Position numbers and translations under genes: made by a program. Of a stretch of DNA of 64,000 nt, positions 1 through 64,000 are shown piece by piece (within the stretch, counting starts at the first letter, position 1; every line of letters begins with the position of its first letter). The stretch is from Microbulbifer salipaludis (GTDB lineage: Bacteria > Pseudomonadota > Gammaproteobacteria > Pseudomonadales > Cellvibrionaceae). Below the pieces are notes generated by a model. The model was not told the DNA's origin, searched no databases, and worked only from the letters and a program-made list of their open reading frames with translations. The stretch lies in the NCBI RefSeq assembly GCF_017303155.1, contig NZ_JAEKJR010000001.1:1-64000 (forward strand), given 5' to 3'.

Positions 1-60
1 GATCCGTCGCTCCGCAAGCACCCACACATATTGCTTGATCGAATTTTTAAACAACTCAGC
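1..60 (-). promoter_or_regulatory. rRNA operon leader with boxA-like antiterminator
   Basis: Read on the minus strand this stretch contains GAGTTGTTTAAAAATTCG followed by a CAAGCAATATGTGTGGGTGC segment. This matches the layout of bacterial rrn leaders, where a boxA element (E. coli TGCTCTTTAACA) is followed by a segment ending TGTGTGGGCACTC just ahead of 16S rRNA. The similarity is by eye. The inferred 16S gene would start left of base 1, reading away from the window, so it cannot be confirmed here. In pseudomonads tyrS is likewise followed by an rRNA operon, which fits. Confidence 0.65.
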
Positions 61-90
61 GTGGCGCTCGGCCCTCACTGTGGGATGCGC

Positions 91-118
91 ATTTTACACA
101 TCCAATCTGCTGAAGCAA
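91..118 (-). promoter_or_regulatory. Candidate rRNA promoter P2
   Basis: On the minus strand TTGCTT (plus 113-118) and TAAAAT (plus 91-96) are separated by 16 bases, a good sigma-70 pair. It sits about 30 bases before the boxA-like leader and is followed by a GC-rich GCGC discriminator, typical of growth-rate-regulated stable RNA promoters. Promoter activity is inferred. Confidence 0.5.
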
Positions 119-220
119 GCGTTTTTTTAATTTCTTTTCGAAGAAAACTCTTTGAAAATCAACAGCTTACTTAGCTTCCTCGCCGCGTTTTGCGTTGCTG
201 CTCAAGCAGCGAGGGCGCGA

Positions 221-249
221 ACTATACGAGCCTGCCCGGGGGCACGCAA
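221..249 (-). promoter_or_regulatory. Candidate rRNA promoter P1 with GC-rich discriminator
   Basis: On the minus strand TTGCGT (plus 244-249) and TATAGT (plus 221-226) are spaced by exactly 17 bases. TATAGT is followed by TCGCGCCC, a strongly GC-rich discriminator of the kind that makes rRNA promoters sensitive to ppGpp. It lies about 100 bases upstream of the second candidate promoter (91-118), giving the tandem P1-P2 arrangement of rrn operons. The AT-rich tract at 260-285 upstream of it could act as an UP element. Confidence 0.55.
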
Positions 250-324
250 GCACTTTTGTGACAAAACTGTAAAAAAGTTTTTTTGAGCCCTGATTCGCTC
301 AACTTTCAATCAATTGGCCGCCTA

Positions 325-1632
325 TCAGGCAACTTGATAGAAGAGGTGGTACTTCTTCTTACCCAGGCGAACAATGAAGTAACGGCCATGCAGCGCGCGC
401 TCACCGGCGAAGACCGAAGCCGGGCTAGCGTTGCTATCCATACCCACCTCAACGCCATTGACCAGCACCGCATTGCGACCGAGCGCGTCTTTCACCGGCT
501 TGCCCGATGGCGCCATGCCCGCGTCGACCAGCAGATGAATCAACGTCTGCTCACCAAACTCAACCGGCAACTCGGAACTGGGCAGGCCATCGAGACGCAA
601 CTGCTCGAGATCCCCCTCGGACAGATCGTCGATACCACCGGAAAATAACGCCTGCGAAATGCGCTCGGCGGCCGCGAGCCCCTCTTCACCGTGCACAAGA
701 CGGGTCACCTCCCTGGCAAGCACACCCTGCGCTTCCGGACGCCCCGCCCGTTCCGCGTCGGCCTTTTCGATCTCGTCGATGGCATCGACCGTAAGGAATG
801 TGAAGTACTTCAGGAACTTGTAGACATCCGCGTCGGCAGTGTTCAACCAGAATTGATAAAAGGCATAAGGCGATGTGCGCTGCGGATCCAGCCAGATGGT
901 GCCACTCTCGGTTTTGCCAAATTTGGTGCCATCCGCCTTGGTGACCAGCGGCAGGGTGAGGCCAAACACCTTGCCCCGATGCTGGCGGCGGGTGAGATCC
1001 ACACCACCGGTGATATTGCCCCACTGGTCGGAGCCACCAATCTGCAGGGTGCAGTTATGGCGCTTATAGAGCTCTGAGAAGTCCATGGACTGCAGGAGGA
1101 TGTAGGCGAACTCGGTGAAAGAGATGCCCTCCCCCTCGCGCTGGATCCGCTGCTTCACGGACTCCTTGTTCACCATATTGTTGATCGAGAAGTGCTTGCC
1201 AACATCGCGCAGGAAGTCGAGCACATTCAGATCTTTGGTCCAGTCGAGGTTGTTGGCCACCAGGCCACTGTTTTCACCGGCATCAAAGTCCACAAAGGCG
1301 CTGACTTGCGCCTTGATCTTCTCCACCCAACCGGAAACCACTTCTGGCGTATTGAGTGATCGCTCCTGCGCCTTGAAGGAAGGGTCGCCAATCAGGCCGG
1401 TTGCGCCGCCAACCAGTGCAATAGGCTTATGACCTGCCGCCTGAAACCTCTTGAGTGTCAGCAGCGGGACTAGACTGCCTATATGCAGGGAATCTGCAGT
1501 GGGGTCAAAGCCGCAATAGAGTGTGCGACTGCCTTCTGCCAGGTGCTGTTCCAGTTCGCCGTCACCGGTGGCCTGATTGACCAGCCCACGGCGCGTGAGG
1601 TCTTCCAGCAGTGTCGCATCCACTCCGGCCAT
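325..1632 (-). CDS. tyrS: Tyrosyl-tRNA synthetase
   Basis: Charges tRNA-Tyr with tyrosine in the cytoplasm. The 435-residue protein is a class I synthetase with the HIGH-type motif HIGS at residues 50-53, the KMSKS-type loop KFGKT at 237-241 and a C-terminal S4-like RNA-binding region from about residue 370. Length and the GGSDQWGNI segment near 200 match the bacterial TyrS family. It is divergent from the M23 peptidase gene and runs toward the presumed rRNA operon at the left edge. The start at 1632 gives the usual short N-terminus before the Rossmann fold. Confidence 0.97.
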
Positions 1633-1984
1633 TGTATCCCCTTGCGGTAAGTTCAGATGTGCTCATGGAAGCCCGCAAAACCAGCGTTTGGGCGGGCAAA
1701 AATTGGGCTGCAAATGTACCGAATCCTGCGGCAAATACAAGCGCGGCGGGCGGTGGAGGTAAAAGCCGGCCATCCAGCGGTCGTGCGGTATTTCCTCGCA
1801 GGGCAAAGGAACTGAATCATGGACAGACAGGTCAATTACCCCGTGAACCAAGGCGGGAATTTTGTTATAAAGCCCTCTCGGTGTTCGTTTTTTAGACGCC
1901 ACTATGTGCACCAACACCAGAGTCCCGGCCAGCGGCCAGGCCAGAACCCGAAAACAATCACTGTCAGCGCTACCCATTAGTACC
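1633..1984. other. Divergent intergenic region tyrS / M23 peptidase
   Basis: About 350 bases separate the two divergent genes. They must contain both promoters, but no box stands out strongly. A TTATAA-type -10 candidate for the rightward gene lies near 1865. No RNA gene or repeat was recognised. Open frames crossing the region have no recognisable product. Confidence 0.4.
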
Positions 1985-3367
1985 ATGCAAGATCACCGTA
2001 AAAATCCACGCCTGCTGGGCGCACTGGGCAAACATTTTCCTCGCACCCACGCACTGGCAGCCGGCGCCGCCAGCTTTGCGCTCGCTCTGGCACTGTTTGT
2101 TTCCACTCCGGAAGTGGAGGCAAAACGCATCTCGCTGGAAGTCTCCCTCAGCCAGCCCGAAGCCGCGATGCAACAGCTCCCCGAGCAGCCGCCCGTTGAT
2201 GTAACGACTACCGCTGACGCGCCGCAAAGCGTGATGGAAGGCCTGCGGGTAGTACAGGAGACGGTGCGCAACGGCGACACCCTGTCCGACCTGTTTCAGC
2301 GCGCGGGTATCAGTAGTGCCGAAATGTACCAGCTGCTGTCCAGCGGCAAGGAAGCAAAACAGCTGGCCAAACTGACCCCCGGCGAGGAACTCACCTTCCA
2401 GATTGACGGCGAGGGCAGCCTGCAAAGCCTTGAATTGCATCGTGACCGCCTGAGCAAGGTGGAGTTCAGCCGTGACAATTCAGATGAGTACAAATACGCA
2501 CTGCACCAGCGGGATCCCGAGCGCTACACCGCATTCCGCCAGGCAGAGATCCACAGCTCCCTGTTCGTCGATGGCAGCAAGGCCGGCCTGAGCAACAACC
2601 TGATCATGGAGATGGCCGACATCTTCGGCTCGGATATCGACTTTGCACTGGATATCCGCAAGGGCGACAAGTTCAGTGTCGTGTTCGATGAGGAGTTCCT
2701 GGATGGTGAAAAGATCGGTAACGGCGCCATTCAGGCGGTGACCTTTACCAACCAGGGCAAGACTTTCAGCGCGGTGCGGTACACCGACAGCAATGGCGAT
2801 ACCAACTACTACACCCCCGACGGCAAGAGTATGCGCAAGGCGTTCATCCGCACGCCGGTGGATATCGGTCGCATCAGCTCGCACTTTAACCCGCGTCGCC
2901 TGCACCCGATCTTCAAGACCCGTCGCCCGCACAACGGTACCGACTACGCCGCCCCCCGTGGAACCCCGGTTTACTCCGCCGGCGACGGTAGAGTGATCAA
3001 GGCGGGTTACAGCAAGGCGAACGGTAATTACGTGTTCATTCAGCACGGTGAACGCTACGTCACCCGCTACCTGCACCTGAACAAGCGTCACGTAAAACGC
3101 GGCCAGCGGGTCAAGCAGCGCCAGGTGATCGGCACCGTGGGTGCCACGGGTTATGCGACCGGGCCGCATCTGCACTACGAGTTCCTGGTGGACGGTCACC
3201 ACCGCAACCCGGCCACCATCGTGCGCAAGCTGCCCAAGGCGAAAGCCATCCCGACATCGGAAATGGCCCGCTTCCAGGAGCAAACCCAACCACTGATGGC
3301 CCAGCTGGAGCGCTTCGAGCAACCAGCGTTGGCGCAAAACACCGAAGAGAAGGACTCCGTAAACTGA
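1985..3367 (+). CDS. OapA/LysM-type M23 murein endopeptidase (MepM-like)
   Basis: Predicted envelope-anchored zinc peptidase that cleaves peptide cross-links in peptidoglycan. The 460-residue product has an N-terminal hydrophobic segment at about 20-40 (signal anchor), an opacity-associated OapA/LysM-like region at roughly 85-165, and an M23 (LytM) domain near 295-400 with the metal motif HNGTDYAAPRGTPV and the HLHYEF motif. The frame is open from 1904, but the ATG at 1985 gives the cleaner N-terminus: a short basic stretch, then the membrane helix, as in pseudomonad homologues. It is directly abutted by anmK (stop at 3365-3367, next ATG at 3368), so the two are probably co-transcribed and linked to murein turnover. 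Confidence 0.88.
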   Translation: MQDHRKNPRLLGALGKHFPRTHALAAGAASFALALALFVSTPEVEAKRISLEVSLSQPEAAMQQLPEQPPVDVTTTADAPQSVMEGLRVVQETVRNGDTLSDLFQRAGISSAEMYQLLSSGKEAKQLAKLTPGEELTFQIDGEGSLQSLELHRDRLSKVEFSRDNSDEYKYALHQRDPERYTAFRQAEIHSSLFVDGSKAGLSNNLIMEMADIFGSDIDFALDIRKGDKFSVVFDEEFLDGEKIGNGAIQAVTFTNQGKTFSAVRYTDSNGDTNYYTPDGKSMRKAFIRTPVDIGRISSHFNPRRLHPIFKTRRPHNGTDYAAPRGTPVYSAGDGRVIKAGYSKANGNYVFIQHGERYVTRYLHLNKRHVKRGQRVKQRQVIGTVGATGYATGPHLHYEFLVDGHHRNPATIVRKLPKAKAIPTSEMARFQEQTQPLMAQLERFEQPALAQNTEEKDSVN

Positions 3368-4480
3368 ATGACGGACCTCTACATCGGCCTGATGTCTGGC
3401 ACCAGCGTTGATTGTATCGACGCGGTGCTGGTGGAGTTTTCCGGCTCTGGCAGCAAGCTGCAGTGCAAGACCCGTGCAGCGCTTGGCCACCCCATTTCAC
3501 AGACCATGCGCGAGGCCATTCTCGCGCTGTGCGCGCCGGGCCCGTCCGAACTGGACCGCGCCGGCCAGCTGGACCGCCAGCTCGGCCAGGAATTTGCTGC
3601 CGCAGCCCTGGCACTGCTGCATGAAGCGGGCATCGAGCCCGGCGCGATCCGTGCGATTGGCAGCCACGGCCAAACCGTACGGCACCGTCCACCGGGCAGC
3701 GTATCCACCCCCTTTTCCATCCAGCTCGGCGATCCCAACACCATCGCAGCACTGACCGGTATCACTACCGTAGCGGACTTCCGTCGCCGCGATATGGCGC
3801 TGGGCGGACATGGCGCACCGCTGATGCCGGCGTTTCATAACGCGGTTTTCCGCACAAGCCGCGACCGGGCCGTGGTCAATATCGGCGGCATGGCCAATAT
3901 CACCGAGCTTGCCGCGGATGGCGGCGTGCGCGGGTACGATACCGGGCCCGGTAACGCATTGCTGGATTACTGGGTGAAGCTGCATCGCGGAGAAGCCTAC
4001 GACGCCGACGGCGCCTGGGCCGCCAGCGGCACACCGCACCCGGAACTGCTCAATCGCCTGTTGTCCGACGCCTACTTCGCCGCACCGGCGCCCAAGAGTA
4101 CCGGCAGGGAAGCATTCAACCCGAGCTGGCTGGAGCGTGCCTGCGCCGGCCTGGAAGTCCCCCCGGCGGACATTCAGGCGACACTGGCAGAGGTCACCGC
4201 GGCCTCCATTGCCGACGGCGTGCGCGAGTTTGCACGCGGCGGAGAATTGCTGGTTTGCGGCGGCGGCGCCCGCAATGGGGACCTGATGGAGCGCCTGCGG
4301 CGGCGACTGCCCACGTGGTCGGTGGCTGCCACCAACGAGTACGGAATCGATGCGGACTGGGTCGAAGGGGCGGGCTTTGCGTGGCTGGCGCGTCAGACAA
4401 TGCTCAGCCTCAGCGGTAACTGCCCCGCCGTGACCGGGGCAGCAAAAGAGACCATTCTGGGGGGGATATTTCCCGCCTGA
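3368..4480 (+). CDS. anmK: Anhydro-N-acetylmuramic acid kinase
   Basis: Converts 1,6-anhydro-MurNAc plus ATP to MurNAc-6-phosphate during cell-wall recycling. The 370-residue protein has the family's N-terminal GLMSGTSVDCID signature, the IGSHGQT segment, a central YDTGPGN phosphate-binding motif and the C-terminal GGGARN sequence of the actin-like ATPase fold. It starts on the base after the M23 peptidase stop codon, consistent with translational coupling. AmgK and MurU, enzymes of the complementary recycling route, lie 48 kb to the right. Confidence 0.96.
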   Translation: MTDLYIGLMSGTSVDCIDAVLVEFSGSGSKLQCKTRAALGHPISQTMREAILALCAPGPSELDRAGQLDRQLGQEFAAAALALLHEAGIEPGAIRAIGSHGQTVRHRPPGSVSTPFSIQLGDPNTIAALTGITTVADFRRRDMALGGHGAPLMPAFHNAVFRTSRDRAVVNIGGMANITELAADGGVRGYDTGPGNALLDYWVKLHRGEAYDADGAWAASGTPHPELLNRLLSDAYFAAPAPKSTGREAFNPSWLERACAGLEVPPADIQATLAEVTAASIADGVREFARGGELLVCGGGARNGDLMERLRRRLPTWSVAATNEYGIDADWVEGAGFAWLARQTMLSLSGNCPAVTGAAKETILGGIFPA

Positions 4481-4511
4481 TCAGGGCTGCGCCATCCGGC
4501 GCGGCAACCGA

Positions 4512-4865
4512 CTAGATCGAGAAGGAAGAGCCACATCCACAGGTAGCGGACGCGTTGGGATTCTGGACCACAAAGCGGGAACCAGACAGCCCCTCTTCAT
4601 AGTCCACACTGGCACCAACCAGATACGGATAACTCATGGCGTCTACCAGAACTTCGATGCCGTCCTTTTCCACTACGGCATCATCTTCCGCCACCAGCTC
4701 ATCAAAGGTAAAGCCGTACTGAAAACCGGAGCAGCCGCCACCGGTCACGAAGACACGCAACTTCAGCTCCGGGTTACCTTCTTCCTCCAGCAGGCCTTTG
4801 ACCTTGGCCACAGCCTTGTCGGTCACCTGAATCGGGTCGGGGGAAAAAGAAACAGCTTCAGACAT
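4512..4865 (-). CDS. erpA: Iron-sulfur cluster insertion protein ErpA
   Basis: A-type carrier that delivers Fe-S clusters to apo-proteins such as IspG/IspH. The 117-residue protein carries the three conserved cysteines of the HesB/IscA family: Cys45 in [12 protein letters not shown], and Cys109 and Cys111 in the C-terminal TCGCGSSF. It is the last gene of a minus-strand group (argC, coiled-coil protein, bactofilin, erpA) and converges on anmK with a gap of about 30 bases. The same neighbourhood occurs in pseudomonads. Confidence 0.95.
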
Positions 4866-5018
4866 AATTCACTCTCGAAACAGATTCGCAGCCCTGCCCT
4901 CCACAGAGGGGGCTGCCCACTGCCGGATGGCAGCGGTGCGGACGCATTATGGGTAAAACCCAGCAAACAGGTCAAGTATTGCCAGCCTGATCGGAGTTAA
5001 CCAGCAGCGCCCTTCGCG

Positions 5019-5453
5019 TTATTCCGCGTCTGCCGCCGTTTCTTCGGAGTAGCCGAGCATACGGGGCTCGCTGGTGGTATCCACTTCCACATTGGAGACC
5101 AGGGAGCCGTTGACCTGGGCACCCTTCACCATCTCGATCAGTTTGTAGTGCACATTGCCTTCTACGACCGCCTTGGAAGCCAGCTCCAGGTGTCCACTGG
5201 CATGCACATCGCCCTTCACGTTGCCGTTGACCACCACGTTAGGCACGCGGATTTCGCCTTCGACGACGCCGCCATCGACGATTTGCAGGCGTGCGTCGCT
5301 GTCACTGTGGGCGCTCACATTGCCGTTGACCCGTCCCTCAACAACCAGGTTGCCGCGAAAATGCAGGTCGCCGGTCACTTCGGTGTGACGCGCGATCAAA
5401 GTCGTACTGTTGCCGCCAGTGCTAGCCATAGTTTTCTCTTTCTTTTTCAACAT
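5019..5453 (-). CDS. Bactofilin
   Basis: Polymer-forming cytoskeletal protein of the bactofilin (DUF583) family. These assemble into membrane-associated filaments that position cell-wall enzymes. The 144-residue protein has a short basic N-terminus (MLKKKEK) and then a series of beta-helix repeats visible as the G-x-V / V-x-G periodicity from about residue 25 to 120 (for example GNLVVEGRVNGNV, VVNGNVKGDV). Two starts are possible. The first ATG (5453) keeps the basic, potentially membrane-binding tip. The second (5429) has a better purine-rich stretch (AGAAAGAGAAAA) just upstream. I favour the first by family resemblance. Confidence 0.9.
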   Translation of the reverse strand: MLKKKEKTMASTGGNSTTLIARHTEVTGDLHFRGNLVVEGRVNGNVSAHSDSDARLQIVDGGVVEGEIRVPNVVVNGNVKGDVHASGHLELASKAVVEGNVHYKLIEMVKGAQVNGSLVSNVEVDTTSEPRMLGYSEETAADAE

Positions 5454-5531
5454 AATTCAACCAAAACCTCATGAATTGCGCGGAACCTGGTCACTCCGCG
5501 GAGAGCGCCGCAAGGCGCCCATATCAGCAAA

Positions 5532-6272
5532 TCAGCTCTGCTGCACCAGCCAGCCATAGCGCTGGTCGATGCTGAAACCTTTGCGCTTGCTGGATTTAAG
5601 CGACAGCTCCACACCTTCTGGCACAAAGCCCTCCGGCAACTGCAGCTCTCCCTCGATATTCTGGAAATACTTGAAGCGTAGCGGAATCGACTCGCTTTCC
5701 ACCTGCGGGGAAAGGTCTGCGAGCGCGTAGCGGCGCGCCTCTCCCTCCAGCTGCCCCACAATGGTAAAACGCACCGCACCGGTAACTACCTGATGGCGGG
5801 CGGCGGACTGCTGCACCAGCAACTTGTACTGGTAGCGCCCCTCTCCCGCCTCAGAGATACTGAAGCGACCGATGGAAACCCCATCACTGCCCTCCGAGGG
5901 CGCCATAATCCCACGGTAAAAGGAGATTTCCTGGCGCAGCTCGGCAATCTGATTTTCCTTGGCCACCAGCTCGCTCCGCACGGACTCGCTCGCCTGCTGG
6001 CCAATCGCCACCGACTGCTCCGCAGTGGCGGCCCTGACGCGCAGCGCCTCGTTCTCAGCGCGCAGGCGATCGAGCTCGTCCAGCGAGCGGGCGTGTGCCC
6101 GGGTCTTCTCGTCCAGGTTTTTACTCAGTTGATACTGTCCCGCAAAGAAAGCGCCGGCACTGGTTGAAAGCACCAGCAAGGACACCCCCAGCACAGAAAA
6201 TACGCCATGGATGGGCCTGTGGGGGACCACCTTCATGCGATACTGTTTACTGCCTTTAACTTTGCGTGCCAT
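5532..6272 (-). CDS. Single-pass membrane coiled-coil protein (DUF6776-like)
   Basis: Predicted inner-membrane protein of unknown function, 246 residues. A basic N-terminal tail is followed by one transmembrane helix at about residues 25-47, a heptad-rich coiled coil at about 50-120 (ENEALRVRAATAEQ and following) and a C-terminal beta-rich domain. It resembles the family found next to bactofilin and erpA in gammaproteobacteria. It lies 78 bases upstream of the bactofilin gene on the same strand. Anchoring the bactofilin filament to the membrane is a reasonable hypothesis but is inference from context. Confidence 0.75.
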   Translation of the reverse strand: MARKVKGSKQYRMKVVPHRPIHGVFSVLGVSLLVLSTSAGAFFAGQYQLSKNLDEKTRAHARSLDELDRLRAENEALRVRAATAEQSVAIGQQASESVRSELVAKENQIAELRQEISFYRGIMAPSEGSDGVSIGRFSISEAGEGRYQYKLLVQQSAARHQVVTGAVRFTIVGQLEGEARRYALADLSPQVESESIPLRFKYFQNIEGELQLPEGFVPEGVELSLKSSKRKGFSIDQRYGWLVQQS

Positions 6273-6347
6273 GTATCTTGAGTGTCGTTATCTGGATAGT
6301 GTGATCGCGGTGTCGCGTATTTTTCTGTTTTACCAAAGCCTTCGATT

Positions 6348-7409
6348 CTAAGGCAGCAATGCCGGGCTCTCCAGCCCCTGGTTCTCATTTAAGCCAAACA
6401 TGATGTTCATGTTCTGCAGCGCCTGCGCCGATGCACCCTTGGCCAGGTTATCAATGACCGACAGGACAACCACGGTGTCGCGCCCCTGGGGCCGGACAAC
6501 GGCAAGGCGGCAGACATTGGTACCGCGTACGCTGCGCGTCTGCGGGTGGCTGCCCGCGGGCATCACATCCACAAACGGCTCTGCCGCGTAGCGCTGCTCG
6601 AACAGGGCCTGCAAGGACGCCTGGGTTGCCTCCGCAGCAGCAGGGCTCTTGAGCTTTGCGTACAAGGTGGCGTGGATACCGCGCACCATCGGCAGCAGGT
6701 GCGGCACAAACGTGAGTTCAACACTGCCGCCAGCAGCCTGTGCCAGCCCCTGCTCGATTTCCGGCAAGTGGCGATGCCCGGCTGCGCCGTAGGCGCGAAA
6801 ACTGTCGTTATTTTCCGCGAACAGCAGGTCGGTCTTGCCCTGGCGGCCGGCGCCACTGGCACCACTGGCCGCATTGGCAATCAGGCCCCGGGGCTCTACC
6901 AGGCCCGCCTCCAGCAAAGGGATCAGGCCAAGCTGGATAGCAGTGGGGTAACACCCCGGGCACGCGATCAACTGGGCACCCGCAATCTGCGCACGATTCA
7001 CCTCCGGCAATCCGTACACCGCCTGTGCGGCCAGCTCCGGGCAGGCGTGCGGCTGCCCGTACCATTGCTCCCAGACGGGAATATCCTGCAGGCGAAAATC
7101 CGCAGACAGGTCGATGACACGCACACCGCGCGCCACCAGCTCGGGCACCTGCGCCTGCGCCACTCCGTGGGGGGTGGCAAAAAACACCACATCGCACTGT
7201 GCCAGCGTGTCCAGATCCGGGGCACTGAACGCGAGGTCGTAGTGGCCACGCAGGCTCGGAAACAGGTCCGCCACTGGCGTTCCGGCTTCCGCGCGCGAGG
7301 TGATCGCGGTCACCTCCACTTGTGAATGGCCAGACAACAGACGCAAAAGCTCAACGCCCGTATAACCGGTTCCACCAACAATTGCCGCTTTGATGACGCT
7401 CACGCCCAC
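6348..7409 (-). CDS. argC: N-acetyl-gamma-glutamyl-phosphate reductase
   Basis: Third step of arginine biosynthesis: NADPH-dependent reduction of N-acetylglutamyl phosphate to the semialdehyde. The 353-residue protein has the NADP-binding [14 protein letters not shown] motif near the N-terminus, the catalytic-cysteine segment [10 protein letters not shown] at about 150-160 and the [10 protein letters not shown] segment with the conserved histidine. It heads the minus-strand argC-bactofilin-erpA group and is divergent from the ClC channel gene. An in-frame GTG two codons in is an alternative start. Confidence 0.96.
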
Positions 7410-7520
7410 TCCTCGCTGTTGTCTGTCCCTGTCCGGGCCACCGCCGCCTGCTGGCGGGCCATGACCCTGTATACTGAGCCGTGCACTCTACCATAAGCCA
7501 CCGATTTTAAAGGACTAACC

Positions 7521-9338
7521 GTGCGGCGCCGCCAGCAGCGAGACCCCGAGCCACCCACTTCCCCACTCTCCGCCCGGCATTACGCAGGTCTGTTCGAGCG
7601 CGCGCGGGTAAAGCTCTCGGCGCAACAGGCGCTGGCGCTGCTGGTACTGCTCGCACTGGTCATCGGCGTGTGTGCGGGAGTAGTGGTGATCGGATTTCGC
7701 CAGCTGAGTGAAGGTCCCGCAATCCTGTACCTGCCACGGCTGGAGGATTTTGAGGCACTCCCGGCATCGTGGCGATTCGGCCTGCCAGTGGCGGGCGCAG
7801 CCGTTCTCGGCCTGCTATTTCACTGGGTGGCACCCTCCGGGCGGCCCACCGGCGTGGTGCATGTACTGGACCGACTGCACAATCATCAGGGCCGGATGCC
7901 TATGAAGAATGCGGTACTGCAGTTCTTTGGCGGCACCCTCGCGCTATTGAGCGGTCAGTCCATCGGCCGTGAGGGGCCGTCGGTACACCTCGGTGCGGCG
8001 AGCGGCAGCTGGGTTGCCCAGCGCCTGCGACTGCCCGACAACTCGGCGCGCACCCTGTTGGCGTGTGGCGTTGCGGCGGCCATTGCCGCCTCATTCAATA
8101 CGCCGCTGGCCGGGGTGATCTTCGCCATGGAAGTGGTGATGCTGGAGTACACCGTCGCCGGCTTCCTGCCCGTGATGATCGCCGCGGTGAGCGGCAGCGC
8201 TGCCACCCGCCTGGCGTTCGGTCACCAGGCTGCGTTTAGCGTGCCGGCCTCGCAGCTGGAGTCCCTGGCGGAATTCCCCATCCTGTTCGTCGCTGCGCTG
8301 ATCATCGGTGCACTGGCCGCACTGTTTATCCTCAGCCAGCGCTATCTGGTGCCGCTTCAGCAGAAACACTCGCCTTTCCCCCGTTTCCTGGTTGCCGGTG
8401 TCGCCACCGGCGTACTGGCGCTGTGGGTGCCGGAGATTCTCGGCACCGGCTACGACACCCTGGAACTGGCCATGCTTGGGCAGCTCAGTATTGCGGCCCT
8501 CGCAGCCATCGTGCTGGCCAAGATCGTGGCCACGGCACTGGCCACCGGGCTGGGGATTCCCGGCGGGGTCATTGGCCCGAGCCTGGTAATCGGCGCCTGC
8601 GTGGGCGGCGCGGCAGGACACCTGGCCAACCTGTGGCTGGGGGCCGCCACAGCCAGCCCGGGGTTGTATGCAATGGTAGGGATGGCGGCAATGATGGCGG
8701 CGCTGCTCAACGCCCCGCTGGCCGCGCTGCTGACCATCCTCGAGCTGACCTACAACCCGAATGTGCTGTTCCCCGGCATGATGACTATCGTGGTCGCCTG
8801 CCTGGTCAGCCGACAGCTGTTCGGCAGCGACGGCATTTATCAGGAGTCCCTCAGGGCGCTGGGCAAAAGTGGCACCCCCAGCTGGCGCGCGCAGATGCTC
8901 AGCCGGGTGGGCGTTGCCAGCGTTATGGAACGCGCGGTCGCCACAACCCCGCGACTACTGGAACGAGCGCAAGCCGAGCGACTGATCGAGCACCAGCCAG
9001 CCTGGCTACTGATCGGCGGGGATGACACACCACAGGCCCTGCGCACCGCCGATCTCGCCATTTTTCTCCAGCGTCCGCCAAAAGAACCCGACGGCCATGA
9101 GGAAAGCGAGAAAGAGGAAGAGAAGATCGACCTGCTGCGCCTGCCCGGCGAGCGCCTGCAGCTGGCGCCGTTAAGCTGGCGCGCGACGCTTCTGGAAGCC
9201 CAGCAGCAACTGGAACAGCAGGGCGCGGGAGCACTGTATATCGGCCGGGATTACGACCAGGGTAATAGCGGTGTACTGGACAGCGAGGTGGCGGGTATCA
9301 TTCTGCCGCAGCATATCGAGCATTATTATCGCCAGTAG
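7521..9338 (+). CDS. ClC-family chloride channel/transporter
   Basis: Predicted inner-membrane anion channel or Cl-/H+ antiporter, 605 residues. About ten hydrophobic segments span roughly residues 30-440. The GREGPSVHLGA motif carries the gating glutamate, GIPGGVIGPSL forms the second anion-binding loop, and a glutamate in VIFAMEVVM sits where antiporters have the proton-pathway residue. The classical GSGIP serine motif is not evident (RPTGVVHV occupies that region). After the membrane part a cytoplasmic tail of about 160 residues, charged and glutamate-rich near 525-540, may hold degenerate CBS repeats. Translation starts at GTG 7521. Confidence 0.9.
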   Translation: MRRRQQRDPEPPTSPLSARHYAGLFERARVKLSAQQALALLVLLALVIGVCAGVVVIGFRQLSEGPAILYLPRLEDFEALPASWRFGLPVAGAAVLGLLFHWVAPSGRPTGVVHVLDRLHNHQGRMPMKNAVLQFFGGTLALLSGQSIGREGPSVHLGAASGSWVAQRLRLPDNSARTLLACGVAAAIAASFNTPLAGVIFAMEVVMLEYTVAGFLPVMIAAVSGSAATRLAFGHQAAFSVPASQLESLAEFPILFVAALIIGALAALFILSQRYLVPLQQKHSPFPRFLVAGVATGVLALWVPEILGTGYDTLELAMLGQLSIAALAAIVLAKIVATALATGLGIPGGVIGPSLVIGACVGGAAGHLANLWLGAATASPGLYAMVGMAAMMAALLNAPLAALLTILELTYNPNVLFPGMMTIVVACLVSRQLFGSDGIYQESLRALGKSGTPSWRAQMLSRVGVASVMERAVATTPRLLERAQAERLIEHQPAWLLIGGDDTPQALRTADLAIFLQRPPKEPDGHEESEKEEEKIDLLRLPGERLQLAPLSWRATLLEAQQQLEQQGAGALYIGRDYDQGNSGVLDSEVAGIILPQHIEHYYRQ

Positions 9339-9415
9339 GCGCCCGGCGGAGGCTGTGCCTCCGTCGATCCAGAATAAATAAACTAACCGGACCTTGTTCC
9401 GGATAAGGAGCAACG

Positions 9416-9838
9416 ATGCTTTGGCTCAAGGCTTTCCATCTCATATCCATGGTGTGCTGGTTTGCCGCACTCTTCTACCTGCCCCGCCTGTTCGTGTATC
9501 ACGTCGATGCCACCGACTCTCTGAGTAAAGATCGCTTTCAGATCATGGAGCGCCGCTTGTATCGCGGTATTGCCATACCCTCGATGATCGCCACCATCGT
9601 ATTCGGCGTCTGGCTGATTACCTTTAACCCCGAGTACTACAAATCCGCTGGCTGGCTGCACGCCAAGCTCACCTTCGTGGTCTTGCTGATCGGTTACCAC
9701 CATATTTGCGGCAGCTATGTGAAGAAGTTTGCCGCCGGCACTATCAACAAAAGCGGCCGCTATTTCCGCGTGTTTAATGAGCTACCGGTGGTGGCGCTGG
9801 TGATAATCGTGATACTCGCGGTGGTCAGGCCCTTCTGA
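9416..9838 (+). CDS. hemJ: Protoporphyrinogen IX oxidase HemJ
   Basis: Oxidises protoporphyrinogen IX to protoporphyrin IX in the inner membrane, the penultimate step of heme synthesis. The 140-residue protein has four hydrophobic helices and the family hallmarks: His8 in the opening KAFHLISMVCWFA, the FYLPRLFVYH segment, and YRGIAIPSM. A clear AAGGAG ribosome site precedes the ATG. It stands upstream of hemL and hemB, supporting the heme assignment over a generic CopD-like protein. Confidence 0.93.
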   Translation: MLWLKAFHLISMVCWFAALFYLPRLFVYHVDATDSLSKDRFQIMERRLYRGIAIPSMIATIVFGVWLITFNPEYYKSAGWLHAKLTFVVLLIGYHHICGSYVKKFAAGTINKSGRYFRVFNELPVVALVIIVILAVVRPF

Positions 9839-9961
9839 CCCCTGTCGCGATCACCCGCCCCGTCGCCTCTTACTGCGGCCCGGGGCGCGTGAGGGCACCG
9901 AAGCAGAGCCCTGCTATACAGTGGCGCGTCTAGAATAGATACATCGCTTTTCAGGTCCCGA

Positions 9962-10759
9962 ATGGTCATGGATACACGCCAACCCATCGTTCTCACGGTT
10001 ACCCACCACGACCCCAGCGGCAGCGCCGGCATTGCCGCGGATACGGAAACCGCGGCCAGCCTTGGGTGTCACTGCACGTCGGTCGTGTCGGCAATCACCG
10101 TCGGTGACACCCGCGACCTGGCAGGAGTAGCGCCGGTCGACGACAGCTTGCTGGTAGAGCAGGCCCGCGCCGTGCTCGAAGACATGCCCGTGGCGGCAAT
10201 CAAAATCGGCTATCTCGGCTCGGTGGAAAACGTGCACGCACTGCACAGCGTGCTGCGGGACTACCCGGATATTCCCCTGATCATCGACCCGGATGCCACC
10301 CTCGCAGACAAGGAGAGCCTGCTGGCTCCCCCCTTGTGGCGGGCCATGTGCGACCTGCTGCTGCCACTGGCCACCCTGGTTGCCCCCAACCGGCGCGAAG
10401 CCCGCGCCATGGCTGGCGAGGCGGATGTCCACGATGCCCAGGCCCAGGAGCTGCTCGAGAGTGGCTGCCGCTATCTGCTGCTGACCGGCGTACCCGCCGG
10501 TGGTCAACAGCTGGAGAACCGGCTCTACGATGTGCGCGGCCTGGTGCGGGAATTCCGCTGGCAGCGCCTGCCCCCCGCCGCCTACGGTGCCTGCGGCACC
10601 CTCACCACGGCGATTGCCTGCCACATTGCCCATGGCCTCAACATTCTTGAAGCGGTCAATCGCAGCCAACAATTCACCTGGAGCGCCATAGCGGGTAGCC
10701 GACGACTGGGCATGGGGCGGCCGGTACCCAACCGCCTGTTCTGGACCTGCAAGGACTGA
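9962..10759 (+). CDS. ThiD-like hydroxymethylpyrimidine kinase, atypical active site
   Basis: Ribokinase-fold protein of 265 residues resembling the HMP/HMP-phosphate kinase of thiamine synthesis. The N-terminal [13 protein letters not shown] matches the family's GHDPSGGAGxQAD, and [11 protein letters not shown] and VAPNRREA follow in the usual order. Two conserved sites deviate. The loop after the central strand reads [12 protein letters not shown] instead of a DPV/glycine-rich loop. The active-site motif G-[ST]-G-C-T-L is Y208-G-A-C-G-T-L214, so glycine sits where the reactive cysteine is expected and the cysteine has moved one place earlier. It may be a divergent or non-catalytic ThiD. No thiE or thiC is nearby; hemL follows, as in pseudomonads. 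Confidence 0.75.
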
Positions 10760-10947
10760 TCGGTCCACCACCCGCTTCTGACAAGCCTCTACCGCCACAC
10801 CAGGCGACGTCCGGCGGATTCTTCCAGCGCAATCTTCCCTGGCGTTTGCGGCGAGACGCGACGGTGAAGATAATACGCGCAACATTCTGTGCCGATGCTG
10901 TTGCGATGGCATCCCTTCCTTACCACCAATCCGGTTCCCCAGTAGCT

Positions 10948-12231
10948 ATGAGCAAGTCCGAAACCCTCTTCGCCGAAGCCCAAAAGGTCATTCCCGGTGG
11001 CGTCAATTCACCGGTCCGCGCATTCCGCGCGGTGGGTGGCACGCCCGTTTTTATCGAGCGCGCCGAGGGCGCCTACCTCTACGATGCCGATGAAAAACGC
11101 TATATCGACTATGTGCAGTCCTGGGGCCCCATGGTGCTGGGCCACGCGCACCCGGACGTGATCGACGCGGTGGTGGAACAGGCCCAGTCAGGGCTGAGTT
11201 TCGGTGCACCCACCGAGCTGGAAACCGAACTCGCGGAAGAACTGTGCCGCGTGTGGCCGAATATGGATCTGGTGCGCTTCGTAAACTCCGGCACCGAAGC
11301 CACCATGAGCGCCATTCGCCTGGCCCGCGGCTACACCGGCCGCGACAAGATCGTTAAATTCGAGGGTTGCTACCACGGCCACTCCGACTCGCTGCTGGTC
11401 AAGGCCGGCTCCGGGGCCCTCACCATGGGCGTGCCCTCCTCCCCCGGCGTACCGGCCTCACTGGCGGACCACACCATCACCCTGACTTACAACGATATCG
11501 AGGGCGTGAAAAAGTGCTTCGCCGAGATCGGCGACCAGATTGCCTGCATCATCGTCGAGCCGGTGGCCGGCAATATGAACTGCATCCCGCCGGTGCCGGG
11601 CTTCCTGCAGGCGCTGCGCGAAGTGTGTGACCAGTCCGGTGCGGTGCTGATCCTGGACGAAGTGATGACCGGTTTCCGTGTCAGCCTGACCGGCGCCCAG
11701 GGCCACTACGGCGTCGAGGCGGATATCACCACCCTGGGCAAGGTCATCGGCGGCGGTATGCCGGTAGGGGCATTTGGTGGCAAGCGCGAGATCATGGAGC
11801 AGATTGCACCGCTGGGCCCGATCTATCAGGCGGGCACCCTGTCGGGTAACCCAATGGCCATGGTTGCGGGCCTGGAAACCCTGCAGTTGATTCAGGAACC
11901 GGGCCTCTACGACAGCCTGACGGAAAAGACCGACCGCCTGGTGGACGGCGTGTTGGCCGCGGCAAAAGACGCGGGTATTCCGCTCACCGCCAACAAGGTG
12001 GGCAGTATGTTCGGCTTCTTCTTCACCGACGCCGACCAGGTAACCAATTACCAGCAGGTCATGGCCTGCGACACCGATCGCTTCAACCGCTTCTTCCACG
12101 GCATGCTGGAAGAAGGCGTTTATCTGGCGCCAGCGTCCTACGAAGCCGGGTTCATGTCCGCCGCCCACAGCGACGAGGACATTGATGCCACCATTCAGGC
12201 GGCGAAAAATGTCTTCGCCAAACTGCAGTAA
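10948..12231 (+). CDS. hemL: Glutamate-1-semialdehyde 2,1-aminomutase
   Basis: PLP-dependent enzyme producing 5-aminolevulinate from glutamate-1-semialdehyde in the C5 heme pathway. The 427-residue product starts with the family's [20 protein letters not shown]. It carries [16 protein letters not shown], the cofactor aspartate in [10 protein letters not shown] and the Schiff-base lysine in [16 protein letters not shown]. The reading frame is open back to 10846, but the ATG at 10948 gives the standard N-terminus. hemB starts 12 bases after its stop. Confidence 0.97.
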
Positions 12232-13254
<1,023 letters not shown>

Positions 13255-13303
13255 TGGCTTGCAGCAGGTCGCGCGGCCACGTTCGCAGCCTCTCTCGCGG
13301 CCG

Positions 13304-15997
13304 CTACGGCCACTGATCGGGTTCCTGCGGCGGCCAAGGCTCCGCCTCCTCTACGGGTGCACCGGACCGCCGTAACCGCTCCTCCAGTATCCGCCGCTCC
13401 TCTGCCGCGCGGCGCTCCTCCTCCAGATAGCGCTGCTCCTGAATGCGGCCGGATTCCTCCAGCCGGCGCAAGCGCTCACTCTCGGTCTGGGGGATTTCGT
13501 CGCGGCCGCTCTCCGGGCGCTCCTGCGGCACCACGGGGCTCTCCAGATTCTCCTGGTCCAGCTGATCCCGCAGTTGCTGCTCCCGTTGATACTGTTGCTG
13601 CTGCTCGCGTTCCCGGCGTTGCTGCTCGGGATCGATACCCCATCCCGGGGTCATGTCCTCGCGCGGGGCAACATTTTCATCTTCCCGGTCAAACCAGTTG
13701 CGGAACCAGCCGCGGCGCTGGCAGCGGGGATCGGTTTCCAGTCGGCTCTCCACCGATACGGGAATCTCGCGCCCGCCCTGGCAGTTGCGCGGATCCATAA
13801 ACTGGCCCTGTTCGTTCAGCGGCTTCCACTCGACACCGCGGGGCGCCTTGATACGCCCGTGCCGGTGGGGCAGCTGGCGCATGATGTCGGTCCAGATGCT
13901 CAAGGCACCGGTGGCACCGGTGAGGCTGGTGCGATCGTTGTCATCGCGCCCCAGCCACACCACCGCGGTCACACCCGGGCTGAACCCGGCAAACCAGCTG
14001 TCACGATAATTGTTGGTAGTACCGGTCTTGCCGGCAAAAGGTACGCTGTTGGGCAGGCGCCGGTAGGCACTTTTACCCGTGCCCTCGCGCATTACCTGCT
14101 CGAGTCCGTAGCGCAACAGGTATACCGGCACCTCATCCACGCCGCGGTTGGATTTGGGCCGGAAGCGCTGTACCTGCTCACCATCCGCATCGGACACCGC
14201 CAACAGGGTGCGCGGTTCCACATGTTCACCACCATTGGCGATAGTCTGGTACATACCGGCCACCTCAAACGGAGTCATCTCCACGGCGCCCAGAAACAGT
14301 GACGGTACCCGCGGCAGGGGCGCCTGCACGCCCAGCCGGCGGATCGTCTGTCGCACATTTTCAATGCCCAGATCCAGCCCCAGACGGGCGGTGGCCTGGT
14401 TGTAGGAGCGCGACAGGGCCACGTACAGCGGCACCAGGCCGTGGCTGCGGTTGTTGAAGTTCGCCGGCATCCACACCTGACCGTCGGCGGTCTCTTCGCG
14501 GATGGGGGCGTCGTCGATCAGGGTGGCCAGGTTGTATTCATGAGCCCGCTCCAGTGCCGTCAGGTATACCGCGGGCTTGATTAGCGAGCCCACCTGACGC
14601 CGGGCATCCAGTGCCCGGTTGAACCCGGGGTAGTGTGGGCGCCGGTCGCCCACCATGGCGAGCACATTGCCACTGAGGTTTTCCAGCACCACGGTAGCGC
14701 CCTGCAGGGAATCCGCCTGAATACCACGGTCTTTTTCCAGCTTGGCCGCGCCTGCACTGACCGCATCTTCCGCCAGCTTCTGCACCGAGGGCGCGAGGGT
14801 GGTGTAAACACGCAAGCCGGCCGTGCGCAGCTCCTCGACGGAATAGTAGGGGCGCAGCTCTGCCAGCAACCGCTCGGTAAACGCGGGATACGGATTCTGC
14901 GCCGCGGCACCGGCAGCGGCCACTTCCAGCGGTTTTTTACGCAGGCGGTCGTGCTGCTCGTTGCTGATCAGCCCCTGTTCGAGCATCACATCCAGCACCG
15001 TGTTGCGCCGCTCCAGCGCCCGCGCGGGGTTGCGCCACGGATTGTAATAAGAGGCACCCTTGGCCAGCCCCACCAGCAAGGCAATCTGATGGGGTTCCAG
15101 CTGGTTGAGCGGCTTCTGGAAATAGAATTCAGACGCCAGCCCGAAACCATAAATAGCGCGGCTGCCCTGCTGGCCCAGCCAGACTTCGTTGATGTACTCC
15201 TGCAGGATGTAAGCCTTGTCGTAATGCACCTCCATCAGGATCGCCATCAGCGCTTCGTTGAATTTGCGCCACAGACTCGGCTTGTGATCGAAGAAGATAT
15301 TTTTTACCAGCTGCTGGGTGATGGTGGAGCCACCCTGCACCACGCCACCGGCTTTGAAGTTGGCCACCATGGCGCGAGCGATACCACGGGGCGACACCCC
15401 GAAGTGGTGCACAAAATCCTGGTCCTCTACCGCAATCAGGGTCGCCCCCAGCAGTGGCGGAATATCCTCGATGCGCACCGGTGTACGGTCGTCACCACCA
15501 CCGAGCAAGGTGCCGATAGACGCGGCATCCAGGCGGAATTCCTGCAACCGGTCGCCGCTTTCACTACGCAGGTTGCTCAATTCATCATTGCGCAGGCGGA
15601 ACTGTACCTTGGCCGCGGGCTCACGTTGATCGGCGTGGATAAAGTCACGGCGCCAGACCAGGTATTCCATCCCTTCTCTTTGCCATTGTCCTGGTTCCTC
15701 GACCGCCGCAACCTTCTTGTAATTGAGTGCGGCGAACTCGGACTCCAGCTCATCCGGTCGCATGACCATGCCTTCCTGCAGGATCAGCGGGCGCGCATAG
15801 ACCCTGGCGGGCAGCTGGTACTGGCGACTATCCAGCCGCTCCCGCAACTGCACATCCAGCCACACCATATAACCCGCGAGCACCAGCACGCCGAGCAGGG
15901 CCAGCAGACTGAGACGCTTGATCCAGCGGCGCAGGCGGCCGGAGCCACCGTTACCCTTTGCACGTTTTGCTTTTGTACGGCGTTTGTTTGATGCCAT
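13304..15997 (-). CDS. mrcB: Penicillin-binding protein 1B with long charged C-terminal tail
   Basis: Bifunctional class A PBP that polymerises and cross-links peptidoglycan. The 897-residue protein has a basic cytoplasmic tip, a membrane helix at about 28-48 and a UB2H-like region near 60-150. The GT51 glycosyltransferase has E191 in EDQDFVHHFG and the GGSTITQQ motif near 222. The transpeptidase carries S471-x-x-K474 (SLIK), S531-Y-N533 and K657-T-G. Beyond about residue 770 there is an unusual tail of roughly 125 residues, very rich in Gln, Arg and Glu (predicted helical or coiled coil) and ending in Pro/Trp. The core is certain; the tail's function is unknown. Confidence 0.95.
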   Translation of the reverse strand: MASNKRRTKAKRAKGNGGSGRLRRWIKRLSLLALLGVLVLAGYMVWLDVQLRERLDSRQYQLPARVYARPLILQEGMVMRPDELESEFAALNYKKVAAVEEPGQWQREGMEYLVWRRDFIHADQREPAAKVQFRLRNDELSNLRSESGDRLQEFRLDAASIGTLLGGGDDRTPVRIEDIPPLLGATLIAVEDQDFVHHFGVSPRGIARAMVANFKAGGVVQGGSTITQQLVKNIFFDHKPSLWRKFNEALMAILMEVHYDKAYILQEYINEVWLGQQGSRAIYGFGLASEFYFQKPLNQLEPHQIALLVGLAKGASYYNPWRNPARALERRNTVLDVMLEQGLISNEQHDRLRKKPLEVAAAGAAAQNPYPAFTERLLAELRPYYSVEELRTAGLRVYTTLAPSVQKLAEDAVSAGAAKLEKDRGIQADSLQGATVVLENLSGNVLAMVGDRRPHYPGFNRALDARRQVGSLIKPAVYLTALERAHEYNLATLIDDAPIREETADGQVWMPANFNNRSHGLVPLYVALSRSYNQATARLGLDLGIENVRQTIRRLGVQAPLPRVPSLFLGAVEMTPFEVAGMYQTIANGGEHVEPRTLLAVSDADGEQVQRFRPKSNRGVDEVPVYLLRYGLEQVMREGTGKSAYRRLPNSVPFAGKTGTTNNYRDSWFAGFSPGVTAVVWLGRDDNDRTSLTGATGALSIWTDIMRQLPHRHGRIKAPRGVEWKPLNEQGQFMDPRNCQGGREIPVSVESRLETDPRCQRRGWFRNWFDREDENVAPREDMTPGWGIDPEQQRREREQQQQYQREQQLRDQLDQENLESPVVPQERPESGRDEIPQTESERLRRLEESGRIQEQRYLEEERRAAEERRILEERLRRSGAPVEEAEPWPPQEPDQWP

Positions 15998-16268
15998 AGA
16001 TATTCAGATAAACTCGTTTCTTGCTGCGACTTGCAGGGATTGGACCGGGTTATTCGGCCACACTTGAGGCAGTTATAGCGCGCATTTATAGGGTCACATT
16101 CATACAAGTCAAACCCAGTCGGTCACATTTCGACGGTGCAGACGCCGCATCCACTCGTGGGAGCCGACTTGCACTTGACCCAACGGCCGCCATAATGCGC
16201 CAAACGCCCGCGGCATGGGCCATTGGATTCGGGTACCCACCTGCCACCTATCAGTAACGGAAATCTCT

Positions 16269-17276
16269 ATGCACCAGTACGATCTCTACGGCATTGGCGC
16301 CGCGCTTCTCGACACCGAAATTGAAGTCACCGACAGCGACCTGCAAACCCTGGGTGTCGACAAGGGGGTCATGACACTGGTGGACGACACACGCCAGCAA
16401 CAGCTGGTGGACGACCTGCAAAACCATCTGGTAACCGCCAGCCATGCCTGCGGCGGTTCCGGCGCCAACACCATCATCGCCGCCAGCTATTTCGGCCTCG
16501 ACACCTTCTACTCATGCAAGGTCGCGGACGACGACAACGGCGATTTCTACCGCGACAATCTGGCCGCCGCCGGTGTCGACTACCCGAAGGCCCTGCACAA
16601 CGCCGGTACCGGCACCACCGGAAAGTGCCTGGTGCTGATTACACCGGACGCCGAGCGCAGTATGAATACCTTCCTCGGTATCAGCGCCGAACTCTCGGTC
16701 GATGAGCTCGATCGCGAAGCCCTTAGCAAATCCCGCTGGACCTACATCGAGGGCTACCTGGTTTCCTCGCCTACCGGCCGCGCTGCCGCCGTCGAGCTAC
16801 GCCAGCAGGCCGAGGCCGCCGGCGTTAAAACCGCCCTGAGTTTATCCGACCCCATGATGGTGCAACTGTTCCACGACGGTCTCGAGGAAATGATTGGCGC
16901 CAATGGCGTTGACCTGCTGTTCTGTAACCGTGAAGAGGCACTGCAATTCTGCAAAACCGAGACTCTGGAAGACGCCGCCCAGGACCTGCGTAGACACTGC
17001 CGCGCCTTCGCCATCACCCTCGGTGCCGACGGCGCACTGCTATGGGATGGCGAACAGGAATACCGCGTCGCCGCCCCGCAAGTAAAAGCGATCGACACCA
17101 ATGGCGCCGGCGACATGTTCGCGGGCGCCTTCCTGTACGGTATCAATCGCGGTATGGCATTCGCCGAAGCGGGGGAACTGGCCTGCCGCGCGGCCGCGCA
17201 GGTGGTGAGTCAGTATGGACCGAGATTGCGTGCGGAGCAGCACAGTGCGTTACTGGGGCAGGTGGCCGACGCGTAA
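16269..17276 (+). CDS. PfkB-family sugar/nucleoside kinase
   Basis: Ribokinase-superfamily kinase of 335 residues. It shows the N-terminal GIGAALLDTEIEV strand-loop, the substrate-binding GGSGANTIIAASYFG region and the C-terminal PfkB signature DTNGAGDMFAGAFLYG with the catalytic aspartate. The pattern is closest to the adenosine-kinase/ribokinase branch, but the exact substrate (adenosine, ribose or another sugar) cannot be told. The frame opens at 16215, but the ATG at 16269 fits the fold. It is divergent from the PBP1b gene and stands as a single gene. Confidence 0.88.
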   Translation: MHQYDLYGIGAALLDTEIEVTDSDLQTLGVDKGVMTLVDDTRQQQLVDDLQNHLVTASHACGGSGANTIIAASYFGLDTFYSCKVADDDNGDFYRDNLAAAGVDYPKALHNAGTGTTGKCLVLITPDAERSMNTFLGISAELSVDELDREALSKSRWTYIEGYLVSSPTGRAAAVELRQQAEAAGVKTALSLSDPMMVQLFHDGLEEMIGANGVDLLFCNREEALQFCKTETLEDAAQDLRRHCRAFAITLGADGALLWDGEQEYRVAAPQVKAIDTNGAGDMFAGAFLYGINRGMAFAEAGELACRAAAQVVSQYGPRLRAEQHSALLGQVADA

Positions 17277-17459
17277 CCGGGGACTCGAGGCGCGAACGCC
17301 ACCCAGCACCTTGGACAGGCAGCTTAGATACAGTTTTGCAGTGAGGGAGGTGAACGCGCCGGAGCGAGTTTGGCGGGGCACCAGGCAGCGACCTGAAACC
17401 AGGGTCCGGCACTCGAAGGCCGCAGCAGGCGCCGCATGCGCACCCGCGCAACTGCGGCG

Positions 17460-19229
17460 CTAATCTACCGAGGCAGGACGAGGCCCGCTGATTTCCGGCA
17501 GGCAGGCCGCCGCGGCAATCCCGAAGCCCTGGGCATAATCCACCCCCATCAGGCGCAGCTTCTCCAGCAATTCCGGCGTCTCGGCAAATTCTGCAATGGT
17601 GGCGATACCCATGCGCTTCGCCAGATGGTCGATGGTGCTCACCATGGCACTGTCGATCTCGTCCTCCAGCATGTTGCGCACGAACGAACCGTCAATCTTC
17701 AGGTAATCGACGGGCAACTGACGCAGGTACGCCAGCGACGAGGCGCCGCGGCCGAAATCATCCAGTGCGAAACTGCATCCCGCGGCGCGCAATTTGTGGA
17801 TAAATAGCAGCGCCCGGTCCAGGTTGGCGATTGCACTGGTCTCGGTAATCTCAAACTGTACCCGCGACGGCGCCACCCCCGCCTCGGTCAGTTCGCGCAG
17901 TACAAAGTCTGCAAACTGCTCGTCGCCGAGACTGATGCCGGAAATATTGATGGCATAGTGAAAACCGGCGGAGCCATTGACCTGCTCCAGCGCCATGTAA
18001 CGGAAAATATTCCGAATCACCCAGCGGTCCACCTCATCGATCATTCCGTAGCGCTCTGCCGCCGGCAGGAAGACCCCCGGAGAAATCACATCCCCGTCCC
18101 GCCCCTGCATTCGCACCAGCACCTCGTAGTGATGCACGCGGTTATGATCCTGCAGCGCCACCACTGGCTGCCGATAAAGCAACAGGCGATCTTCGCGAAT
18201 GGCGGCGTGAATTTCTGCCAGCCAGGTACTCTCGCGACGCTTCTCCAGCGCCTTGCGCGAATCCCCAAAAAATTTGACCCGGTTGCGCCCCTGGTCCCGC
18301 GCTGCACTGCACGCGTCATTGGCCGAAGCCAGTAGCTGGCTCGCAGGCGGTGCATGACGATCAACACTGACCGCGCCAATGGAAAGTGCCGGGCGGGTTT
18401 CGCTGTCTTCCCACTGGAATACATACTCATTCACCGCTTCGCGCAAGCGGGTAACAATGCGCCGCGCCTCTTCCAGCGTGCAATCTTTCAACAACAGCGC
18501 AAACTCATCACTGCCCACACGACCCAGCAGGTCGCCATTGCCGAGGCAGCGAGTCAGAATTTTCGCCAGTGCAATCAACAGTGCGTCGCCCGCGTTGTAA
18601 CCCAGAGTGTCGTTGACCACTTTGAACTGGTATACGTCGAGGTACAGCAGGATATGGTGCTGGCGGGCGCCGTTGTAGTTCTTCAGCAACTGCTGCAGCG
18701 CATGTTCGAAGGTCTGGCGGTTGGGGAGACGGGTGAGCGCATCGTGACTGCTCTGCCAGCTGAGGCGGGTAGAAATACGGCGGGCATCGGAAGTGTGCCG
18801 CAGTACCAACACATAGCCGTCCAGCGCTGCACCACTGGTGAGACTGTTGATCTGCACACTCACGGCGAGCAGATCGCCATCCTCCCTGCGGATATTGGCA
18901 TGCAGCTCGCGCCGGCGGGGAATGTCTTCACCGCTATCGCCGCTGGCCAGCTTGAGATCCAGCGCTTGCCCCTCGTCGGTAAATAGGGGCAGGCTGTCGC
19001 GGAGTAACTGCCCGGGCAACAGCCCCACCAGGTTGCCACAGAGTTCACTCACTAGAGGATTGCTGTAGCGCACAACACCGTGACGATCGGTCACGATCAC
19101 GCCGTCAGCCACCTCACCCAGCGCCAACTCCGCCGCCTCCCCGCTCAAATGACCACCAGGTAACAGGTCTGAACCGGACTCATCCAGCTGACCATGATAG
19201 GCGGCGTTTTTGGGTGTGAACTCAGTCAA
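17460..19229 (-). CDS. PAS-GGDEF-EAL cyclic-di-GMP protein, probable phosphodiesterase
   Basis: Signalling protein of 589 residues with no membrane helix. A PAS-like sensor domain at about 35-150 (GEVADGVIVTDRHGVVRYSN) is followed by a GGDEF domain at about 160-320 and an EAL domain at about 335-580. The GGDEF motif is G239-S-D-E-F243, and the upstream metal/substrate segment reads YLDVYQFKVVND, so cyclase activity is doubtful. The EAL site is E369-V-L with NISG, the DDFGRGASS loop and YLKIDGSFV, which looks catalytically complete apart from the common A-to-V change. c-di-GMP hydrolysis controlled through the PAS domain is the likely role. It converges with the sugar kinase gene. Confidence 0.9.
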   Translation of the reverse strand: MTEFTPKNAAYHGQLDESGSDLLPGGHLSGEAAELALGEVADGVIVTDRHGVVRYSNPLVSELCGNLVGLLPGQLLRDSLPLFTDEGQALDLKLASGDSGEDIPRRRELHANIRREDGDLLAVSVQINSLTSGAALDGYVLVLRHTSDARRISTRLSWQSSHDALTRLPNRQTFEHALQQLLKNYNGARQHHILLYLDVYQFKVVNDTLGYNAGDALLIALAKILTRCLGNGDLLGRVGSDEFALLLKDCTLEEARRIVTRLREAVNEYVFQWEDSETRPALSIGAVSVDRHAPPASQLLASANDACSAARDQGRNRVKFFGDSRKALEKRRESTWLAEIHAAIREDRLLLYRQPVVALQDHNRVHHYEVLVRMQGRDGDVISPGVFLPAAERYGMIDEVDRWVIRNIFRYMALEQVNGSAGFHYAINISGISLGDEQFADFVLRELTEAGVAPSRVQFEITETSAIANLDRALLFIHKLRAAGCSFALDDFGRGASSLAYLRQLPVDYLKIDGSFVRNMLEDEIDSAMVSTIDHLAKRMGIATIAEFAETPELLEKLRLMGVDYAQGFGIAAAACLPEISGPRPASVD

Positions 19230-19437
19230 TGCAATTCCAATTCAGCCAGCAACTTGGTCCGGCTTTACCGAGGCAGCCCAGTGTTGCAGCTACCGAGTCA
19301 AAAAGTGCGCGGGGCACTTGCTCTCGATCAGAGAAAATAATACCGGCATCTTCACCGGCGCGGAAACCTACTTATCGCTCCTGGTGGCAATTGTGATGCG
19401 CCTCACACGCCGCCAAAAAACCGAACGATCGCACCGA

Positions 19438-20016
19438 TTACAGGTGCTGACGCAGAAATGCCTTCAGCTTTTCGTCTTCAAATGCGCGCTGGAGTGTGGC
19501 GCTCAGCAGCCGGTTGATGGTGCTCTCCACTTCTTCCGCACTGGGCTTGATGAGATTGCGATCATTGCCACTGGTGCTGTAGTTGCCATAGAAGGTGGCT
19601 CCTTTCACCGTCACCTGCAACTGGATCGACGCGCCGGACTTCACTTTAGTGGTATACAGCTTGTTGGGACTGTCGTACTTGAGATCGGTCAAGTTCGCGA
19701 CAACTTGTACATCGCCACCGGTTTCCACGCGACGAAATGACCAGGCTTCCAGCCCCTGATAGAGGGCACCGACCATGGAGGTTTCAATGTCGTTCGCCAG
19801 GGTCACGTTAGAGGGGTCCGCATAGATGCCACCCAACGACCCGAGACCGCCACCGGGTAACTGGTTGACCCCGCGGGCGTGCACGGTATAGCCGGCGCCG
19901 AGACTGTCAGGCGCCACTGTCACCTGAGGCTTGACCGCGACCTGCACCGGGCTGTGCGCACAGGCCGCCAGCATAAAGGCAAATCCGGTTACCAGTAGAG
20001 CGGCAAAACGTTTCAT
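19438..20016 (-). CDS. YajG-like outer-membrane lipoprotein
   Basis: The 192-residue product begins with a lipoprotein signal peptide ending in the lipobox LAAC (Cys19), followed by a beta-rich domain with TLANDIETSMVGALYQGL and a C-terminal helix. The size and the ATLQRAFEDEKLKAFL ending resemble the YajG family of uncharacterised lipoproteins. It is the last of three minus-strand envelope genes and ends about 200 bases from the start of the c-di-GMP protein gene. Family assignment is by general resemblance only. Confidence 0.7.
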   Translation of the reverse strand: MKRFAALLVTGFAFMLAACAHSPVQVAVKPQVTVAPDSLGAGYTVHARGVNQLPGGGLGSLGGIYADPSNVTLANDIETSMVGALYQGLEAWSFRRVETGGDVQVVANLTDLKYDSPNKLYTTKVKSGASIQLQVTVKGATFYGNYSTSGNDRNLIKPSAEEVESTINRLLSATLQRAFEDEKLKAFLRQHL

Positions 20017-20067
20017 TCAAATTCTCCAGTATTAACGACTACTTTCTGTTGATCGGGTGACACGCGC

Positions 20068-20628
20068 TCAACCGTGATGGTGATGCCCGTGGTGGTGGCC
20101 AGTGCCGGGCTCCGCGCGCTGCTTTTGTTGCTCGCGGCCATACACCGGCAGCCGCATATCGCGGATGGTCCCATCGGCAAACACCAACCGGAGGGGCAGC
20201 AACTCCCCGGCTTTCAATGTCACCCCGTGTACCATCAGATGGGTCGCCCCCGGGCGCATTTCAATGGTGCCGTGACCGGGCAGAGCAATTTTTTTCAATG
20301 GGCGCATACGGCTCACGCCGTCGACCTCTTGCGTGGTATGCATCTCAATTTTCCCCGCAGGGTGAGAGGGCAACTCCACCCTGGCCAGCACCCGCTCGCT
20401 CGCAGACAGGTTGCGCAGGGCAATATAAGCTGCCCCCATGGGCGCCCCGGGAGGCATTTCCAGGGCATAACCTGCGGCCTCCAGTTCTCTGGCAAGCTTG
20501 TCGCTCACCTCTTCAGTGGTCACCTGCGTATCCAGCCTGGCGTTTTCCGCCGCGACAACGCCGCCGGGAAGGGCAAAAAAAAGCAGGCTCAACAGACAGT
20601 GACGGACTCGCCATAGCGGTTTGATCAT
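20068..20628 (-). CDS. PCuAC-type periplasmic copper chaperone with histidine-rich tail
   Basis: Predicted periplasmic Cu(I) chaperone, 186 residues, with a signal peptide cleaved near GVVAAENA. The PCuAC metal motif is recognisable: His in IEMHTTQEVDGVSRM, a Met pair, and HLMVHG (the H-x-M element). The protein ends in GTGHHHGHHHHG, a dense histidine tail likely to bind extra copper. The start chosen (20628) has GGGAGG eight bases upstream, better than the in-frame ATG at 20646. Family members load copper into cytochrome oxidase or store periplasmic copper. The thiol reductase DsbD encoded nearby on the opposite strand could keep such sites reduced. Confidence 0.82.
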   Translation of the reverse strand: MIKPLWRVRHCLLSLLFFALPGGVVAAENARLDTQVTTEEVSDKLARELEAAGYALEMPPGAPMGAAYIALRNLSASERVLARVELPSHPAGKIEMHTTQEVDGVSRMRPLKKIALPGHGTIEMRPGATHLMVHGVTLKAGELLPLRLVFADGTIRDMRLPVYGREQQKQRAEPGTGHHHGHHHHG

Positions 20629-20706
20629 CGCACTTTCCTCCCGCACCCGATTGTGGCTCGGGGCTTTTTATTCTTTCTGCATCCGACTCCGGCACTTGGC
20701 CGTTCA

Positions 20707-21474
20707 TCAGGGATTCTTTTGTAACAGTAATCGCGGTGGATTGCCGAGCTTTATGTCACCGCGCACGCGGTATCCAGGCACAGCCTGACGCAACTGGCTG
20801 TACACCCAGCGCCCCTCGGCATCAGTGCGGGCAACAATCACCACACGCAACCCGTGCTCGCGAATACGCCGGGCGATGGAACCCAACATTTGCACCATGG
20901 TATCGGAGCGCGCACTCAGGTCCCGCTCGGGCAGTGCCACCGTCTGGGCGCCCGGACCTCCCGGCGTCACATCCTGTCGCGCCCGCTGCTGCTCGCGTCG
21001 CAACTGACTACGCACTTCTTTGGACAACGGATTGCCCGGGGCAATTTCATCGGCCGTGTTCAGCAGGCTGTTCACCCGGCCGAACGCGCGCTGGCGCAGT
21101 GCGTCGCGCGCCTGCTCAACCAGCTGCATCACCAGGGTCTGGATGCCAGCTGTGGCCTGTATATTTCCCGGATCCAGCTGTTGCACCTGCAGGTAGAAAT
21201 CGTAGGCACTGGCACCGGCGGGCATGGTGATAAACCCCTCCCGCTGCGCCACCTCCGCACGAGCCAGAAAATGCTGTACGGCGCGCTGGCGGATTTCCTC
21301 CGGACTCGGTCCGGTGGGCTGCGGCGGTTCTACCGGCAGCGCTGGCGGCGGCGGTGCCGGTGTTGCACATCCCACTGACACTAGCAAAACAAGCAGCAGC
21401 GCCGATTGCGCCAACGGCCGGTGCGCAATACAAAAGCCCGTGCTGGCCCGATTACCGCGTGAGACACCATTCAC
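20707..21474 (-). CDS. Proline-rich lipoprotein of unknown function
   Basis: Product of about 255 residues with a hydrophobic signal segment and lipobox LVSVGC, then a proline-rich linker (TPAPPPPALPVEPPQP), an alpha-helical region with ARAEVAQREGF and ALRQRAFGRVNSLLNTADE (TPR-like helices), and a C-terminal alpha/beta domain (IREHGLRVVIVARTDAEGRWVYSQLR) reminiscent of OmpA-type peptidoglycan-binding folds. No family is recognised with confidence. The frame is open to 21603. I chose GTG 21474 because it puts the signal sequence near the N-terminus, although the GGAGG upstream is 14 bases away. It is divergent from dsbD and upstream of the copper chaperone gene. Confidence 0.6.
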   Translation of the reverse strand: MNGVSRGNRASTGFCIAHRPLAQSALLLVLLVSVGCATPAPPPPALPVEPPQPTGPSPEEIRQRAVQHFLARAEVAQREGFITMPAGASAYDFYLQVQQLDPGNIQATAGIQTLVMQLVEQARDALRQRAFGRVNSLLNTADEIAPGNPLSKEVRSQLRREQQRARQDVTPGGPGAQTVALPERDLSARSDTMVQMLGSIARRIREHGLRVVIVARTDAEGRWVYSQLRQAVPGYRVRGDIKLGNPPRLLLQKNP

Positions 21475-21710
21475 TCTTCTGATAAACGCCTCCAATGTAT
21501 CACTGCACCGCAAAGGGCTGCTGTTTTTTTGTACCACAAGCACCGCTATACTCGGCCTCCCGGTATACTGGATCTCACTAACCGGCACCCAAACGATACG
21601 CAACGAACACTCATGCGTCAGGTTTTACGCACCGGATGCCGCGGCAGTCATGGAACGAGAGCCGACAACATCAGTCCAACACAGACCGACTATAAAGAAT
21701 TTTATTGCTC

Positions 21711-23600
21711 ATGACTGCGAAGACCTACGGCTTACCAACAAAAGCAGCTTCACACTTATCCATTCTCGCCGCGCTCAGTGCGGTCCTGATACTACTGGCG
21801 CTATTCACACCACCCACACTTGCCCGGGACAGCTTCAGTGCCGCGCAGTCGTCCTCGCCGTTCGCTGCCCTCAGCAGTGGGCAGGACGACTTTCTGCCGG
21901 TAGACCAGGCCTACCAGCTGGACTTCCTGTTTACTGACAGCGGTGCCAGCGCCCTGTTCCAGATTGCCCCCGAGTACTACCTGTATCGCGACAAGCTCGC
22001 CCTCTACACGGCGGACGGAGAAAACAAAACCGCACTGCCCCTCCAGCTGGAAAAGGGTGAGGTAATCTGGGATGACTACTTCGAAAAAGAAACGGAAGTC
22101 TACCGCTGGCAGCTGGAAGTTCCGCTGGCCCTGAGCGGGGACGGCGCCGTCCGCATTCAGGTGCACTACCAGGGCTGTGCGGATGCCGGCCTCTGCTACC
22201 CCCCGCAAATACGCAATTTCACCCTGGACCCGGTGGCCAAAACCGCCACCCCGGTCACTGGCGGTGCCGCGCCCGCCGGGGGCATGGGTGGCGCAACCAG
22301 CCAGGGCACGGGCGCCCTGTCCGGCGCAGCTGCGACCAGCGGCGGACTCAGTGGCCTGCTGCTCGCCATGGCACTGGCGTTTGGCGGCGGCTTGCTGCTC
22401 AACCTGATGCCCTGCGTATTTCCGGTGCTGTCGATCAAGGCGCTGGCCATCACCCATGCCGGCGAGCGCCAGCACCTGCACGGCTGGGCGTATACCGCCG
22501 GTGTTATCGGCACCTTTGTCCTGATTGCCGCGATCATGCTGGTGCTGCGCACCGCCGGCGAGGCGGTGGGCTGGGGCTTCCAACTGCAATCCCCGGTGGT
22601 GATCGCGGCCCTCGTGTACCTGTTCTTCGCCATGGGGCTGAGCCTCTCCGGAGTGACCGAATTTGGCGGACGCCTGATGGGACTTGGCGCGCACAGCACC
22701 CAGAATAGCGGCCTCGGCGGCTCCTTCAGCACCGGCGCCCTGGCCACCGTGGTGGCCAGCCCCTGTACCGCCCCGATGATGGGCTCGGCACTGGGCTTCG
22801 CCGTTACCCAGCCCGCACCCATGGCGCTCGCGGTATTCGCGGCCCTCGGCGCCGGCATGGCCGCGCCCTTCCTGCTGCTCACCTATCTGCCGGGCCTCGC
22901 CCGACGCCTGCCGCGCCCCGGGCCCTGGATGGAGACGCTCAAGCAGCTGCTCGCCTTTCCCATGTACCTCACCGCGGTATGGCTACTCTGGGTGCTCGGC
23001 CGCCAGACCGGCAGTGACGGTGTCGCGCTGGTGCTCGCCGGTGCGGTCGCCATCGCCTTTGCCCTGTGGCTGTGGCCGGGGGCCAACCGCGACGGCCAGC
23101 AAAAATGGCTGCGCCATGCCGTTGCCATGGTCGCGGTGGCCGGCGCCGTATGGGCATTGCCGAATCTGGCCAGCCTGCAGAACGCGACAGGGCAGCAGGC
23201 GCAGTCGGGCAAAAGCGATTACTGGCAGGTGTACTCCCCCGAGGCGCTGGCGGACGCCCGCAGCGCGGGCCGCCCGGTGCTGATCAATATGACGGCGGCG
23301 TGGTGCATTACCTGTCTGGCCAATGAAAAAGTGGTGCTGTCCAGCGACGCGATCACCGCAGCGGTGGGTGACCTGGGCTTTACCGCCCTGAAAGGCGACT
23401 GGACCAATCAGGACCCGCAGATCACCGAATTACTGGCCCGTTACGGCCGCTCCAGCGTGCCGCTGTATTTGCTGTTTCCCGCGGGCGGCGGTGAGCCACT
23501 GGTCCTGCCGCAGATCCTCACCCGCGACAGCTTGCTCACCGCCATGCGCGGCGCCGCTGGCGACCAGGCGGTCGCCAGCTCCGAACAGAGCACCCCCTGA
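21711..23600 (+). CDS. dsbD: Thiol:disulfide interchange protein DsbD
   Basis: Transfers electrons from cytoplasmic thioredoxin across the inner membrane to periplasmic thiol proteins. The 629-residue protein has a signal peptide and an N-terminal immunoglobulin-like alpha domain with cysteines in QGCADAGLCYPP. Eight membrane helices follow, from about residue 215, with the two redox cysteines in LMPCVFPVLS and ASPCTAPMM. The C-terminal thioredoxin-like domain has W-C-I-T-C near 535. The ATG at 21711 is preferred over the in-frame TTG two codons upstream. Confidence 0.95.
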   Translation: MTAKTYGLPTKAASHLSILAALSAVLILLALFTPPTLARDSFSAAQSSSPFAALSSGQDDFLPVDQAYQLDFLFTDSGASALFQIAPEYYLYRDKLALYTADGENKTALPLQLEKGEVIWDDYFEKETEVYRWQLEVPLALSGDGAVRIQVHYQGCADAGLCYPPQIRNFTLDPVAKTATPVTGGAAPAGGMGGATSQGTGALSGAAATSGGLSGLLLAMALAFGGGLLLNLMPCVFPVLSIKALAITHAGERQHLHGWAYTAGVIGTFVLIAAIMLVLRTAGEAVGWGFQLQSPVVIAALVYLFFAMGLSLSGVTEFGGRLMGLGAHSTQNSGLGGSFSTGALATVVASPCTAPMMGSALGFAVTQPAPMALAVFAALGAGMAAPFLLLTYLPGLARRLPRPGPWMETLKQLLAFPMYLTAVWLLWVLGRQTGSDGVALVLAGAVAIAFALWLWPGANRDGQQKWLRHAVAMVAVAGAVWALPNLASLQNATGQQAQSGKSDYWQVYSPEALADARSAGRPVLINMTAAWCITCLANEKVVLSSDAITAAVGDLGFTALKGDWTNQDPQITELLARYGRSSVPLYLLFPAGGGEPLVLPQILTRDSLLTAMRGAAGDQAVASSEQSTP

Positions 23601-23904
23601 ATCCTCCCGAATGCGGCCAGCCGGCCGCCCCTGCCTTTGTGGCCATTCAAATGGGTGAATAGGCCACTCCCGCTAAAACTTTGCCGCCAATAGGTCGTTA
23701 AATTCGGCGATCTGCGTACAACGTCTCTATTTCCAGTTTTGGGGCATGGACAGAGGGTCACTTTTGCGGCAAACTCCGGCCCATATTCGGCAAATCTGCT
23801 GATTAACGCTGTTTACCCGCACGTTCTCTGACTTTTTCCAGATTTTAGTCACAGTTTCGTGTGTACTTCCAATCGCAAGCGTGAGGCATAGAGCGAGGCA
23901 CAAG
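23601..23904. other. Intergenic region dsbD / aroQ
   Basis: About 300 bases without a gene. A GC-rich palindrome (GCGGCCAGCCGGCCGC, 23613-23628) and an imperfect hairpin with GTGGCC/GGCCAC arms (23639-23667) follow dsbD but lack a clear T-tract, so termination is uncertain. The aroQ-accB-accC promoter must lie in the AT-richer second half. A GAGG ribosome site sits just before aroQ. Confidence 0.35.
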
Positions 23905-24339
23905 ATGGCGAAACTGCTTTTGCTACATGGCCCCAATCTGAACCTGCTGGGCACCCGCGAGCCACAGATATACGGCTCCACCACCCTCGCCCAGATCAAC
24001 GAGGCCGCCCGCGCCCAGTGCGACGCGGCCGACTGCACCTTCGATTGCCTGCAAAGCAACAGCGAAGCGGCGCTGGTGGAGCGGATTCACCAGGCGTATG
24101 CCGACAAGGTGGACTTTATCGTCATCAACCCAGCCGCCTTTACCCACACCAGTGTGGCGCTGCGCGATGCCCTGGCGGGAGTGGCCATTCCCTTTATTGA
24201 GGTCCACCTCTCCAACCCCCACGCCCGCGAGGCGTTCCGGCATCATTCCTACCTGTCTGATCTGGCAGTGGGCGTGGTCTGTGGGTTCGGAGCAGATAGC
24301 TACACCCTGGCACTGGAAGCGGCGCTGAAGCGACTTTAA
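23905..24339 (+). CDS. aroQ: Type II 3-dehydroquinate dehydratase
   Basis: Third step of the shikimate pathway: dehydration of 3-dehydroquinate. The 144-residue protein starts [20 protein letters not shown], the family signature, with the catalytic tyrosine in the following IYGS segment, the [15 protein letters not shown] loop and the [11 protein letters not shown] histidine motif. The ATG at 23905 is preceded by a GAGG site; the open frame upstream begins only with GTG. It is followed by accB and accC on the same strand, an arrangement seen in many gammaproteobacteria. Confidence 0.96.
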
Positions 24340-24407
24340 ACAGAATTTTTTCATTCGCCGGCTGCGTGCCGGCGTCTTTGTATTCACAAATTGAGAGTGA
24401 CACTGTT

Positions 24408-24884
24408 ATGGATATTCGCAAGATCAAGAAACTGATTGAACTGCTCGAGGAGTCCGATATCGGCGAGCTGGAGATCAAGGAAGGGGAAGAGTCCGTGCGC
24501 ATCAGCCGCGGCACCAGCGGTGCATCCATGCAGATGCCGCAAATGGCGATGCCGATGATGGCGCCCGCTGCACCCGCCGCCCCGGTCGCGGCAGCTCCTG
24601 CGCCGGCCCCCGCCGCAGAAAGCGAAGCAGAGTCCGTACCGGCACTCACCGGCCACCCGGTGAAATCACCGATGGTTGGCACCTTTTATGCCGCTTCCAG
24701 CCCCGGCGCCGCCCCCTTCGTGAAAGTGGGCCAGCAAGTCAAAGCGGGCGATGTCATCTGTATCGTTGAAGCCATGAAAATGATGAACCAGATTGAAGCC
24801 GACAAGGCCGGCACCATCGAAGCCATTCTGGTGGAAGACGGTCAGCCGGTAGAGTTCGACCAGCCCCTGGTGATCATTTCCTGA
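24408..24884 (+). CDS. accB: Biotin carboxyl carrier protein of acetyl-CoA carboxylase
   Basis: Carries biotin between the carboxylase and transferase halves of acetyl-CoA carboxylase, the first committed step of fatty acid synthesis. The 158-residue protein has the N-terminal [18 protein letters not shown] helix, an Ala/Pro-rich hinge at about 50-75 and the biotinyl domain with the lysine in EAMKMMNQ. The ATG at 24408 gives the standard N-terminus. It lies 15 bases ahead of accC in an aroQ-accB-accC operon. Confidence 0.97.
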
Positions 24885-24899
24885 GTAGGGTGACGACGC

Positions 24900-26243
24900 A
24901 TGTTTGAAAAAATACTGATCGCCAACCGCGGCGAAATCGCCCTGCGTGTATTGCGCGCGTGTAAAGAGATGGGTATCGGTACCGTGGCGGTACACTCCCA
25001 GATTGACCGCGACCTCAAGCACGTGCGCCTGGCGGATGAGGCCGTGTGCATCGGCCCCAACCCGTCCCCGCAGAGCTACCTGAATATCCCGGCCATTATC
25101 GCGGCGATGGAAATCACCGATGCGGTGGCGGTACACCCCGGTTACGGTTTCCTCGCAGAGAATGCCGACTTTGCCGAGCAGGTCCAGAAAAGCGGCTTCA
25201 CGTTCATTGGCCCAGACGCCGACACCATTCGCCTGATGGGCGACAAGGTTTCCGCCATCGCGGCGATGAAACGAGCCGGTGTTCCCACGGTACCGGGCTC
25301 CGATGGCCCGCTGCCGGAAGACGGCGAGAAGTGCCTGGAAATCGCACGCCGCATTGGCCTGCCGGTAATCATCAAGGCCGCCGCTGGCGGTGGTGGCCGC
25401 GGCATGCGCGTGGTGCACAGCGAAGGTGCCCTGCTCAATGCCATTTCGGTGACCAAGTCCGAAGCCGGCGCCGCTTTCGGTGACAGCACGGTCTATATGG
25501 AAAAATTCCTGCAGAACCCGCGTCACGTGGAAATCCAGGTGATGTCGGACGGACAGGGTAATGCGGTGCACTTTGGCGATCGCGACTGCTCCCTGCAGCG
25601 CCGTCACCAGAAGGTACTGGAAGAGGCGCCCGCCCCCGGTATCCCGGACAAGGTGCGCAAAGACGTGCAGGATGCCTGCGTGCAGGCCTGTATCGACATC
25701 GGTTACCGCGGCGCGGGCACGTTCGAGTTCCTGTACGAGGACGAGCGCTTCTACTTCATTGAAATGAATACCCGTATTCAGGTGGAGCACCCGGTCTCGG
25801 AGATGGTCACCGGCGTCGACCTGATCAAGGAGCAGATCCGCGTCTGCGCGGGCGAAAAGCTCTCTTTCAAGCAGGAAGACATCAAGATCACCGGCCATGC
25901 GTTCGAGTGCCGCATCAACGCCGAGGATCCGAAGAGCTTCTTCCCCTGCCCCGGCAAGGTGGAAAACTTCCACGCCCCGGGCGGCCTCGGCGTACGTGTG
26001 GACTCGCACCTGTACTCCGGCTACTCGGTACCGCCCAACTACGACTCCATGATCGCGAAGATCATCACCTACGCCGAAGACCGCGAAACCGCCCTGGCGC
26101 GGATGCGAGTGGCACTGAGTGAAACGATCATCACCGGCATCAAGACCAACATCCCGCTGCAGGAAGATCTGGTGCGCGATGCGGAATTTGCCAAGGGTGG
26201 GGTGAATATCCACTACCTTGAGAAGAAACTGGGGCTCGAGTAA
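24900..26243 (+). CDS. accC: Biotin carboxylase subunit of acetyl-CoA carboxylase
   Basis: ATP-dependent carboxylation of the biotin on AccB. The 447-residue ATP-grasp enzyme begins [20 protein letters not shown], carries the glycine-rich ATP loop [12 protein letters not shown], the catalytic region [19 protein letters not shown] and [20 protein letters not shown]. Its length equals the typical bacterial AccC. It is the last gene before a cluster of palindromic repeats (26302-26586). Confidence 0.98.
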
Positions 26244-26301
26244 GCTCCACTGCTTTCCCCGCCCAAGGTAAGTCGCATTGATTAACCTCCGTGGCGGGCA
26301 A

Positions 26302-26401
26302 GCACCGGGTATCCATTTTCAAAACCGCTGTAAACCCATCCATGGGCGCTGCGGCGGCGACGTCCCTGTCGCCGACGCTTTTGAAAATGGATCCCCGGCA
26401 C
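26302..26401 (-). repeat. Three-stem intergenic repeat, copy A
   Basis: Outer arms 26302-26324 and 26379-26401 pair with three mismatches. Read on the minus strand the interior contains a first hairpin with GGCGAC/GTCGCC arms around AGGGAC, and a second small hairpin CCCA-TGGA-TGGG followed by the conserved TTTACAGCGG. It lies between accC and prmA, back to back with copy B in the opposite orientation. Confidence 0.85.
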
Positions 26402-26481
26402 TTCCCCTTCAGCAGTTCCCTCCTTACCCTGTTAGCGTCCAGCTTCACTTGTAGAATGCACCGAATTTCGAATTGAAGTCG

Positions 26482-26586
26482 CCCCTGCCGGTAAGACTTT
26501 GCGGGGCCGTCTGCGGCCCGGATGGCCGCAGCCGAGCCCCCAGGGATGGGTTTACGGCGTGTCCCGCAAAGTCTTACCGGCAGGGG
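26482..26586 (+). repeat. Three-stem intergenic repeat, copy B
   Basis: A perfect 24-bp outer stem (26482-26505 with 26563-26586) encloses a hairpin with CTGCGGCC/GGCCGCAG arms, then GAGC, the small hairpin CCCA-GGGA-TGGG and the conserved strand TTTACGGCGTG. It lies directly upstream of prmA, in inverted orientation to copy A. The outer stem is unrelated in sequence to those of other copies. Confidence 0.92.
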
Positions 26587-26640
26587 TGACGCCACGAACT
26601 TTCCGAGTACCCCAAAGACCACAAAATCCGGACGAACCTA

Positions 26641-27531
26641 ATGCCCTGGCTCCAACTAAGAGTGAACACCAACCGCGAACAGGCCGAGAAGATCGAGAAC
26701 GCCCTGCTGTTCGCCGGCGCCGTCTCCGTCACCCTGCAAGACAACGCCGACCAGCCCATCCTCGAACCGGGCCTCGGCGAAACACCCCTGTGGGACGAAA
26801 CCCTCGTCACCGGCCTGTTCGATGCGGAAATCGACACCAGTGTCACCGAAGCCAAAGCCGCCTCCTTCCTTTGCGAACTGCTCCCCAATGCCCGCTGGGA
26901 ACAGCTCGAAGACAAAGACTGGGAGCGGGAGTGGATGAGCCACTACAAGCCCATCCAGTGCGCCGACAACCTCTGGATCTGCCCCAGCTGGTGCGAGCCG
27001 CCCGCCCCGGAAGCCGTCAATCTCATGCTCGACCCCGGCCTCGCCTTCGGCACCGGCACCCACCCCACCACCTTTCTGTGCCTGCAATGGCTCGCCGGTG
27101 AACAAGTACAGGGTAAAACCGCCATCGACTTCGGCTGCGGCTCCGGCATCCTCGGTATTGCCGCCCTGCTGCTTGGCGCCGAGTCCGCCATGGGCACCGA
27201 CATCGACCCCCAGGCGCTACTCGCCAGCCGTGACAACGCCGTGCGCAACGGCATCGATCCCGAGCGCTTCCCGGTCTACCTGCCGGAAAAAGCCCCCAGG
27301 CCGGAGGAGTCCAGCGCCGACATCATGCTCGCCAATATCCTCGCCGGCCCGCTGGTGGAACTGGCACCGCAGCTGGTTGAACGCACCAAGGTGGGCGGTC
27401 GCATCTGTCTTTCCGGCATTCTCAATAGTCAGGCCGAGAGGGTGAAAACGGCTTACAGCCAGTGGATCGACTTTGATGAGAATGGCGAAAAGGAAGAATG
27501 GGTCAGATTGAGCGGAACACGGGTTCGGTAA
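26641..27531 (+). CDS. prmA: Ribosomal protein L11 methyltransferase
   Basis: S-adenosylmethionine-dependent trimethylation of ribosomal protein L11. The 296-residue protein has the characteristic N-terminal ferredoxin-like domain (MPWLQLRVNTNREQAEKIEN, about 1-90) and the linker with EREWMSHYKPI. The Rossmann methyltransferase has GLAFGTGTHPTT and DFGCGSGILGIAALLLGA (SAM loop), and the NILAGPL motif follows. Codon usage is strongly C-ending. It is flanked by three-stem repeats on both sides. Confidence 0.97.
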   Translation: MPWLQLRVNTNREQAEKIENALLFAGAVSVTLQDNADQPILEPGLGETPLWDETLVTGLFDAEIDTSVTEAKAASFLCELLPNARWEQLEDKDWEREWMSHYKPIQCADNLWICPSWCEPPAPEAVNLMLDPGLAFGTGTHPTTFLCLQWLAGEQVQGKTAIDFGCGSGILGIAALLLGAESAMGTDIDPQALLASRDNAVRNGIDPERFPVYLPEKAPRPEESSADIMLANILAGPLVELAPQLVERTKVGGRICLSGILNSQAERVKTAYSQWIDFDENGEKEEWVRLSGTRVR

Positions 27532-27555
27532 TTGTCTGCTGCCCAAAGCGCAGGG

Positions 27556-27662
27556 ACTGCTAGCGATACTCCCTCGCCGGACCGTCTGCGGCCAGGACGG
27601 CCGCAGCCGAGCCCCCAGGGATGGGTTTACGGCGTGTCCGGCGAGGGAGTATCGCTAGCAGT
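27556..27662 (+). repeat. Three-stem intergenic repeat, copy C
   Basis: A perfect 25-bp outer stem (27556-27580 with 27638-27662). The inner hairpin has the same CTGCGGCC/GGCCGCAG arms as copy B with loop AGGAC, and the rest of the core (GAGC, CCCA-GGGA-TGGG, TTTACGGCGTGTCC) is identical to copy B. The outer stem is completely different. It lies between prmA and the zinc-ribbon gene. Confidence 0.92.
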
Positions 27663-27781
27663 ACCGCCACAAAAGTAACTACGAAGCACCCCCGCCGGCT
27701 ACGAAGCTCCAAGCCACAGCACTACGCGCCAGCCCTGCAGACTGATAAACTTCCCCGCCAAACCAATAATCGTCGAATTCC

Positions 27782-29014
27782 ATGTCGCAACTGGTCACCC
27801 GCTGCCCCCACTGCAGCACCTCGTTTCACGTCAGCGAACAACAACTGCGCGCCGCCCGCGGTGCCGTGCGTTGTGGCTCCTGCCTGCAGGTCTTCCGCGC
27901 CGATGAAAACATCGTTTTCAACGAAGACGATCCGGCCCCAGCCGAAACCAAGAAAGCCATCGACGACCTGCTCGAAGATGATGACTTCCTGATCCACGAC
28001 GACATCGAGCTGGAAGGTGACGACAGCGACGACGCAGACTCGCTGCCAAAGAAAACAACCCCCAAAGCCGACCCGGCGCAGAACAACAGCGGCGAAAAGC
28101 CCGAGCCCTCACGCCAGAGCCCCCTGATCGACGACGCCTTCGGCGAACACCAGTGGCAAAACCTCGATCAGGAAGAAGACAGCCAGCAGAGCCTCGACCT
28201 CAGCAGCAGCCTCGAAGATGAAATCAATGATCTGAGCCGCGCCAGCGACGACCCCTGGGCCGAAGAAATAGCCCGCGAAGAATCCAGCGGCATCATACCC
28301 GCACACCGCGCGCACGAAGACTTCGAGCTTCCGGCAGCGGACGACGAGCCAAGGTTCAGCGACGACCTGCCCTCCCCGCCACGGGCTGACAAGGGCGACA
28401 TCAAGCCCTCCGCCGTGGCAGATGACCACATCGACTCACGCCAGCGGGACGACGCCCCACTGCTGCCCCGCGACCAGCTGATCTCCGCCATCGGCCCCGC
28501 GCCCATCGAGGTCAACTGGCAGCCCAAGCGCCACAACCGGGTCCCCGGGTGGCTGTGGACACTGGGCGTTCTGCTGCTGATGCTGGCGCTAGCGGCGCAA
28601 ACCGCCTATTTTCGTTTCGACACACTCAGCAAGCGCGAACCCTGGCGCGCCATCTATGCCCAGGCCTGCCCGCTACTTGGCTGCAAGCTGCCAGCCCAGG
28701 TGGACATTAACGCCATGCACACCTCCAATCTGGTGGTGCGCAGCCACCCGCAAATTGCCGGCGCACTGGCGGTGGAAGCGGTACTCCTGAACCGCGCCCC
28801 CTTCGACCAGCCCTTCCCGGCCCTGCAGCTGCGGTTTACCGACCTCAAGAATAACCCCGTTGCCAGTCGTCGCTTCACCCCGCAGGACTACCTCAAGGGC
28901 GAGATGTCCGGACGCCGGTTGATGCCCGCGGGAAACCCGGTGCACATTGCACTTGATATCGTCGACCCCGGCCCCGAAGCGGTGAACTACGAGCTGCGTA
29001 TTGCCCCGCAGTAA
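27782..29014 (+). CDS. MJ0042 zinc-ribbon / DUF3426 membrane protein
   Basis: Protein of 410 residues and unknown function. An N-terminal zinc ribbon (C8-P-H-C and C32-G-S-C around FHVSEQQLRAARGAVR) is followed by about 200 residues of acidic, low-complexity sequence rich in Asp, Glu and Ser. One transmembrane helix lies near residues 257-277 (LWTLGVLLLMLALAA), followed by a C-terminal DUF3426 domain of about 130 residues ending in VNYELRIAPQ. The family regularly sits next to prmA and dusB-fis in pseudomonads. The zinc ribbon is predicted to be cytoplasmic and the DUF3426 domain periplasmic. Confidence 0.88.
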   Translation: MSQLVTRCPHCSTSFHVSEQQLRAARGAVRCGSCLQVFRADENIVFNEDDPAPAETKKAIDDLLEDDDFLIHDDIELEGDDSDDADSLPKKTTPKADPAQNNSGEKPEPSRQSPLIDDAFGEHQWQNLDQEEDSQQSLDLSSSLEDEINDLSRASDDPWAEEIAREESSGIIPAHRAHEDFELPAADDEPRFSDDLPSPPRADKGDIKPSAVADDHIDSRQRDDAPLLPRDQLISAIGPAPIEVNWQPKRHNRVPGWLWTLGVLLLMLALAAQTAYFRFDTLSKREPWRAIYAQACPLLGCKLPAQVDINAMHTSNLVVRSHPQIAGALAVEAVLLNRAPFDQPFPALQLRFTDLKNNPVASRRFTPQDYLKGEMSGRRLMPAGNPVHIALDIVDPGPEAVNYELRIAPQ

Positions 29015-29198
29015 CCCAGGGCACGCCGGCCGACTAGCGGACGAAGGCGCGTATTACCACCGGATACTGCACAAACTTCGCCCTAACCGGCCAGCCTTCG
29101 AACAATTTGCGCGCTTTTTCGCTTTTCCAGCGGCCGAGCAGCCGCTATTATAGGCGGCTCTTTGACACCGATTGAGACCAGACCTGCGGGAGGCCGAG

Positions 29199-30209
29199 TT
29201 GCCCACGGATTTACCAAGCAGCTTCGCCATCGGCCCCTATAGCATTGGTGCACCAGTCATTCTGGCGCCCATGGCCGGCGTTACCGATCGCCCCTTTCGC
29301 AAACTGTGCCGAGCACTCGGCGCCGGTCTCGTGGTTTCCGAGATGGTCACCTCCGACACCAGCCTGTGGAACAGCCGCAAATCTCGTATGCGCCTGGATC
29401 ACGCCGGTGAGGCAGGCCCCATTTCGGTACAGATTGCCGGTGGCGACCCGCAGATGATGGCCGACGCCGCGCGCGCAAATGTTGAGCGCGGTGCCCAGAT
29501 CATCGACATCAATATGGGTTGCCCGGCAAAAAAAGTGTGTAAGAAGGCAGCGGGCTCCGCCCTGCTGCGCGACGAAAAACTGGTCGCCGACATTCTGGAA
29601 ACGGTGGTGCAATCCGTCTCAGTACCAGTGACGCTGAAAATTCGCACTGGCTGGTGCCCGGATACCCGCAATGGCGTGACGGTGGCCAAAATGGCCGAGG
29701 ATCTCGGAATTTCTGCCCTGGCAGTCCACGGTCGCACCCGCGCCTGTGGCTACCACGGTCAGGCCGAATTCGATACCATTGCCGAGATTGTGTCCGCGGT
29801 AAAGATTCCGGTCTTTGCCAACGGCGACATTACCGGCGCGGAAAAGGCCCGCAAGGTGTTGGACTACACCGGCGCCAAAGCGGTCATGATTGGCCGTGCG
29901 GCTCAGGGACGTCCATGGATATTCCGGGAAATTGCCCATTACCTCGCTACGGGGGAACAGCTGCCGGAGCCCTCACTGGATGAAGTTAGGGATATTTTGA
30001 TCACTCACCTGGGTGAGTTACACCGTTTCTACGGTGAGGTTATGGGGGTACGTATTGCCCGCAAACATGTGGGTTGGTACGTAAAGACACTCGCCGACAG
30101 CGAGTCTTTTCGCAAATCCTTTAACCAATTGGATAGCGCAGAAGCACAACATGCCAGCGTTCGTGAGTGGTTTGAACGCCGAATAACTAGAGGGGCAAAA
30201 GCGGCATGA
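29199..30209 (+). CDS. dusB: tRNA-dihydrouridine synthase B
   Basis: FMN-dependent reduction of uridine to dihydrouridine in tRNA. The 336-residue TIM-barrel enzyme has [16 protein letters not shown], the catalytic-cysteine segment [37 protein letters not shown] and the FMN-phosphate loop [12 protein letters not shown] with [10 protein letters not shown]. The start was set at TTG 29199 because GGGAGG stands five bases before it; an upstream TTG at 29172 has no such site. It overlaps fis by four bases (ATGA), the classic dusB-fis operon. Confidence 0.95.
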
Positions 30210-30505
30210 CTAATGAAGCACTAATTCCGGATACCAGCGATGCGGTGTCCACTGGGGGCCAGACTCAACTACAACAACCGCAGGCCTTGCGCGACGCGGT
30301 TGAGCAGGCGATGGAAAACTACTTCCGTCACCTCGACGGTCAGATGGTGACCGATGTATACGATATGGTGCTCTCCGAAATTGAAGCACCGATGCTGGAA
30401 GTGGTAATGAAGCACACCCGCCACAACCAGACGCGCGCCGCACAGCTGCTGGGCCTCAACCGGGGTACCCTGCGCAAGAAGCTCAAGCGCTACGGTCTGC
30501 TGTAA
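30206..30505 (+). CDS. fis: DNA-binding protein Fis
   Basis: Nucleoid-associated homodimer that activates rRNA transcription and organises DNA. The 99-residue protein ends with the invariant helix-turn-helix [24 protein letters not shown]. The variable N-terminal 30 residues are Gln-rich. Its ATG overlaps the dusB stop, so translation is coupled. A strong intrinsic terminator follows at 30555. Confidence 0.97.
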
Positions 30506-30554
30506 GGCGACCAGCCGCTACCGGCAGACACAGGCTGGAGCGGTAAAAATTCGA

Positions 30555-30594
30555 CGAGGGGGGATGGGTTTTACCCATCCCCCCTCGCTATTTT
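30555..30594 (+). terminator. Intrinsic terminator after dusB-fis
   Basis: A perfect 14-bp GC-rich stem (30555-30568 with 30574-30587) with a five-base loop is followed within three bases by TTTT. It separates the fis transcript from purH. Confidence 0.88.
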
Positions 30595-30636
30595 CTGAAT
30601 TACCAGTTCTTTCCTAAATCAAACGGACGATGTGAT

Positions 30637-32211
30637 ATGACTGACAAGGTGGCCGTTCGCCGCGCGCTGATCAGCGTTTCCGACAAAACCGGCATTGTAG
30701 AATTTGCCCGCGAACTCTCCTCCATGGGCGTGGAGATTCTCTCCACCGGCGGCACCTACCGCCAGCTGGGCGAGGCCGGTATCCCGGTCGTGGAAGTCTC
30801 CGACTACACCGGCTTCCCGGAAATGATGGACGGGCGCGTCAAAACCCTGCACCCGAAAGTACACGGCGGCATCCTCGGCCGTCGCGGCAAGGACGACGCG
30901 GTCATGGATGAGCATGGCATCAAGCCCATCGACATGGTCGTGGTCAACCTCTACCCCTTCAAGGCCACCGTCGCCGACCCGAACTGCGACCTGCCCACCG
31001 CCATTGAAAACATCGACATCGGCGGCCCCACCATGGTCCGCTCCGCCGCCAAGAATCACAAAGACGTCGCCATCGTGGTCAATGCCCACAGCTACGACAC
31101 CGTGATCGAGGAAATGAAAGCCAACGACGGCCAGCTGGGTTACGCAACCCGCTACGACCTGATGGTGCAGGCGTTCGAGCATACCGCCCAGTACGACGGC
31201 ATGATCGCCAACCACTTCGGCGCCCGCAATACCGACAACGTTGCCCGCGAGTTCCCCAACACCTACAACGTCCAGTACGAAAAAGCCCAGGACATGCGCT
31301 ACGGCGAAAACCCGCACCAGAAAGCGGCGTTCTACGTGGAAGCCGACGCTGAGGAAGCCTCGGTCTCCACCGCCACCCAGCTGCAGGGCAAGGAACTCTC
31401 CTTCAATAACGTCGCCGACACCGACGCCGCGCTGGAAACCGTCAAACTGTTCGACGAACCCGCCTGCGTCATCGTCAAGCACGCCAACCCCTGCGGAGTG
31501 GCCGTCGCCGCCGACATCAAAACCGCCTACGAACTGGCCTTCGCCACCGATCCGGAATCTGCCTTCGGCGGCATCATCGCCTTCAACCGCGAACTGGACG
31601 CCGAAACCGCCCAGCTGATCGTCGACAAACAGTTCTCCGAAGTCATCATCGCCCCCAAAGTGAGCGCCGAAGCCGCCCAGGCCGTCTCCGCCAAGAAGAA
31701 CGTACGCCTGCTGGAATGCGGCGAATGGGACAGCACCCGCCCCGCCGCCTTCGACTACAAGCGCGTTACCGGTGGTTTGCTGGTTCAGGAAAAAGACAAC
31801 GGCATGGTTGCCAAGGAAGACCTCAAAGTGGTCACCAAGGTACAGCCTTCTGACGAGCAACTGGACGAACTGCTGTTCGCGTGGAAAGTCGCCAAAATGG
31901 TGAAATCCAACGCCATCATCTACGCCAAAGACGGCCGCACCATCGGCGTCGGCGCCGGCCAGATGAGCCGCGTCAACTCCGCTCGCATCGCCGCCATCAA
32001 AGCCGAACACGCCGGCCTCGAAGTGAAGGGCGCCGTCATGGCCTCCGACGCCTTCTTCCCCTTCCGCGACGGCATCGACAACGCCGCCAAGGTAGGCATC
32101 AGCGCCGTGATCCAGCCCGGTGGCTCCATGCGCGATGAAGAAGTCATCACCGCTGCGGACGAGCACGGTATGGCGATGGTGTTTACCGGCATGCGTCACT
32201 TCCGTCACTAA
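30637..32211 (+). CDS. purH: Bifunctional AICAR transformylase / IMP cyclohydrolase
   Basis: Last two steps of de novo purine synthesis to IMP. The 524-residue protein has the N-terminal cyclohydrolase domain ([45 protein letters not shown]). The C-terminal transformylase has [14 protein letters not shown] and [11 protein letters not shown], with the catalytic Lys-His pair in the latter. Codon usage is highly C-biased, suggesting strong expression. purD follows after a three-stem repeat. Confidence 0.98.
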
Positions 32212-32254
32212 GCAACTAAGACACCTTCCGGGTTGCACACAGCCCGGATGCGAA

Positions 32255-32366
32255 GGGCCAAGTGCCGAGGCCCGTTTGCGAGACCTTCACCGCCATGGAT
32301 GGCGGTGCAGAGCCCCCAGGGATGGGTTCACGGCGTGTCTCGCAAACGGGCATCGGCACTTGGCCC
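32255..32366 (+). repeat. Three-stem intergenic repeat, copy D
   Basis: Outer arms 32255-32283 and 32338-32366 pair over 29 bases with one mismatch. The inner hairpin is CACCGCCA-TGGA-TGGCGGTG, followed by GAGC, CCCA-GGGA-TGGG and TTCACGGCGTG. The inner end of the outer stem (CCGTTTGCGAGA) is shared with copy E, while the outer end is not. It lies between purH and purD. Confidence 0.92.
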
Positions 32367-32473
32367 GCCACGGAGCTGGCAAACCACCACCCTGCCATCA
32401 CTCCGTCACCTGTCCGACAAGTTAAGAATGCTAAACTAGCCCACCTAAAACACAGGCACGGGGAAACTCAAGA

Positions 32474-33769
32474 ATGAACATCCTGGTAATCGGCTCTGGT
32501 GGCCGCGAACACGCACTGGCCTGGAAGGCCGCCCAAAACCCCGCCGTAGACACCGTCTTCGTCGCCCCCGGTAACGCCGGCACCGCCCGCGAACCCAAAC
32601 TCCAGAACGTCAACATCGGCGTCGACAACTTCTCCGCCCTCTCCGACCTCGTCGAAGAAAAAGGCATCGACCTCACCATCGTCGGCCCCGAAGCCCCCCT
32701 GGTAGACGGCATCGTCGACTACTTCAATGCCCGCGGCCACAACATCTTCGGCCCCGAGAAGGCCGCCGCCCAGCTCGAAGGCTCCAAAGCCTTCACCAAA
32801 GACTTCCTAGAGCGCCACGCCATCCCCACCGCCGACTACCAGAACTTCACCGAAGTGGAACCGGCCATCGCCTACCTGCGGGAAAAAGGCGCGCCCATCG
32901 TCGTCAAAGCCGACGGACTCGCCGCCGGTAAAGGCGTCATCGTCGCCGAAACCGTAGAGCAGGCCGAACTGGCCGTGCGCGACATGCTGAGCGGCAACGC
33001 CTTTGGCGACGCCGGCTGCCGCGTAGTGATCGAAGAATTCCTCACCGGCGAAGAAGCCAGCTTCATCGTCATGGTCGACGGCGAACACATCCTGCCCATG
33101 GCCACCAGCCAGGACCACAAGCGGGTCGGCGATGGCGACACCGGCCCCAATACCGGCGGCATGGGCGCCTACTCCCCGGCACCGGTGGTCACCCCCGACG
33201 TCTACGAGCGGGTGATGAAAGAAGTCATCGAGCCCACCGTGCAGGGCCTCGCCAGTGAAGGCATGCCCTACACCGGCTTCCTGTACGCCGGCCTGATGAT
33301 CAACGAAGAGGGTGCCCCCAAGGTCATCGAATACAACTGCCGCTTCGGCGACCCGGAAACCCAGCCCATCATGATGCGCCTCCAATCCGACCTGGTGGAG
33401 CTGTGCATGGCCGCCGTGGAAAAACGCCTCGACAAAGTCACCGCGGAATGGGATCCCCGCCCCGCGCTGGGCGTGGTACTTGCCGCCCACGGCTACCCCG
33501 GCAGCTACCGCAAGGGCGACGCCATCTCCGGACTCGACAAGGCCGATAGCGAGAATGCCAAGGTGTTCCAGGCCGGCACCGCCCTCGACGGCGAGCGCGT
33601 GGTTACCAGCGGCGGCCGCGTGCTCTGCGCCACCGCACTGGGCGATACCGTGGCAGAAGCCCAGGCCAACGCCTACGAATGCGCGCGCAAGATCTACTGG
33701 GAAGGCTCTTTTTACCGTAAGGACATTGGCTACCGTGCGGTCGAACGGGAAGAATCCGAGCAAGCGTAA
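32474..33769 (+). CDS. purD: Phosphoribosylamine-glycine ligase (GAR synthetase)
   Basis: Second step of de novo purine synthesis: ATP-dependent joining of glycine to phosphoribosylamine. The 431-residue ATP-grasp protein begins MNILVIGSGGREHALAWKA, with VGPEAPLVDGI, GAPIVVKADGLAAGKGV and GPNTGGMGAYSPAPVV in the usual order and the metal-binding NCRFGDPETQ. It pairs with purH upstream. Confidence 0.98.
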   Translation: MNILVIGSGGREHALAWKAAQNPAVDTVFVAPGNAGTAREPKLQNVNIGVDNFSALSDLVEEKGIDLTIVGPEAPLVDGIVDYFNARGHNIFGPEKAAAQLEGSKAFTKDFLERHAIPTADYQNFTEVEPAIAYLREKGAPIVVKADGLAAGKGVIVAETVEQAELAVRDMLSGNAFGDAGCRVVIEEFLTGEEASFIVMVDGEHILPMATSQDHKRVGDGDTGPNTGGMGAYSPAPVVTPDVYERVMKEVIEPTVQGLASEGMPYTGFLYAGLMINEEGAPKVIEYNCRFGDPETQPIMMRLQSDLVELCMAAVEKRLDKVTAEWDPRPALGVVLAAHGYPGSYRKGDAISGLDKADSENAKVFQAGTALDGERVVTSGGRVLCATALGDTVAEAQANAYECARKIYWEGSFYRKDIGYRAVEREESEQA

Positions 33770-33790
33770 TCCGCCGTTTAGGAGCACACT

Positions 33791-34438
33791 GTGAATAATC
33801 ATCGCCAACTGACCGGACTCGACCGCCTGCTGCTGCAGGCGGACCGCGCCCTGCGCACCCTGAGCCCCGGCTCCCCCTGTCACGAGCGGCCGTCACCCGC
33901 CAGGAGCGTGGATGAAGCAGCACTGTCCGACAGTGAGCGTCGCCACGCGGCGGGATTGATGCGGGTAAATCACAGCGGTGAGGTGTGCGCCCAGGCCCTG
34001 TATCAGGGCCAGGCGCTGACCGCCAAGTTACCCGAGATTCGCCAGGAAATGGAACACGCCGCGGATGAGGAAATAGACCACCTCGCCTGGTGTGAACAGC
34101 GGCTGGATGAACTGGGCAGCCGCCCGAGCGTGCTCAACCCCCTCTGGTATGGCCTCTCGTTTGGCATTGGCGCCGCCGCCGGCAAGATCAGCGACAAAAT
34201 CAGCCTCGGCTTCGTTGCCGCCACCGAAGAGCAGGTGTGCAAGCATCTCGAGGGGCACCTGCAGCAACTGCCGGCGCAGGATGAAAAGAGTCGCGCGGTG
34301 GTCGAGCAGATGCTGGTGGATGAAGCCAAGCATCAGCACGCCGCACTGGACGCCGGCGGGGCACGCTTCCCCGGGCCGGTGAAAGGGCTGATGACCCTGG
34401 TGTCGAAAGCCATGACTTCGGTGAGTTACCGGGTCTAG
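33791..34438 (+). CDS. coq7: 2-polyprenyl-3-methyl-6-methoxy-1,4-benzoquinone monooxygenase
   Basis: Di-iron hydroxylase for the late ring hydroxylation of ubiquinone synthesis. The 215-residue protein shows the duplicated iron-ligand motifs: E-V-C in [36 protein letters not shown], and the second half [12 protein letters not shown] and [13 protein letters not shown]. Translation starts at GTG 33791, with AGGAG eight bases upstream. It converges on the OsmC gene across a shared terminator. Confidence 0.95.
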
Positions 34439-34473
34439 GTCGGCTACCGGTGGTTAGGTTGCCCGTAAAATAC

Positions 34474-34507
34474 AAAACCCCGGCCCTCTCGCGAGTCCCG
34501 GGGTTTT
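34474..34507. terminator. Bidirectional terminator between coq7 and the OsmC gene
   Basis: The arms AAAACCCCGG (34474-34483) and CCGGGGTTTT (34498-34507) flank a 14-base loop. A-rich and T-rich sides give a U-tract in both directions. It lies between convergent genes. Confidence 0.82.
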
Positions 34508-34530
34508 CTTTCGCCTGAAACCGGCGGGTC

Positions 34531-34953
34531 TCAGACCTGCTCGATCCGGTAGGAGTGCACAATCTCCACCCCGGCCTTGCCCAGCATAATCGAGGCCGAG
34601 CAGTACTTTTCTGCCGACAGCTCCACTGCCTTCGCCACCTGCTTCTCCTTGATATCCCGCCCGCGCACCACAAACTCCATCTCGATTTTCTCGAACGGTG
34701 CCGGTACCGCATCAGGGCGGTGACCTTTTAGTTCTACATGGCAGCTGATCACATCCTGGCGGGATTTCTGCAATATGCCCACCACATCGTAGGACGCGCA
34801 GCCGCCGACGCCGAGTAGAATCATCTCCATCGGGCGAATACCATTGTTCTTCTGCCCGCCTTCCATCACTATCGAATTGCCACTGCCGGACTCACCGACA
34901 AATGTGACGCCATTGACCCAGGTTACCTGCCCCTGCATAACACCAGCCGCCAT
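34531..34953 (-). CDS. OsmC/Ohr-family protein
   Basis: Protein of 140 residues in the OsmC-like peroxide-handling superfamily. It has the two cysteines expected for thiol peroxidase chemistry: one in LLGVGGCASYDVV and one in the C-terminal EKYCSASIML. The neighbouring glutamate in PMEMILLG is also present. The start at 34953 has TAGGAG seven bases upstream. In pseudomonads the same gene stands beside the CRP homologue Vfr. The physiological substrate is not determined by sequence. Confidence 0.85.
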   Translation of the reverse strand: MAAGVMQGQVTWVNGVTFVGESGSGNSIVMEGGQKNNGIRPMEMILLGVGGCASYDVVGILQKSRQDVISCHVELKGHRPDAVPAPFEKIEMEFVVRGRDIKEKQVAKAVELSAEKYCSASIMLGKAGVEIVHSYRIEQV

Positions 34954-35049
34954 GGAAAGACTCCTACTCAAAAGATGGGGCCGCGAGCTTATCATACCGA
35001 CACGCGCATACCCCACCGCTTCCCCGGCAGCCCCGCCAATCGATCAAAC

Positions 35050-35065
35050 TGTGACCAGCATCACC
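35050..35065. promoter_or_regulatory. CRP-binding site, near consensus
   Basis: TGTGA-CCAGCA-TCACC matches the CRP consensus TGTGA-N6-TCACA at nine of ten positions. It lies between the divergent OsmC and crp genes, 238 bases upstream of the crp start and about 97 bases upstream of the OsmC start, where autoregulation is expected. Binding is inferred. Confidence 0.6.
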
Positions 35066-35180
35066 CGGTAATTATCGAATAGTAAGTCATCACTCACGGC
35101 GGTTGTATCAACCTCGCACAACCGTTATAAACAACATCACATTCCGCACACCGGCGGCCGCCAACGCCCTCTCGGCAAAG

Positions 35181-35196
35181 GGTGGCCCAGATCACA
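35181..35196. promoter_or_regulatory. Second, weaker CRP-like site
   Basis: GGTGG-CCCAGA-TCACA has one perfect half-site and one weak half (three of five). It is located 107 bases before the crp GTG. It may cooperate with the stronger site at 35050. Low confidence. Confidence 0.35.
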
Positions 35197-35302
35197 TTGC
35201 GGACGATTGCCGCCTACTGCCCCTGTCAGCCCCGTGTAATAAGCGGGATAATCCTCCGCTTACCGGGATCAGGCACAAAAATTCTAGAAAAGGAGTAGAT
35301 CC

Positions 35303-35938
35303 GTGACGGTTGCTACCGAAGAAACCCTGTCTACTGGCAACATTGAAGACTTTCTCGCCCACTGCCACCGCCGTCGCTACCCGGCCAAAAGCACCATCAT
35401 CTACGCTGGTGACCGCTGTGAGTCCCTGTACTTCATCATGCGCGGCTCCGTGACCGTACTGATCGAAGACGACGAAGGGCGCGAAATGATCGTTGCCTAC
35501 CTGAACGATGGCGATTTCTTCGGCGAAATGGGCCTGTTTGACCAGGACACCCGCAGCGCATGGGTACGCACCAAGACCGAGTGTGAGGTCGCGGAAATTT
35601 CCTACACCAAATTCCTGGAACTGACCCGTCAGCACCCGGAGTTCCTGTTCAACCTCGCCACCCAGATGGCGGTACGCCTGCGCAACACCACCCGTAAAGT
35701 GGGCGACCTCGCGTTCCTGGACGTGACCGGCCGCGTGGCCCGCACCCTGCTGGACCTGTGCAACGAGCCCGATGCCATGACCCACCCCGAAGGCATGCAG
35801 ATCAAGATCACCCGCCAGGAAATCGGCCGCATCGTCGGCTGCTCCCGCGAGATGGTCGGCCGCGTACTGAAGACCCTGGAGGAACAGGGGCTGGTATCGG
35901 TGAAGGGCAAGACCATGGTGGTGTACGGGACGCGCTAA
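35303..35938 (+). CDS. crp: cAMP receptor protein (Vfr-type)
   Basis: Global cAMP-responsive regulator. The 211-residue protein has the cyclic-nucleotide pocket [20 protein letters not shown], including the Arg-Ser pair that binds the phosphate, a long dimer helix, and the helix-turn-helix [20 protein letters not shown] with the DNA-contacting Arg-Glu. Translation starts at GTG 35303 behind AAAGGAG. The adjacent CRP-like sites suggest autoregulation. A bidirectional terminator follows. Confidence 0.96.
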
Positions 35939-35953
35939 CCGCCTCTCCAGCCA

Positions 35954-35990
35954 CATAAAAAAACCGGGCAAGACGCCCGGTTTTTTTATG
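35954..35990. terminator. Bidirectional terminator between crp and oppF
   Basis: A perfect 16-bp palindromic stem (35954-35969 with 35975-35990) has a CCGGGC core, runs of seven A and seven T on its flanks and a five-base loop. It lies between convergent crp and oppF. Confidence 0.88.
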
Positions 35991-36051
35991 TCCGTACAGC
36001 ACAGGGCCATCCCCCCACAAGCCAACTTCAGATCTCCGCTGGCGACAGCCT

Positions 36052-37068
36052 TCACGCGGAATGCTGGACCCCCAGCTCCGCGCTGCGTAAGCAGGCACTT
36101 TGGTGCTCCTCTACACCCTGCAGCACCGGCACCTGCTCGGCACATTCTGCCGCCGCGTGTGGACAGCGGGTGCGGAACACGCACCCGCTGGGGGGGTGAA
36201 TCGGCGATGGCAGATCGCCCTCGAGTAATTGAATCTGCTTATTCTTTTCTTTTTTCGGGTCCGGAATCGGCACCGCGGACATCAATGCCTGAGTGTACGG
36301 GTGCCTGGGGGCCGCAAACAGCTTGTCTTTGGTGCCTACTTCTACCGCATTGCCGAGATACATCACAATCACACGGTCGGAGATATGCTTCACCACGGAC
36401 AGATCGTGGGCAATAAAGATCAGCGACAAGTTCATTTCCCGCTGCAACTGCTTGAGCAGGTTGACGACCTGGGCCTGTATCGACACGTCCAGTGCAGAAA
36501 CCGGCTCATCGCAGATGATCAGTTTGGGATCGAGAATCAGAGCACGAGCAATACCGATGCGCTGGCACTGTCCACCGGAAAATTCGTGCGGGTAGCGATT
36601 GACCAGGTTGGGTAGTAGCCCCACCTTCTTCATCATCGCCTGTACACGCTCCGTGACATCCGCTTTCGGAACGTCCGGATACAGGGTACGTAAGGGCTCC
36701 GCGATAATATCGCCGATCGTCATACGCGGATTCAAGGAGGCCAGCGGGTCCTGAAAGATCATCTGGATGTCTTTGCGAGTCGCACGCAAGGACTTTTTAT
36801 CCAGCGCCGCAAGATCCTGGCCGAGCCACAGCACATGACCATCGGTCACGTCAGTGAGTCCGATAATCGCCCGCGCCAGGGTGGATTTACCGCAGCCGGA
36901 CTCCCCGACAATGCCGAGGGTTTCTCCGGCATACAGCTTCAGATCAACCCCGTTCACGGCTTTAAGGCTCACCGGTTTTGTCCACGGCCAGGCGTTTTCC
37001 TGTTTGATCGAGAAGTGGACCTTCAGAGACTGGACGTCCAACAACATTTCTTTTTCGGCATCTTGCAT
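36052..37068 (-). CDS. oppF: Oligopeptide ABC transporter ATP-binding protein OppF
   Basis: Second ATPase of an oligopeptide importer. The 338-residue protein has Walker A GESGCGKSTLAR, the Q-loop MIFQDPLASLNPRM, signature EFSGGQCQRIGIARAL and Walker B LIICDEPVSALD. The C-terminal Opp/Dpp extension has cysteines in CVFRTRCPHAAAEC, expected for the Fe-S or cysteine motif of this subfamily. Its ATG shares one base with the oppD stop. It is the last gene of oppABCDF. Confidence 0.95.
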   Translation of the reverse strand: MQDAEKEMLLDVQSLKVHFSIKQENAWPWTKPVSLKAVNGVDLKLYAGETLGIVGESGCGKSTLARAIIGLTDVTDGHVLWLGQDLAALDKKSLRATRKDIQMIFQDPLASLNPRMTIGDIIAEPLRTLYPDVPKADVTERVQAMMKKVGLLPNLVNRYPHEFSGGQCQRIGIARALILDPKLIICDEPVSALDVSIQAQVVNLLKQLQREMNLSLIFIAHDLSVVKHISDRVIVMYLGNAVEVGTKDKLFAAPRHPYTQALMSAVPIPDPKKEKNKQIQLLEGDLPSPIHPPSGCVFRTRCPHAAAECAEQVPVLQGVEEHQSACLRSAELGVQHSA

Positions 37069-38045
37069 CAGCTGGCCTCCAGAATTTCGGCAGGGTCTGC
37101 GTGACAGGCACGCATACGCGTGGTGTCAAAGGCGGTCAGTACAGGTGCCTCTTGGCGGCAGTGTTCCTGCACGCGATGACAGCGATCCTGAAAAGGACAG
37201 CCGGCAGGTAAATTCAGCAGGTTGGGCGGATTGCCCGGAATGGTGGGCAAGGCGCCCTCCTCCGCATCCAGTCTCGGAATGGCTTGCAGCAAGCCCTCAC
37301 TGTAGGGATGGCTAGGACGGTAAAAAATATCGTCGGCACTACCGTATTCCATGGTACGTCCTGCATACATGACCAGCACCTTGTCACAGGCTCCGGCCAC
37401 CACACCCAGGTCATGAGTGATCAAGATGATGGCGGTATTGAAATCCCGTTTCAGCTCGTTCAGCAGGGAGAGAATCTGCGCCTGGACAGTAACATCAAGC
37501 GCCGTGGTAGGTTCATCGGCAATTAACAGTTCCGGGCGGCACAACAATGCCATGGCGATCATGACGCGCTGGCGCATGCCACCGGAAAATTCGTGGGGAT
37601 ACATATTGAGACGCTTGTGCGCTTCGGGAATCTTGACCGCATCCAGCATCTGTCTGGCTTCAACAAGGGCTTCTCGTTTGTTCATGCTCTTGTGCTTGAT
37701 CAGAACCTCCGCTAATTGGCTTCCCACTTTCATGTAAGGGTTCAGAGAAGTCATCGGGTCCTGGAAGATCATCGCGATTTTTTCCGCGCGAATCTTGTTG
37801 AGGGCACGCTCCGGCAAACCCAGTATTTCCTGGTCTTTAAAATTGGCACTACCACTGACGATACCGTTTTTGGCTAATAGCCCCATCATTGCAAATACGG
37901 TCTGGGTTTTTCCGGAACCGGACTCCCCAACAATCCCGAGTGTTTCCCCTGCATCGAGAGAGAAGTTCAAATCATTGACGGCAGTGACGGCGCCTTCCGG
38001 TGTGGTGAACTCCACCCGGAGATCTTTGACGTTGAGTAAATTCAT
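37068..38045 (-). CDS. oppD: Oligopeptide ABC transporter ATP-binding protein OppD
   Basis: First ATPase of the importer, 325 residues. It has Walker A GESGSGKTQTVF, Q-loop MIFQDPMTSLNPYM, signature EFSGGMRQRVMIAMAL and Walker B LLIADEPTTALD. The C-terminal extension contains CPFQDRCHRVQEHC. The frame is open to 38147, but the ATG at 38045 (MNLLNVKDLRVEF) matches the family start and leaves a 10-base gap after oppC. Confidence 0.95.
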   Translation of the reverse strand: MNLLNVKDLRVEFTTPEGAVTAVNDLNFSLDAGETLGIVGESGSGKTQTVFAMMGLLAKNGIVSGSANFKDQEILGLPERALNKIRAEKIAMIFQDPMTSLNPYMKVGSQLAEVLIKHKSMNKREALVEARQMLDAVKIPEAHKRLNMYPHEFSGGMRQRVMIAMALLCRPELLIADEPTTALDVTVQAQILSLLNELKRDFNTAIILITHDLGVVAGACDKVLVMYAGRTMEYGSADDIFYRPSHPYSEGLLQAIPRLDAEEGALPTIPGNPPNLLNLPAGCPFQDRCHRVQEHCRQEAPVLTAFDTTRMRACHADPAEILEAS

Positions 38046-38055
38046 GGGCACCTCT

Positions 38056-38964
38056 CTAGCGATCTTTCGGGTCCAGCGCATCGCGCAGGCCGTCGCCGAT
38101 AAAATTGAAACAGAACAAGGTGGTGACCATAAAAATCGCAGGCACAATCAATTGCCAGAGCGCGATCTCCATGGTTTGAGCACCCTCGTTCATCAATGAG
38201 CCCCAGGAAGTCATCGGCTCCTGCACACCCAGCCCGAGGAAGCTGAGGAAAGACTCGAACAGGATCATCTGCGGCACCAGCAGCGTGGCATACACCGCGA
38301 CGATTCCCAACACGTTGGGCACGATATGCCGGGTAATCATTGCCCATTTGGAAACGCCGTAGACGGTCGCAGCCTCAACAAACTCTTTGCTTTTAATACT
38401 GAGTGTCTGGCCGCGCACGATCCGCGCCATATCCAACCAGCTCACCGCACCAATGGCGATAAAAATCAGCAGGATATTGCGGCCAAAGAAAGTCACCAGC
38501 AGGATGACGAAAAACATAAACGGAAATGAGTAGAGAATCTCCAGGGTGCGCATCATAAAACGGTCGGTGCGGCCGCCGACAAAACCGGCGGTGGCGCCGT
38601 ACAAAGTGCCGATCAAGACGGCCACCAGTGCGCCCATCACCCCAACCATCAGCGAGATACGCCCACCCATAGCGGTGCGCACAAACAGGTCACGGCCGAG
38701 GGAGTCGGTACCGAAATAGTGGCCGGAGGCCAGCGACGGTGCCGCATGCATAGCACCCCAGTCCACTTCATCAAACGCGAACTGGCTCAGCACGGGGCCG
38801 AGAAATACGAATAACGTGACAAAACCGAGAATGATCAGGCTGGTCAGTGCCGCGCGGTTATTGAAAAAACGACGGCGGGCGTCGTCCCATAAACTGCGAC
38901 CTTTCACTTCCAGCTGTGTAGAAAGATTTTCAACCGCTTCTCTATTGGCTGTAGTAGATAACAT
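38056..38964 (-). CDS. oppC: Oligopeptide ABC transporter permease OppC
   Basis: Inner-membrane permease of 302 residues. It has an N-terminal cytoplasmic segment with a first helix (ALTSLIILGFVTLFVFL) and the characteristic periplasmic loop containing HYFGTDSLGRDLFVR. Five more helices include the EAA-type cytoplasmic loop EFVEAATVYGVSKWAMITRH. It pairs with OppB. Confidence 0.95.
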   Translation of the reverse strand: MLSTTANREAVENLSTQLEVKGRSLWDDARRRFFNNRAALTSLIILGFVTLFVFLGPVLSQFAFDEVDWGAMHAAPSLASGHYFGTDSLGRDLFVRTAMGGRISLMVGVMGALVAVLIGTLYGATAGFVGGRTDRFMMRTLEILYSFPFMFFVILLVTFFGRNILLIFIAIGAVSWLDMARIVRGQTLSIKSKEFVEAATVYGVSKWAMITRHIVPNVLGIVAVYATLLVPQMILFESFLSFLGLGVQEPMTSWGSLMNEGAQTMEIALWQLIVPAIFMVTTLFCFNFIGDGLRDALDPKDR

Positions 38965-38979
38965 CTGGCAGGCCTCAGG

Positions 38980-39903
38980 TTACGCGTAGCGGATTTTGGG
39001 GTCGACCACGGCATACAGAATGTCGACGATCGCATTGAAAGTAATGGTGAGCGCGCCGACCAGGATGGTCAGGCCCAACACCATGGAGTAGTCGCGATTG
39101 AGGGCACCATTGACGAACAACTGGCCAATGCCGGGCAAACCAAAAATGGTTTCAATCACTACCGAGCCGGTAATGATGCCCACCAGCGCAGGGCCCAGAT
39201 AAGACAGCACCGGAAGAATCGCTGGCCGCAGGGCATGGCGCACAATGATATAGGGCATAGAGAGGCCCTTGGCCTTCGCAGTGCGAATAAAGTTGGAGTT
39301 CAGTACTTCAATCATGCTGCCACGCATGATGCGGGAGATCGACGCGATGTAGTAAAGGGACATCCCCAGCACAGGTAACACAACATACTGTGCGGCACCA
39401 TTGTGCCATCCGCCCGCGGGAAGCCATTCGAGCCAGATGGCGAAGATCAACACCAGCAAAGGTGCCAGCACGAAACTGGGAATGACCACCCCCGCCATGG
39501 CACTGGTCATAATTGTGTAGTCGAGCCAGGTATTCTGCCGGAGCGCGGCTAAAGTACCGAAACAGACACCACAGGTGACCGCAACGATAAACGCAAAAAG
39601 ACCGATCTTGACCGAAACTGGCAAGGCCTGGGCGACCAGCTCATTCACGCTGTAATCTTTGTATTTAAAGGATGGTCCCAGGTCGCCCTGTAACAGGCTG
39701 CCGAGATAATTGAAATACTGCTGGTAGACCGGCTTGTCGAAGCCGTATTTTGCCTCGATGTTCGCCATGACTTCCGGCGTCATGGTTATTTCGGCAGAAA
39801 ACGGGTTACCGGGCGCAAAGCGCATCAGGAAAAAGGAGACCGTGATCAGAATAAACAGTGTGGGAATGGCTTCCAGCACACGTTTGGCGATAAATCTCAG
39901 CAT
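38980..39903 (-). CDS. oppB: Oligopeptide ABC transporter permease OppB
   Basis: Inner-membrane permease of 307 residues. The N-terminus MLRFIAKRVLEAIPTLFILI and six helices match the DppB/OppB family, and the EAA loop with FIRTAKAKGLSMPYIIVRHA contacts the ATPases. It stands between oppA and oppC. Dipeptide versus oligopeptide specificity rests on the partner binding protein. Confidence 0.95.
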   Translation of the reverse strand: MLRFIAKRVLEAIPTLFILITVSFFLMRFAPGNPFSAEITMTPEVMANIEAKYGFDKPVYQQYFNYLGSLLQGDLGPSFKYKDYSVNELVAQALPVSVKIGLFAFIVAVTCGVCFGTLAALRQNTWLDYTIMTSAMAGVVIPSFVLAPLLVLIFAIWLEWLPAGGWHNGAAQYVVLPVLGMSLYYIASISRIMRGSMIEVLNSNFIRTAKAKGLSMPYIIVRHALRPAILPVLSYLGPALVGIITGSVVIETIFGLPGIGQLFVNGALNRDYSMVLGLTILVGALTITFNAIVDILYAVVDPKIRYA

Positions 39904-40009
39904 ATAGAATTTCTTTTTATCGTTTTTGTTAGCAACTTACTTGTTCTGAAACGCTTCCATACCTTTGTATAAACTACCCGGAGCCTCGTGTGAGGCCCCG
40001 GGTTAACGG

Positions 40010-41686
40010 TTAATGTTCGATGATCCACATATCTTTGGAGTAATAATTGTCCAGCGGATCAGCGGCATAGCCGCCCACGTGGGGTTTGACCATATGCTGG
40101 ATCACATACTGATAAATCGGTGCGATCGGCATATCCTCAGCCAGAATTTCTTCGGCCTGGGCGTAATACTCCGCACGCTTGGTCATATCCATTTCTTGTG
40201 AACTTTTCGCCAGCAGCGCGTCGTACATGGGATTGCTGTACTTGGCATAGTTACTCCCGCCATCGGTCAATAGCAACTTCAGCATGGTGGACGGCTCATT
40301 GTAATCACCAATCCAGCCGGCGCGGGCAATATCAAAATCAGTATTGGCGCGGGTGGAGAGGTAGGTTTTCCACTCCTGGTTTTCCAGAGTGACATCCACG
40401 TGCTGCAGATTCTGTTTCCACATCGCGCTAATCGCGACCGCCACTTTCTTGTGGTTGTCGTTGGTGTTGTAGAGGATGCTGAACTTGAGCGGGTTCTGCG
40501 CGTTGTAGCCCGCTTCGGCGAGCAACTCTCTGGCTTTGGCCGCGCGGTCTTGCTGGCTCTTCTGGCTCCAGGCCGTCGGCGGAGCATCGAAGCCCTTGAC
40601 CACTGCAGGTGTCAGGTGGAACGCAGGCTCCTCGCCACGCCCCATGACCTTGTATGCCATGATTTCGCGGTCGATGGCGTAGGCCAATGCCTTGCGCACA
40701 CGTGCGTCGTCAAACGGTGCCTTGGTATTATTGAACTCGTAGTAGTAGGTGCCGATATAGGGCGTGGTTTTGACCTCATCCGGACGCTCTTTTTTCAGGC
40801 GGCTGATGTGTTCAATAGGAATCTCATAGGCGAAATCTATCTCGCCGGCTTCATAGCGCTTCAACTCTGCATTGGGCGATGCGATCGGCAGGTTGCGCAC
40901 TTTCTGCAGTTTTACGTTGGCCGCATCCCAGTACAGATCATTTTTTACATACTCGATACGTTCGTTTACGACCCACTCGGTCAGTTTGAAGGCACCATTG
41001 CCGACGAAATTCCCAACCCGGGTCCACTGATCGCCATACTGCTCAACGGTGTCTTTGTGCACCGGTGAAGTGGAGACGTGGACCAGCATGGAGACAAAGT
41101 AAGGCACCGGCACTTCGAGGGAGACCTTGAGGGTATGCGTATCCACTGCCTCAACACCGAGGTTTTCCGGAGGCTGCTTGCCCTCGCTAATATCTTGCGC
41201 ATTCGCTACTTTGCCGGCGGCAAGGTACCAGGCGTATTTAGAGGCTGTAGCCGGGTCCACCAGTCGGCGCCAGGAGTAGACGAAATCCTGAGCGGTGACC
41301 GGGTCACCATTGCTCCACTTGGCGTCTTCACGCAAGTTGAAAATATACGTCTGGTGGTCGGTTGTCTCCCAGCTTTCCGCAACCGCAGGGCGAACCCCAC
41401 CGTCTGGTGCGGCGATAACCAGCGTCTCCAGCAGATCGCGCAGCAACGCGGACTCTACGGTCCCGGAGATTTTGTGCGGATCGAGAGATTCCGGCTCCGA
41501 GCTACCGCCCCGTACCAGAGTCTGATCTGCGGCAAGCCTGGATGAGTCCAGCTTCACTGCGGGGGTACTGGACTCCGCAGCGGGCTCTGAGGGTCCCCCA
41601 CACCCGGCAAGTGCGAACAGGGCTGTCAGTACAGGTCCCAAATACCAGGTACGGCGAAGGTTGGAAGATTGGTTGCGTCGCATCAT
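40010..41686 (-). CDS. oppA: Oligopeptide-binding lipoprotein OppA
   Basis: Solute-binding protein (SBP family 5) of 558 residues. A signal peptide ends in a lipobox (LAGCGG), so unlike the soluble E. coli protein it is probably lipid-anchored. The mature part has RGGSSEPESLDPHKISGT, WSNGDPVTAQDFVYSWRRL and the C-terminal APIYQYVIQHMVKPHV, all typical of OppA. It heads the opp operon with a gap of about 106 bases to oppB, leaving room for processing or a weak terminator that lowers permease expression. Confidence 0.95.
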   Translation of the reverse strand: MMRRNQSSNLRRTWYLGPVLTALFALAGCGGPSEPAAESSTPAVKLDSSRLAADQTLVRGGSSEPESLDPHKISGTVESALLRDLLETLVIAAPDGGVRPAVAESWETTDHQTYIFNLREDAKWSNGDPVTAQDFVYSWRRLVDPATASKYAWYLAAGKVANAQDISEGKQPPENLGVEAVDTHTLKVSLEVPVPYFVSMLVHVSTSPVHKDTVEQYGDQWTRVGNFVGNGAFKLTEWVVNERIEYVKNDLYWDAANVKLQKVRNLPIASPNAELKRYEAGEIDFAYEIPIEHISRLKKERPDEVKTTPYIGTYYYEFNNTKAPFDDARVRKALAYAIDREIMAYKVMGRGEEPAFHLTPAVVKGFDAPPTAWSQKSQQDRAAKARELLAEAGYNAQNPLKFSILYNTNDNHKKVAVAISAMWKQNLQHVDVTLENQEWKTYLSTRANTDFDIARAGWIGDYNEPSTMLKLLLTDGGSNYAKYSNPMYDALLAKSSQEMDMTKRAEYYAQAEEILAEDMPIAPIYQYVIQHMVKPHVGGYAADPLDNYYSKDMWIIEH

Positions 41687-42237
41687 TTATTACTCGTTCT
41701 TGTGGAACTTCATTTATTGTTTGCTTGGCCCTGTTGGCGATCAGCCCGCAGGTTAGAACTTATACAGCATTGGCCGCGAAAAGTTCTGTTCAGGCACCGG
41801 AGGCCACCTGGGAAGTGACAGTGATGCAAAAATACTGCCATACAACTGGGGGCCATCTCTGGGGTGCTCACACCGATTCTTCATCGAATAAATCGAATAA
41901 GCAGAACCGGTCGTTCATTCTCGCGCACCCTCATACTAGCAGCCTCCTTGAATATTTGGCTGTAGCGTAGAAAGGGCCCAGGCCAACCGGGCGTGTGCAG
42001 ATCGGCCAGCAGAGGCCCGCTACCAGTAAGGACAAAAACCCGCCATACACGGCAGGAAAGAAGCTTCCGCAAACACCAATGCCCCGTATCGCGCACGGGG
42101 CGCGGCATTTACCACAAACCGCCCAAGACTTGCTCTACCCTGAGCCTGGCTGGTCGCTCATAAAAAAACCGGGCACGAGGCCCGGTTTTTTTATGAGCGA
42201 GAGGCTGACGCCCCTGCGCGATGCTTCAGGTGATCAC
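41687..42237. other. Intergenic region upstream of oppA
   Basis: About 550 bases between the 5' end of oppA and the 3' end of the M3 peptidase gene, both minus strand. It should contain the opp promoter, for which I see no convincing -35/-10 pair. A short hairpin CCCCGT...ACGGGG lies near 42081-42099 and a strong terminator at 42154-42200. The frames crossing it have no recognisable product. Confidence 0.45.
42154..42200. terminator. Strong palindromic terminator after the M3 peptidase gene
   Basis: A perfect 21-bp stem (42154-42174 with 42180-42200) has a CCGGGC core and A7/T7 flanks around a five-base loop. It follows the minus-strand peptidase gene and could act in both directions. Confidence 0.85.
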
Positions 42238-44430
42238 TTACTGACCACCGGCAACCGGCTGCAGACCACGGCGGATCAGCAGCGCGTCGGTGGTCGGCTC
42301 CTTGCCGCGGAATTTGACGTACGACTCCATAGGTGCGCGGGAGTTGCCCACCTCCAGGATATTCTTGCGATACAGCGCGCCGTTTTCCCGGGTCAGGCCA
42401 CCGCGATCGCGCAGGTAGGCAAAGGCGTCTGCGGCGAGGATTTCACTCCACATGTAGGCGTAGTAGCTGGCCGAGTAGCCGCCGCCAATGGAGTGGGCAA
42501 AGTAGGTGGATTTGTAACGCGGCGGCACCGCGGCCAGGTCCACCCCATGCTTCGCCAGCGCCTTGGCTTCAAATTGCTCAACCTCCTGCGGTTCCGCATC
42601 CGCCGGCAGGGAGTGCCATTCCATATCCAGCAGTGCCGCAGACATATATTCCAGGGTATCGAAGCCCATATTGAAATTTTTTGCCTTCAGCACTTTTGCC
42701 AGTAGCGCTTCGGGAATAGCCTCACCGGTCTTGTAGTGGTAGGCGTAATTCGCCAGCACTTCCGGATGACTCGCCCAGTCTTCCTCGAAGGTGGACGGGA
42801 ACTCGACAAAGTCGCGCGAGACGGCGGTGCCCGCAAGGCTCGGGTAGTGAACCTGCGAAAGCATGCCGTGCAGGCCGTGCCCAAGCTCGTGGAACATGGT
42901 GGTGACATGGTCGAAGCTCACCAGCGTCGGCTCGCCTTCCGGGCCTTTGGGAATGTTCATCACATTCACCACCACCGGCTTTTGCTCCAGCAGGTGCGAC
43001 TGCCCGACAAAAGAGTTCATCCAGGCACCACCGCGCTTGCCCTCGCGCGCGAAATAATCGGCATAGAAGATCGCGAGGCTCTCGCCATCGTGATCAAACA
43101 GCTCGAAGGCCTGAACGTCCGGGTGGTATACCGGCAGGTCCGGGCGGGGCTTGAAGGTGATACCGTACAGGCGGTTCATGGTGTAGAACAGACCATCTTT
43201 CAGCACCCGGTTGAACTCGAAGTATTCGCGTACCTCGCTTTCGTTCAGGTCGTATTTTTCCTGACGGACTTTCTCCGCGTAGTAGGCCCAGTCCCAGGGT
43301 TGCACCGCAAAGTCGCCACCCTCGCGCTCAATCATGGCCTGGATATCGGCCTGCTCGGCCTGGGTGTTTTTCACCACCGCCGGCACCATGGAGCTGAGCA
43401 TGTTGAGGACGTTTTCCGGTTTCTCCGCCATGGTGCCGGTCAACCGGTACTCTGCCCAGTTGCCGTAACCCAGCAGATCGGCTTTTTCCGCGCGGATCTG
43501 AACCAGGCGCTTGACCAGCGGCCGGTTATCCAGCTCGCCCGAGGTTCCGCGATAGGCGGAGGCTTCCCAGATGCGCTGACGCAGCGCGCGGTTATTCAAA
43601 GAGGCCAGTATCGGCTGGCGGGTGGTGTTGGTGATACTGATCAGGTACTTGCCTGCATGACCGGCGCTGTTGGCGGCCTCTGCGGCAGCCTTGACCTGGC
43701 TTTCCGACAGGCCATCCAGCTCACGCTCGTCATCGACGATCACCGCAATATCCTTACTCAGCTTCAGCAGATTCTGGCTGAACTGGGTGGCGAGCTTGGA
43801 GTGCTCTTCATTCAATGCCCGCAGGGTGACTTTCTGCTCCGCAGACAGCTTGGCACCGGCTTTTACGAACTTGTCGTAATACTCTTCCAGCAGACGTGCG
43901 GACTCCGCATCCAGTTCTTGCGCAACCCGCTGCTTATACAGCGCCTCCACGCGGGCAAACAGATCGGCATTCAGGTAGATGCTGTCGGAGTGCGCCGCCA
44001 GTTTCGGCGCCAGCTGGCTTTGCAGCGCCCGGCGGGCTTCGTTGCTATCACTACCAACCAGGTTGTAGAAGACGCTGGAAACCCGGGTCAGCAGAGCACC
44101 TGCCTGCTCCATCGCCACAACGGTGTTGTTGAAGCTGGCCGGCTCAGGGTTGCTGGCAATCGTCTGGATTTCCTGCAGATGCTTGCGCATACCCTGCTCG
44201 AACGCCGGCGCAAAGTGGCTGTCCTTGATCTTCCCGAAGTCCGGCGCCTGATACTGGAGGAGACTCGGCTGCAACAGCGGGTTGTCCTGCCCTGCAGCGG
44301 TGTTCGAATCCGTCGCGGCCTGGGTATTTTCAACCGCGGCAGACGTTACAGACGGGTTCGCGTCGGGCTTGGGTGCCTCGGAACAGGCAGCTACAGCCAA
44401 AATGGCAACCGCGAGCAGGGATTTACGCAT
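42238..44430 (-). CDS. Lipoprotein M3-family oligopeptidase (Dcp-like)
   Basis: Zinc metallopeptidase of 730 residues, related to peptidyl-dipeptidase Dcp and oligopeptidase A. It has the M3 catalytic motif FHELGHGLHG (HExxH), the downstream glutamate region and the GGYSASYYAYMWSEIL segment that lines the active site. Unlike cytoplasmic family members it begins with a lipoprotein signal peptide (LLAVAILAVAACSE), so it should act in the periplasm on imported or turnover peptides. The start at 44430 has GGAGA upstream; the frame opens at 44520. It is transcribed in the same direction as, and upstream of, the opp operon, suggesting joint use in peptide nutrition. Confidence 0.92.
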   Translation of the reverse strand: MRKSLLAVAILAVAACSEAPKPDANPSVTSAAVENTQAATDSNTAAGQDNPLLQPSLLQYQAPDFGKIKDSHFAPAFEQGMRKHLQEIQTIASNPEPASFNNTVVAMEQAGALLTRVSSVFYNLVGSDSNEARRALQSQLAPKLAAHSDSIYLNADLFARVEALYKQRVAQELDAESARLLEEYYDKFVKAGAKLSAEQKVTLRALNEEHSKLATQFSQNLLKLSKDIAVIVDDERELDGLSESQVKAAAEAANSAGHAGKYLISITNTTRQPILASLNNRALRQRIWEASAYRGTSGELDNRPLVKRLVQIRAEKADLLGYGNWAEYRLTGTMAEKPENVLNMLSSMVPAVVKNTQAEQADIQAMIEREGGDFAVQPWDWAYYAEKVRQEKYDLNESEVREYFEFNRVLKDGLFYTMNRLYGITFKPRPDLPVYHPDVQAFELFDHDGESLAIFYADYFAREGKRGGAWMNSFVGQSHLLEQKPVVVNVMNIPKGPEGEPTLVSFDHVTTMFHELGHGLHGMLSQVHYPSLAGTAVSRDFVEFPSTFEEDWASHPEVLANYAYHYKTGEAIPEALLAKVLKAKNFNMGFDTLEYMSAALLDMEWHSLPADAEPQEVEQFEAKALAKHGVDLAAVPPRYKSTYFAHSIGGGYSASYYAYMWSEILAADAFAYLRDRGGLTRENGALYRKNILEVGNSRAPMESYVKFRGKEPTTDALLIRRGLQPVAGGQ

Positions 44431-44666
44431 TTCATTCTCCGGTGTGTATTTCTGGTACCGATGCCAGGCACCTGCGCCATGCGCAGGCTTACCCGCAAGG
44501 ACAGCCGCACAGTAAAGCAACCTGCCTCACTGAAGATGACTAACGTGACAATACACTATTTCGAGCCTGACCAGAAATTCACCACCCTGCGTTTTAACCC
44601 GCCCAGACCACCATTCGTCCCGTCACCAGCCCCGGGGGCCACCGCCGCCTGAACAACACAGCGCAT

Positions 44667-44698
44667 AAAAAAACCGGGCAAATTGCCCGGTTTTACAG
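44667..44698 (-). terminator. Intrinsic terminator of the trp operon
   Basis: Read on the minus strand, CCGGGC/GCCCGG arms (44674-44679 and 44685-44690) around a five-base loop are followed by a run of seven or more T. It lies about 35 bases past the trpC stop. Confidence 0.82.
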
Positions 44699-44728
44699 CA
44701 CTTCCGTTATTGCCTTCCGATAACTGGC

Positions 44729-45523
44729 CTAGTTGAACAGCTCCATCAGACGGCGACCCGGCTCCGGGTCACGCATAAAGGCTTCCCCCACCAGAAAGGT
44801 ATCCACATTGTGACCACGCATGGCCGCAACGTCATCGGTGGTATGGATACCGCTTTCGGTCACCACGATACGATCGTCGGGAATCCGGTCCAATAGCTTG
44901 AATGTGGTTTCCAGCTGCACCTCGAAGTTGTGCAGGTTGCGGTTGTTGATGCCGATCAGGCGATTGGGCAACTTCAGGGCCCGCTCCAGCTCCTCGCGAT
45001 CGTGCACTTCCACCAGCACATCCAGCCCCAGCTCCAGAGCCAGATCATTCAGGCTCGTCAGCTGCGCGTCGTCCAGGCAGGCGGCGATCAGCAGGATGCA
45101 GTCGGCACCGATGGCCCGGGCCTCGTACACCTGATACGGATCGACAATAAAGTCCTTGCGGATGACCGGCAGGCGCACCGCGTTACGCGCCTGCTGCAGG
45201 TATTCATCGGCGCCCTGGAAAAAGTCCACATCGGTGAGCACCGACAGACAGGCGGCACCGCCTTTTTCGTAGCTGGTGGCAATTTCAGCGGGAATGAAGT
45301 CTTCGCGGATTACCCCCTTGCTGGGGGAGGCCTTTTTGATTTCGGCGATGACCGCCGCTTCGCCGGCGTTGCGCTTGGCTTCGATGGCGCTGACAAAACC
45401 GCGACAGGGGGGCTGCTGCAGGGCGCGCTGCTGCATTTCATCCTGGCTGACTCGTTGCTTGCGCTCGGCCACTTCTTCCCATTTGCGCGCGACAATGGTC
45501 TTCAGAATTGTTGGCGTATTCAT
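44729..45523 (-). CDS. trpC: Indole-3-glycerol phosphate synthase
   Basis: Fourth step of tryptophan synthesis. The 264-residue TIM-barrel protein has [15 protein letters not shown] with the catalytic lysine, [33 protein letters not shown] and the ESGI phosphate-binding segment. It is monofunctional (not fused to TrpF), as in pseudomonads. It is the last gene of the minus-strand trp cluster, four bases after trpD. Confidence 0.97.
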
Positions 45524-45527
45524 GACT

Positions 45528-46562
45528 TCACTCTTTGAATGCGCTGGTAAAGGCGGCCAGCTCGTTGATTTTCTCTCCGGCGAGGCCGCTGTAGATGGCG
45601 TCCTGCGCCATGCTCACCCCTTCCGCCCGGCTTGCGGCCACGCCACTGACGTAGATGGCCATGCCGGCATTGAGCGCAATGATATCAGCTGCCTTGTCGC
45701 CCGCGGGGGTTTCCCGTTTACCGAGGGCATCGCGAATCAGTGCCAGCGAATCTTCAGAACCCGAAACGCACAACCCGTCCAGATTCTGGCGCTCGATACC
45801 AAAATCTTCCGGAGTAATCGTGACTTTTTTCAGCTCACCATTCTTCAATTCCCAACCGCGGGTGTCCGCCGCCAGGCTGACCTCATCCAGGCCGTCGTCA
45901 CTGTGCAACACCAGCACATGTTCCGCGCCCAGGGTCTGCAGCACCTCCGCCAGCATCCGGCAATACTGGTAATCAAATACCCCGATGACCTGCCGCTTCA
46001 CCCCCGCCGGATTAGTGAGTGGCCCCAGCAGATTAAAAATGGTGCGCAGGCCCAGTGCCTTGCGCGGGCCGATAGCGTGGCGCATGGCGCTGTGATAGCT
46101 GGGTGCAAACATGAAGCCCACCCCCACGCCGTCGATGCAGCGGGCGACCTGTTCCGGGGTGAGCGGCAGATAGATACCGGCTTTTTCCAACAGATCGGCG
46201 GAGCCGGAGGACGACGAGACCGAACGGTTTCCATGCTTCGCCACCCGCGCGCCGGCGGCAGCGGCGACAAAACTGGAGGCGCTGGACACATTAAACAGGT
46301 TGGCACCATCACCGCCGGTACCCACAATGTCCACGGCATTGGTGTGGTCGATTTCGACCTTGGTGGCCAGCTCGCGCATGACTTCCACCGCACCGGTAAT
46401 TTCTTCGACCGATTCCCCGGCCATGCGCAGGGCCACCAAGAAACCGCCGATCTGTGCGTCTTCCACTTCCCCGCGCATAATCTGGCCCATGGCCGCGCGC
46501 ATCTCTTCACGGGTGAGATGTTCACCCTCCACCAGTTTGGCGATGGCCTGCTGGATATTCAT
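45528..46562 (-). CDS. trpD: Anthranilate phosphoribosyltransferase
   Basis: Transfers phosphoribose from PRPP to anthranilate. The 344-residue protein has the [25 protein letters not shown] loop (written in part: [13 protein letters not shown]), the [20 protein letters not shown] segment and the LGPLTNPAG motif. It is separated from trpG upstream by a 212-base gap holding a three-stem repeat, unusual within a trp operon. Confidence 0.97.
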
Positions 46563-46629
46563 TATTCTTCCCCTTCCCTAAGTATGTATTCCTGAGGTTC
46601 GCAAATTATCCGGCGGTCAAAGCTAAGGT

Positions 46630-46735
46630 GCTGATGCCGGTATCCGTTTGCGAGACCTTCTAAAACAGGGACGTTTTAGAAGAGCCCCCATGGATGGGTT
46701 CACGGCGTGTCTCGCAAACGGATACCGGCAGCAGC
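46630..46735 (+). repeat. Three-stem intergenic repeat, copy E
   Basis: Outer arms 46630-46655 and 46710-46735 pair over 26 bases with one mismatch. The inner hairpin is CTTCTAAAAC-AGGGAC-GTTTTAGAAG (46657-46682), AT-rich unlike the others but perfectly paired, followed by CCCA-TGGA-TGGG and TTCACGGCGTG. It lies between trpG and trpD and so is probably inside the trp transcript. Confidence 0.92.
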
Positions 46736-46774
46736 GCCGCCACCAAGCCATCTGCGGAGCGCCGTACCAATACC

Positions 46775-47353
46775 TCAAGACTCCAAAAAATTCCGCAACA
46801 TATCGTGCCCATGCTGAGTCAGAATCGACTCCGGGTGGAACTGCACCCCTTCGATGGGCAGTTCGCGATGGCGGATACCCATAATTTCGTCGATCTCACC
46901 GCCCTCGGTCTCGGTCCAGGCGGTGACTTCCAGGCAATCCGGCAGGCTGCCCTTCTCCACCACCAGCGAGTGATAGCGCGTTGCCTCGAACGGGTTGGAC
47001 AGGCCGTGAAATACGCCGACGTTGTTGTGGATGATCGGCGAGGTTTTGCCGTGCATCACCTGACCGGCACGCACCACGCGACCACCAAACACCTGACCGA
47101 TACTCTGGTGCCCCAGGCAGATACCGAGAATCGGCAACTTGCCCGCATAAGTACGAATCGTTTCCATCGAGATACCCGCCTCGTTCGGCGTGCACGGGCC
47201 CGGTGAGATGACGATTTTCTCCGGGTTCAGCTTCTCAATGTCCGCAACGGTAATTTCGTCGTTGCGCTTCACCACAACTTCCGCCCCCAGCTCCGCCAGA
47301 TACTGCACGATGTTGAAGGTGAAGGAGTCGTAGTTGTCGATCATCAGGATCAT
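46775..47353 (-). CDS. trpG: Anthranilate synthase glutamine amidotransferase subunit
   Basis: Supplies ammonia to TrpE. The 192-residue class I glutamine amidotransferase has [27 protein letters not shown], the nucleophile cysteine in [15 protein letters not shown] and the catalytic His/Glu in GVQFHPESI. Its ATG overlaps the stop of the upstream ion-channel gene by four bases (ATGA), so its translation is coupled to the channel rather than to trpE. Confidence 0.97.
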
Positions 47354-48207
47354 GATTCGGTTCCTTTCTCATCGCCCAGGTCGCCCAAACGCTTTTGCAA
47401 GCGGGCGAGGGAGTCCTGGGTTGCGCGGAGTTCGCGCAGAATTTCGGTCTGGCTCGGCGGCATGGACAGCTCATCCAGACGACGCAGCTTGGCTTCTTCG
47501 AGATTGTTCAACACCACACCGATAAACAGGTTGATCATCACAAACGCGCCCATCACCACGAAGCTGATGAAATAGATCCATGAATAAGGCATGGCCTCCA
47601 TCGCGGTATACATAATGTCGGTCCAGTCCTCAAAAGTGACAATGCGGAACAGACTCAACAGGGCGATGGGCAGCGTGCGCCAGTGGGTGGGGTCAATTTC
47701 GTGAAACAGGAAATAACCGGCCACCCCGTAAATGTAAAAAATAATCCCCATCAGCAGGCTGATGTGGAACATGCTCGGCAGGCTGCGCAGCAGGGTGTCG
47801 ACCAGCAAGCGCAACTCCGGGAACGCGGAGACCAGGCGCAACACCCGCAGCACCCGCACCAGGCGCGCCAGCGTAGCCATGGGCCCCGCCGCCGGAATCA
47901 GGCTCAGTACGATGATCGAGAAATCAAAGCAGTTCCAGCCATTGGCGAAGTAACGCCACGGACGGTTGCCATGGGCGGCAATCTTGATCGCCGCTTCCAC
48001 CATAAACGCCAACAGGATCAGCTGGTTGATGCCATACAGGGTGCTGCTGAAACGTTCCAGCACCCAGGTAGAGGTTTCCAGGCCGACAACGGCGGCATTC
48101 ACCATAATCAGGCCAATAATCACCTGATTAAAAATGGGCGCCTCCACAAGGCGACGACACTGCTCGGCAAAGCCGCGCTTTTGCTGTACCGAAATTTCGC
48201 TACTCAT
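47350..48207 (-). CDS. Voltage-gated ion channel with acidic calcium-like pore filter
   Basis: Six-helix cation channel subunit of 285 residues, of the bacterial NaChBac-like class. S1 to S3 lie at about 27-45, 60-78 and 92-107. The S4 voltage sensor has four arginines at three-residue spacing (R115, R118, R121, R124; [12 protein letters not shown]). S5 is about 145-168 and S6 about 209-234. The pore filter reads T191-F-E-D-W-T-D197, more acidic than the TLESW of sodium-selective relatives. A C-terminal coiled coil (about 250-280) fits tetramer assembly. The start at 48207 is preceded by GGAAG; the frame is open to 48237. It sits between trpE and trpG and overlaps trpG by four bases. Confidence 0.9.
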
Positions 48208-48242
48208 CGGGTTACTTCTTCCAATGGATCCTAACAATAAGG

Positions 48243-49724
48243 TTATTGCCCGGTGGCGATGGCCACGGCGCGGAACAGCGCCCGCGCTTTGTTCATGGTC
48301 TCATCCCACTCGGATTGCGGATCGGAATCCGCGACCAGGCCGGCGCCGGCCTGTACGTAAACTTTTTCATCCTTGATGACCGCGGTACGAATGGCGATAG
48401 CGGTGTCCATGTTGCCGTTCCACGCCAGATAGCCCACGGCTCCGCCGTAGACGCCGCGCTTTTCCGGCTCCAGTTCATCAATGATTTCCATGGCGCGAAT
48501 CTTGGGCGCACCGGAGAGGGTGCCCGCCGGATGCGCCGCGCGCAGGGCGTCGATCGCGTGCAGCTCCGGCTTAATTTTGCCGGTCACGTTGGAGACAATG
48601 TGCATCACGTGGGAATAACGCTCCACCACCATCTTTTCCGTCACTTTGACGCTACCGGTCTGCGCAACCCGGCCCACGTCGTTGCGGCCCAGGTCGATCA
48701 GCATCAGGTGCTCGGCGATCTCTTTCGGGTCCGCCAGCAGGTCCTGCTCCAGTGCCAGGTCCTGCTCTTCGGTGGCACCGCGGCGGCGGGTGCCGGCGAT
48801 CGGGCGCACGGTCATATCGCCGTCTTCCAGGTGCACCAGAATTTCCGGGCTGGAGCCCACCACCTGGTGGTCACCCAGGTCGAGGAAGTACATATATGGC
48901 GACGGATTCAGGCTGCGCAAGGCCCGATAAAGATTGAGCGGTGGCACCGTAAACGGTGCCGACAGGCGCTGGGACGGAACCACCTGCATGACATCGCCGG
49001 CCAGAATGTAATCCTTGACCTTGTGCACGCCGTGCTTGAAGGCTTCTTCGCCGAAGTGGGAGGTGAAGGTCGCTTCCGCGGTGTGGTCGCCGTCGATACC
49101 CAGGGGTTCGACGCTGGCCAGCGGCTGGGACAACTGACCAACCAGCTCGTCGAGGCGACGCTGGGCGCCTTCAAAGGCACTTTCCTGCTCTGGGTCCGCG
49201 TGCACGATAAACAGCACGGCGCCGGCCAGATTGTCGAACACCACCAGCTCGTCGCTGACCATCAGCAGGATATCCGGGTTGCCGAGGGTATCGGGCGGGC
49301 AGCTGTCGGCCAGTTTTGGCTCGATATAGCGCACCACGTCGTAGCCGAAGTAGCCGACGAGGCCGCCATTAAAGCGCGGCAGGCCGTCGATTTCCGGCAC
49401 CTTGTAGCGGCCGCGGAACTCTTCGACGAAGGCGAGCGGGTCTGCAACGGTTTTCTGCTCGACGATTTTGCCATCGCGCTCGACCACCACATCGTGACCG
49501 GTCACTTTAAGAACGGTGCGCGCGGGCAAGCCAATAATGGAGTAGCGCCCCCATTTTTCACCGCCCTGCACGGATTCCAGCAGGTAGCTGTAGCGACCGC
49601 CGTCGCGGGCAGCGAGCTTCATGTAGGTGGTCAGCGGGGTTTCTATGTCGGCCAGTACGCGACGGACTAGGGGTATGCGGTTGTAACCTGCAGACGTAAG
49701 CTGGGCGTATTCGCTGGGGGTCAT
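48243..49724 (-). CDS. trpE: Anthranilate synthase component I
   Basis: Makes anthranilate from chorismate using ammonia from TrpG. The 493-residue protein has an N-terminal regulatory part with the LLES element of tryptophan feedback binding ([18 protein letters not shown]), and the chorismate-enzyme core with [30 protein letters not shown] and [19 protein letters not shown]. The ATG is preceded by GGAG. No Trp-rich leader peptide or attenuator was found upstream. Confidence 0.97.
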
Positions 49725-50057
49725 GGCGACTCCGGTCTGTGCAATGCTTCGATTTTTACTGCGGGTCTTATTATGGATTGCACATCGTTGGTGGAATCCT
49801 ACCCGCGGGAAAGGCGCCCGTCGGACCCTGTGTATGGGCCTGCAGGCTTCAGCGGATCAGTGGCGCCATCGCCAGCTGTTGATGTGGGGGGCAGTGCAGT
49901 TCAATGTCACTTTCTCGCAGCGTTGGGGTCGCAGCGTCGAGTTGCTTCCCTGTATTCCGGCGAGCAAGTGTACAAATCTCTGGTAAAGGCGGCAAGCTCG
50001 GGATTTGGTGGCTCTTATTGGCCCTGTTTAAGTCCTTTGTAACCCCCGGTGGCGCCG

Positions 50058-50175
50058 GAGCACCGGGTAAGGGGTTTTGAAACCGAGCTAGGCGCCCCCC
50101 TGTGAATACATCCCTGTACGCTGCGTCAGCGACGTCCCTGTCGCTGACGCTTTCAAAACCCCTTACCCGGCACTC
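50058..50175 (-). repeat. Three-stem intergenic repeat, copy F
   Basis: Outer arms 50058-50082 and 50151-50175 pair over 25 bases with minor mismatch. Read on the minus strand the core has CGTCAGCGAC-AGGGAC-GTCGCTGACG, then TACA-GGGA-TGTA and TTCACA, nearly identical to copy H. About 14 extra bases are inserted before the outer arm, making this the longest copy. It is adjacent and inverted to copy G. Confidence 0.9.
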
Positions 50176-50217
50176 CAGCTTCGATTCGGGCTATAGAGCG
50201 CTGAACTTGGATGCGAA

Positions 50218-50328
50218 GGTCGGGTGCCGGGTGGCGCTTTTCGGGATCGTCGCAAACAGGATGTTTGCGCCGAAGCGCCCAGGGATGGGTTCACAGCGGT
50301 CCCGAAAAGCGCCACCCGGTGCCCGACC
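50218..50328 (+). repeat. Three-stem intergenic repeat, copy G
   Basis: Outer arms 50218-50246 and 50300-50328 pair over 29 bases with one G-T mismatch. The inner hairpin is CGCAAAC-AGGAT-GTTTGCG, followed by the small hairpin CCCA-GGGA-TGGG and TTCACAGCGG. It ends about 28 bases from the rpe stop codon. Confidence 0.9.
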
Positions 50329-50356
50329 GCCAGGGCCCGGTTACGGGGTCCCGTCC

Positions 50357-51025
50357 TTAGGCCAGCGCCAGTTCGGAACGCATCACTTTGATCACTTCCG
50401 CATAGTCATCCGCATTGAAAATGGCAGAGCCGGCAACAAAGCTGTCGGCACCAGCCTGGGCGATTTCGCGGATGTTGTCTTTGGTGACGCCGCCGTCGAT
50501 TTCCAGGCGGATGTCGAGGCCGGAGTCGTCGATGAGTTTGCGGGCTTCTTTGAGCTTGTCGAGGGTGGCGGGGATGAACTTCTGGCCGCCGAAGCCGGGG
50601 TTTACGGACATGAGGAGGATCATGTCGAGCTTGTCCATTACGTATTTGGCGGCGTCGAGGCTGCTGGCCGGGTTGAATACCAGACCGGCCTTGCACCCCA
50701 GCGACTGGATCAGTTGCAGGGAGCGATCCACGTGTTTACTGGCTTCCGGGTGGAAGGTGATGTAGGTGGCGCCGGCGTCGGCGAACATGCGGATCATGTC
50801 GTCGACGGGCTCAACCATGAGGTGAACGTCGATGGGGGCGGTCACACCGTGGTTGCGCAGGGCTTTGCAGACCATGGGGCCGATGGTGAGGTTGGGGACG
50901 TAGTGGTTGTCCATTACGTCGAAATGCACCCAGTCGGCGCCGGCGGCGAGGACGTTGTCGACTTCTTCCCCCAGACGGGCGAAGTTGGCGGAAAGGATGG
51001 AAGGTGCAATTTTGTAGTCTGGCAT
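50357..51025 (-). CDS. rpe: Ribulose-phosphate 3-epimerase
   Basis: Interconverts ribulose-5-phosphate and xylulose-5-phosphate in the pentose phosphate pathway. The 222-residue TIM-barrel protein begins [19 protein letters not shown] and has the metal/catalytic segments [31 protein letters not shown] and EIDGGV. The frame extends upstream to 51112, but that part runs into repeat H and is not coding. Three-stem repeats lie on both sides. Confidence 0.97.
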
Positions 51026-51072
51026 TTTCTCGTCTCGGTACCTGATGGTCCTATTAAAAAATCGTGGCGGCC

Positions 51073-51176
51073 GGGCACTGGGTGAAGCTTTTCGAAACCG
51101 CTGTGAATACATCCCTGTACGCTGCGTCAGCGACGTCCCTGTCGCTGACGCTTTCGAAAAGCTTCACCCAGCACCC
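51073..51176 (-). repeat. Three-stem intergenic repeat, copy H
   Basis: Outer arms 51073-51097 and 51152-51176 pair over 25 bases with two wobble-type mismatches. The core is almost the same as copy F: CGTCAGCGAC-AGGGAC-GTCGCTGACG, then TACA-GGGA-TGTA and TTCACAGCGG. In the small hairpin TACA/TGTA replaces CCCA/TGGG with pairing kept. It lies between murU and rpe. Confidence 0.9.
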
Positions 51177-51226
51177 GCCCTTCAATTCCAAATTGTCTAC
51201 TTCGTTAGCTAGCGCATTTCTTCCAC

Positions 51227-51925
51227 TCAAACATCGCCGCGTAGCCTTTCTTCCAACTTGTTCAGTCGCTCTGGCGTTCCCACATCGCACCAGTCACCTT
51301 CGTAGACTTCCGCCTGCATCTTGTCTTCGTTAAACGCAAAGACCTCACCCAGACCGTAGCGCTCGCGGGCATTGGGGTAGCTGGTGAGGATCTCCGGGCG
51401 CAGGTAGCTAATGCCGGCGAAGGTATATCTGGGCTTGGTGGTACCGGAGAGTAGGCCGTCGTCGATGCCAAAGTCGCCCTCGGGGTTGTGTGGCGGATTG
51501 GGCACCATCAGCAGGCGGCCGGGGCAGTGTTGCGGCAGCGGATTGTTGACCCAGTAACTGAAATCGAAGTCGCACCAGACGTCGCCGTTGACGACCAGAA
51601 AGGGCGCGTCACCCAGTAGCGGCAAGGCCTTGGTGATGCCGCCGGCGGTTTCCAGGGGTTCACTTTCTGCGGAGTACTGGATAGTGACGCCGAGGCGTTC
51701 ACCGCTGCCCAGGTGATCGCGGATCTTGCCGCCCAGGTGGGCGAGGTTGATGACCAGGTTGGTGACCCCGGCCTGCGCAAGGCGCTCGATGGCGTATTCG
51801 ATCAGGGGTTTGCCCAACACCGGGATCAGCGGTTTCGGGGTGTGATCGGTGAGCGGGCGCATGCGTTTGCCGAACCCGGCGGCGAGCACCATGGCGGCAG
51901 GAGCGGGGTTGTGTCTGCTGGTCAT
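51227..51925 (-). CDS. murU: N-acetylmuramate alpha-1-phosphate uridylyltransferase MurU
   Basis: Makes UDP-MurNAc from MurNAc-1-phosphate in the peptidoglycan recycling bypass that avoids de novo MurA. The 232-residue nucleotidyltransferase has the signature AMVLAAGFGKRMRPLTDHTPKPL, PFLVVNGDVWCD with the metal-binding aspartate, and WCDVGTPERL near the C-terminus. It follows amgK by eight bases on the same strand, the standard amgK-murU pair. Confidence 0.93.
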   Translation of the reverse strand: MTSRHNPAPAAMVLAAGFGKRMRPLTDHTPKPLIPVLGKPLIEYAIERLAQAGVTNLVINLAHLGGKIRDHLGSGERLGVTIQYSAESEPLETAGGITKALPLLGDAPFLVVNGDVWCDFDFSYWVNNPLPQHCPGRLLMVPNPPHNPEGDFGIDDGLLSGTTKPRYTFAGISYLRPEILTSYPNARERYGLGEVFAFNEDKMQAEVYEGDWCDVGTPERLNKLEERLRGDV

Positions 51926-51933
51926 CTTGGCAC

Positions 51934-53043
51934 TTATTCGGGGGTTTCGGTTTCCAGGGCCTGGCGTTCGCCGGCGGCTCGGTAGTCGCGGTACCAGTCC
52001 TGCAGCTCGATCAGGGGCAGGATTTCCTGGCGGAACCAGTCGGAGAATGGCTGAAGCTCCGGATATTTATCACACACTTCCAGTGTGTAGCGGATCACCA
52101 GGGGCAGGTCCGGCAGGTAGCCGTGCTTGCCGTCGCGCAGATACAGGCGCGGGAACAGGCCAAGCACCTTGAAATGGCGCTGCAGGCCCATCCAGTCGAA
52201 CCAGCGCAGGAAGGTTTCCGCCGGGACTTCCGGGATCACGCCGCTATCGATCGCGGACGAGGCATAGGCCAGCGCCCAGCGCTCCACCTGCTCCTGTGGC
52301 CAGCGGATGTAGCAGTCGCGCAACAGCGAAGCCAGGTCGTAGGTGACTGGCCCCCACACTGCATCCTGGAAATCCACCACGCCCGGCCGTTCGCCATCGC
52401 GGATCATCAGGTTGCGACTGTGGTAATCCCGGTGCACCAGCACCTGGGGCTGGGCACTGGCGCTGTCCAGCAGGTGCGCGAAGGTGCGCTCGAGTAGCTG
52501 ATTCTCTTCTTCGGAAATCTCCCGCTGCAGCAGCTTGCCAATCAGCCACTCCGGCAACAGGCGCATTTCCATGTGCAACAGTGCGCGGTCATAGGGCGGG
52601 AACATGCCCTCCGGGCGGCTGATCTGCTGCAGGCAGAGCAGCTCGTTCATGACTTCCGCATAGAGGCCAGAGACGCTGTCTGGGTTCAGCTCACGCAACA
52701 GCTGTGTATCACCCAGATCTTCCAGCAGCATATAGCCCTGCTCGATGTCGGCGGCGATTACCAGCGGGGTGTGAATCCCATTGCGGCGCAGGTAGTCGGC
52801 CAGGGCGACGAAGCGGCTGACGTTGGTCTTGCCCGGTGGAGAGTCCACCGCGATCAGTGTCGGGGCGGTATCGGTACGAAAATAGCGCCGGAACCCTGCA
52901 TCGCCGGACAGGGGCTTCAAATCCAGGCTGCTTGCCACCGGCGGCACCTGCAGCGCGTCGTGGCCACTCTGCAGGGCGCGGGCGGCCCATTGGCGCAGCT
53001 GTTGGCGGCGCTCATCCGGGGCTTCGTTCACACGTTCATTCAT
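51934..53043 (-). CDS. amgK: N-acetylmuramate/N-acetylglucosamine kinase AmgK
   Basis: Anomeric sugar kinase producing MurNAc-1-phosphate for MurU. The 369-residue protein has the aminoglycoside-phosphotransferase fold with VLVHRDYHSRNLMI (catalytic HxDxxxxN), GVVDFQDAVWGPVTYDLASLL (DFQ metal site) and an N-terminal nucleotide lobe with YFRTDTAPTLIAVD. It is divergent from lptD, as in pseudomonads. Confidence 0.93.
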   Translation of the reverse strand: MNERVNEAPDERRQQLRQWAARALQSGHDALQVPPVASSLDLKPLSGDAGFRRYFRTDTAPTLIAVDSPPGKTNVSRFVALADYLRRNGIHTPLVIAADIEQGYMLLEDLGDTQLLRELNPDSVSGLYAEVMNELLCLQQISRPEGMFPPYDRALLHMEMRLLPEWLIGKLLQREISEEENQLLERTFAHLLDSASAQPQVLVHRDYHSRNLMIRDGERPGVVDFQDAVWGPVTYDLASLLRDCYIRWPQEQVERWALAYASSAIDSGVIPEVPAETFLRWFDWMGLQRHFKVLGLFPRLYLRDGKHGYLPDLPLVIRYTLEVCDKYPELQPFSDWFRQEILPLIELQDWYRDYRAAGERQALETETPE

Positions 53044-53365
53044 CCGCTACCTGCATACATCGATTCATTTTGCGGCGGGTTTTCAGCCTTCCCGGCCCAT
53101 CAGCCGCCTAAAAACTGCGCATTGTAACTGCGCCGGCGCCCGGGTTCACCCGCTATTGTTTCCATGGGTACGGCCATTCAAGTAGAATCGACCGCTGATT
53201 TTTGCGCACCAGCTTTTGCCGGCAGCACACATTGTTGCGGACTTCACCGCAGTTTCTGTCACACTGCCCGGCGTTAGTTCCCTTTTTGGGGGCCGCGCAA
53301 TGCGATCTGATCGCACATTCTCGCCACCAGAACAGATTCTAAAGATAGCTGGAACCAATCACTCG
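53044..53365. other. Divergent intergenic region amgK / lptD
   Basis: About 320 bases that must hold both promoters. The lptD frame is open through the right part (from 53216), but that segment lacks a signal-peptide character. No RNA gene or repeat was recognised. Confidence 0.4.
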
Positions 53366-55993
53366 ATGCTGGAAGCTTCCCGCTGGCGCCGCCTTGCGCT
53401 GGCTATTGGACAATTATCACGCCCGCGCTCCCTCGCTTTTGGCCTGCTCGCTGCCCAGCCCCTGTGGCTGGCGGCGGCGGATGCGGCCGACACCGACTCG
53501 CCCCGGGCCTCGGCGGTAACGGGCACCCTATCATCCGACAACCCCTACCTGCACCTGGACTGGTTTTCCAAGTCCCAGCTGGACCCGACCTACCGCCACA
53601 CGCTGGCGCCGGTGTGTGGCGGCGCGTTTGTCGAGCCCCCACGACTGTACCCCAACGCCGACCTGCTGCCGGAACAGGCCCCTCTGCGCGCCACGGCCGA
53701 CAGCTCTAACTGGCTGGAGGATGGTACCGCGCAGCTGCGCGGCAATGTGCACATCACCCAGGGCTACCGGCAGCTGTTTGCCGACCAGGTCAATGTGAAC
53801 CGCGCGGAAAGCACTGCCTACCTGAGCGGCGCCATCGAAATGCGCGAGCCGAGCCTGCTGGTGCGCGGCAAGGCTGCCGAGATCCACACCGACAGCAAGG
53901 CCGCCGCCATTGAAGATGCCACCTACGTGGTGCACGACGAATTCGTGCACGGGTCGGCGCGCTTCGCCTCCCGCGAAGCCAGTGGGGAGCTGATTCTGAC
54001 TGATGGCAACTACACCCGCTGTGAACCGGACGACGTTTTCTGGAGAATGCGCGGCGGGGAGATCGCCATCGACAGTGTGGAACGCCAGGGTACCGCGCGC
54101 AATGTACGCCTGGAAATTGCCGATATCCCGGTGTTCTACTTCCCCTACCTGCGTTTCCCGGTCGGTGATGACCGTATGTCCGGCCTGCTTTTTCCCAGTA
54201 TCAGCAACAGCGATGAAAACGGCTGGGACATTGCCGTCCCCTACTACTGGAATATTGCCCCGCAGCTCGACGCCACCATTGTGCCGCGCTACGTGCAGTA
54301 CCGCGGCACCGGTCTGGAGATTGAAACCCGCCACCTGAGCCAGTGGTTCAGTACCGAGGCGCGCGCGGCTGGCCTGCCCAATGACAAGGGCGGCGACGAT
54401 GAAGACGCCCGCCGGCTGATCAATGAGGGCTTCCCGGAAGACCTGGTGCTGCCCGCCAAGGGCGAGGACCGCTGGTACCTGAACCTGGACCAGGTCGGCG
54501 GCAACGGTGGCCTGTGGCGCACGCGGATCGATTACGCCAAGGTCAGCGACCCGGACTATTTCCGCGACCTGGACAACGCCGAGCTCAATGTCCCGCAAAA
54601 CGTAAGTGCGCGGGCGCTCACCAACCTCAACCAGACGGCAGAGGCCAGCCTCACCAGTGAACACTGGCGCGCCAGTATTCGTGCGCAGGAATATCAGCAG
54701 TTATCCAAAGACCGTTTTGATACCTACAGCCAGCTGCCGCGGGTAAACCTGGACGGCAGCTACAAATGGGGCGACTGGCAGCTGCTGATGAATCACGAAG
54801 TCACCAGCTTCGACCACGATGACACCCAGACCATCCGCTTTATTGCCGATGTGGACGACCCCAATAGCGTCACCACCAGCACGCGGAATTTTGTCAACGC
54901 CACCCGCACCCGCGTGGACTACAGCTTCGGCTGGGACAAACAGTGGCTGTGGGGCTTTTTCAATCCGGAAATTACCGGTATCTACCTGGGCTATGAACTG
55001 GCCGACACCTTCCTCGCCGACCCCAGCATGGACACGCCGGAGGCGTCTGCCGGACAGTTCACCATCGACAGCGGGCTGTTCTTTGAGCGCAGCGACACTC
55101 TGTTCGACTATGAATACGTGCAGACGCTGGAACCTCGCTTGTTCCTGATGGCCAGCAGCGAAGCCGACCAGACGGACTTCCTCAATGTGAGCACCAGCAA
55201 CCGCGACGGCGGCAACGACCTGCTCTACGACACCTCGCTGTTTACCTTCAGCTACGACCAGCTGTTCCGCAGCAGCCGCTTCAACGGCAACGACCGTATC
55301 GACGACGCCGACCGCGCCGCCATTGGTCTCACCACCCGCTTTGTGGACCCGCGCAGCGGGCGCGACCTGTTCGCTGCCAGCGCCGGCCAGATTTTCTATT
55401 CCGAGGCCAGCCGCATCGAACTGGCCCAGTTTATCGAAGATGTGCCGCGCTCGGAGTTCGCCGCACGCCTGGAGAGCCGCCCCACGGACTCCCTGCGCAT
55501 CAGCAGCGAGGTGATTTATCACGACACCGACCACACCATCAATCGCGGCAACTTCACCCTGCGCTACCTGGATGACGACTACCGACTGTTCAATGTCGGC
55601 TACCGCTACCTGCGCAAAGAGGAGAGATTCGACGCCACGGATTCCTTTCTGATACAGGGCCCCGTGCGGCAGGCGGATGTTTCCGTCGCCTGGCCAATCA
55701 ATGACCGGCTTTCCATCCTCGCCCGAGCCAACTACGATTTCACCTTCGACAGGGAACTGGAATACCTCGCCGGACTCGAATATGACACCTGTTGCTACCG
55801 TACCCGGGTACTGTGGCGGCGCGAGCTGGATAATGACCTGGCGGATGTAGTGCCCCCGGAAGAGCTGGAGTTCGATGAAGGTATCTATATTGAACTGCAA
55901 CTGAAGGGACTGGCCGGCCTCGGTGGCTCGGTCACCCGGATCCTGAGCCAGGGCATTGCCAACTTTGAACAACGAGAAGTACTGAAACAGTGA
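53366..55993 (+). CDS. lptD: LPS-assembly outer-membrane protein LptD
   Basis: Outer-membrane barrel that inserts lipopolysaccharide into the outer leaflet, with LptE. The 875-residue product has a signal region at about 10-40, an OstA/LptA-like beta-jellyroll at about 100-230 (DGTAQLRGNVHITQGYRQLFADQV) and a C-terminal 26-strand barrel. The cysteines needed for the inter-domain disulfides are present: C84 in APVCGG, one in YTRCEPDD and the pair in YDTCCYRT. The start at 53366 puts a signal peptide at the N-terminus; an ATG at 53300 is an alternative. surA begins on the last base of its stop codon. Confidence 0.95.
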   Translation: MLEASRWRRLALAIGQLSRPRSLAFGLLAAQPLWLAAADAADTDSPRASAVTGTLSSDNPYLHLDWFSKSQLDPTYRHTLAPVCGGAFVEPPRLYPNADLLPEQAPLRATADSSNWLEDGTAQLRGNVHITQGYRQLFADQVNVNRAESTAYLSGAIEMREPSLLVRGKAAEIHTDSKAAAIEDATYVVHDEFVHGSARFASREASGELILTDGNYTRCEPDDVFWRMRGGEIAIDSVERQGTARNVRLEIADIPVFYFPYLRFPVGDDRMSGLLFPSISNSDENGWDIAVPYYWNIAPQLDATIVPRYVQYRGTGLEIETRHLSQWFSTEARAAGLPNDKGGDDEDARRLINEGFPEDLVLPAKGEDRWYLNLDQVGGNGGLWRTRIDYAKVSDPDYFRDLDNAELNVPQNVSARALTNLNQTAEASLTSEHWRASIRAQEYQQLSKDRFDTYSQLPRVNLDGSYKWGDWQLLMNHEVTSFDHDDTQTIRFIADVDDPNSVTTSTRNFVNATRTRVDYSFGWDKQWLWGFFNPEITGIYLGYELADTFLADPSMDTPEASAGQFTIDSGLFFERSDTLFDYEYVQTLEPRLFLMASSEADQTDFLNVSTSNRDGGNDLLYDTSLFTFSYDQLFRSSRFNGNDRIDDADRAAIGLTTRFVDPRSGRDLFAASAGQIFYSEASRIELAQFIEDVPRSEFAARLESRPTDSLRISSEVIYHDTDHTINRGNFTLRYLDDDYRLFNVGYRYLRKEERFDATDSFLIQGPVRQADVSVAWPINDRLSILARANYDFTFDRELEYLAGLEYDTCCYRTRVLWRRELDNDLADVVPPEELEFDEGIYIELQLKGLAGLGGSVTRILSQGIANFEQREVLKQ

Positions 55994-57345
55994 TGACAAT
56001 AATGCAGATGTTCACCCCTCTTCGCCGCGGCCTGTTGGCCTGCGCCGCCCTGTGCGCGCTGGCCCTGCCCGCCACTGCGCAGGTACAAAAACTCGACCGG
56101 GTTGTCGCCGTGGTCGACGACGATGTCGTCATGGCCAGCGAGCTGCAGCAGCGTATGAACACCATCACCCAGCAGATCGCGGCGCAAAATGTGCAAGCTC
56201 CGCCCATCGATATCCTGCGTCGCCAGGTGCTCGAACAACTGATCGTCGAGCGCCTGCAACTGCAGATGGGGGCCCGCGCCGGTGTCACCATCGCCGAGGA
56301 GGAGCTGGATCAGGCCATCGCCCGGGTTCAGCAGAACATGGGCGCGTCCCCCCAAGAGTTTCAGCGCAAACTGGAAGCCGATGGCATTTCCAACAATGCC
56401 TTCCGCCAGCAGATCCGCCAGGAGCTGATTATCCGCCGGGTCGAGCAGGGCAGCGTCGGGCGGCGTATCCAGATTACCGACCAGGACATCAATAACTTCC
56501 TACGCTCCAAAGAGGGCGAATTCTGGAAGTCGCCGCAGTATCAGCTGGGCCATATCCTGATCCCGGTCAGCTCCAGCGCTCCCGCCGAAGATGTGACCGC
56601 AGCGCGCGCCAAGGCGGAATCCATTTACGAAAAATCCACCAACGGCGAAGACTTCCGCGCCCTGGCCATTTCCAACTCGGCCGGGCAGAACGCCCTGCAG
56701 GGTGGTGACCTGGGCTGGCGCAAGACGGTCGAGCTGCCAACCCTGTTTGCCGATGCGCTGGAAGGCCTGAGCGTGGGCGAGACCACCAAGCCATTCCGCA
56801 GCGACGCCGGCTTTCACCTGCTCAAGATTCACGAGCAGCGCGGCGCCACCGAGCAGGTCGTAGAACAGACCAAGGTGCGTCATATCCTGGTGAAAACTTC
56901 GGCCATCCGTGACGACGATGCGGCGTACAAACTGCTCACAGACCTGCGGGAAAAAATCAGCGCCGGCGAACTCAAGTTCGAGGATGCCGCCAAAGATAAT
57001 TCCGAAGATATCGGCACCATGCTGCAAGGCGGCGACCTCGGCTGGTCCATGCCGGGCCAGTTTGTACCCGAGTTTACCCAGGCCATGAACAACACCCCGG
57101 TCGGCGAGATCAGCCTGCCGTTCCGCAGCCAGTTTGGCTGGCACATCCTGCAGGTTGAAGGTCGCCGCCAGCAGGACATGACCGACCAATACATCCGTAA
57201 CCAGGCCGCCAACCTGCTGCGCAACCGCCGTTACGAGGAAGAGCTGCAGAACTGGCGTCAGGAAATCCGCGACCAGGCCTACGTCGAAATCAAGCTGCCG
57301 GAACTGAAAGAACCCGCCGCCGACGAAGCCGGGGAAAACCAGTAA
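55993..57345 (+). CDS. surA: Periplasmic chaperone/peptidyl-prolyl isomerase SurA
   Basis: Escorts outer-membrane proteins, LptD in particular, across the periplasm. The 450-residue protein has a signal peptide ending in ATAQ, an N-terminal chaperone module ([18 protein letters not shown]), two parvulin domains (starting near [12 protein letters not shown] and [17 protein letters not shown] occurs in both) and a C-terminal helix. The ATG at 55993 overlaps the lptD stop by one base (TGATG); GTG 55990 is a less likely start. Coupling with lptD fits the functional dependence. Confidence 0.96.
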
Positions 57346-57349
57346 CCGG

Positions 57350-58351
57350 ATGACCCCTCGCATCGCCCTCACCCCCGGCGAGCCCGCCGGGATCGGCCCG
57401 GAGCTCGCCGTCAAACTGGCCTGCGCCGGGCGTCCGGCGGATATCGCGCCGGCACAAATCGTCGCCATTGCCGACCCCGAGCTACTGCAACAGGAAGCCG
57501 CCAGGCAGGGCAAGCCGCTGCAGCTGCTGCCCTTCGATCCCAGCGAGCCTCCTGCCGCTACCCCCGAAGGTGCCCTGCACCTGCTGCCGGTTTCCCTCGC
57601 CGCTCCAGCCCACCCCGGCGAGCTCAACAGCGCCAACGGTCACTATGTGCTGGAAACCCTCGAGCGCGCCGCACAGGGCTGCCTCAACCGCACCTTCGAT
57701 GCCGTAGTCACCGGCCCGGTGCACAAAGGGGTAATCAACGAATCCGGCACACCGTTTAGCGGCCACACCGAGTTCTTTGCAGAACAGGCAGGCGTGGAAA
57801 AAGTGGTGATGATGCTGGCCGCCGATGATCTACGGGTGGCACTGGCCACCACCCATATCCCCCTGAAAGATGTGAGCAGCGCCATCAGCGCCGACACCCT
57901 GCAGCAGGTGCTGACCATTCTGCACCGCAGCCTGCAACACCAGTTCCGTATCGAACACCCCCGTATCGGCGTGTGCGGCCTAAACCCCCACGCCGGTGAA
58001 GGCGGACACCTGGGGCGGGAAGAAATCGACGTGATCACGCCAGCGCTCGACACCCTGCGCGGTCTCGGTCTCAACCTGATCGGCCCACTGCCCGCGGACA
58101 CATTGTTTACCCCGCCACAACTGGCCCGCTGTGACGCGGTACTCGCCATGTACCACGACCAGGGGCTGCCGGTGTTAAAATTCAAGGGATTCGGGCGCGC
58201 GATCAATATCACCCTGGGGCTGCCGTTTATCCGCACCTCGGTGGATCACGGCACGGCACTCAATATTGCCGGGCAGGGAATCGCCGACAGCGGCAGCCTA
58301 CTGGCCGCCGTCAGCCAGGCCATTGAACTGGCCCAACTGCGCGCCATTTAA
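57350..58351 (+). CDS. pdxA: 4-hydroxythreonine-4-phosphate dehydrogenase
   Basis: NAD-dependent step of de novo pyridoxal phosphate synthesis. The 333-residue protein begins [20 protein letters not shown]. It has [20 protein letters not shown], the metal-binding histidines in NPHAGEGG and [17 protein letters not shown], and the C-terminal [15 protein letters not shown]. It starts four bases after surA. Confidence 0.97.
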
Positions 58352-58396
58352 CGACGACACAGCGCGCCCTAACTTTTTACCCATACGAACAGCTTC

Positions 58397-59218
58397 ATGG
58401 ACAATTTTTTCCAACACAAAGCGCGCAAGCGTTTCGGCCAGAATTTTCTCGTCGACGAAAACATCATCGAACGGATCGTGCGCGCCATCGGCCCCAAGGA
58501 CACCGATAAGCTGGTGGAAATTGGCCCCGGTCAGGGCGCCATTACCGCCCTGCTGCTGGACAAGTGCCCGTCACTGACCGCGGTCGAACTGGACCGGGAT
58601 TTGATCCCCATGCTGGAATTCAAATTCCGCGACTACCCGGATTTCACCATCATCGAAAAAGATGCGCTCAAGTTCGACTTTGGCAGCCTGGCACAAGGGG
58701 ATGGGGAACAACTGCGCATCGTGGGCAACCTCCCCTACAACATTTCAACTCCACTGCTGTTTCACCTGCTGAGCTTCCGCGGCAAGATTCAGGACATGCA
58801 CTTTATGCTGCAGAAGGAAGTGGTGGACCGCCTGAGCGCGGTGCCCGGGGTGAAAGCCTTTGGCCGACTGAGCGTGATGACCCAGTACCACTGCCGCGTG
58901 CAGGGGTTGTTTCCGGTACCCCCGCAATCTTTCCGCCCGGCACCCAAGGTCGACTCCGCCATCGTGCGCCTGGTACCACACCAGACGCTGCCGTACCCGG
59001 CCAAGGACGAAGAGCTGCTGGAGCGTATCGTCAGTGTGGCCTTTCAGCAGCGCCGCAAAACCCTGCGCAATGCCCTGAAGCCCCTGTTCCCCGACCTCGA
59101 CCCGGAACAGCTGCCGGTAGACACCAGCCGTCGGCCGGAAACCCTCGGCGTGAAGGAATATGTGGAGCTGGCCAATTACTGCAGCCAGTTGTCCGCGCCC
59201 GAATCACCGAAACCATAA
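58397..59218 (+). CDS. rsmA: 16S rRNA dimethyladenosine transferase (KsgA)
   Basis: Dimethylates A1518 and A1519 of 16S rRNA. The 273-residue protein has KRFGQNFLVDENIIERIV at the start, the SAM-binding VEIGPGQGAITALLL and the catalytic NLPYNIST motif, with the C-terminal RRKTLRNALKPLF segment. It stands between pdxA and apaH, but apaG, usually placed between rsmA and apaH, is absent here. Confidence 0.97.
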   Translation: MDNFFQHKARKRFGQNFLVDENIIERIVRAIGPKDTDKLVEIGPGQGAITALLLDKCPSLTAVELDRDLIPMLEFKFRDYPDFTIIEKDALKFDFGSLAQGDGEQLRIVGNLPYNISTPLLFHLLSFRGKIQDMHFMLQKEVVDRLSAVPGVKAFGRLSVMTQYHCRVQGLFPVPPQSFRPAPKVDSAIVRLVPHQTLPYPAKDEELLERIVSVAFQQRRKTLRNALKPLFPDLDPEQLPVDTSRRPETLGVKEYVELANYCSQLSAPESPKP

Positions 59219-59231
59219 GCGGGAGCCTCAC

Positions 59232-60056
59232 TTGGCAACCTTTGCAATTGGCGATATTCAGGGCTGCCTGGAACCGCTGCAACGACTGTTGAAGAAAGTC
59301 CACTTCCGCCCGGACAAGGACAAGCTGTGGCTCGCCGGTGACATGGTGCACCGCGGCCCGGACAGTCTCGGCACCCTGCGCTTCCTGTACGAGCACCGCA
59401 GCCAGGTCACCGCCGTGCTCGGCAATCACGACCTGCACCTGCTTGCCATCGCCCACGGCGCCAAACGCCTGACCGACAAGGAGCACGACCTGGCGGAAGT
59501 GCTGCGCGCAAAGGACGCCGATAAGCTGCTTGGCTGGCTGCAAAAGCAGCCGCTGATGGTGCACAAGAAAGTCAACGACAAGTACTTTTCCATGGTGCAT
59601 GCGGGCATCCCGCCCATGTGGAGCATGAGCAAGGCGTTGGAACTGGCGGGCGAGGTACACAGAACCCTGCAGGACCCGGCCATGGCGGAGGCCTACTTCT
59701 TTGGCATGTACGGCAATGAGCCGCACAAGTGGAGCGACCACCTGATCGGCGTCGAGCGACTGCGCTCCATCACCAACTATTTCACCCGCATGCGCTTCTG
59801 CAAGGAAGACGGCACCCTGGACCTGGTGACCAAGCAGGGCCCACTGGCGGCCCACCACGATTACAAACCCTGGTTCAGCTATAAAAACCGTAAAACCAAA
59901 AACGACCGGGTAATTTTCGGCCACTGGGCGGCACTGGAGGGTGAAGCGAACACGAAGAATGTGTACGCGCTGGATACAGGGTGTGTGTGGGGTGGGTATC
60001 TCACTGCGCTAAAGCTCGAAGACGAGTCTTTTTATTGTGCGGACTGCACACCCTAG
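59232..60056 (+). CDS. apaH: Symmetrical diadenosine tetraphosphatase
   Basis: Hydrolyses Ap4A to two ADP and also removes Np4 caps from RNA. The 274-residue metallophosphatase has the motifs GDIQGC, GDMVHRGPDSL, GNHDLHLL, an HAGIPP histidine and FGHWAALEG in order. The start is TTG 59232, with GGGAG six bases upstream; it gives (M)ATFAIGDIQGC, the family N-terminus, whereas the longer open frame begins inside rsmA. Confidence 0.94.
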   Translation: MATFAIGDIQGCLEPLQRLLKKVHFRPDKDKLWLAGDMVHRGPDSLGTLRFLYEHRSQVTAVLGNHDLHLLAIAHGAKRLTDKEHDLAEVLRAKDADKLLGWLQKQPLMVHKKVNDKYFSMVHAGIPPMWSMSKALELAGEVHRTLQDPAMAEAYFFGMYGNEPHKWSDHLIGVERLRSITNYFTRMRFCKEDGTLDLVTKQGPLAAHHDYKPWFSYKNRKTKNDRVIFGHWAALEGEANTKNVYALDTGCVWGGYLTALKLEDESFYCADCTP

Positions 60057-60383
60057 ATCACGCATCGGTGCCATATCGCCCGTTTAACGCGTCGATAGCT
60101 GGACACGGCCACAAATCACCCGGCAGGCTTGACCGCGCGCACAGCAGTACCCTGCGTCCCTCATCTCATCCCCCATCACCTTTGGTTACATTCTCCTCCT
60201 CCCCCTCCGGGTGGGATGCCGTTTGATCCCGTCTGGCCTCTAATCAATTTTCCGATTTTTTACATGCAATCAGCACCCGTCGGTTTGAGGGGGCGCATGT
60301 AGCGATGGTGTGTCCGCTTGCGGCGAGCAACAACGGCGCAGGCTGGCAGAAAATCAATAATAGAAACAATAAGGTCAAACAGC
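60057..60383. other. Intergenic region apaH / pullulanase
   Basis: About 330 bases. The pyrimidine-rich stretch near 60150-60210 and the AT-rich stretch near 60245-60270 could belong to the pullulanase promoter, but no convincing boxes, operator or terminator hairpin were found. The pullulanase frame is open from 60318. Confidence 0.4.
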
Positions 60384-63300
60384 ATGCAAGCTCCCCCCCG
60401 CGCGCACGGGCGCAATCGTCGCGCCTGTTATATTCGTGTTGCCTCACTCCTGGCGATCGCTATTTCGGCCTCGGCCAACAGTTCTGCCCAGACGACAAAT
60501 TCTGAACTTTCCATGGTCAATATTCCCGGCACCATCCAGACCCCGATCGGGTGCGCTGGCGACTGGGATCCTGCCTGCGAAGCGTCGCAGTTAAGCTATG
60601 ATGCGATCGATGATCTGTGGCGAGGCACCTACACTCTGCCCGCGGGTGATTACGAATACAAAGTGGCGATCAACGGAACCTGGGATGAAAACTACGGCGG
60701 CTACGCCGATGCGGGCGGCGGTAATATCCCGCTGAATATCGCAGCCGAGCGCGCGGTTACGTTTATCTATGATCACGCAACCAACTGGATTGCAGACAAT
60801 GTAAGACACTCCATTGTCACCGCGGCAGGTGACTTTCAGAGCGAACTTGGCTGCCCCGGTGACTGGCAACCTGATTGTCTGCAGACCTGGCTCCAGGATG
60901 TGGATGGCGACGGTGTCTACACCTTCATCACCGACGCGCTACCCGCCGGTGATTACCAGATGAAAGCGGCTCTGAATGAGGGCTGGGACGAAAGTTACGG
61001 CGACGCCAATGGCCAAAATATTGCGTTTACGGCAGAGGCAGGTAAAGAAGTCTATTTTGCCTTCGACAGCAACACGAAAAAGGTGGTAGTCAGCACAGAC
61101 GGTGTCCCCCGTGGTGACCTGACCACCGACAAAGCACACTGGGTCGATGGCGACACTATCGTATGGCCGGTTACCCTGCCCGAAGGTGGCAGCGCCCAAT
61201 TGGTGGCGAGCACGAGCGCCACACTGACCCTTGGCCCGGACGGTGTCACCGGCGATACCGCAATTCTCCTGACCCACAACACCAGCGGCCCGGCTGAAGC
61301 GGTCAGCGAAAAATTCCCGCACCTGGCAAATGCCACCACCTTCACAGTACCGACCGACGTCGATATCCATGCACTGATTAAAGGCCAACTGGCCGTGGCC
61401 ATTTTCGATGCCGAAGGTGCGATTGTCGATGCCACTGGCGTGCAGACACCGGGCGTACTGGATGCACAATTCGCCTACGATGGAACCCTCGGTGCTACGG
61501 TCGGCGAAAACGCCATTGAATTTGCCCTGTGGGCACCCACGGCAAAATCCGTCAGGGTGCATCTGTTCGACAGCGGTGATCAGTACGCACCGACCACCCA
61601 GGTGGATATGACCGAAAACAACGGTGTGTGGACTGCCTCTACCAGTATCGACTGGGACCGCAAGTTCTATATGTACGAAGTAGAGGTCTACTCCTACGCG
61701 ACACGCAAAATCGAAAACAACTGGGTGACCGACCCCTACTCCCTGAGCCTCTCCACCAACTCCTACAAGTCTCAGATCGTCAACCTGAATGACGACGACC
61801 TGAAGCCCGCGGATTGGGACTCTCTGGCGAAACCGGCGCTGTCCTCAGCAGAGGATATTTCCGTGTACGAACTGCACGTGCGCGATTTCAGCATCAAGGA
61901 TGATCTGGTCAGTGCACCGGCGCGCGGCACCTTCGCGGCCTTCGCCGAAGACGGGCGCGGCACCCTGCATCTCGCGGAACTGGCGGCTGCAGGCCTTACC
62001 CATGTACACCTGCTGCCTGCATTCGACTTCGCCACAGTCAATGAAGACCGTAGCGCGCAGAAGGACACCGGAGACCTCAGCGTTTACGCGCCGGACAGTA
62101 CCGAGCAACAGGCAGCGGTCAACGCCATCCGCGATGAAGACGGCTTCAACTGGGGTTATGACCCGCTGCATTTCACCGTGCCGGAGGGCAGCTATGCAAC
62201 CGACCCCAATGGCGTACAGCGTATTCTGGAATTCCGCGAAATGGTGCAGTCCCTGAGTGATATGGGCCTGCGGGTAGTCATGGACGTGGTGTACAACCAC
62301 ACCAGCTCATTCGCCCAGTACAACAATTCTATTCTGGACAAGATCGTTCCCGGCTATTACCACCGCCGTAACAGCGAAGGTTTTGTGGAAATGAGCAGCT
62401 GCTGCGCGAATACCGCCAGCGAGCACACCATGATGGAAAAGCTGATGCGCGATTCCATGAAGACCTGGGCTACCGCTTACAAGGTGGACAGCTTCCGCTT
62501 TGACCTGATGGGACATCACACCAAACAAAACATCCTGAACGTCGCCAGCGACCTGCAGGCACTCACTCCCGAGGCGGATGGCGTAGATGGCTCGTCTATC
62601 TATCTTTACGGCGAGGGCTGGAATTTTGGCGAAGTGGTCGACGACACGCGCTTTGTTCAGGCTCGTCAAAGCAACATGGCAGGCACTGGGGTAGGCACCT
62701 TCAACGATCGCCTGCGCGACTCGGTACGCGGCGGCAACCCGTTTGGCGGTTTTGAAGAACAGGGGTTCGGTACCGGCCTGTTCACTGACAGCAACGGCAA
62801 GTTCGGTAGTGGCGACGAGCGCGCAACCCTGCTGACACTGGCGGATAAGGTGCGTATCAGCCTCGCTGGCAACCTGGCCGACTATCTGCTGGAAACTTCC
62901 GACGGCACCACGTTGACCGGCGCCGAGCTGATCTACAACGGCCAGCCCACCGGCTACACCGCGGACCCGCAGGAATCGATCAACTACGTTGCCGCCCATG
63001 ACAATGAAACCCTGTTCGACGGCATCCAGATCAAGGCCAACAGCACCACCACGGTTGCCGATCGTGTGCGCTTGCAGAACTTCAGCACCTCGCTGGTGAT
63101 GCTCGCCCAGGGGGTGCCGTTCATACACGCCGGTCAGGAAATCCTGCGTTCTAAATCCATGGACCGCGACAGTTACAACTCTGGTGACTGGTTCAATGCG
63201 ATCGATTACTCACTGGCTACCGACAACTGGGGCGCGGGCCTGCCGATTGCCGACAAGAATCAGGATCATTGGGGGCTGATGGCACCGCTACTGGCAAACC

Positions 63301-63857
63301 CGGATATTGCACCGCAGCAGGCAGATCGCGAGTTTGCGCTGGCGGTATTCAAAGAGTGGCTGCAGATCCGAGCCAGCAGTGGGCTCTTCCGACTGCCAAC
63401 AAAAGAAGCGGTTCAGGCCGTGGTCTCTTTCGCCAACACCGGTCCCGACCAGATTCCCGGCCTGATCGCCATGCATCTGAATGACCCGGCGGGGGAGTTT
63501 GATGAAGAAACGTCGCAGATTCTGGTGCTGTTTAACGGCGGCGCAGAGGCTCAGGAATTCACCCTCGCCTCTGCCACCGACCTGCCCTTCACTCTGCATG
63601 AAGTGCAGCAGGCATCCGCGGATACGGCACTGGCAACTGCTTCCGTCACCGACGGTGTGTTCACGGTACCGGCACGCACCACTGCGGTATTCAGCCTCGC
63701 GCGGGAAGACGACAGTTCAATCCCGGAAGATGAGGAAGACACCGACCAGGGTGAAGATGAGAATGAAAACGAAGGCAATGACTCCAGTGGCGGCGCCACC
63801 GGCTTCGCCCTGCTGGCTCTTCTCGCCGCTGCCCTGCTGCGTCGCCGCCGTATCTAA
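60384..63857 (+). CDS. Secreted modular pullulanase (GH13) with GlyGly-CTERM-like tail
   Basis: Predicted extracellular debranching enzyme cleaving alpha-1,6 bonds of pullulan or starch, 1157 residues. A signal peptide (1-36, ending SSAQ) is followed by two tandem modules of about 95 residues (near 45-145 and 148-240; GCAGDWDPAC and GCPGDWQPDC, each with LPAGDY), which look like X25-type starch-binding repeats. A beta-sandwich follows, then a CBM48-like domain (EFALWAPTAKSVRVHLFD). The GH13 barrel has VVMDVVYNHT, SFRFDLMGH (nucleophile Asp near 707), YGEGWNFG (acid Glu near 744) and AAHDNETLFD. An acidic linker (PEDEEDTDQGEDENENEG) precedes a C-terminal GGATGF, hydrophobic helix and RRRR tail, typical of GlyGly-CTERM proteins. 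The ATG at 60384 gives the correct signal peptide. Confidence 0.93.
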   Translation: MQAPPRAHGRNRRACYIRVASLLAIAISASANSSAQTTNSELSMVNIPGTIQTPIGCAGDWDPACEASQLSYDAIDDLWRGTYTLPAGDYEYKVAINGTWDENYGGYADAGGGNIPLNIAAERAVTFIYDHATNWIADNVRHSIVTAAGDFQSELGCPGDWQPDCLQTWLQDVDGDGVYTFITDALPAGDYQMKAALNEGWDESYGDANGQNIAFTAEAGKEVYFAFDSNTKKVVVSTDGVPRGDLTTDKAHWVDGDTIVWPVTLPEGGSAQLVASTSATLTLGPDGVTGDTAILLTHNTSGPAEAVSEKFPHLANATTFTVPTDVDIHALIKGQLAVAIFDAEGAIVDATGVQTPGVLDAQFAYDGTLGATVGENAIEFALWAPTAKSVRVHLFDSGDQYAPTTQVDMTENNGVWTASTSIDWDRKFYMYEVEVYSYATRKIENNWVTDPYSLSLSTNSYKSQIVNLNDDDLKPADWDSLAKPALSSAEDISVYELHVRDFSIKDDLVSAPARGTFAAFAEDGRGTLHLAELAAAGLTHVHLLPAFDFATVNEDRSAQKDTGDLSVYAPDSTEQQAAVNAIRDEDGFNWGYDPLHFTVPEGSYATDPNGVQRILEFREMVQSLSDMGLRVVMDVVYNHTSSFAQYNNSILDKIVPGYYHRRNSEGFVEMSSCCANTASEHTMMEKLMRDSMKTWATAYKVDSFRFDLMGHHTKQNILNVASDLQALTPEADGVDGSSIYLYGEGWNFGEVVDDTRFVQARQSNMAGTGVGTFNDRLRDSVRGGNPFGGFEEQGFGTGLFTDSNGKFGSGDERATLLTLADKVRISLAGNLADYLLETSDGTTLTGAELIYNGQPTGYTADPQESINYVAAHDNETLFDGIQIKANSTTTVADRVRLQNFSTSLVMLAQGVPFIHAGQEILRSKSMDRDSYNSGDWFNAIDYSLATDNWGAGLPIADKNQDHWGLMAPLLANPDIAPQQADREFALAVFKEWLQIRASSGLFRLPTKEAVQAVVSFANTGPDQIPGLIAMHLNDPAGEFDEETSQILVLFNGGAEAQEFTLASATDLPFTLHEVQQASADTALATASVTDGVFTVPARTTAVFSLAREDDSSIPEDEEDTDQGEDENENEGNDSSGGATGFALLALLAAALLRRRRI

Positions 63858-63877
63858 ACGACGCTTCGCTCACAGCT

Positions 63878-63911
63878 AATAAAAAACCCGGCTTTCGCCG
63901 GGTTTTTTATT
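63878..63911. terminator. Intrinsic terminator after the pullulanase gene
   Basis: A perfect 15-bp stem (63878-63892 with 63897-63911) has a CCCGGC core, a TTTC loop and A6/T6 flanks, 20 bases past the stop codon. It can act in both directions. Beyond it to 64000 nothing is recognised. Confidence 0.87.
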
Positions 63912-64000
63912 GTCTTCCATGTGTCGGCGCACGAACCGCAAGCCCGGCAGAACCTCTCTTCGCCCTCGATTTTCACAGGCTTCATACACCGTGGGCTCAG

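What the first reader, a model, noticed from the sequence alone, without database searches (positions are those of the whole stretch)
26302..51176. Family of eight three-stem intergenic repeats with compensating stem changes
Eight copies (A 26302, B 26482, C 27556, D 32255, E 46630, F 50058, G 50218, H 51073) share one plan. A long outer stem (23-29 bp) encloses hairpin P2, then hairpin P3, then a conserved unpaired strand TTYAC(R)GCG(G/T). Stem sequences differ between copies yet remain complementary: P2 is CTGCGGCC/GGCCGCAG in B and C, CTTCTAAAAC/GTTTTAGAAG in E, CGCAAAC/GTTTGCG in G; P3 is CCCA/TGGG in most and TACA/TGTA in F and H. Apical loops stay purine-rich with a GGA core. Selection therefore seems to act on a folded three-way junction plus loop sequence, as DNA cruciform or RNA. 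I do not recognise it as a named family. Similar palindromes may exist in related genomes.
Basis: partly seen in the sequence, partly recalled or inferred. Interest (0 to 1): 0.85.

Follow-up and report, generated by a model that had tools for sequence, protein, structure and literature searches.

The report
Dispersed RNA-like three-stem intergenic repeat
The eight palindromes are copies of a repeat, present about a hundred times in this marine bacterium's genome, that folds into a three-way junction and shows in two loops a motif like the landing site of the RNA-binding regulator CsrA; it is kin to a little-studied catalogued RNA and to a Yersinia repeat.

Summary
Confirmed, and larger than reported. 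The eight copies are real (five on +, three on -). A covariance model built from them finds 104 strong copies in this Microbulbifer genome, 136 in Microbulbifer sp. HZ11, and matches in 96 of 244 genomes, 51 of 112 genera, of the order. All three stems covary: 95.2% of cells paired, 58.0% when shuffled. In the outer stem G.U wobbles outnumber A.C mismatches (155:10; 71:9 without two wobble columns), in copies sense and antisense to genes alike. So one strand of the element, single-stranded, seems to be what folds, rather than a cruciform. Both apical loops are mostly ANGGAN, usually 23-24 nt apart, the published high-affinity Csr/Rsm site. It is not nameless: kin of Rfam TwoAYGGAY, already proposed to bind CsrA; its core matches Yersinia YPAL/RU-2 at 44 of 53 columns. 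I read it as a REP-like dispersed repeat whose RNA docks a CsrA dimer. Binding, transcription and mobiliser are unproven; near-random orientation to genes counts against a simple UTR role. New: the abundance, a different clamp helix in every copy compared, the strand polarity, and joining TwoAYGGAY to YPAL.

The parts
26289..26413 (-). copy A, antisense to the flanking genes; forms a head-to-head inverted pair with B
   Evidence: model match 121.9 bits; context
26472..26597 (+). copy B, 44 nt upstream of the ORF 26641-27531 (annotated here as prmA from recall and neighbourhood)
   Evidence: 124.7 bits; orthologous in HZ11 with a different P2
27547..27672 (+). copy C, 16 nt after the stop of the ORF 26641-27531
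   Evidence: 123.1 bits; orthologous copy in HZ11
32249..32373 (+). copy D, 38 nt after the stop of the ORF 30637-32211 (purH by similarity)
   Evidence: 129.8 bits; identical outer stem in HZ11
32255..32284 (+). copy D: 5' arm of the outer clamp stem P1
   Evidence: inverted repeat I3, 97% complementary
32289..32306 (+). copy D: hairpin P2, ACCGCC-ATGGAT-GGCGGT
   Evidence: fold, alignment
32315..32326 (+). copy D: hairpin P3, CCC-AGGGAT-GGG
   Evidence: fold, alignment
32327..32335 (+). copy D: conserved TTCACGGCG, bulge TTCAC then GGCG
   Evidence: alignment; variants counted
32337..32366 (+). copy D: 3' arm of the outer clamp stem P1, followed by the unpaired tail CGCCAC
   Evidence: inverted repeat I3
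46621..46745 (+). copy E, antisense to both flanking ORFs
   Evidence: 125.4 bits; context
50047..50185 (-). copy F, with a 14-nt insertion after TTCACAG; head-to-head inverted pair with G
   Evidence: 114.9 bits; sequence
50212..50335 (+). copy G, antisense to both flanking ORFs
   Evidence: 128 bits
51062..51186 (-). copy H, between ORFs 50357-51025 and 51227-51892, both on minus; sense
   Evidence: 128.4 bits; context

Best explanation
The copies belong to a dispersed intergenic repeat of about 125 nt whose element strand folds, single-stranded and most likely as RNA, into a clamped double hairpin. P1, about 29 bp, closes a three-way junction; P2 and P3 each show an A(N)GGAN loop, and the bulge TTYAC with GGCG follows P3. 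The fold, its strand polarity and the loop conservation are shown. Inferred: the two loops, 23-24 nt apart, dock the two faces of one CsrA/RsmA dimer. P1 has no sequence to keep, only pairing, so it drifts by compensated changes and differs in every copy. Transcripts that run through copies would bind CsrA locally at mRNA 3' ends and, summed over about 100 copies, buffer free CsrA. The element spreads or once spread like REP repeats (foot tags GAAG and CGCCA, inverted pairs with the GAAG ends facing each other); the enzyme is unknown. Kin: TwoAYGGAY RNA and YPAL.
For: Covariation with controls: 95.2% paired, against 58.0% shuffled and 38-47% slid. In 16 same-place pairs between the two genomes, P1 shows 103 compensated double changes against 39 single ones (22 G.U, 3 A.C, 14 other), while fourfold sites differ by 0.388. 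G.U 155 to A.C 10 in P1 of 103 copies, 55 to 10 in the order-wide set, the same in sense and antisense copies. Of 194 non-redundant elements 181 have at least two GGA hairpins; 327 of 340 hexaloops start with A; spacing 23-24 nt in 157 of 181; 191 of 194 opposite strands have no such hairpin. Published: ANGGAX hexaloop directly on a stem is the high-affinity Csr/Rsm site (PMC4005645, passages); dimers bridge sites 10 to 63 nt apart, optimum over 18 (PMC7652899, passages). RF01731 marks copies of this repeat: 4 of 4 own-genome matches, and 8 of 8 fetched loci carry a model R2 match. CsrA is encoded in this genome.
Against: Orientation to genes is close to random: 41 sense, 32 antisense, and loops are kept equally in both (62 of 69 and 46 of 51). 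A function tied to reading through the upstream gene should favour sense copies. No RNA data were seen. Conserved GAAG, CGCCA and TTYACRGCG are not explained by CsrA. CsrA is nearly universal here (28 of 29 genomes), so co-occurrence has no power; genomes with 5-19 CsrA paralogues are mostly poor in the element, which a simple sponge idea does not predict. 13 of 194 elements have one GGA hairpin by my scan.
Confidence: 0.45

Rival explanations
1. A giant REP-like single-stranded DNA element. A HUH (Y1, RAYT-type) transposase recognises the hairpin of one strand during replication, using the GAAG foot as guide and the loops as contacts; the fold is kept because it is needed for mobility, not as RNA.
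For: REP-like plan: unpaired tag at one foot, CCA-like tail at the other, and close pairs all inverted, mostly tag to tag: 16 -+ and 4 +- in the own genome, 17 and 3 in HZ11, none direct; PMC3733652 passages describe the same for REPs. Orientation to genes is nearly random. Upstream motif ACGAAGTA in 36 of 74 type-1 copies against 0.72 expected. A single-strand DNA hairpin would also give G.T over A.C.
Against: Y1_Tnp has no match in G012 and G022, which hold 52 and 49 copies. 1 of 10 fetched Y1 loci has a copy nearby. No two copies compared share an outer arm, so there is no sign of recent copying. Outside Microbulbifer the GAAG/CGCCA feet are often missing while loops and TTYACRGCG persist.
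Confidence: 0.27
2. An mRNA 3'-end element: the long hairpin protects or ends transcripts of the upstream gene, in either direction, as has been suggested for YPAL, ERIC and REP.
For: Copies sit a median of 38-41 nt after a stop codon and avoid divergent gaps: 2 of 77 copies against 84 of 416 background gaps. PMC2229807 (passages) reports such an effect suggested for YPAL.
Against: No terminator U-tract: TTTTT in 1 of 194. A plain hairpin would not need two conserved A(N)GGAN loops or the bulge TTYAC. Position after stops may only show where insertions are tolerated.
Confidence: 0.18
3. No selection on the fold: arm-to-arm template switching during replication (quasi-palindrome correction) keeps the arms complementary, or a double-stranded DNA protein binds the cruciform.
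For: Long perfect arms with locus-specific sequence are what such correction would make; double changes come in runs.
Against: It predicts equal G.T and A.C, but 155:10 and 55:10 were seen, also apart from the two wobble columns (71:9). It does not explain covariation in the short P2 and P3, the invariant loops, or the nearly constant arm length.
Confidence: 0.05

Closest known systems
TwoAYGGAY RNA (Rfam RF01731, clan CL00106)
   Same: Outer stem not conserved in sequence, two hairpins with A-N-GGA-N loops inside it. The Rfam model itself hits copies of this repeat. Gardner and Eldai proposed that it binds CsrA (PMC4333381, passages).
   Different: Own-genome copies score at most 42.1 bits, just under the cut-off of 43. 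The commonest loop is AGGGAT, not AYGGAY. Described from human gut, gamma-Proteobacteria and Clostridiales (PMC2864571 table); in the passages seen it was not described as a high-copy repeat.
YPAL / RU-2, Yersinia palindromic sequence
   Same: Published RU-2 folds on the same plan, and its core matches L153 at 44 of 53 columns (score 59; best of 30 shuffled RU-2 runs 29). High-copy, intergenic.
   Different: 168 bp with a longer outer stem. Target-site duplications of 3-26 bp are reported for it (via PMC2229807; the original paper is not held); none was defined here. Model R2 finds no copy in Yersinia nurmii.
Ysr224 (Rfam RF02770, Yersinia sRNA)
   Same: Its model aligns with the reverse complement of the core (24.4-37 bits, cut-off 70).
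   Different: Modelled on the opposite strand and far below its cut-off here.
REP / BIME repeats
   Same: Unpaired tag and CCA-like tail, inverted pairs, intergenic, about 100 copies, uneven among species.
   Different: REPs are 20-40 bp single hairpins tagged GTAG or CGTC (PMC3733652 passages); this is 125 nt, three-stemmed, tagged GAAG, with no transposase linked.
CsrB/RsmZ-type CsrA-binding sRNAs
   Same: GGA hairpins of the same loop form.
   Different: Those are single sRNA genes with several sites; this has two sites per copy in many copies, and transcription is unknown.

Membership tests
TwoAYGGAY RNA (RF01731) | score at or above the family's gathering cut-off (43 bits) | tested here: inconclusive
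   own genome 4 matches, best 42.1, none over; 2 of 38 genomes over (47.6 and 43.5 bits), both at places where model R2 also matches; no match in the window at gathering.
TwoAYGGAY RNA (RF01731) | two hairpins with A-N-GGA-N terminal loops inside an outer stem | tested here: met
   181 of 194 elements have two or more; strict AYGGAY is met only by a part (80 ATGGAT, 11 ATGGAC, 3 ACGGAT hairpins of 390).
YPAL / RU-2 | core sequence and three-stem fold of published RU-2 | tested here: met
   same fold, 44 of 53 core columns identical, best score 59 against at most 29 for shuffled RU-2.
YPAL / RU-2 | insertion with target-site duplications of 3-26 bp at or next to dyad symmetry | tested here: inconclusive
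   Six filled/empty places read by eye: one copy lies inside a terminator hairpin that is whole in the other species and one just after a terminator, but flank complementarity over 129 clusters is not above chance (47 with 7 bp or more, 55.4 expected). No duplication defined.
REP repeats | 20-40 bp hairpin with unpaired GTAG or CGTC tag | tested here: not met
   125 nt, tag GAAG.
REP repeats | close pairs inverted, tag to tag | tested here: met
   16 of 20 and 17 of 20 tag to tag, 40 of 40 inverted.
REP repeats | association with a Y1 (RAYT) transposase | tested here: not met
   G012 and G022: 52 and 49 copies, no Y1_Tnp match; 1 of 10 fetched Y1 loci has a copy nearby.
CsrA/RsmA-binding RNA | ANGGAN hexaloop directly on a stem, in pairs at bridging distance | tested here: met
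   published form in PMC4005645 and PMC7652899.
CsrA/RsmA-binding RNA | transcribed on that strand and bound by CsrA | not testable with these tools
   No RNA or binding data at hand.
intrinsic terminator | hairpin followed by a U-tract | tested here: not met
   TTTTT near the tail in 1 of 194.

The most novel reading that the evidence does not exclude
A selfish or domesticated repeat that is itself a distributed regulator sink. More than a hundred dispersed copies per genome each carry one complete CsrA-dimer docking unit inside a private, sequence-free clamp helix, so that CsrA activity is set by the summed transcription of repeats across the genome. TwoAYGGAY, YPAL and this family would then be one ancient mobile RNA class spanning Pseudomonadales, Yersinia and beyond.
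Probability: 0.2. Interest if true: 0.85.

Novelty: new variant of a known kind. Interest (0 to 1): 0.6.

Why it matters
It ties together three things catalogued apart: an orphan Rfam RNA with a proposed CsrA link, a Yersinia mobile repeat, and a Yersinia sRNA modelled on the other strand. It shows that this class is one of the common intergenic repeats of an order of bacteria. The strand polarity of covariation (G.U against A.C) is a simple general test of whether a genomic palindrome is selected as a single strand or as duplex DNA. If CsrA does bind, a dispersed repeat would be part of a global regulator's titration circuit, and this could be tested at once with purified protein.

Tried and rejected
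ISAs1 transposase as mobiliser, suggested by two copies flanking one on plasmid pDCA: no match in the own genome, matches in 18 of 194 order genomes, and copies near 2 of 30 fetched ISAs1 loci. Y1/RAYT as sole mobiliser: see the rivals. Insertion into terminator hairpins as a general rule: negative. Origin of copies by gene conversion of the whole element: not supported, since no two arms compared are identical; yet only 5 of 16 same-place pairs between the two genomes are each other's best match by outer arm, so replacement at a place is not excluded. Faster-than-neutral change of P1: dropped, because fourfold sites already differ by 0.388. CsrA loss in element-rich genomes as a test against CsrA: dropped. 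The apparent truncation in G008 is a run of N (1499 N in L288), and neighbours of csrA are N-masked in other single-contig genomes, so missing matches in G018, G019 and G250 mean nothing. Phages: one unrelated weak match of 22 letters. Paper search by core sequence strings: 3 papers, none on bacterial repeats by title. Papers holding both TwoAYGGAY and YPAL: none among the 15 of 16 listed. Microbulbifer repeat search: nothing relevant by title in the 12 listed.

Limits: E-values of R1 and R2 are rough. R2 was built from 95 rows, of which 1 is an opposite-strand echo (L039) and some come from other genera. A6 includes 4 opposite-strand echoes among 51 rows. I dropped opposite-strand rows before my own counts (2 of 105 in A4, 1 of 79 in A7, 4 of 51 in A6). 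Alignments made by model search lean to the model's structure. Gene calls come from my own simple script, not from annotation; copies within one genome and between genomes are related by descent and were not tree-corrected. A stated species name rests on the closest named contigs, not on the record of the window.
Full report
OBSERVATION. The eight copies are present as described. Read on their own strand, they share: foot GAAG (6 of 8, AG in all 8), a clamp stem P1 of about 29 bp, hairpin P2, hairpin P3, TTYACRGCG, the second arm of P1, and foot CGCCA (8 of 8). Each folds better than 200 of 200 shuffles.

HOW MANY, WHERE. Model R1 from the eight gives 120 rows in the own genome: 104 strong copies, 15 opposite-strand echoes and 1 weak row (150 of 797 first-look candidates scored). 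Among 38 relatives 27 have matches (at most 93 scored per genome), very unevenly within the genus: 93 (the cap) in several, 1, 1, 2, 2, 2, 5, 11 and 0 in others. Microbulbifer sp. HZ11 has 142 rows, of which I used 136. Model R2, from 95 rows, finds 96 of 244 order genomes and 51 of 112 genera at E 1e-6 (at most 14 scored per genome). The genus follows from the nearest named contigs.

CONTEXT. Of 103 copies with simple gene calls, 73 lie between co-directional genes (41 sense, 32 antisense), 23 between convergent and 3 between divergent genes, 3 in weak predicted ORFs and 1 without flank. In fetched stretches of two genomes 67 of 77 are co-directional, 8 convergent and 2 divergent, against 278, 54 and 84 of 416 background gaps of 60 bp or more; the median distance after a stop codon is 38 and 41 nt. 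Close pairs are inverted in 40 of 40 cases: 33 with the GAAG ends facing, 7 the other way.

COVARIATION AND POLARITY. On an order-wide alignment (49 distinct rows) 95.2% of cells pair, against 58.0% in shuffles (0 of 500 as high) and 38-47% with slid partners. Changes on both sides occur in 29 of 31 P1 pairs, 6 of 6 P2 pairs and 3 of 4 P3 pairs. Between this genome and HZ11, 16 same-place pairs of copies give 464 P1 base pairs: 311 unchanged, 103 double Watson-Crick changes, 11 other double, 22 G.U single, 3 A.C single, 14 other single. Fourfold sites differ by 0.388, so independent change would give mostly singles. Non-standard P1 cells are 155 G.T/T.G, 10 A.C/C.A and about 72 others in 103 copies; without two columns that carry a common tandem wobble, 71 and 9. 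Sense copies: 31 and 3; antisense copies: 26 and 3. Order-wide set: 55 and 10. Because copies lie in both orientations to genes and on both strands, strand bias of mutation tied to transcription or replication should cancel. Inference: the element strand folds as a single strand. RNA is the simpler molecule; single-stranded DNA is not excluded.

EACH COPY HAS ITS OWN CLAMP. 59 of 59 own and 46 of 46 HZ11 copies compared have different P1 arms. Some arm positions are at nearly 2 bits of entropy while the feet and core are nearly fixed. P2 comes in recurring types and is swapped between same-place copies: site B is TCTGCGGCC-type here and TCTAAAAC-type in HZ11. Orientation is the same in 15 of 16 same-place pairs, but by P1 similarity only 5 of 16 are each other's best match.

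LOOPS. GGA is in the P3 loop of 103 of 103 and in P2 of 101 of 103. In 194 non-redundant elements 166 have exactly two GGA hairpins, 15 three and 13 one; 340 are hexaloops, 327 of them starting with A; the GGA-to-GGA distance is 24 in 88 and 23 in 69 of 181; the opposite strand has none in 191 of 194. That is the form given as high-affinity for RsmE (PMC4005645, passages) at a distance where a CsrA dimer can bridge (PMC7652899, passages). CsrA is encoded here. Loops are kept as well in antisense as in sense copies, 46 of 51 and 62 of 69. This is the main fact against a function in the upstream gene's transcript.

KIN. Rfam at gathering: none in the window. At relaxed settings TwoAYGGAY hits a copy. 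Searched in genomes, RF01731 has four own-genome matches, all at copies found independently by R1, the best at 42.1 bits against a cut-off of 43. Two other genomes exceed the cut-off, and all eight fetched loci carry an R2 match at the same place. [quoted passage not shown] Published RU-2/YPAL (PMC2759123, table passage) folds alike and matches a Pseudomonadales copy at 44 of 53 core columns. Ysr224 matches the opposite strand below cut-off. I saw no paper joining them (open-licence library only).

MOBILITY. No mobiliser was found. Y1 and ISAs1 do not track the copies. Six filled/empty places were read by eye: one copy in HZ11 lies within a terminator hairpin that is whole here, one just after a terminator, two 'empty' sides keep what look like element ends, one holds a degraded element, and one is unclear. 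Terminator targeting as a rule was tested and not supported. The REP-like traits (tagged foot, tail, inverted pairs) suggest, but do not show, a HUH-type process.

VERDICT. Shown: a high-copy, order-wide, three-stem family under selection for a one-strand fold with two A(N)GGAN loops, kin to TwoAYGGAY and YPAL. Inferred: CsrA docking as RNA. Open: transcription, mobiliser, and effect on neighbours.

Noticed in passing
G003, G004, G006, G009, G010, G014: These Microbulbifer genomes have 12, 5, 9, 7, 19 and 6 CsrA matches but only 1, 1, 68, 2, 5 and 11 copies of the repeat, whereas the unmasked element-rich ones have 1 or 2 CsrA. Shared ancestry was not excluded.
   Followed up: partly
20 nt upstream of the GAAG foot, e.g. 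L268:14054-14344 spacer region: A motif ACGAAGTA stands at a fixed distance upstream in 36 of 74 type-1 copies (0.72 expected); in tag-to-tag pairs the spacer can carry it as an inverted repeat (TACTTCGTA...TACGAAGTA).
   Followed up: partly
window 50047-50185 and others: A recurring insertion GGGGGCGCCTAGCTC or like it follows TTCAC(AG) in 11 of 103 copies by the strings counted, as if a second small element targets the repeat.
   Followed up: no
own genome, contig C2 about 1.10-1.86 Mb: No strong copy in about 760 kb, while other regions have up to 15 per 200 kb.
   Followed up: no
L177 (Ancylobacter novellus plasmid pDCA) 1075-1193 and 2463-2580: Two inverted copies with different outer stems flank an ISAs1 transposase gene on an alphaproteobacterial conjugative plasmid.
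   Followed up: yes
window 42154-42200: Perfect 21-bp hairpin with A-tract and T-tract, a likely two-way terminator between ORFs 40010-41557 and 42238-44430, both on minus.
   Followed up: no
L282, L284, L288: The stretch beside csrA reads as runs of N (827-1499 N), so gene absence there cannot be judged.
   Followed up: yes
L259:10747-10874 and L262:15474-15599: The one of 16 same-place pairs with opposite orientation in the two genomes.
   Followed up: no
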